64,000 nt of DNA from Argopecten irradians. Lineage: Eukaryota; Mollusca; Bivalvia; Pectinida; Pectinidae. Where the stretch lies: contig NC_091140.1 in the NCBI RefSeq assembly GCF_041381155.1, forward strand, positions 23,402,864 through 23,466,863, written 5' to 3'. The notes beneath the pieces are model-generated. The model worked only from the letters and a program-made list of their open reading frames with translations, did no database searches and was not told the origin of the DNA. Position 1 is the first letter of the stretch. Each line of letters begins with the position of its first letter. The translations under genes were made by a program, and so were the position numbers. Below, one piece after another: positions 1-64,000 of this stretch.

Positions 1-754
1 GGTACGTTATCGCTCCCGAATGTCTCCTAAAACTGATCGTACAGTACGTACATTCCTTTAGCATGTTCTTACTACTGTATCGGTTTGGGGCCGTGGTGAT
101 CAAGTGTTGTCCTGACACATTATTACTATGTCCTTACTCATGATGTTAGAATATGTAGGTGGTTGTTCTCCGGGAACTTTGACTTTTTTTGTACATCATC
201 AATCTGGGAAGGTTTTTATTAATTGGCCTTGTCTGTATCAAATATGTTTACATTTACTTGTCTCGATACGAACTATCTGACTCCAATCTGATTACAATGC
301 TCTGATTAAAGTACATACAAGGGTATATTTTAATCAGGTTGATTTCTCTAAGCTGGCAAACGCTATATCATTCATTTATTTGAAATTGTATTTTTCCCTT
401 CTTTCTGAAAGTTTCTACTGCCCTACCTTTGGCCTTAAAAATGATGTTTCGCCTGCATGGTAAGGGATCTAGGTTCTGGTTTTGACAAAGTTCAACATCT
501 TCAAATATACACACTTACACCAAAATGGCTTTTAGTTTTTGAAATACCAATATAGAAAAAAAAAATATATTAATTATTTAGGTTTAGTACCAGTAAAGGA
601 CATCAATAAAAGCAAAGTCAAATTCCTTGTATACAAAAAGATTCGGAGCTAATTTAAGAATATGGAGCGAACAGTATCTACCCTACCCAACTGTCATGGA
701 CACAATAAAGGGCGGCGCGCGGTATAGGTTACTATGAAAAGAAGTCTTGCTATG
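1..754. other. Intergenic, 5' flank of the C1q gene
   Basis: No coding exon, RNA gene or clear repeat was seen in this stretch. It is AT-rich and holds only short chance ORFs. It is presumably the upstream region of the gene that starts at 778. Confidence 0.5.
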
Positions 755-762
755 TTACGTCA
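755..762 (+). promoter_or_regulatory. CRE-like site upstream of the C1q gene
   Basis: TTACGTCA, a one-mismatch match to the cAMP-response element TGACGTCA, lies 16 bp before the ATG at 778. A weak TATA-like TATAGG lies at about 723. Only the motifs are seen; function is inferred from position. Confidence 0.3.
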
Positions 763-777
763 CTCTTCGTAAATAAC

Positions 778-2611
778 ATGGAGTTAGCACGTCTCCTTGC
801 TGCCCTTTGTCTGGGTATCTCCATATATAGCACAGATTCAGCCACTGCAGTGAATATTTTGCATTCGGACATTCCGAACAGTAAGGCGAACAATATAAGG
901 TAATTTCATATTTATTCCTTGGATAATTCATAAGCCGTGGGGAAAGCCGATTAAGTATTTACGATAGATAACGTATTTCGTTTATATAATCCAATGATTT
1001 GTTTATTTATATATTGTACATATGTATTTGTTTATCATTATTCAAACGTACGAAGAACAATTGGTAGTATTTGCCTGATGATGTTGTTTATGGACACGGC
1101 TAATTCATTTGATACTTGAGAATGTTGGTATAATATTGCATACACACATCGTAATATCAACTAAAAAAAACATTAACGAACTTGCTACTTTTCATGTTAA
1201 ATACACATTTGCATATTTTCAGAGATTTATAAATGTTTTGCTATTTTTCAAAACACTAATACATTGAAATATTATCAGAGATTTATAAATGTGTTTTCCG
1301 TCTTGCGTAGGTCGTCAGAGAGAGCTGGCACGTTGGAAGGTATTATCAGAAGATTGGATGAACAGGAAGCAAGGATTCTACAACTAGAAACAATGTTATC
1401 AGAAAATTTGGAGACGATTACAGAAAAAGACAGAGTGATTGAAAATCTAAACATGCGCGTGGCTGATCTTGAAGCTATAATTGGGACGGGCATGTCCAGA
1501 AAAGAACGATCACTACCAATATCAGATGACCATCAAACTCGAAATAAATCTACAAGTATATTGAGTGAAAATAAAACCACTCCCGATGGGCCTTACCTGA
1601 GTCAGGACAATTACAATGGCAAAGAAAAGTAGATCACTTCATGATGAAGAACACGTTAAATTACCCCAATCTGACCGAAACACTAAATTCATCGGATCAA
1701 GTGAACATAAGCATTGGTCAAGTATGTATTTATGTATGATAAACTAGGGATATTTACACAAACCTCTTCCTTAAAGTAGATGTCCGAATTATAATAGCCA
1801 ATTTGATAAAAAAAATAGTATGCATCAGGGTTAACATAAGGTATTACTGTTAACTCGGAAGTTGTTGTTTAACTTGAAAATTTTGACACAGCATATGAAA
1901 AATGTACATTTGAGAAAATTCCACAGGGTTGGTAAATATATCTGTCACCAATGAGCTATGCCCTTACATTTATCTGTGAATCATTTTTATACTTTAGCAT
2001 GTAAATGGCGGTGATATATAGACATTCGAAATGTTACTAGTTTAAACAGTAGTAAGTGCATAATTTCCTGTGTTTAAAGTGACGAAGTTTAAATAGAGGG
2101 TATGGATATAATGTTTTTGATTAATTAGAGAAATACAATAACAGGTTTGCAAAGCATATACATATACAGATTACATGTATTTACAGATCGTGTTGGACCC
2201 TCAATAACGCATGATAACGTAGCATTCTGCGTGAAAATGTCCGCTGACACCAGTCTTCAACTACACGAAATACTCATATTCAACCAAGTAATGACTGACA
2301 CAGCCCACACCTTCAATACCGGAACTGGTATTTATGTAGTTCCGGTCAGCGGAGTATACGTGTTCACTTGGTCATGCACGAGTGGAAACAATGGAGACGG
2401 GGCTGTATGGACTTCGCTTAGAGTTGATGGTATTTCAAGAGCGGTATCGTATGCCGATTCGCCTAATGGTGGAGATTGGGAGAGCAGTACAGGTCTTATC
2501 GTGATATCCGTCAACCAAGGTGTTTCTGTGTACATCCGAGCAGAACTACTGGGTAATATTATCAGTAATGACCGTGCAACTACGACCTTTTCTGGCTGGC
2601 GATTGTTTTAA
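778..2611 (+). CDS. Secreted coiled-coil C1q-domain protein (three exons)
   Basis: Best model: exons 778-899, 1311-1555 and 2187-2611 (792 nt, 263 aa). Exon 1 starts at ATG 778 and encodes a signal peptide (MELARLLAALCLGISIYS). It ends in phase 2 before GTAATT; the acceptor ...TTGCGTAG at 1310 restores Arg41. Exon 2 encodes a heptad-rich coiled coil (about residues 45-95). It ends in phase 1 before GTATAT at 1556, and the acceptor ...TTTACAG at 2186 completes Asn123. Exon 3 is a globular C1q domain (about 128-263) with VAFCVKM near its start, TGIYVVPVSGVYVFTW in the middle and a terminal TTFSGWRLF. No collagen repeat is present. In bivalves such C1qDC proteins are abundant secreted lectin-like or opsonin-like molecules; this one's ligand is unknown. 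A stronger-looking donor, GTATGT at 1722, also has phase 1 but is reached only through a TAG (1630) or in another frame, so I prefer 1556. Confidence 0.85.
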
Positions 2612-2771
2612 ATGATCTTTTTTAAAGTTGAAGCATTTAAATACACGTATGTGATGTTGAGTCACTGTTTACAATTTCAAACTGGATATTCAAAATTCAA
2701 AAAATATCATTGATAAGAAATTCAATGTTTTATAATGACAAGCTTCTTGTATTACACGTTGCTCTTGACGG

Positions 2772-2777
2772 AATAAA
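2772..2777 (+). terminator. Poly(A) signal of the C1q gene
   Basis: AATAAA lies 160 bp after the stop codon at 2609-2611, a usual distance for a metazoan 3' UTR. Confidence 0.6.
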
Positions 2778-2999
2778 GCGATTTGATATTCAGACAACAT
2801 AGAACCATCATAGAACTATGAATCTAAAATGATAAAAATCCACATTAAGAATACCATTTTTTATATGGACATATTTTATTTGCTAGCAACATACACAATC
2901 TTAAATGTATACGCTAATTAAGTTGATCTATGACTAAATCTTATTCTTTAATATAAAAATGTACTTTTCGATTTTGCTTTTTAATTATAAAAAATGAAG

Positions 3000-5900
3000 C
3001 AAATGTTTGCCTCCTTTGCAATCCTCAAACTGAACAACCCACTCCGAAAAAATGAATGAATTACTATTGCCGTTTACAGCAGTCACGTATACATGTGCCC
3101 CCAGATTAGATAAAAAGAGCAAAACGGAAGATAAGCCATGGTTTAATGAAAATTGTAAAAAGTTATATATTGAATACAAGCAATGTTTGTCCTTTTTAAC
3201 TCTGATAAATCTAAAGAAAACCGTAATAAACTTGTACAAAAAAAAAACGCATATACAAGAAGTTAGAATGTAAATTCAAACGTGAATATAAAGCACAACA
3301 AGGCAACATGTTAAACTACATGAGAAAACATAACCCGAAGGATTTTTACAGAAAATTCAGGAAAAGAAATAAGGGTGTTAAATGTAACCTGGACGAACAT
3401 GCTTTTTTACGAATACTTTCATGAATTATCTTCCACTGCACCCCAAGAGAATGAAATGGTAACTGACTCTTTACACGATTATGATGCATGTAACAATATC
3501 TCTAATTCAGTTTTTAATGAATTAGATGCCGATATTACTGAGAAAGAAATATTTAAAGCTGTTAATAATTTAAGCACATCTAAAGCATGTGGTCAGGATC
3601 TACTAATTAATGAGTATTTTATTAAGTGTAAATATGTTCTTTTGCCTTGCCTAGTTGTATTGTTTAATAATATTTTTAAGTCTGGTAACTATCCAACCTC
3701 CTGGTCAATAGGTAACATTGTTCCTGTTTTCAAGAAGGGTAATAAGGATGACACTAATAATTATAGAGGCATTACTTTAATAAGTTGTTTGGGGAAACTT
3801 TTCACTTCAATTTTGAACAATAGACTAGTTGATTTTGATTATGAATATTCAAAAATAAGTGATGCACAGTTTGGTTTTAAAAAACATACGTCAACAGTTG
3901 ATGCTATATTTGTCTTACAATCTTTAATAAGCAAAACATTAAAAAACAGAAAGAGATTGTACTGCTGTTTCATTGATTTTAGGAAAGCATTTGATTTTGT
4001 AAATCGGCAGAATTTTATGGTTTAAATTAATCAAAGAGGGCGTGGAAGGGAAAATGCTACGTATAATACGTTCATTATACAATGATGGCAAATGTTGTGT
4101 TAAGTATGATAATAAAATGTCTGATTTCTTTGAGTGCAAGAATGGTTTATTCCAAGGCGAAATATTGTCATCTTTAATGTTCTCAATGTACGTTAATGAT
4201 TGTGAGATGAGTTTTTTAACAGATGACTGTCCGTCTATTGAATTGCAAACACTTAATCTATTTATATTGATGTACGCAGACGACATGGTACTTTTATCCG
4301 AAACTGCAGAGGGTTTACAAAAAATGCTAGATTCACTTTCTACTTACACCAAAAAATGGAACTTAACTGTAAATACTGATAAAACTAAAGTATTAGTTTT
4401 CAGAAACCGGGGGAAAACTAAGAGAGGATGATATTTAGTTTTATAACGGTTGCCAGGTAGAGATTGTAAACGATTTTAATTACCTTGGTATTCTTCTAAA
4501 TTTTAACGGTAAATTCAGAAAGCACAAAAATAATTTCTGAACAGGGTAAGAAAGCTCTTTTTGCAGTGTCAAATGTATGTAAGAAAAACTTTTTTAACAT
4601 TGAAACACAACTTCATGTATTTGATAACTATGTTGCTAGTATTTTAAATTACAGTAGTGAAGTATGGGGTTTCACAAAGCACCAAGAATAGAAAAATTGC
4701 ACTTGAGTTTTTGCAACCGATTATTAGGAGTTAAGAAAAGTACAGCAAATTGTATGGTATATCATGAATTAGGCAGATTACCGATGGCTATTGTGAGAAA
4801 AGTAAGTATTTTTAAATATTGGATTAAATTAAAGACTTCAAATAACTGTATTTTAAATGCTATCTATCAAGAAATGCTTGAGAAGGGGAGTGATTGGTCG
4901 GATAGTGTCAGAGATGAATTATACAGAATGGGGTTAGGTTATATTTGGCATAGTGATAAATCAAACGTAGAATGTATGATATATTCCAACAAGACTGCAG
5001 TGAACAGATAGAATTATCCTCTAAGTGCTCATTGTACAAATGTATTCACGAAGGTTTTGGTCTACAGAAATATTTAACAAAATCTATAGGGACTCAAAAT
5101 TTGAAAGAAATATCAAAAATTCGTATGTCGTCACATAAGTTAAATATCGAGAGAGGTCGTTATAACAATACAGATAGAAGTCGTCGAATTTGTACATCAT
5201 GCAATAGCGGGGATATCGAGGATGAATATCATTTTATTATTAAATGCGAAAGTTTTAAAGATATAAGAAGTAAGTGTATCAAGAGATATTATTTTCAAAA
5301 CCCTAGTATGTTTAAATGTGTGCAATTAATGAAAACAGATAATATAAAAGATCTGTCAAATTTAGCCAAATTTATCAGATTGAGCAGCAAAATGAGAGAA
5401 AGTTTAGCATGAAAAATGGCATACCGTATTAATACTAACGTACATGTACTATCAATGCCGTGGTTGAAGGTTTTATTTGAATGATTAAATTAATGTGTTA
5501 ATAATATAGAATGTAAAGTTAATTTTATATGTGAAAATACTATTAATGTAACTTGAGTAACGTAAATGTAATATTATGCGAACAAGATCATGTATAAGTA
5601 ATGTAACGTAAGAATGAGATAACATGAAATAATAATATTAATGTAATGTGCTAGTAACGTCTAATGTATATAATATATAGTTAATACAATGTAACGTATC
5701 AATGTAATATGCGCTGGTTAGTGAATGTAAGATGAGTAACGTGTAGATGTAATGTAAGAACATTATTGGATATAAATCGAGTAACGTTCAAATGTAAAAT
5801 AGGATTATAAATGAATGTATTGTGAGTATTGTGAGATATAATATGAGAGCAATAATAAAAAAAAAACAACAAGTTTTTCTGTAAGTAATGTATAAATGTA

Positions 5901-6181
5901 ATATGAGAGTGGTAAAACGTGTTGTGTGACAATAACATATTAATGGTATATGTCAATAATGGATGAAAAATATTATATGAAAATTAGAAAATAAATGTGA
6001 CGAATGTAAGTATATCGTAATGTGAGATATCTCTCTACACTGCATACGTGTACACTGCGAGAATGTTTGTGTGTCTGTACATATTGTATTGTTTTTCCTG
6101 TCTGCACTGTATATATATATATGCACTGTACCGATAAACCAATTGGTTCAAAGTAATAAAGAACTGAACTGAACTGAACTT
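3000..6181 (+). mobile_element. Dead, 5'-truncated non-LTR retrotransposon (LINE 1)
   Basis: Pieces of one reverse-transcriptase ORF lie in order in shifting frames: 3052-3273, 3375-4025, 4042-4431, 4664-5011 and 4972-5412. That implies at least four frame changes. RT landmarks: the finger region NYRGITLISCLGKLF, the motif A block CCFIDFRKAFDFV, and the catalytic box YADD at 4273-4284. A WGFHKA...LLGVKKST block follows, then a Cys/His motif (CTSCN...DEYHF...C) near the C-terminus. The apurinic endonuclease domain is missing, so the copy is 5' truncated; the exact left edge is uncertain. The 3' UTR from about 5413 is full of degenerate AATGTAA-type repeats. The element ends in a microsatellite tail of four GAACT units (6161-6181), typical of LINEs that prime on short tandem repeats. 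It starts shortly after the C1q poly(A) signal. Confidence 0.88.
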
Positions 6182-6499
6182 GTGCTAGGCTGGAGTTCAT
6201 CTGCATCAGTGTCTAAGGTAGATGATGCCCTTGTACTAGCATATAAGTTGTATGTCTAAGGTAGCGACTTTCAGAGCCGGAAGGGGCGTCGATTATTTCT
6301 TTCCATTTTTTTTTCAACGCGGCATATTTGTTAAATGCATGTGATGGGGTGATAATGCAATTTATGGTCTTCAATTCATCTGCAACTTTTGTCCAAATCT
6401 TCTGATGATTTCGATTTTTTTTATAAAATCAGCATGCATTTCATTCCTTAGAAAAACTAATTTGTCTTCTTCGTTGTCTCTCCATACATGAAACGAATT
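6182..6499. other. Short non-coding spacer
   Basis: Sequence between the LINE 1 tail and the 48-bp array. Nothing recognisable was seen. Confidence 0.4.
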
Positions 6500-6782
6500 G
6501 AGACTTTGTCTGGTAGTGCCACTACTTTGTCCAGTGGTTGAGTCATTGCTGCTTTGTCTGACAGTACCACAACATTGTCCAGTGGTTGAGTCATTGCTGC
6601 TTTGTCTTGCAGTGCCACAACTTTGTCCAGTGGTTGAATTATGACTGCTTTGTCTGGTAGCGCCACAACTTTGTCCAGTGGTTGAGTAATGGCTGCTTGG
6701 TCTGGTAGTGTCGATACTTTGTCCAGTGGTTGAGTTATGACTGCTTTGTCTGGTAGTGCCACAACTTTGTCCAGTGGTTGAG
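6500..6782. repeat. 48-bp minisatellite, about six units
   Basis: The block CCAGTGGTTGAG recurs at 6531, 6579, 6627, 6675, 6723 and 6771, exactly every 48 bp, with a TTTGTCTGGTAGTGCCAC segment between. Because 48 is divisible by three, the minus strand is open as a 16-residue repeat (QPLDKVVALPDKAVIT). There is no credible start, splice site or conserved domain, so I treat it as non-coding. It directly abuts the truncated left end of LINE 2. Confidence 0.8.
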
Positions 6783-6784
6783 GA

Positions 6785-9372
6785 ATGGCTGCTAGTGCTT
6801 TGTATCGTGGTTCCTCACACATCGACTGGCAGAACAACCAAACAATCGCAGGCAAACCAGATCAAGCACAGCACCAATACTTACAAGACATTATGGCAGA
6901 CAGCTCTTTCACACAATTCACAAACAAACCCACTAGAGGTGACCACATACTTGATCTCACATTCACAAACAGAACGCCAATCATAAACAAAACAGAAACA
7001 ACACCACCCATAGGCAAAGCCGATCATGACATAGTATACACAAAAGCTGACGTCAGACTTAAGAGATCAAGAAAAGAACCCAGAAACATATACATTTACA
7101 ACAAAGCCAACTGGGAACAAATCAGACAAGATTAAATGAACTGCATGAATCACAAGAGCTACAAACAAATGAAACTAAGGACTCATTATGGAACAAATTC
7201 AAATCTACACTACACAAATCAGTGGGAACAAAGAACATATCCCAAAAACTATTGACATACAAATATAAACGTTCCTGGATAACAAACTCACTACGTAGAC
7301 TCATCAACAAATTCAAACGACTTCACGCCAAATGTCGCTCAAATTACCAACTAACACAAACATACAAAACAATAAAACCAGAGGTACAAATACAGATGCG
7401 CAATGCATACCGTTCTTACTTAGAAAAAAATGATTAAAGATCTCTCTACAGACGAGCAAATAGTCCCAACAACACATAAACGATATAACCATAAGAAATT
7501 ATTTAGCTACATCAAAACAACTCGAAAAGAAAACACTGATATCATAGCCCTACGTAAAGATGGTCAACTCGTAACGGAGACCACTACAAAAGCAAATGCT
7601 CGCAATCAACAATTTCAAAAAGCATTCATAACAGAACAAAACCATAACATACCAAACAAAGGCCAATCACCACACCCCATTATGCCTCAAATACACATAA
7701 CATTTTTGGGAATCATAAAACTCTTAGTAAACATTAACCCACATAAAGCTTCAGGGCCAGACCAAATACATGGGGAATTACTCAAAGAACTAAAAGACGT
7801 AACAGCACCCATTCTCACAAAAATATTCACAACATCTCTCACCACAGGAAAACTGCCTCATGACTGGAAGCATGTCATGTTCATCCTATATATTAAAAAA
7901 GGAGACAAACACAACCCTAAAAAGTATAGACCAGTCTCACTCATCTCAATTTCATGCAAACTCATGGAACATATGATAACAAGCTCTACAATGAAACACC
8001 TCGAAAACAATAACATTCTCTATAATTTACAACACGGATTCAGAGCGTCCCGATCATGCGAAACACAACCAGTCATTTTTATACATAAATTAACACAAAA
8101 CAATAACAACAAGCAAACATACATCATCATCATGGACTTTGCCAAAGCATTTGACAAAGACCTATATCATTGCCTACAATACAAACTCACAGGACAAACA
8201 CTTACATGGATTACAGACTTCTTACCACACCGCACCAAACAGTTTAACTTGAAGGGAAACAATCAGAAAAAATACCAGTTACACCAGGAGTACCTCAAGG
8301 AGCCTGTTTGGGCCCAATACTTTTCCTTGTATACATAAACGACTTCCCAAAATACATCAAACACAGCACCCTCAGACTCTTAACAGCATAATATACAAAA
8401 CCATACATAACACACAAGATGTACTTAAATTACGAAAAGATCTAGACGCAGAATGTTGGTGGGAGGAAGATTGGTTTATGTCCTTCTACCCGGACAAGTG
8501 TAACGGCCTCAGCATTGCAAACAAACGTACAAAGACCAATTATACATACAAACTCCACGACCACAAATTACAACAAGTAACATCTTGAAAATATCTAGGA
8601 ATCACAATACAAAATAACTTACGATGGGACACACACAACAACAACATAACTGCAAATGCTAACAAGACACTAGGATTCTTGAAACGAAATCTCCAGATAA
8701 ACTCACAACATATAAAAGAACATGCTTACAAATCCATAGTCAGAACCAAACTGGAGTACTGCTCCTCCGTGTGGGACCCCCACCAGACAAATCAAATCAT
8801 GCAAATTGAAAAAAAAACATAACGCAGAGCAGCACGCTACACAACTAGCAGATAGCACAACACAAGTTTAGTACAAGACATGATGGAAAACCTCAACTGG
8901 ACCTCACTACAAACACGCAGAACAAGAACACGTATAATATTATTTTATAAAATCATACACCAGTACGTGGTAATAGACTATAGTCAAATTCTTCATCTGA
9001 CAGACTACAGGATCAGACAATCACATCCATTCACATATAGACATATAGCTGCCACGAAGGACATATTCAAACATTCACTTTTCCCACACACAATTAAACG
9101 ATGGAACATCCTCCCGGTGGCTACAGTACAAAGCACCACATTAGAGGTCTTCAAGACACATATCCTAGAAACAAAACTTGAAGACCTAAACCCCACTCCC
9201 TAAAACTCTATCATATTTTTATCTTATAACTAAAAAAATAACCTGCACCTTCAAAATCACTGTATATATGTTGACTCTTTTTTACAATCTATGCACGCTC
9301 CTGCCAGTCCACACAATATAATCATCGTCATCGATGGATTTGTGGCACCAATAAGAAGAAGAGATAAATCAA
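6785..9372 (+). mobile_element. Dead CR1/Jockey-type LINE (LINE 2), 5' truncated
   Basis: The fragment opens inside the endonuclease C-terminus (SSHIDWQ, then PTRGDHILDLTFTN and a DHDIVY block) at 6785-7135. It continues through a connector (7136-7437) into RT (7430-8338), with KASGPDQIHGELLK, YRPVSLISISCKLME, HGFRASRSC and IIIMDFAKAFDK. The GVPQG box follows in another frame near 8290. The expected catalytic (Y/F)ADD box near 8380 has been lost by a small deletion and stop, so this RT cannot be active. A final open piece at 8880-9203 carries the typical C-terminal LTDYRIRQ...FKHSLFPHTIKRWN...LEVFKTH sequence. The 3' UTR ends in GGATTTGTGGCACCAATAAG followed by an AAG-rich tail near 9370. Several frameshifts and stops are present. 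It belongs to a different clade from LINE 1. A fragment of the same family lies at 29150-29280. Confidence 0.88.
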
Positions 9373-9537
9373 ACTCAGGTGTGTAAAGTCTGGCACTTGA
9401 GGATGTTATCAAGCTTTCAATGAGACTCTGTTTCACAGCTGGATCGGTTAGTAAAAAATAAAAATATCAAGTTAGTAGAAGAAATAATCAATATTTACTG
9501 TGTAAAAATAATGTCAAATTCCTTTCCTTCTAGCTAA

Positions 9538-10195
9538 ACCGTGTCCTTATCTGTCTTAACGTATCTCTGTCTTAACCATGTACTTCTCTGTCTTAACGTA
9601 TATCTGTCTTAACCATGTACCTCTCTGTCTTAACCATGTACTTCTCTGTCTTAACGTATCTCTGTCTTAGCCATGTACTTCTCTGTCTTAACGTATCTCT
9701 GTCTTAACATGTACTTCTCTGTCTTAATGTGTCTCTGTCTTAAACATGTACATCTTTGTCTCAACCGTGTACTTCTCTTTCTTAACGTATCTCTGTCTTA
9801 ACCATGTACTTCTCTGTCTTAACGTATCTCTGTCTTAACCATGTACTTCTCTGTCTTAACGTATCTCTGTCTTAACTATGTACTTCTCTGTCTTAATGTA
9901 TCTTTGTCTTAACCATGTACCTCTCTGTCCTAACGTATAACTGTCTTAACCGTGTACTTCTCTGTCCTAACATATCTCTGTCTTAACCGTAACATCCCTC
10001 TTAACCATGTACCTTTCTGTCCTAACGTATCTCTGTCTTAAGCATGTACCTCTCTGTCTTAACCGTGTACCTCTCTGTCTTAACGTATCTCTGTCTTACC
10101 CGTATACCTTTCTGTCTTAACCGTATACTTTTCTGTCTTAACGTATCTGTCTTAACCATATACATATCTGTCTTAACGTATCTATCTGAATGTAT
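9538..10195. repeat. Degenerate minisatellite, CTCTGTCTTAAC array
   Basis: About 660 bp are built from alternating units of the type CTCTGTCTTAACGTAT (16 bp) and CTCTGTCTTAACCATGTACTT (21 bp), together a composite period of about 37 bp with many variants. There is a strong strand bias, with T and C on the plus strand. No coding capacity was seen. Confidence 0.85.
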
Positions 10196-11683
10196 CTTTC
10201 ATTTAATAATTTCCTAACATAAACAAACTGCCAGTATTAATTGTTATAAACAACTTGATCTCAAACTATCGGTAGTTTGAAACTAATTGTAAAATGAATG
10301 TAATTAACAGACATTAAATTTAGTATATATTTCCACATGTGCATGGAAACAACTGGTTTATAGCCATTTTTTATATAAAAAAGAGAAGATTTTGTTGTCC
10401 ACAGTTCACTAGAAATAAACATCTTCCCCAGGCTTAAAAACTCAAATAAAACATACCTCTGTTTCTCTGCCATGTTTGCACAATGGTCACAGAATACATG
10501 ACATTTAATCAGGATTTTAATCAAAAGTTGATCAATTTTGATAAATTCACTGCTAACAGTATTAAGTGAGGTAATGAAATCTATGTTGTAGGTTTCTTCA
10601 TTCAAATGAAATGTTTTGTAGAAACATACTGTTTGCCATTAAATCTTACATTTATGTTCGGTCCCCCTCTATTCAATGAGATTGTAATCTCACATAGATT
10701 GAACCGTGGATTTGTACGGCCAATAAAACATGAAAGAATACGCTTACTCTCCTGAAACACCAGCAGTAAACAGGGAACATATCAGGAATTTCTATGATAC
10801 TTTTATTCTTTATACATACATTTAATTTTGCTTGTAACGAGCAAGTTCATTGGCTAAAGTCTTGTGCTTTATTGTGCTTGTGCCTTATTGGTGTTTATAA
10901 TGATTGAAAAAAGCAAGTCGAATTCTAGAAGATTTGTATGACATATTAATCAAATTAATAAAGATACAAGTAAACTGAGATCTGGATTCTACACAAGATT
11001 ATATATTGATTAATTGGATAAGATACAGAAGAATACAAACACGTGAAATTAAACTAAATTATACATATTATTCAAGGAAGTGTCAATATATAAGGTAGCA
11101 AAACCTTTCAGTTAGCGATCGCCACATAAATAATGGCCAGAAATTTAAGTGACGATCGCCAGAAAAAATAATTGCCGGTCGCATAATAACATATTCCGTT
11201 ACTCTGAAAAAATACTTTCACGTAAATTTAGTTATTCATCTTGCAATTTCTATCAAAACAACGTTCGAACTTTCCATGTATTCATTGTATGAAAGTGTTT
11301 CATAAGAGAGGAGCGCATTTATGTTCCAATGAATTGTGATTTCAATTAGTTGTTACATATTATATTTTATGCAAAAATGAAAAAAAAAACTTTTTGAATT
11401 TGATGTACCGCATTTGTTTTTCAATTACTCTTCCTATGAAAAAATGAATGTTATTTTTTTCATTATTTCTATATCATGTGACCGTTTTTATTTTAAATGT
11501 ATCTTGACAAATCTCTTGAAATGTCGAGTTATTTTTTTCTACACGTTTAATATTATTTCTTTGCACCATATATATATATAATATATATATCATGTTAAAA
11601 CATCACCAGACTTAGAGTAAATGGATTTCTTGTCACCGTTATCATCAAAGATTCTTCTCCTGGAGCTCTAGGTACAAAATGAA
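10196..11683. other. Intergenic, AT-rich
   Basis: No supported gene. A 114-codon minus-strand ORF (10261-10605) has no recognisable motif. A stretch at 10690-10730 (GGATTTGTACGGCCAATAAAA) resembles the LINE 2 3' end and may be an old LINE tail. A short palindromic AT microsatellite lies at 11568-11590. Confidence 0.4.
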
Positions 11684-11918
11684 TATACAGTAAGCCAACT
11701 TTTTTTCGCGTGCGATTTATTTTCGCAAATTGCGTGACTAAAGCAAATTTTCCATAGTTTATCTCCGCGAATGGATATCTTACACAATTCTTGTACCATT
11801 AATTTCAAAGATATTTCCATTCAATTTTAATAATTCACGAAACTTAATCTCCGCGGAAATGTTTTGAAGCTGAAATCGCGAATTAAATAGCCACGAAAAA
11901 ACGTTGTTTTACAGTATA
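11684..11918. mobile_element. MITE-like inverted-repeat element, 235 bp
   Basis: The left end TATACAGTAAGCCAACTTTT and the inverted right end TATACTGTAAAACAACGTTT match over about 40 bp, including TTTTTCGCG/TTTTTTCGTGG and a shared ATTCGCGA block. The interior is rich in CGCGAA-type words. There is no coding capacity. The layout fits a non-autonomous DNA transposon; its superfamily is not determined. Confidence 0.65.
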
Positions 11919-12571
11919 CACATTACTTGAAAATATCATTATGGATAATAAGTAAATCACGAAATAAGTCCATTAAGTAATATATACAATATACCTGCTG
12001 CTTCACTTCCAGATTGTCTACACTGAAGGCCCGGTGTTTGATAAATTCTCATAATTGTTACATTTTTTTAAGTTGAAAAATGATAAAATGAAACTCTCCA
12101 AAGCCTCCAATTAGTGTCCTCTTATACTTCTAGTTTCTTTTCTTCGAAAATGTATTTGCTAAATTTCCTGTCTCAGCTGTAATCTCCTTCAAGAATCAAT
12201 AAATATATTACCGTTCTAATCACTGGTGAGTTCTGGAAGCGCAGACTGGCTATATGAGTCAAAGTTTTCAGTTGCTTTATCTCACATGCTAGTTCCTTAT
12301 TTCATCAGAAAATCATAACAGATGTGTTGTACATACATTGATTATTTATAACTGATATATTATCATGAGTTTGTATCCCTCGGCTCAATTCATTGTATCG
12401 TAACCGTTCCGTTTTAATATCTCCAACTTACTTTAGTGTAAATATCCATAGCCGGTATTAACACTAGAATACTCCTCACGATCACGATCCACGTCTGTCT
12501 CCTGTCCGTCCCGGTCTGTCCGGAAGGATTAGTACATATGTCCATTACTTCTAATAATCGCCCTCGAATGG
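11919..12571. other. Non-coding, downstream flank of receptor copy A
   Basis: Nothing coding was recognised. This lies 3' of the minus-strand receptor tail that ends at 12572 and may contain its 3' UTR, but no clear poly(A) signal was found. Confidence 0.35.
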
Positions 12572-14492
12572 TCATACGTGTCGTCTGCTGGTTTTTATAC
12601 CGTGTCCACCTTGCCCCAGTTGTCCATAGGTTTCCCCACCAAAAGTATGATCGTAATAATCGTTTGAACTGTCTTCCCGACATGCTCCAGTCAGGAAGGT
12701 GTCATACGTGTCACCATTGACGACGGTCCTGGTATGGTCATATATATCAGCTGTATCAGACGGTGCGTTTGGTTTTCCATTTCGGTTCAATCGTCCATAC
12801 GTATTTTCCTGTGTTTTGGAAGTATGGTCATACAGGTCGGGTCCACTCACTTGTTTGATACTACTGTAAAATGAATCATATTCTCCATTGTCCTCCGTGT
12901 GGCTTTCCTTCCTATTGACATGACTATCAACCTCAGAGAAGAAGTTTGGATTTATATGTGGTTTTCCAGTCGTGATACTGTGTAATTCACGAGGTAATTC
13001 AGACCTACAAGTTTCCTTACGTCTACTTTTTCGTACGAGAACAACTATGGTGACCACACTAGCTATCACTATTACCACAAACGTCCCTACTACACCCAGG
13101 ACAGGGCCTATGATATCTGTCTGCTCGTTTGTCTTTGTGTTGCGGGATGCCTGTACTGCTTTATCTGTAGTTGATAGATCCATATACACTGGAGTTCCCA
13201 TCTTTGATACCTTCTTGGTAAGTGAGAATCCGTTATCCGATTGTTTGTTGTAGGTGTAAACATGTCATACGAGATCATTTCTGCTTTGTTTGTCGTATGT
13301 TTCAGCATTTCCTGCGAGGTCAGTTCAGCGTCGTGTACACTTTGGTATTTCGTGCGAGGTCGGTTCAGCGTTTTTTGTTGTACATTTTGGCATTTCGTGC
13401 GAGGCCAGTTCAGCGTTGTTTGTTGTATCTTTCAGCAGTTCCTGTGATGTCACCTAAGCGTTGTTTAATGTGTATTTCGGCATTTCTTGTGAGTTCACAC
13501 CAGGGTTATTTGTTGTATATTTCAGCATTTCCTGTGATGTCACCTCGGCGTTGTCACCTTAACTTGGTTTGTTGTATGTTTAGACACTATATGTGAAGTC
13601 CTTTTCGAGTTAATATCATACCCAACTGTAGTATACCTTGCTTTGGAAAATGATGTAGTCGGTGAATTTGTTGAAACTCTCGTTCCTTTCTTACATAATC
13701 CTGTCAGTTTAGTAGTAGAGGGGCGTGTAACGGGTAAAATTTAAAGTTTTCCAACCGCATCAAATCTTCGAACAGCGACACAATATTGATTTTTACCGCT
13801 TGTCGATTGCGAGGTCCCCAATAGAAGACTTCGAATTCCCTTGGGATGACAACGTTCCATTAACAGGTTCTAAGTAACGTCTTGCACGTCACTCGCCATA
13901 AACCTATCGTTTTGGAAAAGAGAGCATCTTGCAATATTCTGATTTTGACAGAAATGGTATTTACTTATTAATCTGTTGTTTGGTGACTGACTTTGATACC
14001 GACACATACATATTCGCGATGATGTTCTTGACTTTCCACAAAACCTGAGGCCATTAAAACCACATTGGTCTGCTGAACAAGAAAATAATATACCATAAGG
14101 TCTATGTACTAGTAATATCACATTACCATCACAATAGCAAATATCCCCACTACGAAGAATGTGCATGGACCTACAGACACTCTGCTAGACTATAGACCTT
14201 GCACACCGTGTCTTACAGAACCATACACAAATCCAGCAAAATACAACACCCCCTGACGTTCCACATGTGCAGATATAAATCCTGTCACTGTAAGATAGTT
14301 TGTGTCGGTAATGACCAAATGTTGCCACATGGTTCCTGTAAAGGCAGTACCAAGTAGTGAACACGTCCTATTTATATTTGTCCAGGTATAAATATATCCA
14401 TTGGTCTGCTCTATTGTGATGGAGTTGATATTATCGAATATACCGTCAATAATGATCAAAAACACAACTATCAGACTTACCCTTTGGAACAT
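12572..14492 (-). pseudogene. Receptor paralogue A, broken, with intact TM and tyrosine-motif tail
   Basis: Read 5' to 3' on the minus strand. ATG at 14492 begins a signal peptide (MFQRVSLIVVFLIIIDGIF). A lectin-like segment follows (TWTNINRTCSLLGT...GFISAHVERQGVLYF). A Cys-rich module lies at about 14166-13870 (ICYCDGN...CSADQCG...CMCRYQ), then a second lectin-like remnant (FYWG) near 13800. Next come about six degenerate 18-residue stalk repeats of the type NAEVTSQEMLKYTT (13280-13600), and a 209-codon open segment (13201-12572) with a TM helix (GPVLGVVGTFVVIVIASVVTIVVLV) and a cytoplasmic tail. The tail holds three YDHT motifs, two YGxL and several other tyrosines. Breaks: a stop after GVQGL (14190), a frame change before 14166, a stop in the stalk repeats (..NNA*VTSQ) and a frame change near 13210. 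The gene is probably dead, although unrecognised introns could hide some breaks. Confidence 0.7.
13280..13600 (-). repeat. 54-bp stalk-coding repeats of paralogue A
   Basis: About six degenerate copies of a 54-bp unit recur here. On the plus strand the recognisable words are TTTCAGCATTTCCTG and GAGGTCAGTTCAGCGTT. They translate on the minus strand to 18-residue Thr/Asn-rich repeats (TTNNAEVTSQEMLKY), the equivalent of the Ser/Thr-rich stalk of the intact receptors at 34.4 and 54.7 kb. Confidence 0.65.
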
Positions 14493-14790
14493 GTTTACGT
14501 TTTGTTTTTCAAAAGAGATCTGTACACTGTTACATACTTTTACGTTATGGCCTGTTGTTAAAAAAACTTCCGAGAGACCTCTATCTTTACGACACTTCAC
14601 GTGAGCTGTGACAATAGAACGTGATAATTGTACTGACAATGTAACTGATAATAATTTGAAGAACAAGAAAAATGGAATGATGTGTTGGAGAATGTTTCAA
14701 TCATATTGATGTGCACAAGGCCAGTCTACTGTCTAGAAATCAATGCAGCAAACCAGCAAGCACGTGTTAAAAACTGTTAACTGAAAAATA
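14395..14790. repeat. Duplicated 5' flank of receptor copies A and C (copy 1)
   Basis: This stretch matches 18340-18665 closely. Shared landmarks include TGTACACTGTTACATACT, GAGCTGTGACAATAGAACGT, CAAGGCCAGTCTACTGTCT and CACGTGTTAAAAACTGTTAA. It covers the lectin-like start and the upstream DNA of paralogue A, so the duplication included promoter sequence and not only exons. Confidence 0.75.
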
Positions 14791-15665
14791 ATGACTACCA
14801 GCCTCAGAATAAAAGTTTTGATTTTGATGTTGTTGTTTCCCGGAAGGGATATCATGTAATGTAGGTGGAAGCCAGATCTACAATTGTTATTATGTCTACA
14901 TTTTCTAATCACACAAACTATGACAACTACACTAACTATCAAAATCACCACAATTGCCCCCGCGTCACTAATAACGGGGCATAGGATCTTTGTCTTGTCG
15001 TTTTCATAAGTTGTTTGATAGCGTATGGTTATTTACCCAGAAAAAAAACCACATCTCTTTTGACACACTATCCCGTATGGCTCTTCACACTTAACTTTCC
15101 AATAATCTCTTCCCAAAGCATTTTTAAGAGAACATGTTAATATTTGAGGGTAAATATTTCAATGATCTATCGATATTGACCAATAGTCCGTATCGACACA
15201 TACAGTTTGAGAATTGTCCACAAAATAATGGGTGTTCCTCATCACCACATTGTGACGCCAAGCAAGTGGACTGAGAGTCTAACATTGTTAGCACAATAGC
15301 ACACATTTCGATGTAAAACAATATCATTTGATCGACAGAAATAGACACACTCTGGTATTCTGAGATATGATACCCCTAAACAAGACGCTCCAGTTTTAAC
15401 TATTCCAGATGTGCAACCTAAATACTTTAGCGACCCCTCAAGTTTTACATGTGCCGATATCCATCCAGCTTCTCTAATATCGAATGCGTACGAAATGACA
15501 ACCTTATTTTCCTGCATGTTCCCTTTAAGGCCAACACCTAGAAGCAAACACGTCCTGTCACATTCACCCAGGTATCATGATATCCATTTTTATCACATAA
15601 TCCGCCTGATATCCAGTGATATCGCCCGTGTAATAATTTTGCATATGTCACTAGTGTAATATGAC
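14733..15665 (-). pseudogene. Receptor paralogue B, broken fragment
   Basis: From high to low coordinates: a lectin-like piece (DTWVNVT, then RTCLLLGVGLKGNMQENKV, GWISAHVKLEGSLKYLGC) and an RIPECVYFCRSND...HRNVCYC block (15547-15280). A frame change follows, then the Cys module LDSQSTCLASQCGDEEHPLFCGQ (15290-15150). After a gap there is a TM segment (ILCPVISDAGAIVVILIVSVVVIVCVIRK) and the start of a tail (CRSGFHLHYMISLPG, about 15010-14800) that parallels CRSELPRELHSITTGK of copy A. At least two frame changes are seen. There is no signal peptide, and the tail runs out before any YDHT motif. Confidence 0.7.
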
Positions 15666-15689
15666 ATGGAACGGTTTTCATTGGCTGGA

Positions 15690-15775
15690 AATTCAATGTG
15701 ACGTCAGACAGAAACATTAAAATAACGTCAGGAAAATGACATGACGTCAGGATAACAAAGACGGTGGGACAAAAT
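15690..15775. promoter_or_regulatory. Cluster of CRE sites with an ATGGCGGC start-like site
   Basis: Two TGACGTCA sites and one AACGTCA lie within 70 bp (about 15699-15755). They are followed by AAAATGGCGGCTTTTGCTGG and, 25 bp later, GTAGGT/GTATTT donor-like words. Such clusters can mark a TATA-less promoter with a short first exon, but no downstream exon was recognised on the plus strand. It may equally be part of a repeat, since TGACGTCA recurs in several repeats in this window. Confidence 0.25.
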
Positions 15776-15844
15776 GGCGGCTTTTGCTGGAAAAATCTTT
15801 GTTATGTAGGTATTTGGAGTTATGTGATAAAGAGTATGTTAAAT

Positions 15845-15980
15845 TTGTGTTCATTTCATATGAGATTTTATGAAACTCGTCTCGAAGTTTTAATTTTTGG
15901 TCGCCATTGCTTGCAAAAATAAAAACTTCTTAGACTCGTTTCATTAATATTCATAATTACGAAATGAACACTCATGTAAG
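15845..15980. repeat. Foldback repeat
   Basis: The left arm GTTCATTTCATATGAG...TGAAACTCGTCT and the inverted right arm AGACTCGTTTCATT...ACGAAATGAAC pair over about 40 bp with mismatches, around a spacer of about 40 bp. It looks like a short non-autonomous inverted-repeat element. Confidence 0.5.
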
Positions 15981-16747
15981 ATCCTATTTCTGTTCTATTG
16001 TAAATGGGTCAACATAGGAGAGTATACCCACAAGGTTGATGAAAAACACAAGAATCTGAGTAATTCTCCTAAACATTACAACGGCGATTCCACAAACGCT
16101 ATGCACACGACTATAATATATGTTTTATTACGTTAGGTTCAGTGTAGTATTTAACTTCTGCGTTACTGATATCAATAATAGAAATTTTGACCTGAACGAT
16201 TACGATAGAAAAAGTAATGGCTGTGTTGACGGTTTGTATGATATAACGGTTTGTGGAGATATATTATGGACGTTTTAGAGATAACAGGTATGTGTTAGTG
16301 TGATCAGTTTACCTTCACTATATTAATACAACAACGATGTCATATGTTAAAAATTGTTTACATGAGAGATATATCGATACCAATGAGAAGGGCTGAGACA
16401 ATGATCACATGCTTTTGAAAGACGTTAGATTGACGTTTCACTAATTGGTTTGTGGTTCCAAATTATACTAGGTCAGTGCCTCCGAATATTCCATGATAAA
16501 GATCGGTAAACGAACTGTTTTCGGGTGTGATTTAATTTCGCGTTGTTAGAAACTCGCAATAAAATAATATTTTGACATTGAACATCTACAATTGTGTGAC
16601 AATTGAGTGCTGCATATTGCTATATAATCTTTGAATTTTCAACCTCTTTCTATAGATTATCATGGTGATTTAACATTTTTTAGAGTTCAATATTTTCCTA
16701 TGCAAATTGATACATAAAATACAGGAAGGAAACATGCATATGCAAAT
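15981..16747. other. Intergenic, AT-rich
   Basis: No gene or RNA was recognised. A faint CGCGTTGTTAGAAACTCGC stretch near 16540 recalls the MITE at 11684 but is too short to call. Confidence 0.35.
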
Positions 16748-17600
16748 TGCCACAGTCACTATTAATCTCTTTAGTTTACTCAGGACAATAATTGATACTT
16801 TGTATTGGAACATAAAAAAGTATCACGAATTTTAAAGTGTTCCATTTTGGATAGCGTTTGAATTGGGATAGCATCACGTTACGGTATATACACATTGGGT
16901 TTACGACCTTTATACATGTGGACATAACAGTACTTATCGGTATAGGAGACAATCTGTGAAAGCGAAACATGAATACTGTGTCAATATGCGATATAGTTGG
17001 AAGTATATTGGAACGAAATCATACCTTATGTATTAAAGGTATGTTTTTGCAAATGAAATTATATTAAACTCACATGGTATTATAAGTGTACATAACACTT
17101 ACACTATAAGAGTGCAAGAGCACTATTATAACACGAAGACATATCAGGAATATATCACAGCCTTTCAAAGCATACAGACATTCAGACATCGAACACGTTG
17201 TATACCAGAGCGTCTGTCCTTAAGTGACCTTAGCTGTTAATAGGAAAAAAGGCAAAAAACAACCAGTCATCTTCGAAGGGAAATCATCTACTTGTACAGA
17301 CTGGTGTCATGGTCTCCAAGAACTTTTTCCCCAAAAACTGCTTTTAATGATCCTTATTTTTATATTAAGCCAAAACCATTTTGAACACCAGAAAGTTTGT
17401 ATGAAATTTTAATAGGAATGAAATGCAACAGGCTATTAGTTTCACTTTGAAAAATAAAACCCTACAAGAACAATAGGAATGTCAATAGGACATGCTTAAA
17501 AGAGGAGAAAATAGTTTTACAGATGATACATTGTATAGTTTTATTATATTAAAGGAATAAAGAAGTGATACTATTGTTTCTTTCTACGATTTTATATGTA
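16748..17600. repeat. Duplicated block downstream of receptor C (copy 1)
   Basis: This is the partner of 20139-21190. Shared landmarks in order: TGCCACAGTCACTATT, GTGTTCCATTTTGGA, CGACCTTTATACATGTGGAC, GTGTCAATATGCGATATAGT, ACTTACACTATAA, TACTTGTACAGACTGGTGTC, and TTGTTTCTTTCTACGATTTT next to the receptor stop codon. It contains a short SINE-tail relic near 17217-17255 (GACCTTAGCTGTTAATAGGA). The duplication therefore extends past the receptor 3' end. Confidence 0.75.
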
Positions 17601-18430
17601 TGAAGGCTTTTTGGTGACCGGTGTGTTGTAGGTTTAGTTGATTTGATACATATCCCAGGTAAGTTAGTGGAACAGGGTAGTGTTAGTGGTAAAATTCTGT
17701 AAGATATGGTCTTATGAACAGCAACACAATCACTTTCATTATCGCTTGTTAATAAAAGTTTGTTTCCCCAATAAAACACATCTCTGTTGGCGTAGCCATT
17801 CCACTGAAATATCACATTTTGTCCCACACACGTAACATACCAGACATCTTTATTCCTAACCATGTAAAGATAAGAACAATACTTGATATTTGAGGGTAAA
17901 TGGTTCACCGGTTCAGCGATATTGATCAATTGTTTGTATATACACATACAGTTTGATGATTGTCCACAGAACAGTGGTTGTTCCTCATCACCACATTGTG
18001 ACGCCAAGCAAGTGGACTGGGAGTCTAAACTGGTATCACTGGCACAGTAACAAATCTTTCGATGTAAAAGAATATCGCGTGATCCACAGAAGTAAATATA
18101 CTCTGGAATCCTACGGCTCAATACCTCTAAACTGAAAGTTGAATGTCCTACTGTTCTTAATTTGCACCCTAAAAACTCCAGCATCCCCTCTCGTTCAATA
18201 TGTGCTGATATCCACCCTGTTTCTACTATGTTCCCTGCGTTGGAAAGGATCACATGGTGTTGCTGCATGTTTCCCGTAAGGTCAGTACCAACTAGTGAAC
18301 ACGTCCTATTTATATTTGTCCAGGTATCATTACATCCATTGGTCTGCTCTATTGTGATGGAGTTGATACTTGCGAATATACCGTCAATATTTGAGATCTG
18401 TACACTGTTACATACTGTTACGTTATGCCC
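17549..18430 (-). pseudogene. Receptor paralogue C, lacks its signal peptide and TM
   Basis: One frame is open for about 290 codons. It holds a lectin-like segment (NSITIEQTNGCNDTWTNINR, CSLVGTDLTGN, GWISAHIEREGMLEFLGC), RRIPEYIYFCGSRDILLHRK, the Cys module (LDSQSTCLASQCGDEEQPLF, then CGQSSNCMC) and a second lectin-like segment (VWYVTCVGQNVIFQW...VFYWG) closing with PCSTNLPGICIK. It stops at 17549 with no stalk or TM. Against copy A, about 57 bp coding for the initiator Met and most of the signal peptide are deleted at about 18395. The first Met inside the frame (18268) would make a leaderless protein. This is probably a pseudogene, though its long open frame suggests recent loss or use of an upstream leader exon. 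Confidence 0.65.
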
Positions 18431-18665
18431 TGTTTGTTATAAGACTTCCGGGAGACTGCTATCAGTACGACACTTCAAATGAGCTGTGACAATAGAACGT
18501 TATAATTGTATTGACATTGTTACTGATAATAGACGGAAGAAAAAGCAAAATGGAATGATGTGTTGAAGAATGTTTAGATGTGCCCAAGGCCAGTCTACTG
18601 TCTTGATATCAATGCAGGAAACAAGCAAGCACGTGTTAAAAACTGTTAACTGGAAAATAATGTAA
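18340..18665. repeat. Duplicated 5' flank of receptor copies A and C (copy 2)
   Basis: Partner of 14395-14790. It is the same sequence up to GTTAACTGGAAAATAATG. After that point this copy continues into a small inverted-repeat element instead of copy A's sequence. Confidence 0.75.
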
Positions 18666-18772
18666 TATGAAATCTTTCAAACTCGTTAATCGTTAAATAA
18701 TTTGTTATGCCACACGCCCTAAGGCGCAAATAACTGAACTTGGCTGATAAATTTCATATTACATAGTCACTC
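18660..18772. mobile_element. Small MITE-like element, about 112 bp
   Basis: It begins ATGTAATATGAAATC and ends with the inverse ATTTCATATTACAT, a 14-bp terminal inverted repeat. It sits exactly where the homology between the two duplicated receptor flanks stops, so it probably inserted in this copy after the duplication. Confidence 0.45.
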
Positions 18773-18818
18773 ATGTAAGATTCTTTTTATCACAAATATC
18801 ATTAATATAAACTTCAGT

Positions 18819-18990
18819 ATGTGACGTTTCGGTTTATTGAAACAAGCATGTGACGTCATATATATATATATTATGACGTCAAACCTACATGTGACCTCAT
18901 AATACATATAGTGTTATTACACATATGTCTGGCGGTATTTAATACATGGGCATATAATATTGCTGGGCGGGCCAGTTATGTAATAAAGGT
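18819..18990. repeat. CRE-rich module shared with 42617 and 50631 (copy 1)
   Basis: About 170 bp align with 42617-42776 and 50631-50790. The order is the same in each: ATGTGACGTTT, ...GTCATATATA...TTATGACGTCAAA, CTACA(T/C)GT, AGTGTTATTA, TATGTCT and (C/G)GGGCCA. It contains two TGACGTCA sites and lies upstream of minus-strand paralogue C. It may be an interspersed repeat or a shared regulatory module. Confidence 0.5.
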
Positions 18991-19237
18991 ATATCGAAAT
19001 CAATTTACACTTTAGACGGATGGTTTAAGAATAAGGTGCTGTTAGTTGTACCTCAATGCTTATACCTTTTAGAACTATAATTCATCATTGTATCATTAAT
19101 TAGTTTTGGGTATAACGCGGTACTTGTTACTTTCAGCCGAATAGATATATTGTAATCTATTATATGCACATTGAACATTGTAGACTGGCGGTGGAAGAAT
19201 ATAAAATTATTTCATACCTACGGATGTAATACTGGCT

Positions 19238-19665
19238 GGTCTAGGGCAATACACTCATTGTCGCCTAAGGCTGTATTGCATGGCTACCCATGCAATAAAG
19301 CCTCGTGACGTCATGGCGTCGACAAAATTACTATTTCACATTTTTTTTCACAAACTTGCCTGGTTGTGCTAAAGAAGATGCAAACAACGGAATTTGTGTT
19401 GAAAATATCACGTTATTCTTCATGTATGGAAAATTGACTTGCAGTCGAGTTTTTCTTCGAATTTATTTCAAAATGGCGGGATATTATAGCTATAAAATTG
19501 CAATAAAACGTCGAGGAATGAAAGAAAAATACTCTCGGGATCACAAAATGTTGCAAAACCTTCGGCAAACCTCGGATTTTACTACATTTAGTGACCCTCG
19601 GGTAGAATATCCCTATCCTTCATATCCACATATGAAAGAGTCTTATATTATTACACTGGAGTTTT
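19238..19665 (+). repeat. Interspersed repeat R1 (second copy at the window end)
   Basis: About 350 bp from GTGACGTCATGG to TATGAAAGAGTCTTATA match the reverse complement of 63646-64000. Shared landmarks are GTTGAAAATATCACG, TTCATGTATG, GATTTCAAAATG-like, AAAATTGCAATAAA, TCACAAAATGTTGCAAAAC and GGGTAGAATATCCCTATC. The left part carries a small palindrome (ATTGCATGG/CCATGCAAT). A 163-codon ORF at 19305-19796 lies mostly inside this repeat and is not conserved as protein in the other copy, so it is not annotated as a gene. Confidence 0.7.
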
Positions 19666-20138
19666 ACTTCACTGTTTATTCCTTTTGTAAGTATTTATTG
19701 TTGTCTCTTTCATTGAATTATAAGGCCATACGCCAACTAAGTTATCACTATTGTCACACCTTCTCCACCCTATTTGTATTTGTGACTATAACATGAATCT
19801 AATGTTAACTAGATTTGTATTCTTTCGAAATATTATTATTCTATTCTGTTGTTATTTTCATGAGTTTCCGAACAATTTGTTTTTCTCCTCAGATAATTTG
19901 TTCATTGAACCGAGTTTTAATTTGGAGATTTTTTGAGAAAAAGTATTATTTAATTAAAACAAGATTGCTTTGGTCCAGCCTTGTGTTTCAGCATGTCTGA
20001 GTAGCCGAAATGAAAAACCTCCTAATGTCTAGACACAATTAAATAAACATTTTGTTCTTTTATTTTTTCTCTCTCCTTTTAAAACGTGTTTTTAAAGTTG
20101 TCACACTGGTAAGAATATTCTTTTTCACAATTTAAGTT

Positions 20139-21190
20139 TGCCACAGTCACTATTTATCGCCTTAGTTTTTACTCAGGACAATCATTGAAAGTTTGTATTG
20201 GAAAATAAAAAAATGTATCAAATATTTTAAAAGTGTTCCATTTTGGAACGAATTCGATTGGGATAGCATTACGATAAAGCTCATATACATTGATTTTACG
20301 ACCTTTATACATGTGGACATAGCAATATTTATCGCTATAGGAATCATCCAAGTGATTCTGTGAAAACGAAACATGAACATTGTGTCAATATGCGATATAG
20401 TTGGAAGTATATTGGAACGAAATCATACCTTATGTATTAAAGGTATGTTTTTGTAAAAGAAATTATATTAGACTCACATGGTATTATAAGTGTACACAAC
20501 ACTTACACTATAAATTATGCAAGAGCACTATTATTACACGAAGACATATCACGATATATCACACAGCCTTCCAAAGCATACAGACATTCGGACATCGAAT
20601 ACATTGCATACAAGAGCGTCTGGTTTTAAATGACCTTAGCTGTGAATAGGAAACAAAGCAAAAATCAACCAGTCATCTTCTAAGGGAAATCAACTACTTG
20701 TACAGACTGGTGTCATGGTCTCCACTTTCACTTTGAAAAAATAAAATCTTACATGAACAATAGGAATGTCAACAGAACATACTGAAAAGAGGAGAAAATA
20801 GTTTTATATAGTATTATTATATTAAAGGAAATGTAAATCAAAGTTGAAGAAGAGAGCTAAATTACTGCATCTAGACCACCGTTGTCATGTAAACAGAATT
20901 CCATGATAGACATACAGAAAAGGTTGGGTAATCACATATATAGAAAAGGTAACATATGATTAACTTGTTTATAATATTTGATATTTTACTCACCAACATA
21001 CATTTCATCATATTCTTAGTAAATTGTGGCTCTTCTCTATAAGTGTCCCGAACCCAATACCGAGAAGGTACAGTAAAACATATTTATAATGAATACACTT
21101 ATAACAAATTCATGGTTATAACGTGGTAATTTTCATTTCCCTATTTATTTTATTTAATATTATTGTTTCTTTCTACGATTTTATATAACA
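20139..21190. repeat. Duplicated block downstream of a lost receptor (copy 2)
   Basis: The segment 20139-20832 repeats 16748-17555. Then about 320 bp of unrelated sequence intervene before TTGTTTCTTTCTACGATTTTATAT reappears at 21156-21185, the motif that in copy 1 directly adjoins the paralogue C stop codon. No receptor coding sequence follows. This looks like the 3' footprint of a fourth receptor copy that has been deleted. Confidence 0.65.
21069..21132. repeat. TACAGTAAAAC...TTATAAC repeat fragment
   Basis: ACAGTAAAACATATTTATAA followed by CACTTATAACAAATTCATGG and TTATAACG has the look of a widespread invertebrate MITE end (alternating TTATAACGAA words). It lies in the 320-bp insertion that splits the duplicated block at 20139-21190. 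Confidence 0.35.
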
Positions 21191-22000
21191 TAATATATAT
21201 CAAAACATGTGAAAGATCTTAAGAAGTAGCAAAGAAAGAATAATCAATTAGAATAGTGTATAAGAATGTAATCTAATGAAAAACAATAATGTAATAGCGA
21301 GTTGTGCATGTAGATATAGTTATATAAAATCGGATTGGGATTAAGCACCTCACCAACTGATAAAATAAACTAGTAAATGTATTTGCAATAATTATAATAT
21401 TAAATGTGCCCCGTGTGATCAGCAAATGTTTTAAAATTTAATTTGAAGTAATCGATGGGGAGAAAAAAAATATGAATAAGAGTGTAAGAAAAGATGTATT
21501 ACTTTTGTATACTGTTATTCTGTCACGATGAAAAAATATTGTGAATATTTACTACCAGTTATTACTATTCTTTTCTAAGCAAATGATCGTTTACTACAGT
21601 AGTAACCAAAAGTAGTTTTCAGGATGATAGTCGGTCATATTTTACAGTGAACAACATGTATTTACTCATTGCGGGCGAGCTGACTCATATGACGTTATTT
21701 CCATCTTTTATTTATAAACAAACATACTGACACCTTCTCTGTTTGATACGCCTAACGTTGCACACATTTATTACATAAAGTTTCTACGTATGTACAAGTG
21801 TAAATAATTTCTAATTTGAAACTAATTTTGACTACACACACCATTTTGATATGCCCTTCTATAAGGACAATGGACCCGATTCGGATCACCAAAACATGTT
21901 TTATCCCGATTTTACATATAACTCGTAACTCACCATCTACCAAACTGATTTTTACGTAAATAGATCATGTAAAATGTATTTCAATTCGGACGGCGACTTT
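21191..22000. other. Intergenic, AT-rich
   Basis: No gene or RNA was recognised. The phrase ATTCGGATCAC occurs at about 21877 and again at 22081 in a similar context (GGACCC...AAAACATG), possibly a local duplication of about 26 bp. Confidence 0.35.
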
Positions 22001-22009
22001 CAGTCCTCG

Positions 22010-22144
22010 TGCGCACGTGATTTTTGACGTCACAAAACCGGGTAATTGAACTTCCGGTTCTGACTGCGGAGAGGACCCCATTCGGATCACTCCGCTAAAC
22101 ATGGGAAAAAATGTACGTTTATGTCCGAAAACTGGTAAGTTATT
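22010..22144 (+). promoter_or_regulatory. Promoter-like segment with candidate orphan first exon
   Basis: Within 60 bp lie GCACGTGA (E-box), TTTTGACGTCACA (CRE) and GAACTTCCGGTTC (ETS/GABP type). They are followed by ATG at 22101, which opens MGKNVRLCPKTG and runs into a perfect donor CTG|GTAAGT (22136). Nothing downstream on the plus strand was recognised as its second exon; the next gene is on the opposite strand. It could be the start of an unrecognised gene or a non-coding antisense transcript. Confidence 0.35.
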
Positions 22145-22969
22145 GTTTCTGGGGGATTCTGATAAGCTGGACTACTTAAAGCTTCATGCATAATGCATAT
22201 TTTTATCTACTTAGTGTTTAATAAGCAATTCATAACTCGCAATAAACGACTGTTGATGAAATGGCCAACAGGTGCGTTTGTGTAGGAATTAAAATTCTGC
22301 ATAAATCGTTTGTCTATGGCTTCAGATTGTATCAACAGACTTCAGCAATCGACCTTCTGACCATTTATCAATCATTGTTTTCTACTGGCTTTTCGTTTTC
22401 AAGTGATGAACATTTTATATACAGTTATTAAAAATTTGTGGATATATCGATACTTATCATGAAGAGGCACAAATTTAAGCCCATGTGAGGCCTACTTTGG
22501 GTTGTTTTCACAACGTCTTGGCGCATGCACAACAGCTAAACACGAGCTCATGGGAATATCTATGTTAACACAGATAAAATAAACGCTTTCAATGTTTGCT
22601 CCATCAACTTGTCAGGTGAAAAAATTTCATTGAACATAACAGCATAAATAATAAAACTAACGCAACATTTTTACATGATTTTAAATTTATAATTGATGAT
22701 TTTTTTTTCAATTTGTCATGTCATTGATGAATGGTTTGTGATGAATATCATTATATCAAATAGGCAGAAAGTATGATACATAAACATTTGAATAATCCAT
22801 GTGACATTATGTGAATATGATATGAAAATAAAAATGATAATTGGTTTAAGAAGACATATAAAACCAATGTTTATGATTAAGTACATTAAATATAAACAAT
22901 CATTTTCAAACTATTAACATTTTAACACTGTGTAAACAATCATTATGAAACTATTTTAAAACATGCATT
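22145..22969. other. Non-coding, 3' flank of the pogo-PHD gene
   Basis: AT-rich sequence downstream of the minus-strand stop at 22970. No clear AATAAA was found on the minus strand close to the stop. A near-duplicate AACACTGT(G/C) plus AACAATCATT(A/T)T pattern occurs at 22893-22980. Confidence 0.35.
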
Positions 22970-25900
22970 TTAACACTGTCCACAAATCCACTTTGCTCCC
23001 AATTTATTGTACTGCCTCAACAAGGTTTTTGGTATGCAGTATTGGTGATAACTCTTTGCACATTGACAGGTTGCCCAGAATAGAGTACGGTCAACCGGAT
23101 TGCATGTCGCTGAAACCATGCAGACTTGGCATATGAGCACAGAGGTTTCCTGATCAGAAGTTGTTGTTACATGTACCTCCTCGTGATCACCTTCCACATA
23201 CTGTACATCACCTGTGTAAGCATGATTAGAGGTTGTGGCAACTTCTTCCAACTCTCCCTGTTCTGCGGAAGGATGTGGAACCGAACACAAGGGGCATTCC
23301 CAATTACTATTTATCATCAAGCTAAGGTCAATGTCAGCATGGTCCTCTGTTGGTATACAAGCTCTGTGGAACCACCGACCACATGTTACAGAGTCACATC
23401 CAACCCAAAACACACCGTGTATCTCGTCATCCTCCCAGCCTCTCTCATTACATAAAGCACAGGTATATGCCTCCTCTGCTAGGATCCATGTACGCTCAGG
23501 TGTTTCTTCATTCAATGGTACCTGTGTTTTAAATTTGTTTACCTGAAATATTGTAGTTTGAATAATTTAAAATATTACATCTTTATACCTAAACCAAATT
23601 CATCTATAAACATAAGTATACTCTGTTGTTTGTTTGTAGGTTTTTATTTTTATTTTTTTTATTTTTTTTTTTTTTGGGGGGGGGGGGGGGTCTACTCTTG
23701 TATTTAATGTATATGGCACACACAGTAGCATTTCCTAATAGGAGGCCTACATATTTAGATACAGTACCTAATGATATTTTGTCCAGAAACTTAAAATAAA
23801 GTACACATTGTAGGATCTTATTACTTATGAACAGCTGAAATATTTTGTACCTTTTTTCTCCTTTTGGGTGGTTTGATTGTTGGTAGCCGATCATGGTCAT
23901 CATCATCACCTTCCTTTCCTGTTGCTGGCTTTTTTATATTTGATGTCTGTAATTAATAAATCATTTACATAAAGGAGTTTACTAAATCAGATTAATATTA
24001 CTAAACAATACAGTTACTATAAATAGCTACAGAGGATCTTGGATGAATTCCAATTAGTTAACGGATGAATTCCAATTAAGTTAAGTTACTGGTATCAAGT
24101 TTAATGATTTAAGATGTGACATGATCCTTTACATAAGTGTTATATATTATAAAATTAATAATTTAGTTTGATATTAACATGAATGTAAGTTGCTACATGT
24201 TACATAAATATACATTGCAAGTAAAAACAAATATTTAAATCTTGGTAACTCTTGTGCTTGCCTTTCTTTTTGGAACCTTGGCCTCTTCTTTTTCCTTAAG
24301 TTGTTTATAAATATCTTCTCCTGCAATAATTAATTGAGAATTTTAGAACTTGTATCAATATATCTCAAACAATTTTGAATCAAGTATTGTGATAGTAAAA
24401 AAAGCAGTATGTAAACAAATTTCTGATTATCAGCAGCTATGACTTACTTTTGTAATAAGCATTTTGCCATACTAAAATGATCAGCTTGTATGTTTTTCTT
24501 TTTCTTTTCTCTATAAATAAGTTGCATTATCAATTATGCATTTCTGTACATATAGATAATAGAAGTGGTAATGTCTCACCAGTTATAACTCGTGATGTGG
24601 ATATAATTCTTGTCTGTTTCTCCTTTTTGCAGGTATTCCCGAGGATGGGAACAAAGAGATTAGCCAAGTCAGTGGGAATAAGGCCTTGCTTTACTAGTGG
24701 GTGGCCACTCACATACTGGCCACAGGTGTGGCACAGTGGATCCATGTTGACTTCCTTTCCTGTCATCTGGTTGTCTCCTCCTGGACCACAGGCAAAGGCA
24801 GGGTCGACTGGTAGCAGCTTTGATTTATCGATGGCATCAGAATCCAGAGGATATATACCACATTTTCTGAAGGCAGTTTTGACATTGAAGGGACTAAAAG
24901 ATTTGTCCACTGCAGCCCACAGAACCTGTGCAAACCTGTGAATTGTGAGACAATTCATAATTCAATAGTAAATGATAAATCAAGGTAAAATAAAGACAGA
25001 TGACAAGATTTTATTTAATTTGTATTATATATTATTATTTTGTTAACTAAGTGCAGTTTGCATAAAATATGAATAAATCTATAAAACCATATTCAGTATT
25101 ATATTAATTTTACATGTATATGTTTGTTAGTGTATATTGATATTATTATTTACCTGTTTTTTCCTATGATTAGGTGATGATTCACATAGCCTAAGTTTAT
25201 GGCAAGATCAGAGAAGGTTTTTTTCAATGGCCTGAACATAACAACATCCAGAGGCTGTAGGATGTGGGTAGTGTGGGGTGGTAAACAGTACAGCTCTACC
25301 TGGTTGGCTCTGGCTTCCTCCACCACCTCCAAACTCACATGGCTCTCATGGTTGTCCATCGTGAGGAGAAGGGGTCTCTCTTTCGTCGCATGTTTAAGAA
25401 AAATTTGCCTAAACCATGAAAGGAAGAGCTGAGTATCCATGTACCCATTTTCAGACACACCAAATAGCCAGTCCTCAGGTATGCCTGCAACAATACATTA
25501 TATCTTAATATCAGATCACAGGTTTATTTGATACCAATATACTGATAGCAATAATTAATATTGATTGGTCTACAAATAATGTTTGTTGTTCTTATACGAT
25601 TCAGCTTTTGAATTAAAAATATATTTAAAAACATATATTTAGACATGTTTGCACAGCGCCATCAATCAAAGCCAAGCTGTGTTTTAATGTGAAATTAAAA
25701 ATATTATCAAATATTTATAATTGATACAACAAAAATACATGGGAATTAGACAGCATGCCAAGAGCCTATTAAATCATCTCCTAAAAACTAACTGAAATTA
25801 ATTTTTTTTTTTGACTTTTCAGATTTAATTAGCTGACTCACCATCGCGGTATGCACCACTTGGAAATGATTTCTCATATATAACAAACGTAGGAAGGACA

Positions 25901-28589
25901 CGTCCATCTGCCGACACGCACACAGTTGCTGTTGAATGGGAATTTGTTGTCGCCATTTTGGTATAGGAATGATTCCCATTCACAACACAGACTTTGTCAA
26001 GTGTGGCTCCCTGCCCAAACCCAGTCTCATCCATATTAAAGATGCATTGTGGTTTGTTGCGGAGTCCTAGCATTTTAAAATATTTAAATCATTCAGATAA
26101 AGCAGCATATATCTAGTATAAAATTCATATTGTTTAGATATACAAATACATAAGATACATTCTTCAGATAAAGTTAACGTTGCAGACACTTGCACTTAAT
26201 GTCTTGTAATATGTCTTTTGATAAATCAAATATCTGTTATTTACAGAAATTATTGACCATATTGGTTGATCCATGAATGCGTATATTCTTGTTGAGTCAA
26301 TGTGTGGACATTAGCATGATGAACTGTATGGCTAGACTTACCATGGGCATCTATAGTCTGTTGAAGGAGGTCAAAGTGTTGCTTGACCACTGTCACATTC
26401 GCCATTCTCGCTCTACCGCCATCTATTACCTATAACATATAGTAATGCAAGAAAATTGCAGTAATGTACGTGAGAACATACCATATGTTTTTGGTTCAAC
26501 TGTAGTATACAGAACAAAAAGCTAGGTATTGGTATATGAGGAAATGTGCATTATTGAGAATATCGGTCGACTATTTAGGGTTAAGGTTATTTGATATATA
26601 GTTTCTGGTCACTACTTTCTTACTCCATATACTCCAGTTTTTAACTTTCAGATGTATTGAATGTGTGGTCACTGGGACATAAATTCTGTGTATTTAGAGA
26701 TGCTCCACCGCCGACGGAGCATAAATGATATTCATCATTTGAACAAAAATTGGTGTTTAATCGTGTATATGTATGTCTAATTAACACAAAAAATAATATA
26801 AAAAAATTTAGTTTGCCTTTGGTGCATGCGCAATCAGTGCTTCATTCCATATAGGATATAGTGCCGCGGAATTTTTTCGGGATGCAATTAATTATTTTTT
26901 ATATTTTTAACTTGAAGTAAAATTAGAAGCTCAAACTTTTCTATGGCGGTAATGGTGTAAAGTAAGTAACTTTTGTAACTGAAGAAAAATACTAAATCGT
27001 CTGCTCCTGTTTTTGATAGTGAAAAAATACCTTTTGTCAGCGGTGGAGCATCTTGAATTAACTCTGTCATTTCAAATTCATCATTAAAATAGACTATGCA
27101 GTCATCCAGTATCCCTTACAAATTTGTGTTACCCAAAATAGGTCTACTATACCTGGGGCTTTCTCATTGAGAGATTAGGATGGCGTGTCAAAAACCGCCT
27201 GTACCATCTGTCTGATGGGCCATTTGCAGAGATGGTCACTTTCTTTCTTTTCATGAGCTCGCGCACGAACATCTTAACCATTTTCCTTGTAAGGGGAAAC
27301 CCTCTCTGTTGGCAGTATGTAATATAATTAATTAAATACTCCTCCTCCTCTGATGATAGCATTTGTACGGCACGACCCTTTAAATTTTCCTTCATATGTC
27401 TCTGAATGGTCGTGAAGGCAATGTGATGTTTTTTTGCTGCACCTCTCATTGTCAGTCCCATTGCTACATCATCTAAAGCAGTCTGTAGATCACTCGGAGT
27501 GTAATGTTTGTACTTAACTGCAATCAAATTTTTTTAATTTCTTTATAATTTTTCAAGAAAATACCATTAAAGATTTTTATGTTAATTTGTTGATATGTTG
27601 CATTTTGATGAAATCTTATCTCAGCCTTATTATACCTCAGTAAATTGAATAAAAAGAACAAGAATAATTTGATATATGTGTACAAGTTGTAGTTTCTTGT
27701 AGATCTTTATCATTTTATAGAGTGAGCATTTGATTCTGAGAGTAAATATTATGATTCTCCAAATATTGTTTTCTTTTGTAATAATTGTAATATGATATGA
27801 GAAAATAATTATGCTGCATTGCAATCAATAATGAAATGATAAGGGGATACTCCATTTCCAGTATTGGTATATATAGAAAAATTTGCATCGCACAATAAAT
27901 TCTACTAGAAAACTAATAACGGTTGATCACTGCAGAGAAATAAGTATTTTTTAAAAAGTTGATTGTATAGAAAGATTGCCACACATAAGATATAAAAGAT
28001 ATATAAATACCTTGTACAGGGATATTACCTTGTTGGGGATTATATATGTTTACTGTACTTAAATATATTATTTTAATGTATATACAGTAAAATATGTAAA
28101 ATAAATTAACATTCAACCTCGATTTCTAATATGAATAATTTTTGTTAAACTCACTGTATTAATATCTTTTATCAAATAATTTTCAGATAGATTTTATTGC
28201 ATTAGATTAAACTGAATCATGGGACAGTAGCTTAAACATCAGTTTTCAGTGATAGAGGGGGAATAACTCGTATAAGAAATATAAAATTCCGGAACTGAAA
28301 ACCCGATGCAAGCACCTGTTTGATTTAGAATACGCTTCAGACATGCGTACAAACAGTAAGTTACAATGGCGGCGGGGATGAACACAAACGGATGTCTCTG
28401 GTTGAAAAACGGTTACACAGCCTTTTGAGGATTGGACTGCGCTTCGAAAATGATTGATAACATAACCTGAGTTCACACTTACATCATATTTTAAGGTAAT
28501 ATATTGTGAAATTATGTTTAAATACGCTAAAATACATCGTCGCAGGGTGTCACATTATGGAAATGACCAAAAATGCACAACTTACCCAT
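22970..28589 (-). CDS. Pogo/Tigger-type transposase fused to two PHD fingers (nine exons)
   Basis: Exons on the minus strand: 28589-28586 (ATGG), 27517-27153, 26429-26342, 26066-25842, 25484-25154, 24935-24580, 24320-24250, 23946-23851 and 23542-22970. All eight junctions are GT-AG with matching phases, giving 2109 nt, 702 aa and no stop. Domains: HTH-psq (about residues 4-55, YTPSDLQTALDDV...GAAKKH); CENP-B-type DNA binding (about 60-122, ending FLTRHPNLSMRKPQ); a DDE nuclease with D165 (FNMDETGF), D271 (LTMDNHESH) and D307 (HILQPLD), a DD35D triad with all acids present; a Tigger-type C-terminal block (AFRKCGIYPLDSDAI); a basic linker (exons 7-8, KPPKRRKK); and two C4HC3 PHD fingers (about 528-580 and 642-702: CALC...CDSVTC...HRAC...CPLC and CQVC...CQC...HQYC...CGQC). 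It could act as a nuclear DNA- and chromatin-binding protein or as an intron-bearing transposase. No terminal inverted repeats were seen. The weakest splice site is the exon 7 donor (GTTACC). Confidence 0.88.
23640..23692. repeat. Low-complexity T then G run in intron 8
   Basis: A poly(T) stretch with scattered A is followed by an uninterrupted run of about 17 G. It lies inside the last intron of the pogo-PHD gene. Such tracts are prone to length change and assembly error. Confidence 0.8.
26698..27053 (-). mobile_element. MITE M2 in intron 2 of the pogo-PHD gene
   Basis: It is bounded by an 18-bp terminal inverted repeat: AGATGCTCCACCGCCGAC on the left, and GTCAGCGGTGGAGCATCT on the right. 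The element is 356 bp. A diverged copy lies in the opposite orientation at about 60540-60950, sharing CTATTAAAACAGGAG-like, TTTTTCTTCA-TTACAAAAGT, TTAATTGCATCCCGAAAA and CCTATATGG. The 60-codon ORF inside it is not conserved. It is unrelated in sequence to the surrounding gene. Confidence 0.75.
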
Positions 28590-28629
28590 TTTGAATTCTT
28601 CTCACAGGTAAATAACAGCTGAAAATTAT

Positions 28630-28906
28630 GATAATTAATTTTTCTTTGTTTTCATACCAAATCTGGCTTTCTGATTGGCCAATATTTTTTTTGCATACCA
28701 CTATGAAAAAAAATCCGAGAATGGCGCGAAACCCCTACGTTATCTTGACGTCACAATAGAGACATTGACGTTGCGTATTGATTCGGTAAAAAGAATCCCT
28801 TGAAAAACCAAACTTTTGTGAGAATCCGCTACGCGGATTCACAGAATTTGCAAACATTTTTTTTTTTCATACCCCGATAAAATTAAAAAATAGTGACTTC
28901 AATGCT
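28630..28906 (+). repeat. Interspersed repeat R2, copy 1
   Basis: Shares sequence with 58650-58988 (+), 39165-39415 (-) and 47177-47427 (-). Common words are TTTGT(T/A)T...CATAC, GGCTTTCTGATTGGC, CCGAGAAT, GACGTCACAATAGAGAC, TTGACGTTG(C/T)GTATTGATT, and, in the two plus copies, AAACTTTTGTGAGAATCCGC. This copy lacks an internal segment of about 100 bp (ACGTTTAAACG...GATGTAACTATG) present at 58800-58900. It lies just upstream of the pogo-PHD start codon and so could contribute promoter sequence. Confidence 0.65.
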
Positions 28907-28934
28907 ATTTTTAGCTTGGTTTGGGTTATTATAG

Positions 28935-29056
28935 TTGAACGTCCTATTAACAGGCAGGCATGTTGGTGGAGGAAGCCGGAGATTCACCAGTTTGAAAAAA
29001 CAGTGAGTATGTGGAACTGCCCCACATTGGACTTGAACAAGAATCTACAGTTGGAG
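28935..29056 (-). mobile_element. SINE fragment, 3' part
   Basis: On the minus strand it carries CTCCGGCTTCCTCCACCAAC and CTGTTAATAGGACGTTC, the same body as the full SINE at 41487-41703. The tRNA-like head is lost or unrecognisable. The copy is diverged and flanked by a direct TTTAGCTTGGTTTGGGT word (about 28911 and 29061), a plausible target-site duplication. Confidence 0.6.
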
Positions 29057-29149
29057 GATTTAGCTTGGTTTGGGTATTAAATTTGAATATCTTTACCACT
29101 CAGCCAATGCATCGAATTGAAACCATCATGTGGCATATATACTATATTC

Positions 29150-29280
29150 ATATTATGCCATCTCACAGATTATAGGACCAGACAAACACCATTACATTTA
29201 TGGACACTGCTCTCTAAAAATATATATATATATAACAAAATAAAAAAACGCATTCTCTCCCACACAATGGAATGTATAAT
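29150..29280 (+). mobile_element. Fragment of LINE 2 family (ORF C-terminus)
   Basis: CATCTCACAGATTATAGGAC and CTCCCACACAATGGA match the LINE 2 stretch at about 8994-9105. At protein level, LTDYRTRQTPLHLW corresponds to LTDYRIRQSHPFTY. It is interrupted by a TA microsatellite. It is a short dead fragment. Confidence 0.65.
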
Positions 29281-29313
29281 GTTGATATTCCTTGTTTTGA
29301 AATCAGTGTATTT

Positions 29314-29382
29314 TATCGAGTGTGGTTGAAACTTTGATATTCTTTATATTTACAAACATCAAAGTTTCCACTTCACGAGATG
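29314..29382. repeat. Hairpin, arms about 27 bp
   Basis: TCGAGTGTGGTTGAAACTTTGAT pairs with ATCAAAGTTTCCACTTCACGAG around an AT-rich loop, with a few mismatches. It is probably a remnant of a foldback element. Confidence 0.5.
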
Positions 29383-29504
29383 AAATATCACTGGTATTCA
29401 TCAAGATACAAGGAATATTCTAATTTTTATTTTAGTTTTTCTCGCTTCCATTTACAGAAGACCATCACTTCTAGTTCTGCCAAAGGTTATTCCGCCATTC
29501 GTAC

Positions 29505-29605
29505 TTTACAGAGTTATTTGCGATTATTACGTCGTATTTTTGTGAGCGTAACGTCATATTTCTACACAAAAATATGACGTCATTTTTTTACGCACAAACT
29601 AGTAT
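29505..29605. repeat. Palindromic remnant related to MITE M3
   Basis: TTACAGAGTTATTTGCG and an inner palindrome (AACGTCATATTT/AAATATGACGTCA) recall the elements at 33862 and 59252, which begin TTACAGAGTTAGCTCCC. It is degenerate. Confidence 0.4.
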
Positions 29606-30561
29606 TCTACTGGTGCCTATAGCTCCATTCCCTTTATCACTGTTTACATTATCTTATATTACCTGCATTTTTTTTTTTACAAAACAACATATTTCACTGT
29701 ACATAATACAACTTCACTAACTGATCACGAGCACACCACCACTGCAGGTGCTAATCCACTACAATAAAACCATCGATTTGTATATTTTGTTTCAAAATGG
29801 TAAATTAGCTCCCTCATACGTTTATATGCATGTACATGCATATTTTATTGTATAAAAAACGTTACTATACACTTTTATATTTGTTGCCTGGTAGGCCAAG
29901 GCCCGAGTTGTGGTCACCCCACGGTTCAAAACCCTTGGCACAAGCTTGACCGATACGTTTGCATTTATGTTTTTCATTGGTCAGTCATTACTGGTGGTAA
30001 ATTCGGGATAAATCTTTAGTGTCAGTCCAATTCTGATTCCTGTGAAGACTGCAGGTGTGTTTTTTTTTGCACAGAGATTTTATTTCATTCTTTACACCCA
30101 CCCATCCCTCCCCATAAATTACTATAAATATTTAGGATGTGGTAAGCACAAGCTGCTACGGTTTTTATAAATGGAACATTACACAGCACACCTATTTGTG
30201 CAGGATAAAATTTACTTTAATTGTTTTTTTTTTAAATATTTATACCTCTATGTTAACGTGCATATTATAACTATATATACATGGAATTAGTGTTGCTAAT
30301 TTTTCACTGTGTTAAATTTATATACAACACTGTATTTATAATACAGATTCATTATACATGTATTATGTTTATTGGTTATTGCCCTTTCACCCCTTTTTGA
30401 ATTAGAGTGATATTATAATATATTATATATATGATCTGAACTGTAACTCAAACTTTCTGTAGCCACGGGGTGAAATGGCATTTCTTTGTAAATACAATGT
30501 ACAGGTTTTGTTGATGTAAAAAATTGCATAACTTAATATCTTGTCTTTTCATATATATATA
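29606..30561. other. Intergenic
   Basis: No gene was seen. A weak tRNA B-box-like word (CGGTTCAAAACCC, about 29921) occurs without a convincing tRNA fold. Confidence 0.35.
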
Positions 30562-30664
30562 TATACATATAAAAAAAAAACACAACTATAAAACAGTTTT
30601 TTCTCCCGAGAAAGCGCTAGGGAGAAAAAACTGTTTTATAGTTGTGTTTTTTTTATGTATATGG
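30562..30664. repeat. Near-perfect hairpin, about 43-bp arms
   Basis: The left arm ends CAACTATAAAACAGTTTTTT CTCCC. After a 12-nt centre around GAAAGCGCTA, the inverse GGGAGAAAAAACTGTTTTAT AGTTGTG follows. Arms match almost perfectly out to (A)n/ATATA. The low divergence between arms means it is either young or maintained. A tiny foldback transposon or a pre-miRNA-like transcript are both possible. Confidence 0.75.
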
Positions 30665-31539
30665 AAACCATCACATGGACATTGTTCTTTTTTATTTATA
30701 TATATATAGGGAGTGATCATTTTGATGGAATTGTGTAAAACATCACTTAGCATATAAATGCAAATTGATATCATAAGGAAACTATGTTACACAATTTATA
30801 CCAACGACAATGGTAATTCAGTTGATGATAGAAATTTGCATTAATCAATATTAATAAATGTATGGTGAATAAAAGTAAAAGTAACATATAATTCTTTACT
30901 ACCTGGTCATGTTTTAACTACCTGCTATTCTCCTATCAAACATGTGAGGAGCTTATCAAGATTGTCGGTTTCCTGGTCACGTTTGTGACGAATCATAAAG
31001 ATAATCTTCTGATATGGTTATATTGTATTTTGGTATAGTGTGTTTTGTATTTGATATAGTGATTAATTAATCACCAACGCAATCTTAATTTTAATTTTTT
31101 TTTTCTATGATTTCTGAAAATGTTGATAATCTGATATTTAAATGCAGCCATCTAAAAAAGGTTTGTCCAAATTAACAAAATTACACCACTAACAGTTACT
31201 GTTGAATAGTATGTATTGTTATCATAAGATTTCTGTGTTTTCCCAGGTGATAAAACCAGTTCATAAATGTTTATTTTCAAATTTATTACAAACGTATCTT
31301 CATTATGATTGATGGATTCAGAGCGAATGGTAGTCATGCGCACAGGAAACTACACTGATTTTTAAATACAATTATTACTACGAAACCAAAAAACTACATT
31401 GGACCGAAAGTTGGACGATGAACAACATGTTACCGTACACATTAATTTTTATTTAACAATTAAAGTATGGGAGATACAAGATATCAGCAAATATTTAAAG
31501 TTAACATGTTATTCAGTTCACGAAAATGTAGAGAAAAAT
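30665..31539. other. Intergenic
   Basis: AT-rich with no supported feature. Phrases CCTGGTCA(T/C)GTTT occur twice (30902 and 30971). Confidence 0.35.
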
Positions 31540-32998
31540 CTATTTTGACATACACAATATCTTATCATCATATGATTAATGAGTCAGCGGAAGATTACCA
31601 CTAGTGGATACACGGTCAATTCATTGATTCTAAGTAAATAAATCAATACATGATCAGATTCATTATTATTCAGCAAATTCCAGCGTTAATAATAGCACAT
31701 GATATATTATTATAAGGTATGTGTACATGTGTGAAGGTCCTGGACTGGGCCAGCGACCAGGTAGTTAAATTGATAGATCGCATGGCCAGTATTCGAAGGA
31801 TCCTGAGTTCGAACCATGGTCTGGATGTGCTACTTTTGCTCCTCTTACACATGTATATATAAAATATATAAAATGATGGCTGAAACATCTATAGATAGAT
31901 ACGCATTTAAACGGTGGTAATGAACATTTATCAATTCATAAATTAATCAATTTAAACCAAACAATCGGGTTAACCTGTGACCGAAAAAAATTCTTTATCA
32001 AAATAACGAAAAAATAAATCAACAAAAAAAACCCGCTTTAAACACATATAAAGCCTCCAAATTGTTATGGATGAAAACAACAGAGAAAGAAGTAGTGATT
32101 ATATGACCTAAAAATAAATGTTTTAAATTAGTCCACAATCGAATGAATAATGTGACAGAAATTAACCCTTCCAAAGCATTTCAACAATTGTGTAAATGGT
32201 TGAAATATTGATAATTGGATATGCAATTAAATGACATTTAATGAGCATGAGTGAATGCAAAGAATAGTTCCTGTATGCCAAGAGACCGATACAGATCCTA
32301 TAAAGTATAAAAATAAATGTGAAAGACGACGAACAAAAAACCTGCTTTTATATAATAAAACAGAGAAATAACTAGTGAATTTACTAAGATTTTAAGATGA
32401 TAATTTACGTACCTTGCACAATATGAATATGATATTATAAAATGAAAAAGAACTGTTTAAAATTCATGCAAAAACTTCAACGCAGTAAGATGACATAAAT
32501 AAAACTTGCAAAGCAATTGTAAAAACGGCCAAAACAAGCTTCAACCTAAATCTTTATAACGATGGGAATTAAAATTGAATAAATAATGATGAAAAAAAAA
32601 CCCAATTACTGTGACCTTAGTATAAGTAGCCAATTTGAACATGGGATATTCAGTAACCCAGTAGAATTGTATAGTCACTGTAGTATATCATCATGCAAAA
32701 TAAGACGAATAAGAAAAATAAGTTATGTAAATAACTAAGTTGGTAATTTTCGAGAGAGTATATTCTGCGTATTCACATGATACTGTGTGATCACAAAACT
32801 TTAATCAGCAATATGATAATACGAACAAATCATATTTACTGTAAATTCTATTCTCTTAAATTTCAAATCCTCGTTTTATATCAAAACCTGCAAAAGTTTT
32901 GATCCACAAAAGCAACCAGCTATACGGGTACATTAATCCGTTTCCATCTAACATCCTGATGTTACTTCTGATCTCTTTGTTGGCTGTATACCATACGC
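31540..32998. repeat. Old tandem duplication, unit 1 (about 1.45 kb)
   Basis: Collinear with the next unit (32999-34313) at clearly reduced identity. Shared landmarks: ACATACACAATATCTTATCA, GAGTCAGCGGAAGATTACCA, CCAGCGACCAGGTA, GCCAAGAGACCGATACAGAT, ATAAAATGAAAAAGAACTGT, AATTTTCGAGAGAG, AAAAGTTTTGATCCACAAAA and TTTGTTGGCTGTATACCATA. There is no coding capacity. It contains the SINE-like tRNA head at 31748-31830. Confidence 0.8.
31748..31830 (+). mobile_element. tRNA-derived SINE head, copy 1
   Basis: An A-box-like GGTAGTTAAATTGATAGATCG and a B box GAGTTCGAACC, separated by GTATTCGAAGGATCCT, give a tRNA-like layout. It is not a functional tRNA: the acceptor stem is not paired. The homologous copy at 33201-33275 has GGGTTGGAACCCC in place of the B box. 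Confidence 0.45.
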
Positions 32999-34313
32999 TA
33001 TTTTAACATACACAATATCTTATCATCATATGATAACGATGATTAATGAGTCAGCGGAAGATTACCATTAGTGGATATAGGATCAATTCATTGATTCTAA
33101 GTAAACAAATCAATACATGATCATATCCATTATTATTCAGCAAAGTCCAGCATTAATGATAGCACATGTAAGGTATGTGTATATGTGTAACGGTTCTGGA
33201 ATGGCCAGCGACCAGGTAATTTAATCGTAAATCGCTCGACTAGTGGTCGAAGGATCCTGGGTTGGAACCCCGGACTATACATACAATTTTCCGCTCCTCT
33301 TAGACATGTACATGTTCTATCACGAAACGACTTCCCGAAAACCGCTTTGAAGATCTACAAAAGGACTGATTATATGTACTTAAAAGAGATGTTTTAAACT
33401 GTACACATATCATGGATGCAAAGATTAGTTCCTGTTTGCCAAGAGACCGATACAGATCCTAGAAAAATATAAAAATAACTGTAAAAAACGACTAACAAAA
33501 AAACCCTGCTTTGACATAAAAAACAGGGAAAGAACTAGTGAATTTAATAATATTTAAACACGATAATTTACTGTACCCTGCACAATATAAATATAATACT
33601 ATAAAATGAAAAAGAACTGTTTAAAATTTGCGCAAAAACTTCAACGCAATACGGAGACAGAAATAAAATTTGAAAATAACTTTAAAAACAGTCATACACA
33701 TCGCACCGAAGTCTCTATAACAATGGGAATTGAATTTGAATAAATTGTAATAACAATTGCTATGGCCCTAGTATTTTATGAACATATGATAGTCACGGTG
33801 GTATAACATTGTGCAAAATCAGACAAATAATCTTTTGTGACTGAATTATCCAGTCTTGCATCTTACAGAGTTAGCTCCCTTGCGGGTATGTATACACTGT
33901 TACGTCATTATTTTGTGATTGCAATGCATGTCGGTTTCTCCGAAAAAGAATGACATTATGCTCGCAAACACTTGACGCTTCAATCAATCCCTACCCGTTT
34001 GGGCAGATCATCTGTAATATGAAAATAAAAAAAATTGAAGAGCTGGGAATTTTCGAGAGAGGATATTTGCGTATTCACATGATACTTTGTGAACACTAAA
34101 CGTTAATCATCAATATGATAATCGATGAATAAACCATAATTGCTGTGATCGAGAAATTCTACTTTTTTAAAATTTAAACTTTTTTTTATATAAAAACATG
34201 AAAAAGTTTTGATCCACAAAATTAACCAGCTATACGATATCATCATCAACCAGTTTGGAACTTACATCGTTTTGTTACTTCTGATTTCTTTGTTGGCTGT
34301 ATACCATATGCTA
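32999..34313. repeat. Old tandem duplication, unit 2 (about 1.3 kb)
   Basis: The second unit of the direct tandem duplication. It ends about 125 bp downstream of the receptor gene stop at 34437. It carries an extra element (33862-34018) absent from unit 1, and lacks some unit 1 sequence around 31930-32250. It includes the second tRNA-like SINE head (33201-33275). Confidence 0.8.
33862..34018. mobile_element. MITE M3, copy 1, inside duplication unit 2
   Basis: The left end TTACAGAGTTAGCTCCCTTG CGGGTA and the inverted right end TTACAGATGATCTGCCCAAA CGGGTA are terminal inverted repeats of a 157-bp element. It is related to 59252-59409. Unit 1 of the surrounding duplication has an empty site between CAAAATAAGACGAATAA and AATTTTCGAGAG, so the insertion postdates the duplication. 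Confidence 0.65.
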
Positions 34314-34436
34314 AAACAACACTATTGTTACTTTCATATGAAAGAGTACTTATTTAACATTTAAATTGATCAACAACCCACATGGTGTGATGTATATGGT
34401 CTTTTATAAACGTGAAGAAGCATACGTAATAGTTTC

Positions 34437-36527
34437 TTACACATTGTCTGCCTTGGGACTATATATTAGATTGGTAACTTCCTTTGAAACAGTATGAGAA
34501 TGTCCATTCGCTGATTCAGAAAAACCCGCCTTTCCAAACACGACTGTTTTAGAATGAGATGTGCTTCGTTTACGCTTCACATATACTACCGTTGCTACTA
34601 TGATGAGCAGTACCATTCCTCCTGACACCGCACCAGCTATTATCACAGTATCATCCTTCTGACCCTGGCGAGCTTCATTCGTACCACCATTGGCTGGGTT
34701 CACCGTTGTTGTCTCTTCCGTACTTGATTCGTTAGTGGTAGAAACACTTTCGGTAACATTCGACGTCATCACATTATCGATGCCATTTACAGTCTGGTAA
34801 CTGCCATCAGTTGACATAGTCAACGAATCCGTCAACAGAGGCTTGACCGAGGGCGTTGTGTGATTAAGGACAGTTGATGTCTCTTCGTAAGGCACTGTAC
34901 TATGCCGAGTGTTATGCGTTGTCTTACTTGATGGCGAGGCTGTGGTCACTTCGGACGGATATGTTGAAGGTGTTGGTGGCATTCCATTTTCAAATGAAGT
35001 TGTTTCTTCCGATTTCGAATAACTCGTTGTTAACGATTTTGTAGTAGGAGCGACATTAAGCGAATTTGTTACTAATCTAGTTTTGTTGGTATTACTCGGA
35101 GGCGTGGCTGAAATACTCACAATGCTATCATTTTTATAAGCCATTGTTGATGAGGTAGGTTGGGTCGCATTCGAATAAGTTGTTCCTGTATCAGTTGCAC
35201 GGGTGACATTCGGAGACGTTATCACTGCTTCGGTAGTAGTGGTAACAATAGAAGAGGTCGTTACGGGATTCGTGGTATGGGCGATATATTGAGACGTTGT
35301 TGTTTTTGATTCTGTAGTTCTTGTAACATTTGGAATCATTGTTACAGGGTCAGTTGTATGTGTGAACGTCGGAGACGTGGTCAACGTGCCCGTAGTTTGA
35401 GTCACATTCGTAGACGTCTTAACTGAGGCAGTAGAATCGACAATGTTCGATGAAGTTATTGTTACTAATTCCGAAGTAGGTCTTGTATTATTAGTAAACG
35501 CCGTTACTTGGTCGGTAGTATATGCTGTTTGAGGGAGCGGTGTCACCGCGTCAGTAGCATCTGTTCCATTCGTGGACGTTATAACTTGGTCAGTAATTTT
35601 CGAAGAGGTTGTCGCTGATACAGCATCTGTAGTTATAATTTTTGGAGATGTTGTAACTGATCCAGAAGTTTGGGTAACCTTTGTAGACGTTGTAACTAAG
35701 TCACTTGTGTGGGTAACTTTCTGAGAGTTTGTTACTGATTCTGTAATTCTAGAAGCAATGGAAGGAGTTTGTGTTGATACAGTGGTAGTTATGGTGATTG
35801 GAGACGTTGTCACTGGTTCAACAGTGCTGGTAACACTAGTGGACGTAGTTCCTTTTTCAGAAAACTGAAAATCACTCGAAGACGTTTTTATTGTTCCGGT
35901 TGTATTCGTAATGGCATTCGTGGGTTCCGTATGGATGGTAGATGGATAAACAGGACAGATAGACGATATACTCGTTTCATGTCCCTTGGATTGCAACGCA
36001 CATTTGGCATATACAGCTAAAGATGAATGTGCGATGTCCGAATTAACTTTATACTTGGAAACATCTGTACCGTTGTCTGGTACTAAACCGTAGAATGTAT
36101 CTGTCCAGAAGACAAAGTTACCGGTGTAATTAAATAAAATCACATTTACCCGAGCGATATGCATATGACGCGATTCACATGTTTGTACAGCATCTATCCA
36201 AGTTTTATTTTCGTCCGCGTAGATTTGAAACTTATTTTGACTGTCAAAGCAAATAAAAGGATATGATTCGTTACAAGGCCTTACCTCGTGTTTTGCTTTA
36301 TTCACATCCATAACCTGACAACCAAGTTTTCTCTCAGGATCGGAGTGCTCAGCGCAAATGCATGTCAGATTGTTAAAGGAACGAAAACTACCACATTTAC
36401 TGATGGGGCAACGGAATTGCCTGCAATGCGAATCAACATTTGGCTCCAATTTGCACGTTTCCTCCACTCCGTATATCAAATAAGTGTTTAGAAGAAATAT
36501 AGTCACAAATAGGAATAAATTCATCAT
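34437..36527 (-). CDS. Mucin-stalk type I receptor, lectin-like head, short tail
   Basis: Single exon, 696 aa, starting at ATG 36527. Signal peptide 1-20 (MMNLFLFVTIFLLNTYLIYG). A Cys-rich N-terminal module (25-70; CRQFRCPISKCGSF...NLTCIC) is followed by RPCNESYPFIC and a divergent C-type-lectin-like segment (about 97-192; TWIDAVQTCESRHMHIARVN, FWTDTFYG, C176, C191). A Ser/Thr-rich stalk runs about 196-625, built of degenerate 13-17-residue repeats such as VTTSPNVTRTTE, with many N-glycosylation sites. A TM helix (about 628-650; VIIAGAVSGGMVLLIIVATV) precedes a 46-residue basic tail with one tyrosine (NLIYSPKADNV). Calcium-binding lectin motifs (EPN, QPD, WND) were not seen. It is a paralogue of the gene at 54689. 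Probably a cell-surface mucin-like receptor; ligand unknown. Confidence 0.85.
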   Translation of the reverse strand: MMNLFLFVTIFLLNTYLIYGVEETCKLEPNVDSHCRQFRCPISKCGSFRSFNNLTCICAEHSDPERKLGCQVMDVNKAKHEVRPCNESYPFICFDSQNKFQIYADENKTWIDAVQTCESRHMHIARVNVILFNYTGNFVFWTDTFYGLVPDNGTDVSKYKVNSDIAHSSLAVYAKCALQSKGHETSISSICPVYPSTIHTEPTNAITNTTGTIKTSSSDFQFSEKGTTSTSVTSTVEPVTTSPITITTTVSTQTPSIASRITESVTNSQKVTHTSDLVTTSTKVTQTSGSVTTSPKIITTDAVSATTSSKITDQVITSTNGTDATDAVTPLPQTAYTTDQVTAFTNNTRPTSELVTITSSNIVDSTASVKTSTNVTQTTGTLTTSPTFTHTTDPVTMIPNVTRTTESKTTTSQYIAHTTNPVTTSSIVTTTTEAVITSPNVTRATDTGTTYSNATQPTSSTMAYKNDSIVSISATPPSNTNKTRLVTNSLNVAPTTKSLTTSYSKSEETTSFENGMPPTPSTYPSEVTTASPSSKTTHNTRHSTVPYEETSTVLNHTTPSVKPLLTDSLTMSTDGSYQTVNGIDNVMTSNVTESVSTTNESSTEETTTVNPANGGTNEARQGQKDDTVIIAGAVSGGMVLLIIVATVVYVKRKRSTSHSKTVVFGKAGFSESANGHSHTVSKEVTNLIYSPKADNV

Positions 36528-36607
36528 ATTTTGCCGATCTTTTAGTTCACAATTCCCACCAGCAGGTTCATTCCCATGTGCATGTCACACCATATGCAGT
36601 CAAAATG

Positions 36608-36691
36608 TTTATACCAAATTTCAAAAGGCGTGTCTGGTGTAAAGGCAAAACAGCTTCCTTGTTCATACATAACCAATATTGTTATCTATGG
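36608..36691 (-). promoter_or_regulatory. Promoter of the short-tail receptor, conserved block
   Basis: TATAAA on the minus strand (36608-36613) lies about 80 bp before the ATG. Further up, 36647-36691 (plus strand AAAACAGCTTCCTT ... TGTTATCTATGG) matches 56360-56403 upstream of the paralogue. It contains an ETS-like AGGAAG and a GATA-type AGATAA on the minus strand, 120-164 bp before the ATG. Motifs are seen; factor use is inferred. Confidence 0.5.
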
Positions 36692-37432
36692 AATTAACCA
36701 GGCTACAATGGAATGCTCCCCCACTCCCCATGAATCGATTTTGTTTTATTATTCACTTCATAATCAGGGAAAGTAAATAGAAATATATTCTAACACACAA
36801 AGAACATACATTCTGAACTAAGGAACAACGGGAAACTTATATAAATTGAATTTCAGCACAGCAGTGTTTAAAGGTCTGATTTGACAGTTATAAATCTTAA
36901 ATATATTGCATATCATTTTCGGTTGGTAAACAGATAACACTGATTTCTAAAAAAATGAACAAGAGACTTATTTTAAATGATTTTCTTAAATTACTATTTT
37001 ATAACAGAAAACAAAACATTCTGATCGGTATTTTGATAGATACTATAGATTCTATTATACTCAGTATACATTTTTAAAGATGTATACTGTTTCATAATAT
37101 CATAACGTAATAAATTGGCAGCGATTCCGACAAGCAGTGTTCGAAATTTTACTTTTTCGATCCGGCATAACAATTCATTATCTTTTTTGATATATTCAAA
37201 ATCAAAAACTCCAAAATTGAATCTCTTTCTCATGTTTGTTCTTCTATATGAATTTACAAAATTTCATGTTAATAATACATGGTATTGATATCACAATTAT
37301 ATATTATGTTTTAGCAGTTTAAGGATGTGAAATATAGGATATAGGATATCCTTATCATACTGTGCTTAAAATGTATTCAAATCAGTTCTTATAATTCCAT
37401 CGAATACTGTGGAATTCGAAATTTCTTTGGGG
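36692..37432. other. Intergenic between receptor gene and 8-kb duplication
   Basis: Nothing coding is supported. A 79-codon minus-strand ORF (36994-37233) has no recognisable motif or splice context. Confidence 0.35.
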
Positions 37433-37739
37433 ACTATTTTCTATGAAATTCTTCACCGTTGTATCAGATTTATCATTAGACGCACAGACAACAAAGAATT
37501 TCAATTTTGGATTTATGGTCACAGCTTTAATGAATATATACATATGGCGGCACGGTCTGTCAATAGACTATAATGGCACGCCATCAAACAAATTCAATCA
37601 AAATTGCAAAACAAATTAATTGATAGATTCTGGGAAACAGTAAGCCACCAATCAATATGGCCGCCGCTCCATCAATAGACCATAATGGCAAGCCATCAAT
37701 CAAATAAATTGATTTATTCCGGGAAACCATCATCAATCA

Positions 37740-37780
37740 ATTAAACAATAAATTCAATCAATCAATCAATCAATCAGATG
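37740..37780. repeat. (CAAT)n microsatellite, unit 1
   Basis: A run of CAAT/AATC tetranucleotides. The matching run in unit 2 (about 45740-45763) has one unit more, a length difference expected of a microsatellite after duplication. Confidence 0.7.
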
Positions 37781-39164
37781 TCATTCAATAATGATCAGTA
37801 CTACTGTGAAACAGATATCAACTGATTCACGTCAATATAAACAGCATATATAATCAATATGATGTCAATCAATCGATGTAAATCATAAGTATGTACCGCA
37901 AAATCTGCAACATCAGTAACCGCACGGAAAATTCTGTTACTAACACAAAGTCCAATGAGTTGTGGAGTAGTCTTTTGATAAAAACAGTAGAACCATGGGC
38001 AATGTCCAGTAGCCGTGACGATCCTGCTTTCTACTACCATAGCTGAAACACAAAAAAGAAAACAACAGCAGAAACAAAAACCAACAGTGGGAGGGATTTC
38101 AGGGAAGAAATTGAGTGTTTAAACCAATTATTTTTTTCATATAAACTTTGCCTCTATCAAAGCTGTCGTTGTACCAAGTTGTCTTCATTTAAAAGGGGAA
38201 ATAACTCGTCAGCAATAACTTTTTAGGTATCACGTTACCATATCAACAGGTACCCTCCGATAACCGGACTATATGTTTTATTGCCATTAGTGCTATAATA
38301 TTAATATATATATATAATGTGATTCCATATTTTCAGCCAATAAAATAATCGCTGCATACGAATGATAACATATCAATCGGTGTTGTTTTTCTGTCTAATT
38401 TATACAGACTAGTCAATAAATTGTTATCCTCAATAGCCAATAAAATAGAAATGGGTTGTAGTTATAAAGTAAGTAATCATACATTAATGAGACCATGGTG
38501 TTGTCAGCGATATCGAAACAATATAGGCACATATAGCTTTCTGTATGATACATGACTAGCAAATAAGAATGTCTGGTGGATTAGCCTAAACCTATACAAT
38601 GACTTGTCACATGTTGATTTCAAACAAGTGTGAACAAGACACTAGTATAGGATTGTCAATAAAGAATATCTCCCAGACAGTAGATGATATATGTATATAA
38701 GACGTGTGAAATATTTACCTCATCGATCAATATAATGTAACGTTTATTGACGAAATTCTGCATAACACAATATAATAGCTATAGTATCACTGAAAAGACT
38801 GTGGGAGATTGATGTACATATCCAAAATGAAAATCCTACCTTATCTACAGCATGGTGAATAAAATCCTTGTTTGGTCGATACATACGGGAGGTGCGATTG
38901 AAGTTTATATTAACACCACTTCTAAACGACCCCAATATGCATGGAATTGCATTATACATGCCAAATTCTCGTGATAAATTATTGCAAATTCGTAAATGAT
39001 GAAAGCAATACAGGATTGACTAGACAGGTCGTTATAAATCATGACCTTATAATTCAATCTTGCATCAAAAAGCATTTTCATTGGCCTTACAATTATATCA
39101 TCTTATGACGTAAGTAATGACGTCACCATTTGTAACGCCGTCTGATTGACTGCAACATTACAAC

Positions 39165-39415
39165 GGCACAATGATTTCATAGTTACATCAATGCTTATGA
39201 TTATTTTTCAGACAACATGAAATGCATTTAAACGTACTATTCCACTGATTTCCCAATGAATTAGTTTTTTCTAAATACACAACGTCGACGTCTCTATTGT
39301 GACGTAATAATAACGCGAAGTTTTCGCGTTATTCTCGGATTTTTTCTTAATAGTAGTGTGAAAAAAGTATCTGCTAATCAGAAAGCCGGATTTAGTATAC
39401 AAACAAACAAAAAAA
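39165..39415 (-). repeat. Interspersed repeat R2, copy 2
   Basis: The reverse complement carries GGCTTTCTGATTAGCAG, AAATCCGAGAATAACGCG, GTCACAATAGAGACGTCGAC, GTTGTGTATTTAGAAA and AAGCATTGATGTAACTATG in the same order as 58650-58988. It includes a local CGCGAA/TTCGCG palindrome (39313-39331). Confidence 0.6.
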
Positions 39416-41028
39416 TATAATATAATAATTATACGCGATTGATCTATTGTCATAATATAACTATTTACAAATCACTGAGGAATCAAAAGAAAGGAGGGGT
39501 TAGATCAATATATATACACACACGATAGGATATCTGAAAGCGATTAGTTAAACTAGTCTAGAAATATGCTTGTAAAATTGAGCTCCATGAAACTGAGTAA
39601 CGAGTATAATCGAAATTCAGAAATGAGAGAGAAAAATGTTGTTTATTCTATAACACAACACAAGCTGTATACATTTCAACAGACAGACATGTGACTTACT
39701 CTCTTGCGTATCCCAGTAACTAAGATATACAATGAATACACTGTGTCAGCAATCAAAACTATTGAAACGGCCAAGTGGTATGACCAGAACCACTATCATC
39801 CAGGTAGCGTATATGACTGTACATAGGTTGGGTATCAATCTGATTGATACCAAGTCCTTAAGGGCTTCACTAATGGTTAATGAATCTGTCAGTCAAGTCT
39901 GTCATTTGTCATGCTTCAGTCACTGTGATATTCATCAGGAATCTTCTTCAGCACAGCATCAGCAGCAGTAATAAACATTCTGGAACCATACAGTCTTATT
40001 GTCTTTGTCAATGTCTATTATACCAAAATCTGGAGAGTTATCCGCCCTTGGACCATTAGGGTTAACCATATTCTATTAACAAACTTTAGATTAGTATGAC
40101 ATTTCACTATACTCATACACCATAATCACTGTCACCGAGACTGTGATTCCTAATCAAATACAACCAAGAGTGATATAAAGTTAAATAATTTAATTATAGT
40201 AATATCTGATTTATTTACAAGTACATAAGTATGACCCTATCACTCTCTTTCATCTTCCATACACTCACTACTTAACCTACTATGATATTTACAATGAAAA
40301 TCTTTACAATAAATAAATAAATAATCCATATGTGTTAGGAAAAACATATGAACCTTAAATACAGCAATTTCCAGTGGTACTAACAAAAATGGTGAAAAAT
40401 ACTAAAACCCATGAATAAAATCTTATCCCTATAAGATCTCTATATAAATTCTCATTACTTTTCTCCAACATTTTACCTCTAATCCTTATATAATTACAGA
40501 ATCCCATCCCCCATGATGATTCCCCATGGGAAATCCTCTCGAAAATTGCGATAAACACTAAGTCCTAAACTAAGAAAAACTATGAAAAATTCCCATAAAA
40601 TATCCCTAAAATTCCCCACAAATAACATTTAATAGACAACAAGTACATACAAGACGAGACAGCCGCATTGGGATCGAGGAAACACCTCTTACGTCCCTAA
40701 CGGAAAGGTTACACGGAGACATGTTACATAACGTACACCCACCTAGAGCTTCCGTAGTAGAAGTGACCCCCTACCCAGATCTAACGGTACTTTTGCAGGA
40801 GCGTTGCTGGAACACCATAGTTACCACGTGCGGTTATTCCGCTGCTGGATTCTGTCGGAAAATGTTGTATACAACAATGACAACATTTATAAAAGTAAGA
40901 GATACAAACCTATTACAATATACGAAATTAATTACCACTCAAATACATGCCGTACGTACTTCTAAAACTCCATTACACGCACTCGTGCAAAAATAGTAAC
41001 TTTTATATTTACAATATCACTTGCGTAC

Positions 41029-41040
41029 TACGTCACTTCC
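41029..41040 (-). promoter_or_regulatory. Overlapping ETS and CRE site, unit 1
   Basis: On the minus strand GGAAGTGACGTA joins an ETS core and a CRE half, a composite common in TATA-less animal promoters. The same site recurs at 49041-49052. No transcript start or exon could be tied to it, so this is a weak call. Confidence 0.25.
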
Positions 41041-41425
41041 GTTCCCACGCTTACATACACAGAAGACTCTCCATGCTGCTTGTACCATACTGTCACTCCG
41101 GTGCACGCATACTACTGTGAATTTATAACTTAATACGGGTATAAACCATATATAATCATATCATCTTACATGTGCAAATGGTTAATACGATCTTATCTGT
41201 ATATCTAATCAACAATCCCTAACTATCGTAAACTCTCTCACCTCATTCGTCCATTCTCACAGGGCCCACTCGTCACACTATTATGGTGATTAATTGGGGC
41301 ACTATTGAAGGAAGTCTATGAAAGACTGAAATGAATGATGAACCCTTGATTCTCATAAACTTGAAAGAGATTATAGGAATTCGTTATTGATAAGACGTAT
41401 TCAAATACTTGGCGTACTGCTCGTT

Positions 41426-41549
41426 GCATCCCAGAGGTGGAGGGCTTGTGGTAATATTTCGGGATATCTTAACCACTCTGCTACTCCGCGGTGGCCGAGT
41501 GGTTAAGATGTCCCGACAAATTACCACAAGCCCTCCACCTCTGGGATGC
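41426..41549. repeat. Head-to-head SINE inverted repeat, unit 1
   Basis: GCATCCCAGAGGTGGAGGGC ... CCGCGG is followed at once by its inverse CCGCGGTGGCCGAGTGG ... CTCTGGGATGC. Arms of about 62-65 bp have a handful of mismatches and no spacer. The left arm is a truncated minus-strand copy of the tRNA-like SINE head. Confidence 0.8.
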
Positions 41550-41703
41550 GGGTTGAATCCCATGTGGGGCAGTTGCCAGGTACTGACCGCTGACCGGTGG
41601 TTTTTCTCCGGGTACTCCGGCTTTCCTCCACCAACAAACCTGGCACGTCCTTACATGACCCTGGCTGTTAATAGGACGTAAAACTAAACAAACAAACAAA
41701 CAA
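41487..41703 (+). mobile_element. tRNA-derived SINE, unit 1
   Basis: The head resembles a type II tRNA (GTGGCCGAGTGGTTAAG A box; GGGTTGAATCCCA B box with one base missing). The body has CTGACCGGTGGTTTTTCTCC, CCGGCTTTCCTCCACCAAC and CATGACCCTGGCTGTTAATA, and the tail is (AAAC)n. The layout matches tRNA-SINEs widespread in molluscs; it may belong to the V-SINE/RUDI group, but I could not verify that. Confidence 0.8.
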
Positions 41704-42616
41704 TCATTGTTATTTCCTAATCTTGAAATCGTATTTCTCCCGAGAGTCAAATGTTACTAACAGAACATTAACTCTATATGTTAGTAATAATAGAATGCGG
41801 AATATCAGTAATAAATTATCATGAAGTGATTAATTAGAGATCAACGCAATCCGGTGGTTATACATTATGCACGCCGCCATATAAATAGATTACCAAGTTA
41901 TTGGGAAATGTTTTTGTCAAGAAGTAACAAGAACTTGCAGTAATTATTTATCAATTGTTGTAACTTTAAAAGTGTTTCATAAAAAATGATGATTGAAAAA
42001 AATGTTCATTTTGTTGTTCCGATATTGCTTGATTTTAAGTATTTTAATTTGTTCGACTATTATCCAAAATCGCAATGTTTGTGACTTGATTGTCATAATT
42101 GTTTATGGTGAATTGCAACAACAAAGCTGAGAATGCTCGCTCTTCCAGAACAGTTCTTTTCTCTTGAGTTTTTAGAATAATCATCACTGTTTTACATGGA
42201 ATATGTGATCAGATTACGGATATGTTATCATTTTTCAATCATTTTGTATTTTCCGATTCTTAAACATTTCAGAGATAAAGAGGCATATAATTTATTATGT
42301 GAAACCCCATTGGATTATAGGTAATGTTGAAGACCTCGATTCTTAAATCCCTCTTCTTAAACCTCTCATTTCTTCCTAATCTTATAGGCGTATTTCTAAT
42401 CATGTAGGAATCTAAAATTGAAGTTTCATTACAAAGATTGTTTATCTAAAACGTCAGGAAAATGTGGAGAATACCAAACCAAAAGTAAAAAAAATAGACC
42501 GTCATATTCTATCTATCGAACACAAAACGAAATCTGGTCGAATAACTTTTATAAATTGAAATGCAAGTAAAATTTGAACTTTGTCTCTATATAAACCAGT
42601 AGAAATCCGGCTCCGA

Positions 42617-42776
42617 TGTGACGTTTTCTTCTACTGAGCCTATCATGCGATGTCATATATAGATTATGACGTCAAAACTACACGTAACATAGTAGTGTTA
42701 TTATACGTACGCGTATGTCTTACGATACATATGACCTGGTCGTATGACATGGACGGACGGGCCATGTGATAAATAA
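42617..42776. repeat. CRE-rich module, copy 2
   Basis: Homologous to 18819-18990. It contains TTATGACGTCAAAACTACAC, AGTGTTATTATACG, GTATGTCT and GACGGGCCATGTGATAAAT. Confidence 0.5.
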
Positions 42777-45700
42777 TGTTGTCCAGGTCAATGCTCTCAT
42801 GGTTGATTATGAATTTCAAAAGTGAAAATGCTCATGAAAGATACTTAACCTTAGGTGACAAAGATATCAATTTGAAAGATGGGAGATTGAGCTGAAGACG
42901 TTTTTTCTCTGGTATCATATGAGAACCAACACTTCAGTCCTATAAGTGAAATTAATTCGGCAGTTTTAATGGCACATAAAACACATTTAACACTGTGGTC
43001 CATGAATCATTTAGTTTGTAATCTCCTAAGCCATATTGTCTTAGATAATATGACACAACATACTAATTACAAACGCAGTTACAGTTGAGAAAATGGAAAA
43101 TATTTACTTTAACCAAACTTGCATTTATTTCTTATTTCCATATAAAAGGGGAAATCGTAATGGAAAACAATCGGAAAATATTTCAGTACCCAGCATTATG
43201 TATATAAGGAACAATACCAATCAAAGCTTTGTTTAATCGAATACCTGAAAATGTTTATATACACTTCCTCGTGTCTAGATAACGCAGATACCCTGGAATG
43301 TTAGCAACGTTTAGCTAAACAGTGAAATACGTGTACAGGTGTATTATTTCTGACAAATAAACAAATTCGTATTGGACTTTAGTTGTCAATTTATTTCATT
43401 TTATGCAAACATAACAAAACATCAATAAATACAGCATATACAGCATTAATTATTTCACCAATTCCGTTAACCATCTTGAAATGAAACCTGTCTGTGTAGC
43501 TGATTTCAATGGTGGAATGACACTAGACGAATTATTCGACTGACTGTAAAGATGAGTTCAGAGAAACAAGATGTATTTCCTTCTCTGACATAGAAATTTT
43601 ATTGTTATACAAATAATTCTGCTTGATTGACATTCAGGGCTAATTTTTGTTCAAAAGATGATAATAAGCTTAAAATTTAAAACAGAAAATTATTTCTGGA
43701 ACTTCATGAAATTTTATGAAAATTATGATGTACAATGTAATTACTTCTTTGTCTTCTTCCTTATTATTGAAAAGATATATTCACATGATTTGAAGCAAAT
43801 GAACAATGCAAATTCTATTAAGTGATTAAGCTAATAATCTTTAAACAGCCAGGCTACATATTCCGTATCTTGAAAGTCGGTAAATCAACAAAAAAATATA
43901 TAAATATTTTGTGGATATATAGAAATATAATGTATATAAAACATGGTTTTATCAGGACCCCAAAATTCATAAGGATCCTCGTAAAACAGATTAATCAGTG
44001 ATTTGAGTCGTTGATAAAAAGAACGGTCTCAGATGTTTTCTATTGTTTGTAATCTTGGGTTTTATTTCTATTGAATGTTGTTGTAAATCATGCCCTGTGT
44101 TTACTCATTTGTGTTCGGTTTTGTAGTTATAAAGGTGTTTATCAAATGAAGTTCTTAGAATACTAAATATGTTATCGACAAATTCTCCTTAAAAGGAACG
44201 ACAATACAGAGAATTTAGTATCGACCATTTGCATCCTTATTTACTTTAAAAAAAACCATCAACATGGACAATATGCATTTCATTTTCATGACAAGCCCTT
44301 TCAATTTCCACACCTTTACTTTTCCATATTTAGAGAGTGGCATTCCTTCATCGTTGTCAGAAATCTCGGTTTTGTTAAAACTATTGAATTTTATAAGAAA
44401 TTATGACTACTTAAGGGGACACAAACTATCTATACGATCACAAAGGATATAGTTAAAAAGACTACGGTAAAGTTTTATGGCTGATGATCTCATAAAACAA
44501 CTGTTTCCTTTTGTAATGCGAGGTCAGTTGTGTTCAATTAATCCTAATACTGCAAACAAATAACATATTTTTGTGGGGATGTATATACATGATTTAGAGT
44601 GATATACTTTTACCGTACGTACACTTGACACTTTTTGCAGTTTGCAGTGATTGTTTTTAGTATTTCTATTTGCCTCCAAAATATCTTGGCTTTAATCGCA
44701 CGCAAAAATGACTTGACTTACAATATCTGCATATGTCCATTATCACTTATACAATATAAGTATAGGTAATTACTGGAGTGAATCCCACGTGAAAGACGCT
44801 CACTCTTCCGGAGCCTATGTCTTATGGTTCTTTTTCTTTTCTCTTCCGTTTATATCTGTACTTGTGGTCATTTTGTGTACAGTAGTTCTTAAATCGACAT
44901 CAAGTTAGGATTAAAGTTTTGTCATGATATTGGTACGCTTTGTGATCGGCCAACATTTTCCTTTTTTCTCTCTTTCGCTTATGTTCATCTATCTATTTAT
45001 TATATTATTAACTTATTTTTCATATAGGACATACATGAATATTTTAGACACCATATTTAATCATTCCTCTTAAGCCACCACCCTTTTCATCTCCTTACTC
45101 CCCTTTACCTCATTCTCCCTTTTCATTCATTTTCTCTCTTTTTTCTACCCTCCCATTCACATTAATAATATTAAAAAAACAATGTAGAGAAAAACGGAAG
45201 AGAATGGAAGAAAATTGGAGATATGTAAATTACATGCATATGTAGCTAATGTATTTTTTGAAACATTTTTTGAAAAATAGAAATTAAAAAAAAAAAATTT
45301 GCATTAGAGCTTTTTACATTAAATAGTTAAGCTCGCAAACAAAGCTGACAGAAAAATCGATTTATATCAGAGCAATTCTTAATGTAATTGTTAAAAACTG
45401 AAAAACAACTACGATACTATTTTCTATGAAATTCTTCACCGTTGTATCAGATTTATCATTAGACGCACAGACAACAAAGAATTTCAATTTTGGATTTATG
45501 GTCACAGCTTTAATGAATATATACATATGGCGGCACGGTCTGTCAATAGACTATAATGGCACGCCATCAAACAAATTCAATCAAAATTGCAAAACAAATT
45601 AATTGATAGATTCTGGGAAACAGTAAGCCACCAATCAATATGGCCGCCGCTCCATCAATAGACCATAATGGCAAGCCATCAATCAAATAAATTGATTTAT

Positions 45701-47176
45701 TCCGGGAAACCATCATCAATCAATTAAACAATAAATTCAATCAATCAATCAATCAATCAATCAGATGTCATTCAATAATGATCAGTGATACTGTGAAACA
45801 GATATCAACTGATTCACGTCAATATAAACAGCATATATAATCAATATGATGTCAATCAATCGATGTAAATCATAAATATGTACCGCAAAATCTGCAACAC
45901 CAGAAACCGCACGGAAAATTCTGTTACTAACACAAAGTCCAATGAGTTGTGGAGTAGTCTTTTGATAAAAACAGTAGAACCATGGGCAATGTCCAGTAGC
46001 CGTGACGATCCTGCTTTCTACTACCATAGCTGAAACACAAAAAAGAAAACAACAGCAGAAACAAAAACCAACAGTGGGAGGGATTTCAGGGAGGGTGAAG
46101 AAATTGAGTGTTTAAACCAACCAATATTTTTTTCATATAAACTTTGCCTCTATCAAAGCTGTCGTTGTACCAAGTTGTCTTCATTTAAAAGGGGGAATAA
46201 CTCGTCAGCAATAACTTTTTAGGTATCACGTTACCATATCAACAGGTACCCTCCGATAACCGGACTATATGTTTTATTGCCATTAGTGCTATAATATTAA
46301 CAATATACGTTAATAGTGATGATACCATATTTTCAGCCCAATAAAATAATCGCTGCATACGAATGATAACATATCAATCGGTGTTGTTTTTCTGTCTAAT
46401 TTATACAGAGTAGTCAATAAATTGTTATCCTCAATAGCCAATAAAAATAGAAATGGGTTGTAGTTATAAAGTAAGTAATCATACATTAATGAGGACCATG
46501 GTGTTTGTCAGCGATATCGAAAACAATATAGGCACATATAGCTTTCTGTATGATACATGACTTGCAAATAAGAATGTCTCGTGGATTAGCCTAAACCTAT
46601 GACAATGACTTGTCACATGTTTGATTTCAAACAAGTGTGAACAAGACACTAGTATAGGATTGTCAATAAAGAATATCATCCCAGACAGTAGATGATATAT
46701 GTATATAAGACGTGTGAAATATTTACCTCATCGATCAATATAATGTAACGTTTATTGACGAAATTCTGCATAACACAATATAATAGCTATAGTATCACTG
46801 AAAAGACTGTGGGAGATTGATGTACATATCCAAAATGAAAATCCTACCTTATCTACAGCATGGTGAATAAAATCCTTGTTTGGTCGATACATACGGGAGG
46901 TGCGATTGAAGTTTATATTAACACCACTTCTAAACGACCCCAATATGCATGGAATTGCATTATATATGCCATACTCACGTGATAAATTTATTGCAAATTC
47001 GTAAATGATGAAAGCAATACAGGATTGACTAGACAGGTCGTTATAAATCATGACCTTATAATTCAATCTTGCATCAAAAAGCATTTTCATTGGCCTTACA
47101 ATTTATATCATCTTATGACGTAAGTAATGACGTCACCATTTGTAACGCCGTCTGATTGACTGCAACATTACAACGG

Positions 47177-47427
47177 CACAATGATTTCATAGTTACATCA
47201 ATGCTTATGATTATTTTTCAGACAACATGAAATGCATTTAAACGTATTATTCCACTGATTTTCCAATGAATTAGTTTTTTTTCTAAATACACAACGTCGA
47301 CGTCTCTATTGTGACGTAATAATAACGCGAAGTTTTCGCGTTATTCTCGGATTTTTTCTTAATAGTAGTGTGAAAAAAGTATCTGCTAATCAGAAAGCCG
47401 GATTTAGTATAAAAACAAACAAAAAAA
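47177..47427 (-). repeat. Interspersed repeat R2, copy 3 (in unit 2)
   Basis: The duplicate of 39165-39415, carried along by the 8-kb duplication. Confidence 0.6.
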
Positions 47428-49437
47428 TATAATATAATAATTATACGCGATTGATCTATTGTCATAATATAACTATTTACAAATCACTGAGGAATCAAAA
47501 GAAAGGAGGGGTTAGATCAATATATATACACACACGATAGGATATCTGAAAGCGATTAGTTAAACTAGTCTAGAAATATGCTTGTAAAATTGAGCTCTAT
47601 GAAACTGAGTATCGAGTATAATCGAAATTCAGAAATGAGAGAGAAAAATGTTGTTTATTCTATAACACAACACAAGCTGTATACATTTCAACAGACAGAC
47701 ATGTGACTTACTCTCTTGCGTATCCCAGTAACTAAGATATACAATGAATACACTGTGTCAGCAATCAAAACTATTGTAACGGCCAAGTGGTATGACCAGA
47801 ACCACTATCATCCAGGTAGCGTATATGACTGTACATAGGTTGGGTATCAATCTGATTGATACCAAGTCCTTAAGGGCTTCACTAATGGTTAATGAATCTG
47901 TCAGTCAAGTCTGTCATTTGTCATGCTTCAGTCACTGTGATATTCATCAGGAATCTTCTTCAGCACAGCATCAGCAGCAGTAATAAATATTCTGGAACCA
48001 TACAGTCTTATTGTCTTTGTCAATGTCTATTATACCAAAATCTGGAGAGTTATCCGCCCTTGGACCATTAGGGTTAACCATATTCTATTAACAAACTTTA
48101 GATTAGTATGACATTTCACTATACTCATACACCATAATCACTGTCACCGAGACTGTGATTCCTAATCAAATACAACCAAGAGTGATATAAAGTTAAATAA
48201 TTTAATTATAGTAATATCTGATTTATTTACAAGTACATAAGTATGACCCTATCACTCTCTTTCATCTTCCATACACTCACTACTTAACCTACTATGATAT
48301 TTACAATGAAAATCTTTACAATAAATAAATAAATAATCCATATGTATTAGGAAAAACATATGAACCTTAAATACAGCAATTTCCAGTGGTACTAACAAAA
48401 ATGGTGAAAAATACTAAAACCCATGAATAAAATCTTATCCCTATAAGATCTCTATATAAATTCTCATTACTTTTCTCCAACATTTTACCTCTAATCCTTA
48501 TATAATTACAGAATCCCATCCCCCATGATGATTCCCCATGGGAAATCCTCTCGAAAATTGCGATAAACACTAAGTCCTAAACTAAGAAAAACTATGAAAA
48601 ATTCCCATAAAATATCCCTAAAATTCCCCACAAATAACATTTAATAGACAACAAGTACATACAAGACGAGACAGCCGCATTGGGATCGAGGAAACACCTC
48701 TTACGTCCCTAACGGAAAGGTTACACGGAGACATGTTACATAACGTACACCCACCTAGAGCTTCCGTAGTAGAAGTAACCCCCTACCCAGATCTAACGAT
48801 ACTTTTGCAGGAGCGTTGCTGGAACACCATAGTTACCGCGTGCGGTTATTCCGCTGCTGGATTCTGTCGGAAAATGTTGTATACAACAATGACAACATTT
48901 ATAAAAGTAAGAGATACAAACCTATTACAATATACGAAATTAATTACCACTCAAATACATGCCGTACGTACTTCTAAAACTCCATTACACGCACTCGTGC
49001 AAAAATAGTAACTTTTATATTTACAATATCACTTGCGTACTACGTCACTTCCGTTCCCACGCTTACATACACAGAAGACTCTCCATGCTGCTTGTACCAT
49101 ACTGTCACTCCGGTGCACGCATACTACTGTGAATTTATAACTTAATACGGGTATAAACCATATATAATCATATCATCTTACATGTGCAAATGGTTAATAC
49201 GATCTTATCTGTATATCTAATCAACAATCCCTAACTATCGTAAACTCTCTCACCTCATTCGTCCATTCTCACAGGGCCCACTCGTCACACTATTATGGTG
49301 ATTAATTGGGGCACTATTGAAGGAAGTCTATGAAAGACTGAAATGAATGATGAACCCTTGATTCTCATAAACTTGAAAGAGATTATAGGAATTCGTTATT
49401 GATAAGACGTATTCAAATACTTGGCGTACTGCTCGTT

Positions 49438-49561
49438 GCATCCCAGAGGTGGAGGGCTTGTGGTAATATTTCGGGATATCTTAACCACTCTGCTACTCCG
49501 CGGTGGCCGAGTGGTTAAGATGTCCCGACAAATTACCACAAGCCCTCCACCTCTGGGATGC
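49438..49561. repeat. Head-to-head SINE inverted repeat, unit 2
   Basis: Same hairpin as 41426-41549, present at the equivalent place, so the inverted structure predates the 8-kb duplication. Confidence 0.8.
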
Positions 49562-49715
49562 GGGTTCGAATCCCATGTGGGGCAGTTGCCAGGTACTGAC
49601 CGCTGACCGGTGGTTTTTCTCCGGGTACTCCGGCTTTCCTCCACCAACAAACCTGGCACGTCCTTACATGACCCTGGCTGTTAATAGGACGTAAAACTAA
49701 ACAAACAAACAAACA
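49499..49715 (+). mobile_element. tRNA-derived SINE, unit 2
   Basis: As 41487-41703, but the B box is intact (GGGTTCGAATCCCA) where unit 1 lacks one base. So this copy keeps an apparently usable internal polymerase III promoter, and the base loss in unit 1 happened after the duplication. Confidence 0.8.
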
Positions 49716-50630
49716 ATCATTGTTATTTCCTAATCTTGAAATCGTATTTCTCCCGAGAGTCAAATGTTACTAACAGAACATTAACTCTATATGTTAGTAA
49801 TAATAGAATGCGGAATATCAGTAATAAATTATCATGAAGTGATGTATTAGAGATCAACGCAATCCGGTGGTTATACATTATGCACGCCGCCATATAAATA
49901 GATTACCAAGTTATTGGGAAATGTTTTTGTCAAGAAGTAACAAGAACTTGCAGTAATTATTTATCAATTGTTGTAACTTTAAAAGTGTTTCATAAAAAAT
50001 GATGATTGAAAAAAATGTTCATTTTGTTGTTCCGATATTGCTTGATTTTAAGTATTTTAATTTGTTCGACTATTATCCAAAATCGCAATGTTTGTGACTT
50101 GATTGTCATAATTGTTTATTGTGAATTGCAACAACAAAGCTGAGAATGCTCGCTCTTCCAGAACAGTTCTTTTCTCTTGAGTTTTTAGAATAATCATCAC
50201 TGTTTTACATGGAATATGTGATCAGATTACGGATATGTTATCATTTTTCAATCATTTTGTATTTTCCGATTCTTAAACATTTCAGAGATAAAGAGGCATA
50301 TAATTTATTATGTGAAACCCCATTGGATTATAGGTAATGTTGAAGACCTCGATTCTTAAATCCCTCTTCTTAAACCTCTCATTTCTTCCTAATCTTATAG
50401 GCGTATTTCTAATCATGTAGGAATCTAAAATTGAAGTTTCATTACAAAGATTGTTTATCTAAAACGTCAGGAAAATGTGGAGAATACCAAACCAAAAGTA
50501 AAAAAAAATAGACCGTCATATTCTATCTATCGAACACAAAACGAAATCTGGTCGAATAACTTTTATAAATTGAAATGTAAGTAAAATTTGAACTTTGTCT
50601 CTATATAAACCAGTAGAAATCCGGCTCCGA

Positions 50631-50790
50631 TGTGACGTTTTCTTCTACTGAGCCTATCATGCGATGTCATATATAGATTATGACGTCAAAACTACACGTA
50701 ACATAGTAGTGTTATTATACGTACGCGTATGTCTTACGATACATATGACCTGGCCGTATGACATGGACGGACGGGCCATGTGATAAATAA
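50631..50790. repeat. CRE-rich module, copy 3 (in unit 2)
   Basis: The duplicate of 42617-42776, with a few substitutions. Confidence 0.5.
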
Positions 50791-53415
50791 TGTTGTCCGG
50801 GTCAATGCTCTCATGGTTGATTATGAATTTCAAAAGTGAAAATGCTCATGAAAGATACTTAACCTTAGGTGACAAAGATATCAATTTGAAAGATGGGAGA
50901 TTGAGCTGAAGACGTTTTTTCTCTGGTATCATATGAGAACCAACACTTCAGTCCTATAAGTGAAATTAATTCGGCAGTTTTAATGGCACATAAAACACAT
51001 TTAACACTGTGGTCCATGAATCATTTAGTTTGTAATCTCCTAAGCCATATTGTCTTAGATAATATGACACAACATACTAATTACAAACGCAGTTACAGTT
51101 GAGAAAATGGAAAATATTTACTTTAACCAAACTTGCATTTATTTCTTATTTCCATATAAAAGGGGAAATCGTAATGGAAAACAATCGGAAAATATTTCAG
51201 TACCCAGCATTATGTATATAAGGAACAATACCAATCATAGCTTTGTTTAATCGAATACCTGAAAATGTTTATATACACTTCCTCGTGTCTAGATAACGCA
51301 GATACCCTGGAATGTTAGCAACGTTTAGCTAAACAGTGAAATACGTGTACAGGTGTATTATTTCTGACAAATAAACAAATTCGTATTGGGCTTTAGTTGT
51401 CAATTTATTTCATTTTATGCAAAAATAACAAAACATCAATAAATAAAGCATATACAGCATTAATTATTTCACCCATTCCGTTAACCATCTTGAAATGAAA
51501 CATGTCTGTGTAGCTGATTTCAATGGTGGAATGACACTAGACGAATTATTCGACTGACTGTAAAGATGAGTTCAGAGAAACAAGATGTATTTCCTTCTCT
51601 GACATAGAAATTTTATTGTTATACAAATAATTCTGCTTGATTGACATTCAGGGCTAATTTTTGTTCAAAAGATGATAATAAGCTTAAAATTTAAAACAGA
51701 AAATTATTTCTGGAACTTCATGAAATTTTATGAAAATTATGATGTACAATGTAATTACTTCTTTGTCTTCTTCCTTATTATTGAAAAGATATATTCACAT
51801 GATTTGAAGCAAATGAACAATGCAAATTCTATTAAGTGATTAAGCTAATAATCTTTAAACAGCCAGGCTACATATTCCGTATCTTGAAAGTCGGTAAATC
51901 AACAAAAAATATATAAATATTTTGTGGATATATAGAAATATAATGTATATAAAACATGGTTTTATCAGCACCCCAAACTTCATAAGGATCCTCATAAAAC
52001 AGATTAATCAGTGATTTGAGTCGTTGATAAAAAGAACGGTCTCAGATTTTTTCTATTGTTTGTAATCTGGGGTTTTATTTCTATTGAATGTTGTTGTAAA
52101 TCATGCCCTGTGTTTACTCATTTGTGTTCGGTTTTGTAGTTATAAAGGTGTTTATCAAATGAAGTTCTTAGAATACTAAATATGTTATCGACAAATTCTC
52201 CTTAAAAGGAACGACAATACAGAGAATTTAGTATCGACCATTTGCATCCTGATTTACTTAAAAAAACATGGACAATATGCATTTCATTTTCATGACAAGC
52301 CCTTTCAATTTCCACACCTTTACTTTTCCATATTTAGAGAGTGGCATTCCTTCATCGTTGTCAGAAATCTCGGTTTTGTTAAAACTATTGAATTTTATAA
52401 GAAATTATGACTACTTAAGGGGACACAAACTATCTATACGATCACAAAGGATATAGTTAAAAAGACTACGGTAAAGTTTTATGGCTGATGATATCATAAA
52501 ACAACTGTTTCCTTTTGTAACGCGAGGTCAGTTGTGTTCAATTAATCCTAATACTGCAAACAAATAACATATTTTTGTGGGGATGTATATACATGATTTA
52601 GAGTGATATACTTTTACCGTACGTACACTTGACACTTTTTGCAGGTTGCAGTGATTGTTTTTAGTATTTCTATTTGCCTCCAAAATATCTTGGCTTTAAT
52701 CGCACGCAAAAATGACTTGACTTACAATATCTGCATATGTCCATTATCACTTATACAATATAAATATAGGTAATTACTGGAGTGAATCCCACGTGAAAGA
52801 CGCTCACTCTTCCGGAGCCTATGTCTTATGGTTCTTTTTCTTTTCTCTTCCGTTTATATCTGTACTTGTGGTCATTTTGTGTACAGTAGTTCTTAAATCG
52901 ACATCAAGTTAGGATTAAGGTTTTGTCATTATATTGGTACGCTTTGTGATCGGCCAACATTTCCTTTTTCTCTCTTTCGCTTATGTTCATCTATCTATTT
53001 ATTATATTATTAATTTATTTTTCATATAGGACATACATGAATATTTTAGACACCATATTTAATTATTCCTCTTAAGCCACCACCCTTTTCATCTCCTTAC
53101 TCCCCTTTACCTCATTCCCCCTTTTCATTCATTTTCTCTCTTTTTTTCTACCCTCCCATTCACATTAATAATATTAAAAAAAACAATGTAGAGAAAAATG
53201 GAAGAGAATGGAAGAAAATTGGAGATATATAAATTACATGCATATGTAGCTAATGTATTTTTTGAAACATTTTTTGAAAAATAGAAATTAAAAAAAAAAT
53301 TTGCATTAGAGCTTTTTACATTAAATAGTTAAGCTCGCAAACAAAGCTGACAGAAAATCGATTTATATCAGAGCAATTCTTAATGTAATTGTTAAAAACT
53401 GAAAAACAACTACGA

Positions 53416-54593
53416 CCAACTGGGCTTTCTATCATGGTAGCGTTGGTATGTGTATACTATTTTAACAATAGTATGTATTAACAGAAAGATCGTAATGTAA
53501 AGATATTGTTATATAACCAGTGAATATTTGTGGTGTGACGTTTCAATGACTAGTTCGATGTGTACATTGTGGTGAAGGTGACAGTGTGTATATCGTACTA
53601 GTCGTGAAAACATAACGCTAGAAATATTTGCTAGTTGTGTAACAATATAATGACATGCATCATACCTTCCAACCAGTAAAAAATGTATAAAATAAGGATT
53701 TCTTTTTAAAAGAAAAATACTATAGCATATAGATATATCTTATATATCATGTCTATACATTACCATGTAAATAGACATTGTAGTTAATTCATGAAATATC
53801 GAAAATCTTATAAAAATTACAGTTCATTCAGATTTAAGTATTAGAAAATGGCACTAATTCGTTCTCTTTATAAACAAATAATTTTGGGATAATTTTGTTA
53901 ATTGAAATTGCGTATTCACAAAATAAATACACATATAAGCAATTCATATCAGTCACAAACAGATAACTTATCACTCATCTTATCAAATACTAATAGTATG
54001 CATTTTCCAGATAAATAAATGCACATTCATTCAATGTTTGAAAACTATATTTATCCAAATATTTCAGTAACAGGAAGGAAACCATAACCAACCACATATC
54101 TTATCAATGATGAAAATATATATGGAGTCGTATCAGCTACTTAACGATTAAAAAATAAATTATTAGATAAAAAATTACAAACACGTTATCTTATTTATAC
54201 TTACTTATGTATATTAATAAAAATCATTGTTTGTTTATGTAGAATGCTAGGCTTAAAGTAAAGTAAAATGTTAAATTATGATATATCAGCTTTTTCCAAA
54301 ATGCTAGATATCAGAAAACACTTTTAAACTTCTTTTAAAGATGTGACGAAACATATTTCCATAACTATTCTATACAGTATATATATTAAATTTCATTAAG
54401 ATTATTTCTATTTGTCTAACCAAATAGGGGTTACACTATTGTTATTTAAAAATCAGCAATTTCAATACTGAATTTCACACATTCACACATGTAAAGATAT
54501 CTTGATAGATTACAAAAAAAAAGCGTTCACTAATTCTGAAAATATACACTATATCCCTTTATGTCAGGATTTTTAAAACCTTTTAATAAGATT
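53416..54593. other. Intergenic, AT-rich
   Basis: Unique sequence between the 8-kb duplication and the long-tail receptor gene. No exon, RNA or repeat was recognised. Confidence 0.4.
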
Positions 54594-54599
54594 TTTATT
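54594..54599 (-). terminator. Poly(A) signal of the long-tail receptor
   Basis: AATAAA on the minus strand, about 90 bp after the stop codon at 54689. An ATTAAA variant lies nearer, at 54649-54654. Confidence 0.5.
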
Positions 54600-54688
54600 T
54601 TTTCAACCTTGACCTAACATGCATTCTAAAAAGAAAGGAATGTTAAAATTTAATAGCCTAAGCCATCTGAATACTAATATAAGTTATT

Positions 54689-56278
54689 TCACAAATATTC
54701 ATCCCGAGTACAACCATTTATATGGAATGAACTGTATTCGTCCGAATCAGGCCGCGCGATGTCGTCTTTTTGATGGAGTTGTCCATATATCCCGTCATTC
54801 AAAGCTCCCGCGTGATCGTAAACATCGCCGTCTGTGTTGACGGGTTTCTGGTGAAGAACGCCATAAGACGCAGACGAGTAATCCTGAATATCTAGTCGTG
54901 TTGTTTTATCTTGGCTCTCCGAAACAGTGCATTTTTCAGCTCTTTTGTTTTCGAAAAAGTCGTATTTTCTTTCGTCGTCAGACTCTGGGTCTGCACCGCC
55001 GTCATCTTGTTCATGTGTCGTTGGTAAGTATATAGGCTTTTGAAATTGGTCATCCTTACGTGGCTTACCTCTTAATGACTTGTCCATATAGCCATTGATA
55101 CCAGAAGTTCGAATGACGTTCTTTTCCAGGCCCTTCTTTCGGCTATACCTTACATACACTACAGCAGCTCCTATAATAATCAATACCACTCCACCGGAAA
55201 CAGCCCCCGCTATCACCGCAGTATTGTCCTTATGATCCTGGCTAGCTTCGTTCGTACCGGCTGGGATTGAAGTTGGTTTGGGGTTCGTCACGTTTTTTAA
55301 TTTAGTCTCATTAATTAGTCTTTCAGATGATGTTGTAGCAACAGTAGAATCATTTACAGTCGATGTTGTTAAATGCATTGTACTAGTCATTGTAGAAGTT
55401 TTTGCATCACTATGTAAGGAATCTGCAGTTTGAGTGTACTCATTCGACGCTGGTGATATACGAGTCGTTATCACTGAAGACAGTTTTGTTGCTATGGTAT
55501 TCACTGTGGTTGTATTTGCAGATGTCGCTGTTGCTGTCGTACTTTCCGTTTGGCTGATGTTATGGTATTCTGTGGTGTTGATTTCTAAAGACATAGTTCC
55601 ATTTATATCAAGTTGCTGGGATGTTGTGACTGACTCAGTAGAAGGGGTTGATAGTGACGGACAAACTGGTGAGGTAGGCGCCTGGAATTCCTTGAACTCC
55701 ATTTCACATTTTACAGTTATTGGTGGAACTGCACTTGCTTCGGATTTAGTTTGTGTTATTTGATTTTGCGATACGTCGGTAACGTATTCCGACGTAAAAC
55801 CATAGAATACTCCCGTCCAAAACAAAGCGTCACTGGAATAGTTTATTGTAGCATTATTAGTTTGAGCAATATGCAGATTACGTGTCTCGCAGGTTTCCAC
55901 TGCATCTGCCCATGTCATATTCTCCTCGTCATATATTTGAAAATTGTTGTGTCGATCTTCACATATAAAAGGATGATATTCATTACATGGCCTTACCTCA
56001 TTCGCGTCAGGAAATCCTGATAACTTTATCAGCTGACAGCCAACTGTTACATTGTGCTGTACTTCACAACCACAAGTCAAGTTGTATGAAAATGTAAAAT
56101 CACCACACTTGTTGTCAGGACATCGAAATCTCGTACAGTTTAAATCGTGGTCTTGTTCGTACACACATGTATCAGTATTACCCGATACCAGATAAACAAA
56201 AGAACTAAGAAGGAAAATGATCAAATATGCAGCCATTTTCCACCATGCAAATCTCTCCGTCAGTAGCATGTATCTCAC
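54689..56278 (-). CDS. Type I receptor, lectin-like head, long tyrosine-motif tail
   Basis: Single exon, 529 codons from 56278. The better start is probably Met15 (56236): it gives a clean signal peptide (MAAYLIIFLLSSFVYLVSG), a good AAAATGG context, and the same distances to the first Cys and to the conserved promoter block as in the paralogue at 34437. From the 56278 numbering: a Cys module (38-81; CTRFRCPDNKCGDF, NLTCGC), then RPCNEYHPFIC, a divergent lectin-like segment (about 112-206; TWADAVETCETRNLHIAQTN, FWTGVFYG), a Ser/Thr stalk of only about 140 residues, a TM helix (about 353-376; AVIAGAVSGGVVLIIIGAAV) and a 153-residue tail. The tail has 10 or more tyrosines, including SYGVL, VYDHAG, IYGQL and EYSSF, plausible SH2-docking sites if phosphorylated. 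Likely a signalling cell-surface receptor; ligand unknown. Confidence 0.88.
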   Translation of the reverse strand: MRYMLLTERFAWWKMAAYLIIFLLSSFVYLVSGNTDTCVYEQDHDLNCTRFRCPDNKCGDFTFSYNLTCGCEVQHNVTVGCQLIKLSGFPDANEVRPCNEYHPFICEDRHNNFQIYDEENMTWADAVETCETRNLHIAQTNNATINYSSDALFWTGVFYGFTSEYVTDVSQNQITQTKSEASAVPPITVKCEMEFKEFQAPTSPVCPSLSTPSTESVTTSQQLDINGTMSLEINTTEYHNISQTESTTATATSANTTTVNTIATKLSSVITTRISPASNEYTQTADSLHSDAKTSTMTSTMHLTTSTVNDSTVATTSSERLINETKLKNVTNPKPTSIPAGTNEASQDHKDNTAVIAGAVSGGVVLIIIGAAVVYVRYSRKKGLEKNVIRTSGINGYMDKSLRGKPRKDDQFQKPIYLPTTHEQDDGGADPESDDERKYDFFENKRAEKCTVSESQDKTTRLDIQDYSSASYGVLHQKPVNTDGDVYDHAGALNDGIYGQLHQKDDIARPDSDEYSSFHINGCTRDEYL

Positions 56279-56359
56279 ATTTTAGGAATCAATTATCGGT
56301 CACCATGTGTACGATTGTTATGTCAGGCCCAGGTCTGATCAGCCAAGGTTAAGGTGAAT

Positions 56360-56403
56360 AAAACGGCTTCCTTATTTCAAGAATCGATACTGTTATCTAC
56401 AGG
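56360..56403 (-). promoter_or_regulatory. Conserved upstream block of the long-tail receptor
   Basis: The plus strand AAAACGGCTTCCTT ... TGTTATCTACAGG matches 36647-36691. GATA-type AGATAA and ETS-like AGGAAG sites keep their order. It lies 124-167 bp before the ATG at 56236, almost the same distance as in the paralogue. Confidence 0.5.
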
Positions 56404-56577
56404 TTATCGTTAGTGTTAAGCTCACTACCTGACAACAAACAATCACAAATTGATAAACTGATATCATTTGGAAATCCCACTTGTACAGTCTGTGTTTATG
56501 ATAAAACTACAATGTTTTAAAACCCCTAAAGAGTCTGTGTATTACCAGAATAACTAAGTACACGTTTACAATATATT

Positions 56578-56840
56578 ACCCATCCTTAATACTCCAGGAG
56601 TTCCGATCACATACGATCTCTACACCCATGGACAATCTCATAGTAAATCTGGAGGCAACAGAACATAACTGAGAATTTAGTCGTTTGATGTACACCAAAA
56701 GAGCCGCATAACGGTACATTGTGGTTGAATTGTGTCTTTGAATTTAGACGTCGTTCTCTCTGTAGCCTTCAAAGAAAATTTCTACAGGCTAGTAATTGGT
56801 TCAGATTTGTTCTCCTGAGCTGCCTTTAGCATTGAGGGTA
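56578..56840 (-). mobile_element. MITE M4, truncated copy
   Basis: Runs CATCCTTAATACTCCAGGAG, TCACATACGATCTCTACACC, then AACGGTACATTGTGGTTGA, TCGTTCTCTCTGTAGCCTTC and GAGCTGCCTTTAGCATTGAG, following the reverse complement of 58048-58355. The second terminal repeat is missing. Confidence 0.7.
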
Positions 56841-58034
56841 TATTTTACCGTATATCAACATTCACCTCTTACTAACAGATATATGAATCAGTTATGTAAA
56901 TATTGCCTCATGGCCTTAGTTTTCACTAGTTTTCAATCTTGTTAATGTTCTAGTTTTAGTTTAAAGGTCGCTCTCATTTTCTTTAACAATAACCAAAAGT
57001 CGTTAAAACCTTTTGGTATTTATTACCGTTTGTTTTAGTTCATTTTGAATCAGATCTGATTCTGATAATTTCTTTGTGATAAAAGACGTTTTCCTTTATG
57101 TCAAGCACGGGACGTTTCCCTTAATATTTATGTAAATCCCCAGGTACTGTTTAGGATTCTTGGTATGGGTATTAAACACCAGTACCACCACTACACGAAT
57201 CTAAAGGAAATCAAAGGTCGATTCACACTATAATTGAGTAATAATGATAACAAATACCAATTGAAATAGATGACCATTACAGAAGTCCTTGAAATGCCAC
57301 CACATTTATACCATTGCATTTCATCCCTTAAAACCCCTATATACTAAATTTCACCAGAATCCTTTATTTTTGTAACCCATCATTAATGGACTGTATACAC
57401 CAAGTTGCACAGAAAATTCAGTAAACCGGTGAATGGTGGTCATATTTATTGACAGGGAGTGCAATGCACATCTCGGGTTCATGATATATAATTCTGCAAA
57501 GTTGCATTAAGATTCGTGGAATTGTTTTCAATAAATCTGCAAAATTCCAGGAAAAAAAGGAGAGTAGAAGAAAAAAATAAGTGATTAAAAACTAATTAAA
57601 AAAAGGCCTAAGTCCCCCAACTTCTTTTGAGGAACTTAATGAACAAAGCAGATACGAATTTAATGGTAACACTGGTATAATAACAGTATTGAGTTTTAAT
57701 ATATATACATATTCAAACACGTGCTTAAGACTTAGGATTGTAAGGCTGTGAACGTCGATATAGGGCAGACACTTCTTATTATAATCAAGGACTAACTTGA
57801 ATATATTTTTATGTTTTGGTGACATAACACAAGAAAGATTGAATAACACAAAAAAAATAACAAGGGGATGTCATAATTATCCATGATTGAAAATTAAAGT
57901 TTGATTGACTTTTCTGAAGTCGCAAAGACATAGTGTGAGTTGGTGGTAACAAATCTCTCATGGACGTATTCGTGTATCTTTACATTTTAAGGCGTCAAGA
58001 AATGTTAGCTGTTGATTTTTTATTCATATTTCAT
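56841..58034. other. Intergenic
   Basis: AT-rich, with no supported gene or RNA. It separates two opposite copies of MITE M4. Confidence 0.4.
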
Positions 58035-58368
58035 TGCAGATAAACCATCCTCGACACTCCAGAGGTTCTGATCACTTACGATCTCTACACCCCTGGACTA
58101 TCTCATAGTGAAATTGAAGGCAGCTCAGCTGAAAATTTTTGACCAATCACAGACCAGCAAAGATTTCCTTTGAAGACTACAGAGAGAGCGACGCCCAACT
58201 TCAAAGCCACATAGTCAACCACATTGTACCGTTATACGGTTCCTTTGATGTACATCAAAGGACTAAATTACCTGTTCTGTTGCCTCCAGTTTTACGATGA
58301 GATAGTCCAGGGGTGTAAAGATCGTAAGTGATCGGAACCCCTGGAGTATCGAGGATGCAGATAAACCA
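58035..58368 (+). mobile_element. MITE M4, complete copy with 13-bp target duplication
   Basis: A 308-bp element (58048-58355) with terminal inverted repeats of about 70-95 bp: TCCTCGACACTCCAGAGGTT on the left and the inverse TCCTCGATACTCCAGGGGTT on the right, both continuing into (T)ACGATCT(C/T)TACACCCCTGG. It is flanked by an exact 13-bp direct repeat, TGCAGATAAACCA, at 58035-58047 and 58356-58368. No coding capacity. The duplication length is long for classical cut-and-paste families. Confidence 0.8.
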
Positions 58369-58649
58369 GAATTAGACCTTGGTATGGTGAGATCGTGATG
58401 CACCTTATCTTAAATTGATGACTTATTATTCGTATGTGTATGCGCTACACAGTGCATATTGAAAGATAAATTGACAATGGCGAGATAACAATGCACTGTT
58501 GATCCGGATTCTAATCACCAAAATGTATTTTTGGAGATGTTTGGTCTTCCCGCACATTAGGAAAACAGTGCTTCCACTGTCAAAAGTTTCACTCATTTGA
58601 AGCCTTTATCTCCTTATTACCTCCTGGTGTCGACAATGATATATCATAA

Positions 58650-58988
58650 TAAATAATTTTTTATTTGTTTTCATACTTAATCCAACTCTCTGATTGGCAT
58701 ATTCTTTTTCTTCATATACTATGAAGAAAAAAACGACGTCGACGTTGTGTATTGATTAAGAAAAGGTAATCCTTTGGAAAATCAATAGAATCGTACGTTT
58801 AAACGTATTTTGTATTATCGAGTAGTCTGAAAAATTAATTATAAGCATTGATGTAACTATGTTTTGACTTCATAGGGTTATGAAATAATTTTGTTTGCAA
58901 ACTTTTGTGAGAATCCGCTACAACAGTTTTCAAACAAAATTTCTTTCATACTCCTATGAAGTTAAAAAATAGTAACACCAATGCTTAA
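58650..58988 (+). repeat. Interspersed repeat R2, longest copy
   Basis: It combines the parts seen separately elsewhere: the left part shared with 28630 and 39165, the middle (ACGTTTAAACGTATTT, AAGCATTGATGTAACTATG) shared only with 39165, and the right part (AAACTTTTGTGAGAATCCGC) shared only with 28630. Confidence 0.65.
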
Positions 58989-59251
58989 TTAAAACGGAAT
59001 ATAAGATAAGAATCCGTCGGTGATCATTGTACAGTCATGAGTTGGATTTTAGAAAACTTGTTCGCCCACACTGACAGAAGCATTCTAGCAATGTGAGTCA
59101 TGTATGCGAAAAACAGTTATTAACAAACGTATATAAGCGAGCCACTTAGCTCAACAACGAACACAACCATTTATATTCTCATTTTTCTGACTTTGATATA
59201 AACTATTGCCATTTTAACACTCTCTTTTTATTCATTATTCTGTATTTGTAT

Positions 59252-59409
59252 GTTATAGGGCTAGCTGCCCTTGCGGGTAGGTATGGATTGTGACGTCATG
59301 TATTTGCGAGCGTTTCGTCATACATTTAAGAGAAAACGAAAATGAATTTCGCTCACACAAGTATTGTGTAACAATTGATACCTCCTCGCAAGGGAAATAA
59401 CCGTGTAAT
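59252..59409. mobile_element. MITE M3, copy 2
   Basis: TTATAGGGCTAGCTGCCCTT GCGGGTAGGTAT at the left and the inverse GGTTATTTCCCTTGCGAGGAGGTAT pattern at the right end form terminal inverted repeats around a GTGACGTCA-containing core. Related to 33862-34018. Confidence 0.6.
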
Positions 59410-60539
59410 ATGTAATATGGATTATTCGTTGGCAATTGTTTAGACTCTACATAAGTATAGTATTGTTGTTGTTACTTTGAAATCCTTTACTCTTGAATTA
59501 TTCTTTATTTCACTTTTCAACGAGCGGGGGAAATTCTTGAAACATGATGAATTGTGATTTAAATACAAATTGAAATTACAGGACAGTTAAGCTTACTAAA
59601 ACCCTATTTTTATGTTGGTTTTAGGAATAGCAATCCTCTTTCTTTTAAACTGCAAAATTTAAGAAAACGTTCTGATAAAAATAGTGTGAAATATTATCAT
59701 ATTCTTTGTATTACTGGTATTGTCAATTTCGTGAATATTCATATTATCAGTATATTTATTACTTATCTTACTTAGTTGGGAAAATATTGCTTTAGTTTGT
59801 TATGAGTATGGTCAAAACAGTAAAATTTCGGTAAAATCCCAATTTGCGTCAAGGCACTATCGTTGATTCTCAATAACTCAAAATCAAACCCACCACCATA
59901 TCATTAGCATTACATTTGTATGAACTCCTGTTTCCAAAAATGTTATAAAAAACGTAAAACATCAGAAAAAAATGACCTTTCACCAGAGCAGATCTTTAAC
60001 CGTTTTTATGATAGAAAAAGAAACAAACCAATTGATTTAATTTCCAATTATTTAATGATGTTACTCATTACTATTGAAACTGTTTTAATTTATAACTAAA
60101 AAACGAAGGTATCCAATATCAGTTATTGATTTCACTGTGAAAACGATCCATAGTGATATGCAGTCATCAGTGTCTCAAACTGATGAAAAGTTCTCCTCGG
60201 AGTGTCTGGAGTCTGTTTCATTACAAAGCATCTGTTTGATGTAAGGTCTCCACGCTTATCACATGAGTTGATGGCAGTTGTCTTTTCTTGTTCTATAGAT
60301 CAATAATGATAAAATGAAATACAGTCAAATATTTCATGTTGGTAGCTTATTTTTATAAAAAATACACAAATTTAATTTACATTGTTAGACATATCTATAT
60401 CCTATATATACACATGATTTAACTTGTTAATTTGACGTTCTACGCAAGAGAGCATGGCAAACGCCTCAGTTATTTAATTTTATGAATCAGTGTATTTTGT
60501 TGAAGATACAGTTATAACACTGAAAGAACTATTTCCAAT
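59410..60539. other. Intergenic
   Basis: Nothing recognised beyond AT-rich non-coding sequence. Confidence 0.4.
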
Positions 60540-60950
60540 TATGAATTATGTCGCGTATGAACAAAACGATGATTAAAGATGCGACACCGCGGACGAATGG
60601 CAATTTTTATCTATTAAAACAGGAGTCGATTGATTTGTATTTTTCTTCATTTACAAAAGTAGCTACATACTTTACACTGTTACAATCAGTGGAAAGTTTA
60701 AGCGTGTTGTTTTACTTCAATATAAATGTATTTGGGATATTTAATTGCATCCCGAAAATATCCATGGGACTTTGCCCTATATGGTAAAATGTAATGATTG
60801 CTCAGACATCAAAAGCAAAACAAATTGTTTTATAGTTTTTTTTTTGTCAATTAGATATATACATATACATATATATGTATACACTATTTAACTTCAATTA
60901 TTGTCCAAATGGTAAATATCATGCGGTGTATCTTTAACAAAATTAGACAG
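60540..60950 (+). mobile_element. MITE M2, diverged second copy
   Basis: Reads collinearly with the reverse complement of 26698-27053. The ends AAAGATGCGACACCGC and GCGGTGTATCTTTA keep the inverted-repeat pairing. A 79-codon ORF inside (60548-60787) is not preserved in the other copy. Confidence 0.65.
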
Positions 60951-62281
60951 TACATACTCTGGATGAAATCATAATCAGGCAGAATCGACTTTTATGTTAG
61001 CTTGACCCTGATCAGGACCTGAACCTTGTTTACTGCTTTTAACTTACCGCAATCACAGACAACATAATCAAATTGATGTTGTTGAAATGACCATCTATTA
61101 ATGACGTTATTTTTATATCAAAATATTAGTTGTCAACCTCTCATACATACAAGTCTTGTGATTGCTTTTCATTTATATTCAGCATTATAAATGAGAAGCA
61201 GCAACGATGGTGTAAACAACTTGTTAAAGATGGCAAGAGTTAAACGGGCTCTTGGCATCTCCTCATTAAATTTATTTCAATAGTACATGGTGACAAAAGT
61301 TGTAGTTCTATCAAAATAGAACTTTATTTGGGTTTTGGCAGGAACTGTGTTCTAAAAAAACGGGAATGGATATAAAAACAGTCTTACTACTTCTAGCATG
61401 ATCGGTCTTTAATTTGGCACAAGATCACTTAAAACATTTATAGTTATTTGTATTCTTATTTATCACGGACAAAGTTCTTGATTCAAAGCCCAAGTTGCGA
61501 TGTAGTTATGAACTCATTATATTGTAACTTTCAATTATAACATTACATTGTACTATTAAGAAATGTAGTTTATAGGAAAATATCTTTATATTTGGTTAAG
61601 TTATAAAAAAAAAACACAATCGGTTAACTAACTCACCTTATTCCAGATTGAAGATGTAAAGTTCTTAGTTTGTTCTGATTGTTCAGTAGTTTAGATGATA
61701 AACCTTCAATTTTGTCATCAATTGTCGAGAAGGGGCAGTGATTTGTCCTCCCCATTATCAGCACCATATTGAAATGCCCATATAAACGGACTGGACTGAA
61801 ATATAAAAAATATTCAAAATTTCAACATTAGAAAATATTAGAAATCATTAAAACATAGAAACTATGCTCTTAAATTCTTAAATCAATGGTCTATATTATA
61901 TTTATCTATATATAATTTACTGGTTTTTATTTCTTATTCTCTTCTCCCGGTTTCACATTCGTTCATTTCTTACTATCTTCTTATACAATATTCCATTAAT
62001 TACAATGGTTTACATATATATCGGCGAAAATATATTGTTTTCTTTCTCTATGTCTTTTAGAATTTATCATTAACTATTAATTTAATATAGCATTGATATA
62101 TATTCTTATGTTGATATTGATGATAAAATTGTAAATAATGTTTAATTTTCTATATAGGATATTATTGATGTTAGGTGAATATGCCATGACACTTACCATA
62201 GTGGGGCCATTACTTCTTGTTATGCCAGCTGGCGAAAGTCATCAAAAGATGGAAAAGGTAAAAGGGGTAAAAGAAGAATGA
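60951..62281. other. Intergenic
   Basis: AT-rich; no exon, RNA or repeat was recognised. Confidence 0.4.
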
Positions 62282-62430
62282 CCTCCACGCTGGTTACCCG
62301 GTAGTAAGTTACTATGATTTCCCAGTAGTAAATTACTATGGTTTCCCGGTAGTAAGTTACTATGGTTTCCCGGTGGTAAGTTACTATGGTTACCCGGTAG
62401 TACGTTACTACTGGGTAACCAGCTTGGAGG
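62282..62430. mobile_element. 149-bp inverted-repeat element filled with 24-bp tandem repeats
   Basis: Terminal inverted repeats of 26 bp (CCTCCACGCTGGTTACCCGG TAGTAA; inverse of the right end CCTCCAAGCTGGTTACCCAG TAGTAA) enclose about five 24-bp units of the form GGTTTCCCGGTAGTAAGTTA CTAT. The first unit is continuous with the left terminal repeat, so the tandem repeats seem to have grown from it. Confidence 0.75.
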
Positions 62431-62508
62431 TATAAAAATCGAGCAGCAAATGTAGTAGTGATGGATGCCGTGCCTCTTGTGTCTTATATACATGTACTTG
62501 TAGGTTGA

Positions 62509-62575
62509 CATCACGTGTTTGTCATGTGATACTATTGATATTGATACATCACGTGTTTGTCATGTGATACTATTG
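62509..62575. repeat. Two-copy 29-bp direct repeat with E-boxes
   Basis: CATCACGTGTTTGTCATGTG ATACTATTG occurs at 62509-62537 and again at 62547-62575. Each copy carries a CACGTG E-box. Confidence 0.75.
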
Positions 62576-62579
62576 CCAT

Positions 62580-63645
62580 TTTTTTTAAATTTTATTGACA
62601 GATGCAATCACAAGGAAATTGGTTATAACAGTAAGCTACATGTGGTATCTTATTAGACTTATCTAAATAGGACTGACTATCTAATCACGCATGTGTTCTG
62701 TACAAGGCTACAACGGTCACAATAAGAGGGGGGGGGGGGAAGCGAAAGTGGGTTGATCACATAATGAATAACGGCTATTCTGCAAGGAATGTACATTTAT
62801 TATGTTTTTAAACCTGAACAATCAATTTGGTTGAATAACATTTGTTATATTTCTGATAGAACAGTGGACAAGAAACCTCTAATTTGAGCTTGTATGGTCC
62901 TTACTGAAAATATTACCGCTTTTAAAGGAATTTAACTAAGGTATTTTTAAATAGTTACATGATCAATCAACTGTGTTTAGGGGTATAAAGCATTTTATTG
63001 ACAATATTTATTAAACGCAGATTTATATAAATAAATGATTAAAATCTAGGTCAATCAATTATTGCAGAATAGGAAATCGAAAAAAGTGCAATATCCGTCA
63101 TCGCATGAATGGCATTTTATTTGATAGACCCGAAGTGTATTTGATTTACAAGTTTGCCAGCTAATCCAGATAATAAGTTAATATGTTTTAAAATAACATA
63201 TTTTCAAGCAATGTAATGCCTATAATGTTAAGTTCAGTATTATTATTTTGTATCGATCTACAGTGTAAGATATATTGCAATTTCGGATATTATATTCGGG
63301 TTTAATTATTCCGGATTATTTCAGTAGTTGGTTTAATCCATTAGTCAATGCAGCTTAACTTCCATTTTATCTAGATCATTGTACATAAGGACGGTGTTAA
63401 CCATAGTCAATGTAAATTAAGCTACCGTTCACCCGTGTAACTTTATTTTGATGATAGGCTTGTTATTTTTGCATATGATGTGCCTTCATGGTATGTCATG
63501 GATAATCAAGGATAAACTTAAAGGGATTGATTTCTGCTCCTCAGTCCAATTTAATTGGAGGACAGTTATTGGCATAAAGTTTCTGATCAGCTTTAGCACA
63601 TTTCTATGATAAATAGACACATACTCCCAATAATCACTCTGAATT
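62580..63645. other. Intergenic with poly(G) run
   Basis: No gene was recognised. A run of about 13 G at 62728-62740 is the only marked feature. Confidence 0.4.
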
Positions 63646-64000
63646 AATATTATAAGACTCTGTCATATGTGGATAAGAAAGATAGGGATATTCTACCCAA
63701 GGGTCACAAAATGTTGTAAAACGTTTTGTGATCCGGAGGGTAGGATATTCCTATCCTTAACATCCACATATGAAAGAGTATATTTCTTTCATACCTCGAT
63801 GTTTATTGCAATTTTATTACTATGATTTTCCAACATTTTGAAATCAATTCGAAAGAGAATAGAACTACAAATCAATTCTTCATACATAAAAATTGCGTGA
63901 TATTTTCAACTTAATTCTCATTATTTGTATCTATTAAAGTAAACTCGGTCTAGTTTATGAAAAAATATTAAAATTGTAATTTTTTGAACGCTGTGACGTC
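63646..64000 (-). repeat. Interspersed repeat R1, second copy, cut by the window end
   Basis: The reverse complement matches 19309-19665. This copy additionally has an inner palindrome (TCACAAAATGTTGTAAAAC followed by GTTTTGTGATCCGGAGG, between inverted GATATTC(T/C)TA(C/T)CC words) that is simplified in the 19-kb copy. It continues past base 64000. Confidence 0.7.

What the first reader, a model, noticed from the sequence alone, without database searches (positions are those of the whole stretch)
12572..56278. Receptor cluster sharing a two-tyrosine cytoplasmic module
Paralogue A's tail repeats the pattern Y-D-H-T, 5 to 8 residues, then Y-(G/D)-x-(L/F) three times (YDHTSKTQENTYGRL, YDHTRTVVNGDTYDTF, YDHTFGGETYGQL). 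The intact gene at 54689 has it once (YDHAGALNDGIYGQL) plus SYGVL and EYSSF. The spacing recalls an ITAM, but the first half is YDH(T/A) rather than YxxL, so this is not a canonical ITAM or ITIM. A module kept in tails while ectodomains diverge suggests a conserved docking site.
Basis: partly seen in the sequence, partly recalled or inferred. Interest (0 to 1): 0.78.

Follow-up and report, generated by a model that had tools for sequence, protein, structure and literature searches.

The report
Repeated paired-tyrosine motif in receptor tails
In this animal genome, many cell-surface receptors on different chromosomes share an inner tail built from alternating YDHT and YxxL/F tyrosine motifs kept by selection, which looks like a home-grown version of the phosphotyrosine switches used by immune receptors, though no binding partner has been shown.

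Summary
The motif strings are real and not chance: 4 in the window, 0 in 60 simulated windows. Paralogue A, with three, is a broken copy; the 54689 gene is intact; a third receptor gene (34437) shares its ectodomain type but lacks the motif. The finding reaches beyond the window: of 37 tails collected genome-wide by similarity, 29 carry the module, on nine contigs, in 12 of 14 groups. A TM helix was seen upstream in 23 of 29. YDHT-type tyrosines are followed directly by YxxΦ-type ones 31 times of 37; 0 of 10,000 shuffles reach this. Motif codons change less at the protein level than the rest of the tail in three families. Spacing is loose (3-20, mode 8); canonical ITAM, hemITAM, ITIM and NPxY are mostly absent. 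The genome holds SHP-2 and CSK SH2 sequence and collinear Syk-like pieces. Best reading: a multi-site phosphotyrosine docking tail working like ITAM/hemITAM receptors, as reviews report for oyster lectins recruiting Syk. Phosphorylation and partners are inferred.

The parts
12572..13264 (-). Paralogue A: open frame with TM helix and tail carrying three modules; end of a degenerate gene copy
13037..13093 (-). TM helix of paralogue A (core)
   Evidence: hydropathy on the identical locus L009, ORF residues 58-76
12788..12832 (-). Module YDHT-x7-YGRL
12695..12742 (-). Module YDHT-x8-YDTF
12617..12655 (-). Module YDHT-x5-YGQL
12433..12576 (-). Out-of-frame remnant, with a stop, of a fourth module and of the tail end that array relatives keep (approximate limits)
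   Evidence: compared with L011-L014
13666..14555 (-). Degenerate ectodomain of paralogue A (stops and frame changes)
   Evidence: tblastn; frames
14874..15559 (-). Remnant of a further array copy (ectodomain pieces and TM piece; no module seen)
17549..18436 (-). Ectodomain-only open frame of the same array family, no TM or tail in frame
34437..36584 (-). Receptor gene: signal peptide, cysteine-rich ectodomain, Ser/Thr-rich stalk, TM (all by eye), short tail WITHOUT the module
54689..56281 (-). Intact receptor gene (first Met at 56236): signal peptide, ectodomain with weak C-type-lectin match, Ser/Thr-rich stalk, TM, tyrosine tail
55151..55216 (-). TM helix of the intact gene (by eye from the translation)
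54854..54868 (-). SYGVL (YxxL site)
54776..54820 (-). Module YDHA-x7-YGQL
54725..54739 (-). EYSSF (YxxF site)

Best explanation
The tails are multi-site phosphotyrosine docking platforms. Each unit couples a first tyrosine, D-D-(V/M/I)-Y-(D/S)-H-(T/A), with a second one, Y-(D/G)-x-(L/F), a loose stretch later. When the ectodomain is clustered, a Src-family kinase would phosphorylate both tyrosines (inferred from acidic residues before and D/G after the tyrosine, a preference recalled, not tested). SH2 proteins would then bind: most likely the tandem-SH2 kinase Syk, across the pair or by the YxxL/F half alone, with SHP-2 as counter-reader. The receptor would thus work like an ITAM/hemITAM receptor with a non-canonical first half. 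Shown here: motif, alternation, TM adjacency, selective constraint, and SHP-2, CSK and Syk-like SH2 sequence in the genome. Inferred: phosphorylation, reader, cell type, outcome.
For: Recurrence: 29 of 37 collected tails carry at least one module, on contigs C2, C4, C6, C7, C8, C9, C11, C13, C16. A forward tail query gave 22 matches (itself and a near copy included; 11 at E<=0.01), its exact reverse gave 1, at E 2.84. First-type followed by second-type tyrosine: 31, against 15.8 expected, 0 of 10,000 shuffles. TM helix in the same frame in 11 of 29 (the 54689 gene by eye). For the 18 tails on their own exon, a strict TM-KR-GT scan found an upstream TM exon in 8; antisense 0 of 19, window tiles 2 of 80; 4 more by eye. 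Constraint, pN of motif blocks v rest of tail: 0.034 v 0.177 (1 of 5000 random block sets as low), 0.051 v 0.183 (154 of 5000), 0.086 v 0.320 (15 of 5000). Readers: SHP-2, CSK, four pieces collinear with human SYK tandem SH2 at C6:6151418-6154655. [quoted passage not shown]
Against: The +3 residue of the first half is mostly T/A, not L/I, so it does not fit the Syk SH2 ligand as I recall it. Spacing of 3-20 residues is wider than an ITAM; five units in L033 have only 3 residues between YDHT and the next Y. Seven short-tailed array copies and the 34437 gene do without the module. Cross-family matches are weak: half of the 22 have E above 0.01, one tail found only itself and a near copy, and the L023 tail found, outside its own place and the C7/C13 array, only three matches at E 0.9-5.6. 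No expression, phosphorylation or binding data. The tails were found by similarity to one another, so composition counts are not an unbiased sample. Six of 29 loci show no TM in the DNA held. The Syk reading rests on positions and E-values only (1.2e-9, 1.4e-4, 0.0029, 0.0155); two of the four pieces hold a stop inside the match, and the letters could not be fetched.
Confidence: 0.55

Rival explanations
1. Inhibitory tails: the YxxL/F halves work like ITIM/ITSM sites that recruit SHP-2, so the long-tailed receptors restrain blood cells and the short-tailed copies are their activating or decoy partners.
For: An SHP-2-like tandem SH2 is encoded. Long- and short-tailed copies sit in one array with related ectodomains. 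Six of 37 tails hold an ITIM-type match.
Against: At -2 the second tyrosines mostly have N, G or D (45 of 69), not I/V/L/S. Of the 7 ITIM-type matches, 5 lie outside the YDHT units (by eye). Short-tailed copies show no charged residue in the TM by eye, so adaptor pairing is not indicated.
Confidence: 0.17
2. Trafficking tails: Y-x-x-L/F sites are unphosphorylated endocytic signals read by the AP-2 adaptor, and repeats tune uptake of ligand.
For: The second-type sites fit YxxΦ by definition; 69 such tyrosines in 14 representative tails. That AP-2 reads YxxΦ is recalled.
Against: The first-type YDHT site has no bulky +3 residue yet recurs as an alternating partner and belongs to the constrained codons. 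AP-2 motifs need not occur in pairs.
Confidence: 0.13
3. Descent and repeat expansion: tails look alike only because one tail was duplicated and its repeats multiply by slippage, with little function in the motif itself.
For: L033 holds five near-identical in-frame 66-base units. Near-identical copies are dispersed on C2, C9 and C16, with a closer relative on C11. Tail synonymous divergence is below that of the ectodomain for L012 v L014, as under exchange between copies. In two of the three tested families pS is also lower in the motif blocks (0.186 v 0.352; 0.408 v 0.619).
Against: pN/pS is lower in the motif blocks than in the rest of the tail in all three families: 0.09 v 0.58, 0.27 v 0.52, 0.21 v 0.52. 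Spacers diverge while the tyrosines stay.
Confidence: 0.1

Closest known systems
Oyster CgCLec-TM1 and CgCLec-HTM (C-type lectins with hemITAM; Syk-ERK-GSK3b or Syk-ERK-Rel, IL-17)
   Same: Membrane receptors of a bivalve with a tyrosine tail; one ectodomain here has a weak C-type-lectin match
   Different: Reviewed as bearing a hemITAM; here up to eight paired units with a YDHT half. Their tail letters were not seen (review passages only; one search listed no original paper)
ITAM receptors, and Draper/MEGF10
   Same: Paired tyrosines in tails, spacing often near an ITAM (mode 8 between the halves), Src-type kinase and tandem-SH2 reader expected; MEGF10/Draper precedent from passages of PMC8092387
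   Different: First half is Y-(D/S)-H-(T/A), not YxxL/I; spacing 3-20; no NPxY in 37 tails; no EGF or EMI domain matched in the ectodomains scanned
hemITAM receptors (Dectin-1, CLEC-2 type; motif form recalled)
   Same: YxxL sites after acidic residues; 54689 has NDGIYGQL
   Different: Acidic-G-(x)-YxxL/I form in 1 of 37 tails; here sites are paired and repeated
Botryllus fester co-receptors (ITIM, hemITAM and a core YxxI/L/V motif of unknown function)
   Same: Invertebrate multigene receptors with several tyrosine motifs in long tails (passages)
   Different: Ig and sushi ectodomains; no YDHT half mentioned in the passages seen

Membership tests
ITAM | YxxL/I-x(6-12)-YxxL/I | tested here: not met
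   1 of 37 tails (L042)
ITAM | Two tyrosines acting as one unit | tested here: inconclusive
   Order alternates far above shuffles, but joint action is not testable here and spacing is loose
ITAM | Phosphorylated pair binds Syk/ZAP-70 tandem SH2 | not testable with these tools
   Only Syk-like pieces in the genome
ITIM | (I/V/L/S)xYxx(L/V/I) | tested here: not met
   6 of 37 tails hold any match; N/G/D prevail at -2
hemITAM | Acidic-G-(x)-YxxL/I, single | tested here: not met
   1 of 37 tails, the 54689 gene
Draper/MEGF10/CED-1 | NPxY in tail | tested here: not met
   0 of 37
Draper/MEGF10/CED-1 | EMI and EGF-like ectodomain | tested here: not met
   No such Pfam match in the window proteins, the 8 members of A1, L042, L037, L023, L014; ectodomains of the C2, C4, C6, C8, C9, C11 and C16 tails were not seen
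C-type lectin receptor | Lectin_C domain above Pfam cut-off | tested here: inconclusive
   54689 gene 18.6 bits, cut-off 22.6; no match in 8 array-type members; AlphaFold models unusable, mean pLDDT 35.8 and 31.6
Oyster CgCLec-HTM/TM1 type | Tail recruits Syk and drives ERK | not testable with these tools
   Literature passages only

The most novel reading that the evidence does not exclude
A separate phosphotyrosine docking code: the alternating D-D-x-Y-(D/S)-H-(T/A) / Y-(D/G)-x-(L/F) unit is a receptor signalling module carried by several otherwise unrelated receptor families of this animal lineage, read by SH2 domains that accept His at +2 and Thr at +3, and multiplied or lost to tune signal strength among tandem receptor copies.
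Probability: 0.35. Interest if true: 0.78.

Novelty: new variant of a known kind. Interest (0 to 1): 0.62.

Why it matters
Invertebrate immune receptors are usually judged by vertebrate motifs. A lineage-specific tail module, recognisable by pattern and placed after TM helices, would give a direct way to pick out signalling receptors among expanded ectodomain genes, and a defined peptide set to find their SH2 readers.

Tried and rejected
Rejected: the idea that YDHT alone is informative. Of 8 loci (two overlapping) fetched for the 12-base word TATGATCACACA, 0 show a receptor tail; the word is also frequent in a repeat array. Rejected: a fixed ITAM spacing. Rejected as evidence: the reverse of the C4 9.9 Mb tail, because its forward query also matched only itself and a near copy; replaced. 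Rejected as proof: the Fisher test on H at +2, circular because the tails were found by similarity.

Led nowhere: AlphaFold of two ectodomains; profiles of the receptor families against solved structures, only weak matches, E 0.083 or worse; NCBIfam; a first TM-exon scan whose donor rule was wrong (1 of 19), corrected; Lectin_C positions genome-wide (150 scored of 497 candidates), where by eye none lies directly upstream of a tail exon. Papers, listings only: the string YDHT (30 of 55 listed, none by title or abstract start on a receptor tail); nothing on this module in the listings; no paper. The word WSC for the middle of the array ectodomain was my eye only, is not supported by Pfam and is not claimed.

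Rows set aside: L070 (my frame choice missed its module) was left out of the grouping and of the 29 but stays among the 37; L016 and L017 (stops in the match) were not used; the 7 short-tailed copies stay in the 37; the alternation and residue counts use the longest member of each of 14 groups. In one search the motif blocks of the C4/C9 family include one YGYG block that my regex took in.
Full report
What was checked. The four quoted strings are present on the minus strand at 12617-12832 and 54776-54820. Under a first-order Markov model of the window, the strict pattern occurred 0 times in 60 simulated windows, against 4 observed. The window lies at C7:23402864-23466863 of an 845.8 Mb genome. 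The species name was not available and the mollusc label was not tested. A C1q-domain frame, two reverse-transcriptase frames and a Tc5-type transposase DNA-binding frame sit in the same window.

State of the window genes. The 54689 gene is one open frame of 530 codons that by eye holds a signal peptide, a cysteine-rich ectodomain, a Ser/Thr-rich stalk, a TM helix and the tail. Its ectodomain has a sub-threshold C-type-lectin match, E 0.0032, 18.6 bits against a cut-off of 22.6. The 34437 gene is its paralogue (41% identity) but has a short tail without the module, and the three frames of 33801-34560 show none. Paralogue A belongs to another family. Its ectodomain is broken by stops and frame changes, and its tail ends before a fourth module that relatives L011-L014 keep in frame.

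Beyond the window. Tail and whole-protein queries found relatives by similarity. The paralogue A family is a tandem array around C7:23.15-23.42 Mb with a copy on C13. More remote tails lie on C2, C4, C6, C8, C9, C11, C16 and elsewhere on C7. I collected 37 tails, the two window tails included. Of these, 29 carry at least one module, 7 are short-tailed array copies without it, and for L070 my frame choice failed. At 60% identity, 36 of the tails (L070 left out) form 14 groups; 12 of the 14 contain a module. The richest, L033, has eight units, five of them in-frame 66-base repeats.

Strength of the links and controls. The best cross-family query gave 22 matches, itself and a near copy included, 11 of them at E 0.01 or better; its exact reverse gave one at E 2.84. 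Other queries linked less. The C4 9.9 Mb tail found only itself and a near copy, which also makes its reverse control uninformative. The L023 tail found, outside its own place and the C7/C13 array, only three matches at E 0.886, 3.1 and 5.64.

Where the module sits. In 11 of 29 module-bearing loci a TM helix lies in the same open frame, before the tail (for 54689 by eye). In the other 18 the tail is an exon of its own. A strict scan for a hydrophobic stretch ending in two basic residues at a splice donor found an upstream TM exon in 8 of these 18 (8 of 19 scanned, L070 included), in 0 of 19 on the antisense strand and in 2 of 80 window tiles. Four more (L045, L067, L068, L069) show such an exon by eye (three of them under other locus numbers for the same places). 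For six (L044, L055, L034, L066, L032, L062) no TM was seen in the 1.5 kb held. So a TM was seen in 23 of 29. Enrichment against a proteome of random proteins could not be measured.

Is it a two-tyrosine unit? In one representative of each of the 14 groups there are 37 tyrosines of the Y-x-H-(T/A/S/V) type and 69 of the YxxΦ type. A first-type tyrosine is followed directly by a second-type one 31 times, against 15.8 on average when order is shuffled within tails; 0 of 10,000 shuffles reach 31. Repeats within a tail, in L033 above all, are not independent, so the figure overstates the evidence somewhat. The gap between the halves is 3-20 residues, most often 8 (11 of 31). Around the first type, D or E fills -2 in 31 of 37; D is at +1 in 26 and T at +3 in 25. 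H at +2 is part of the definition, and the tails were found by similarity, so these counts describe the set and do not prove enrichment.

Selection. Motif blocks were defined on one sequence and tested by Nei-Gojobori counts. In the array (L011, L013, L014, L015, the defining L012 left out), pN is 0.034 in motif blocks and 0.177 in the rest of the tail, with pS 0.364 and 0.306; 1 of 5000 random block sets is as low. In the C4/C9 family (5 sequences) pN is 0.051 v 0.183 (154 of 5000) and pS 0.186 v 0.352. In the C11/C9 family (3 sequences) pN is 0.086 v 0.320 (15 of 5000) and pS 0.408 v 0.619. In these two families pS is lower too and the defining sequence is included, which favours the motif; pN/pS is still lower in the motif blocks (0.27 v 0.52 and 0.21 v 0.52; array 0.09 v 0.58). 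For L012 v L014 ectodomain pS is 0.673 and tail pS 0.37-0.39, so the likeness of tails is partly exchange or homogenisation, not selection alone.

Readers in the genome. An SH2 search gave 52 matches. Two pieces at C1:28.48 Mb match SHP-2 best and one at C10:25.45 Mb matches CSK best. Others look by eye like PLC-gamma, p85, RASA1, NCK and ABL. Two of them hold a stop inside the match, as where a match runs past an exon end, or in a broken gene. This suggests a Syk gene but does not prove one; the letters could not be fetched.

Mechanism. The pattern fits a phosphotyrosine docking tail. [quoted passage not shown]). For MEGF10 and Draper a third review names Src-family kinases as writers, Syk-family readers, and the SHP-2 orthologue Corkscrew as eraser for Draper (passages of PMC8092387). 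By analogy the modules here would be written by Src-family kinases and read by Syk, with SHP-2 opposing. The steps from phosphorylation onward are inference.

Membership. Canonical ITAM 1 of 37 tails, hemITAM form 1 of 37, any ITIM match 6 of 37, NPxY 0 of 37. So these are not filed as ITAM, ITIM, hemITAM or Draper receptors, though they may work like ITAM receptors. On print: a search of the held open-access library for the string YDHT listed 30 of 55 papers, none by title or abstract start on a receptor tail; the listings showed nothing on this module, and searches found no paper. Only listings were seen for these, and most subscription papers are not held.

Noticed in passing
window 37433-45414 and 45416-53415: Head-to-tail duplication of about 8 kb, 98.7% identical, between the 34437 and 54689 genes; content unidentified, one 128-codon frame with no Pfam match.
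   Followed up: partly
L012, L014, L042, window 34437 and 54689: These receptor genes read from signal peptide to stop in one open frame, while the C4, C11 and C9 relatives have split TM and tail exons: possible retrocopy origin of the C7 genes.
   Followed up: no
G000:C7:23.29-23.37 Mb (L019, L020, L022, L024, L025, L029, L030): Short-tailed copies in the same array as long-tailed ones with related ectodomains, reminiscent of paired receptor clusters.
   Followed up: partly
L033: Two in-frame repeat arrays in one tail: a SKDTKNSGRR-type unit and the 66-base YDHT unit.
   Followed up: partly
G000:C1:72.937-72.946 Mb: Dense run of the word TATGATCACACA, often at spacings near 62 bases, probably a satellite.
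   Followed up: no
window 9534-10187: Tandem repeat region shown by many overlapping self-matches.
   Followed up: no
window 2129-2611: C1q-domain frame, E 4.6e-16.
   Followed up: no
L002 (G000:C1:10.27 Mb): 765-codon frame resembling a zinc-finger helicase of the ZNFX1 kind (by eye).
   Followed up: no
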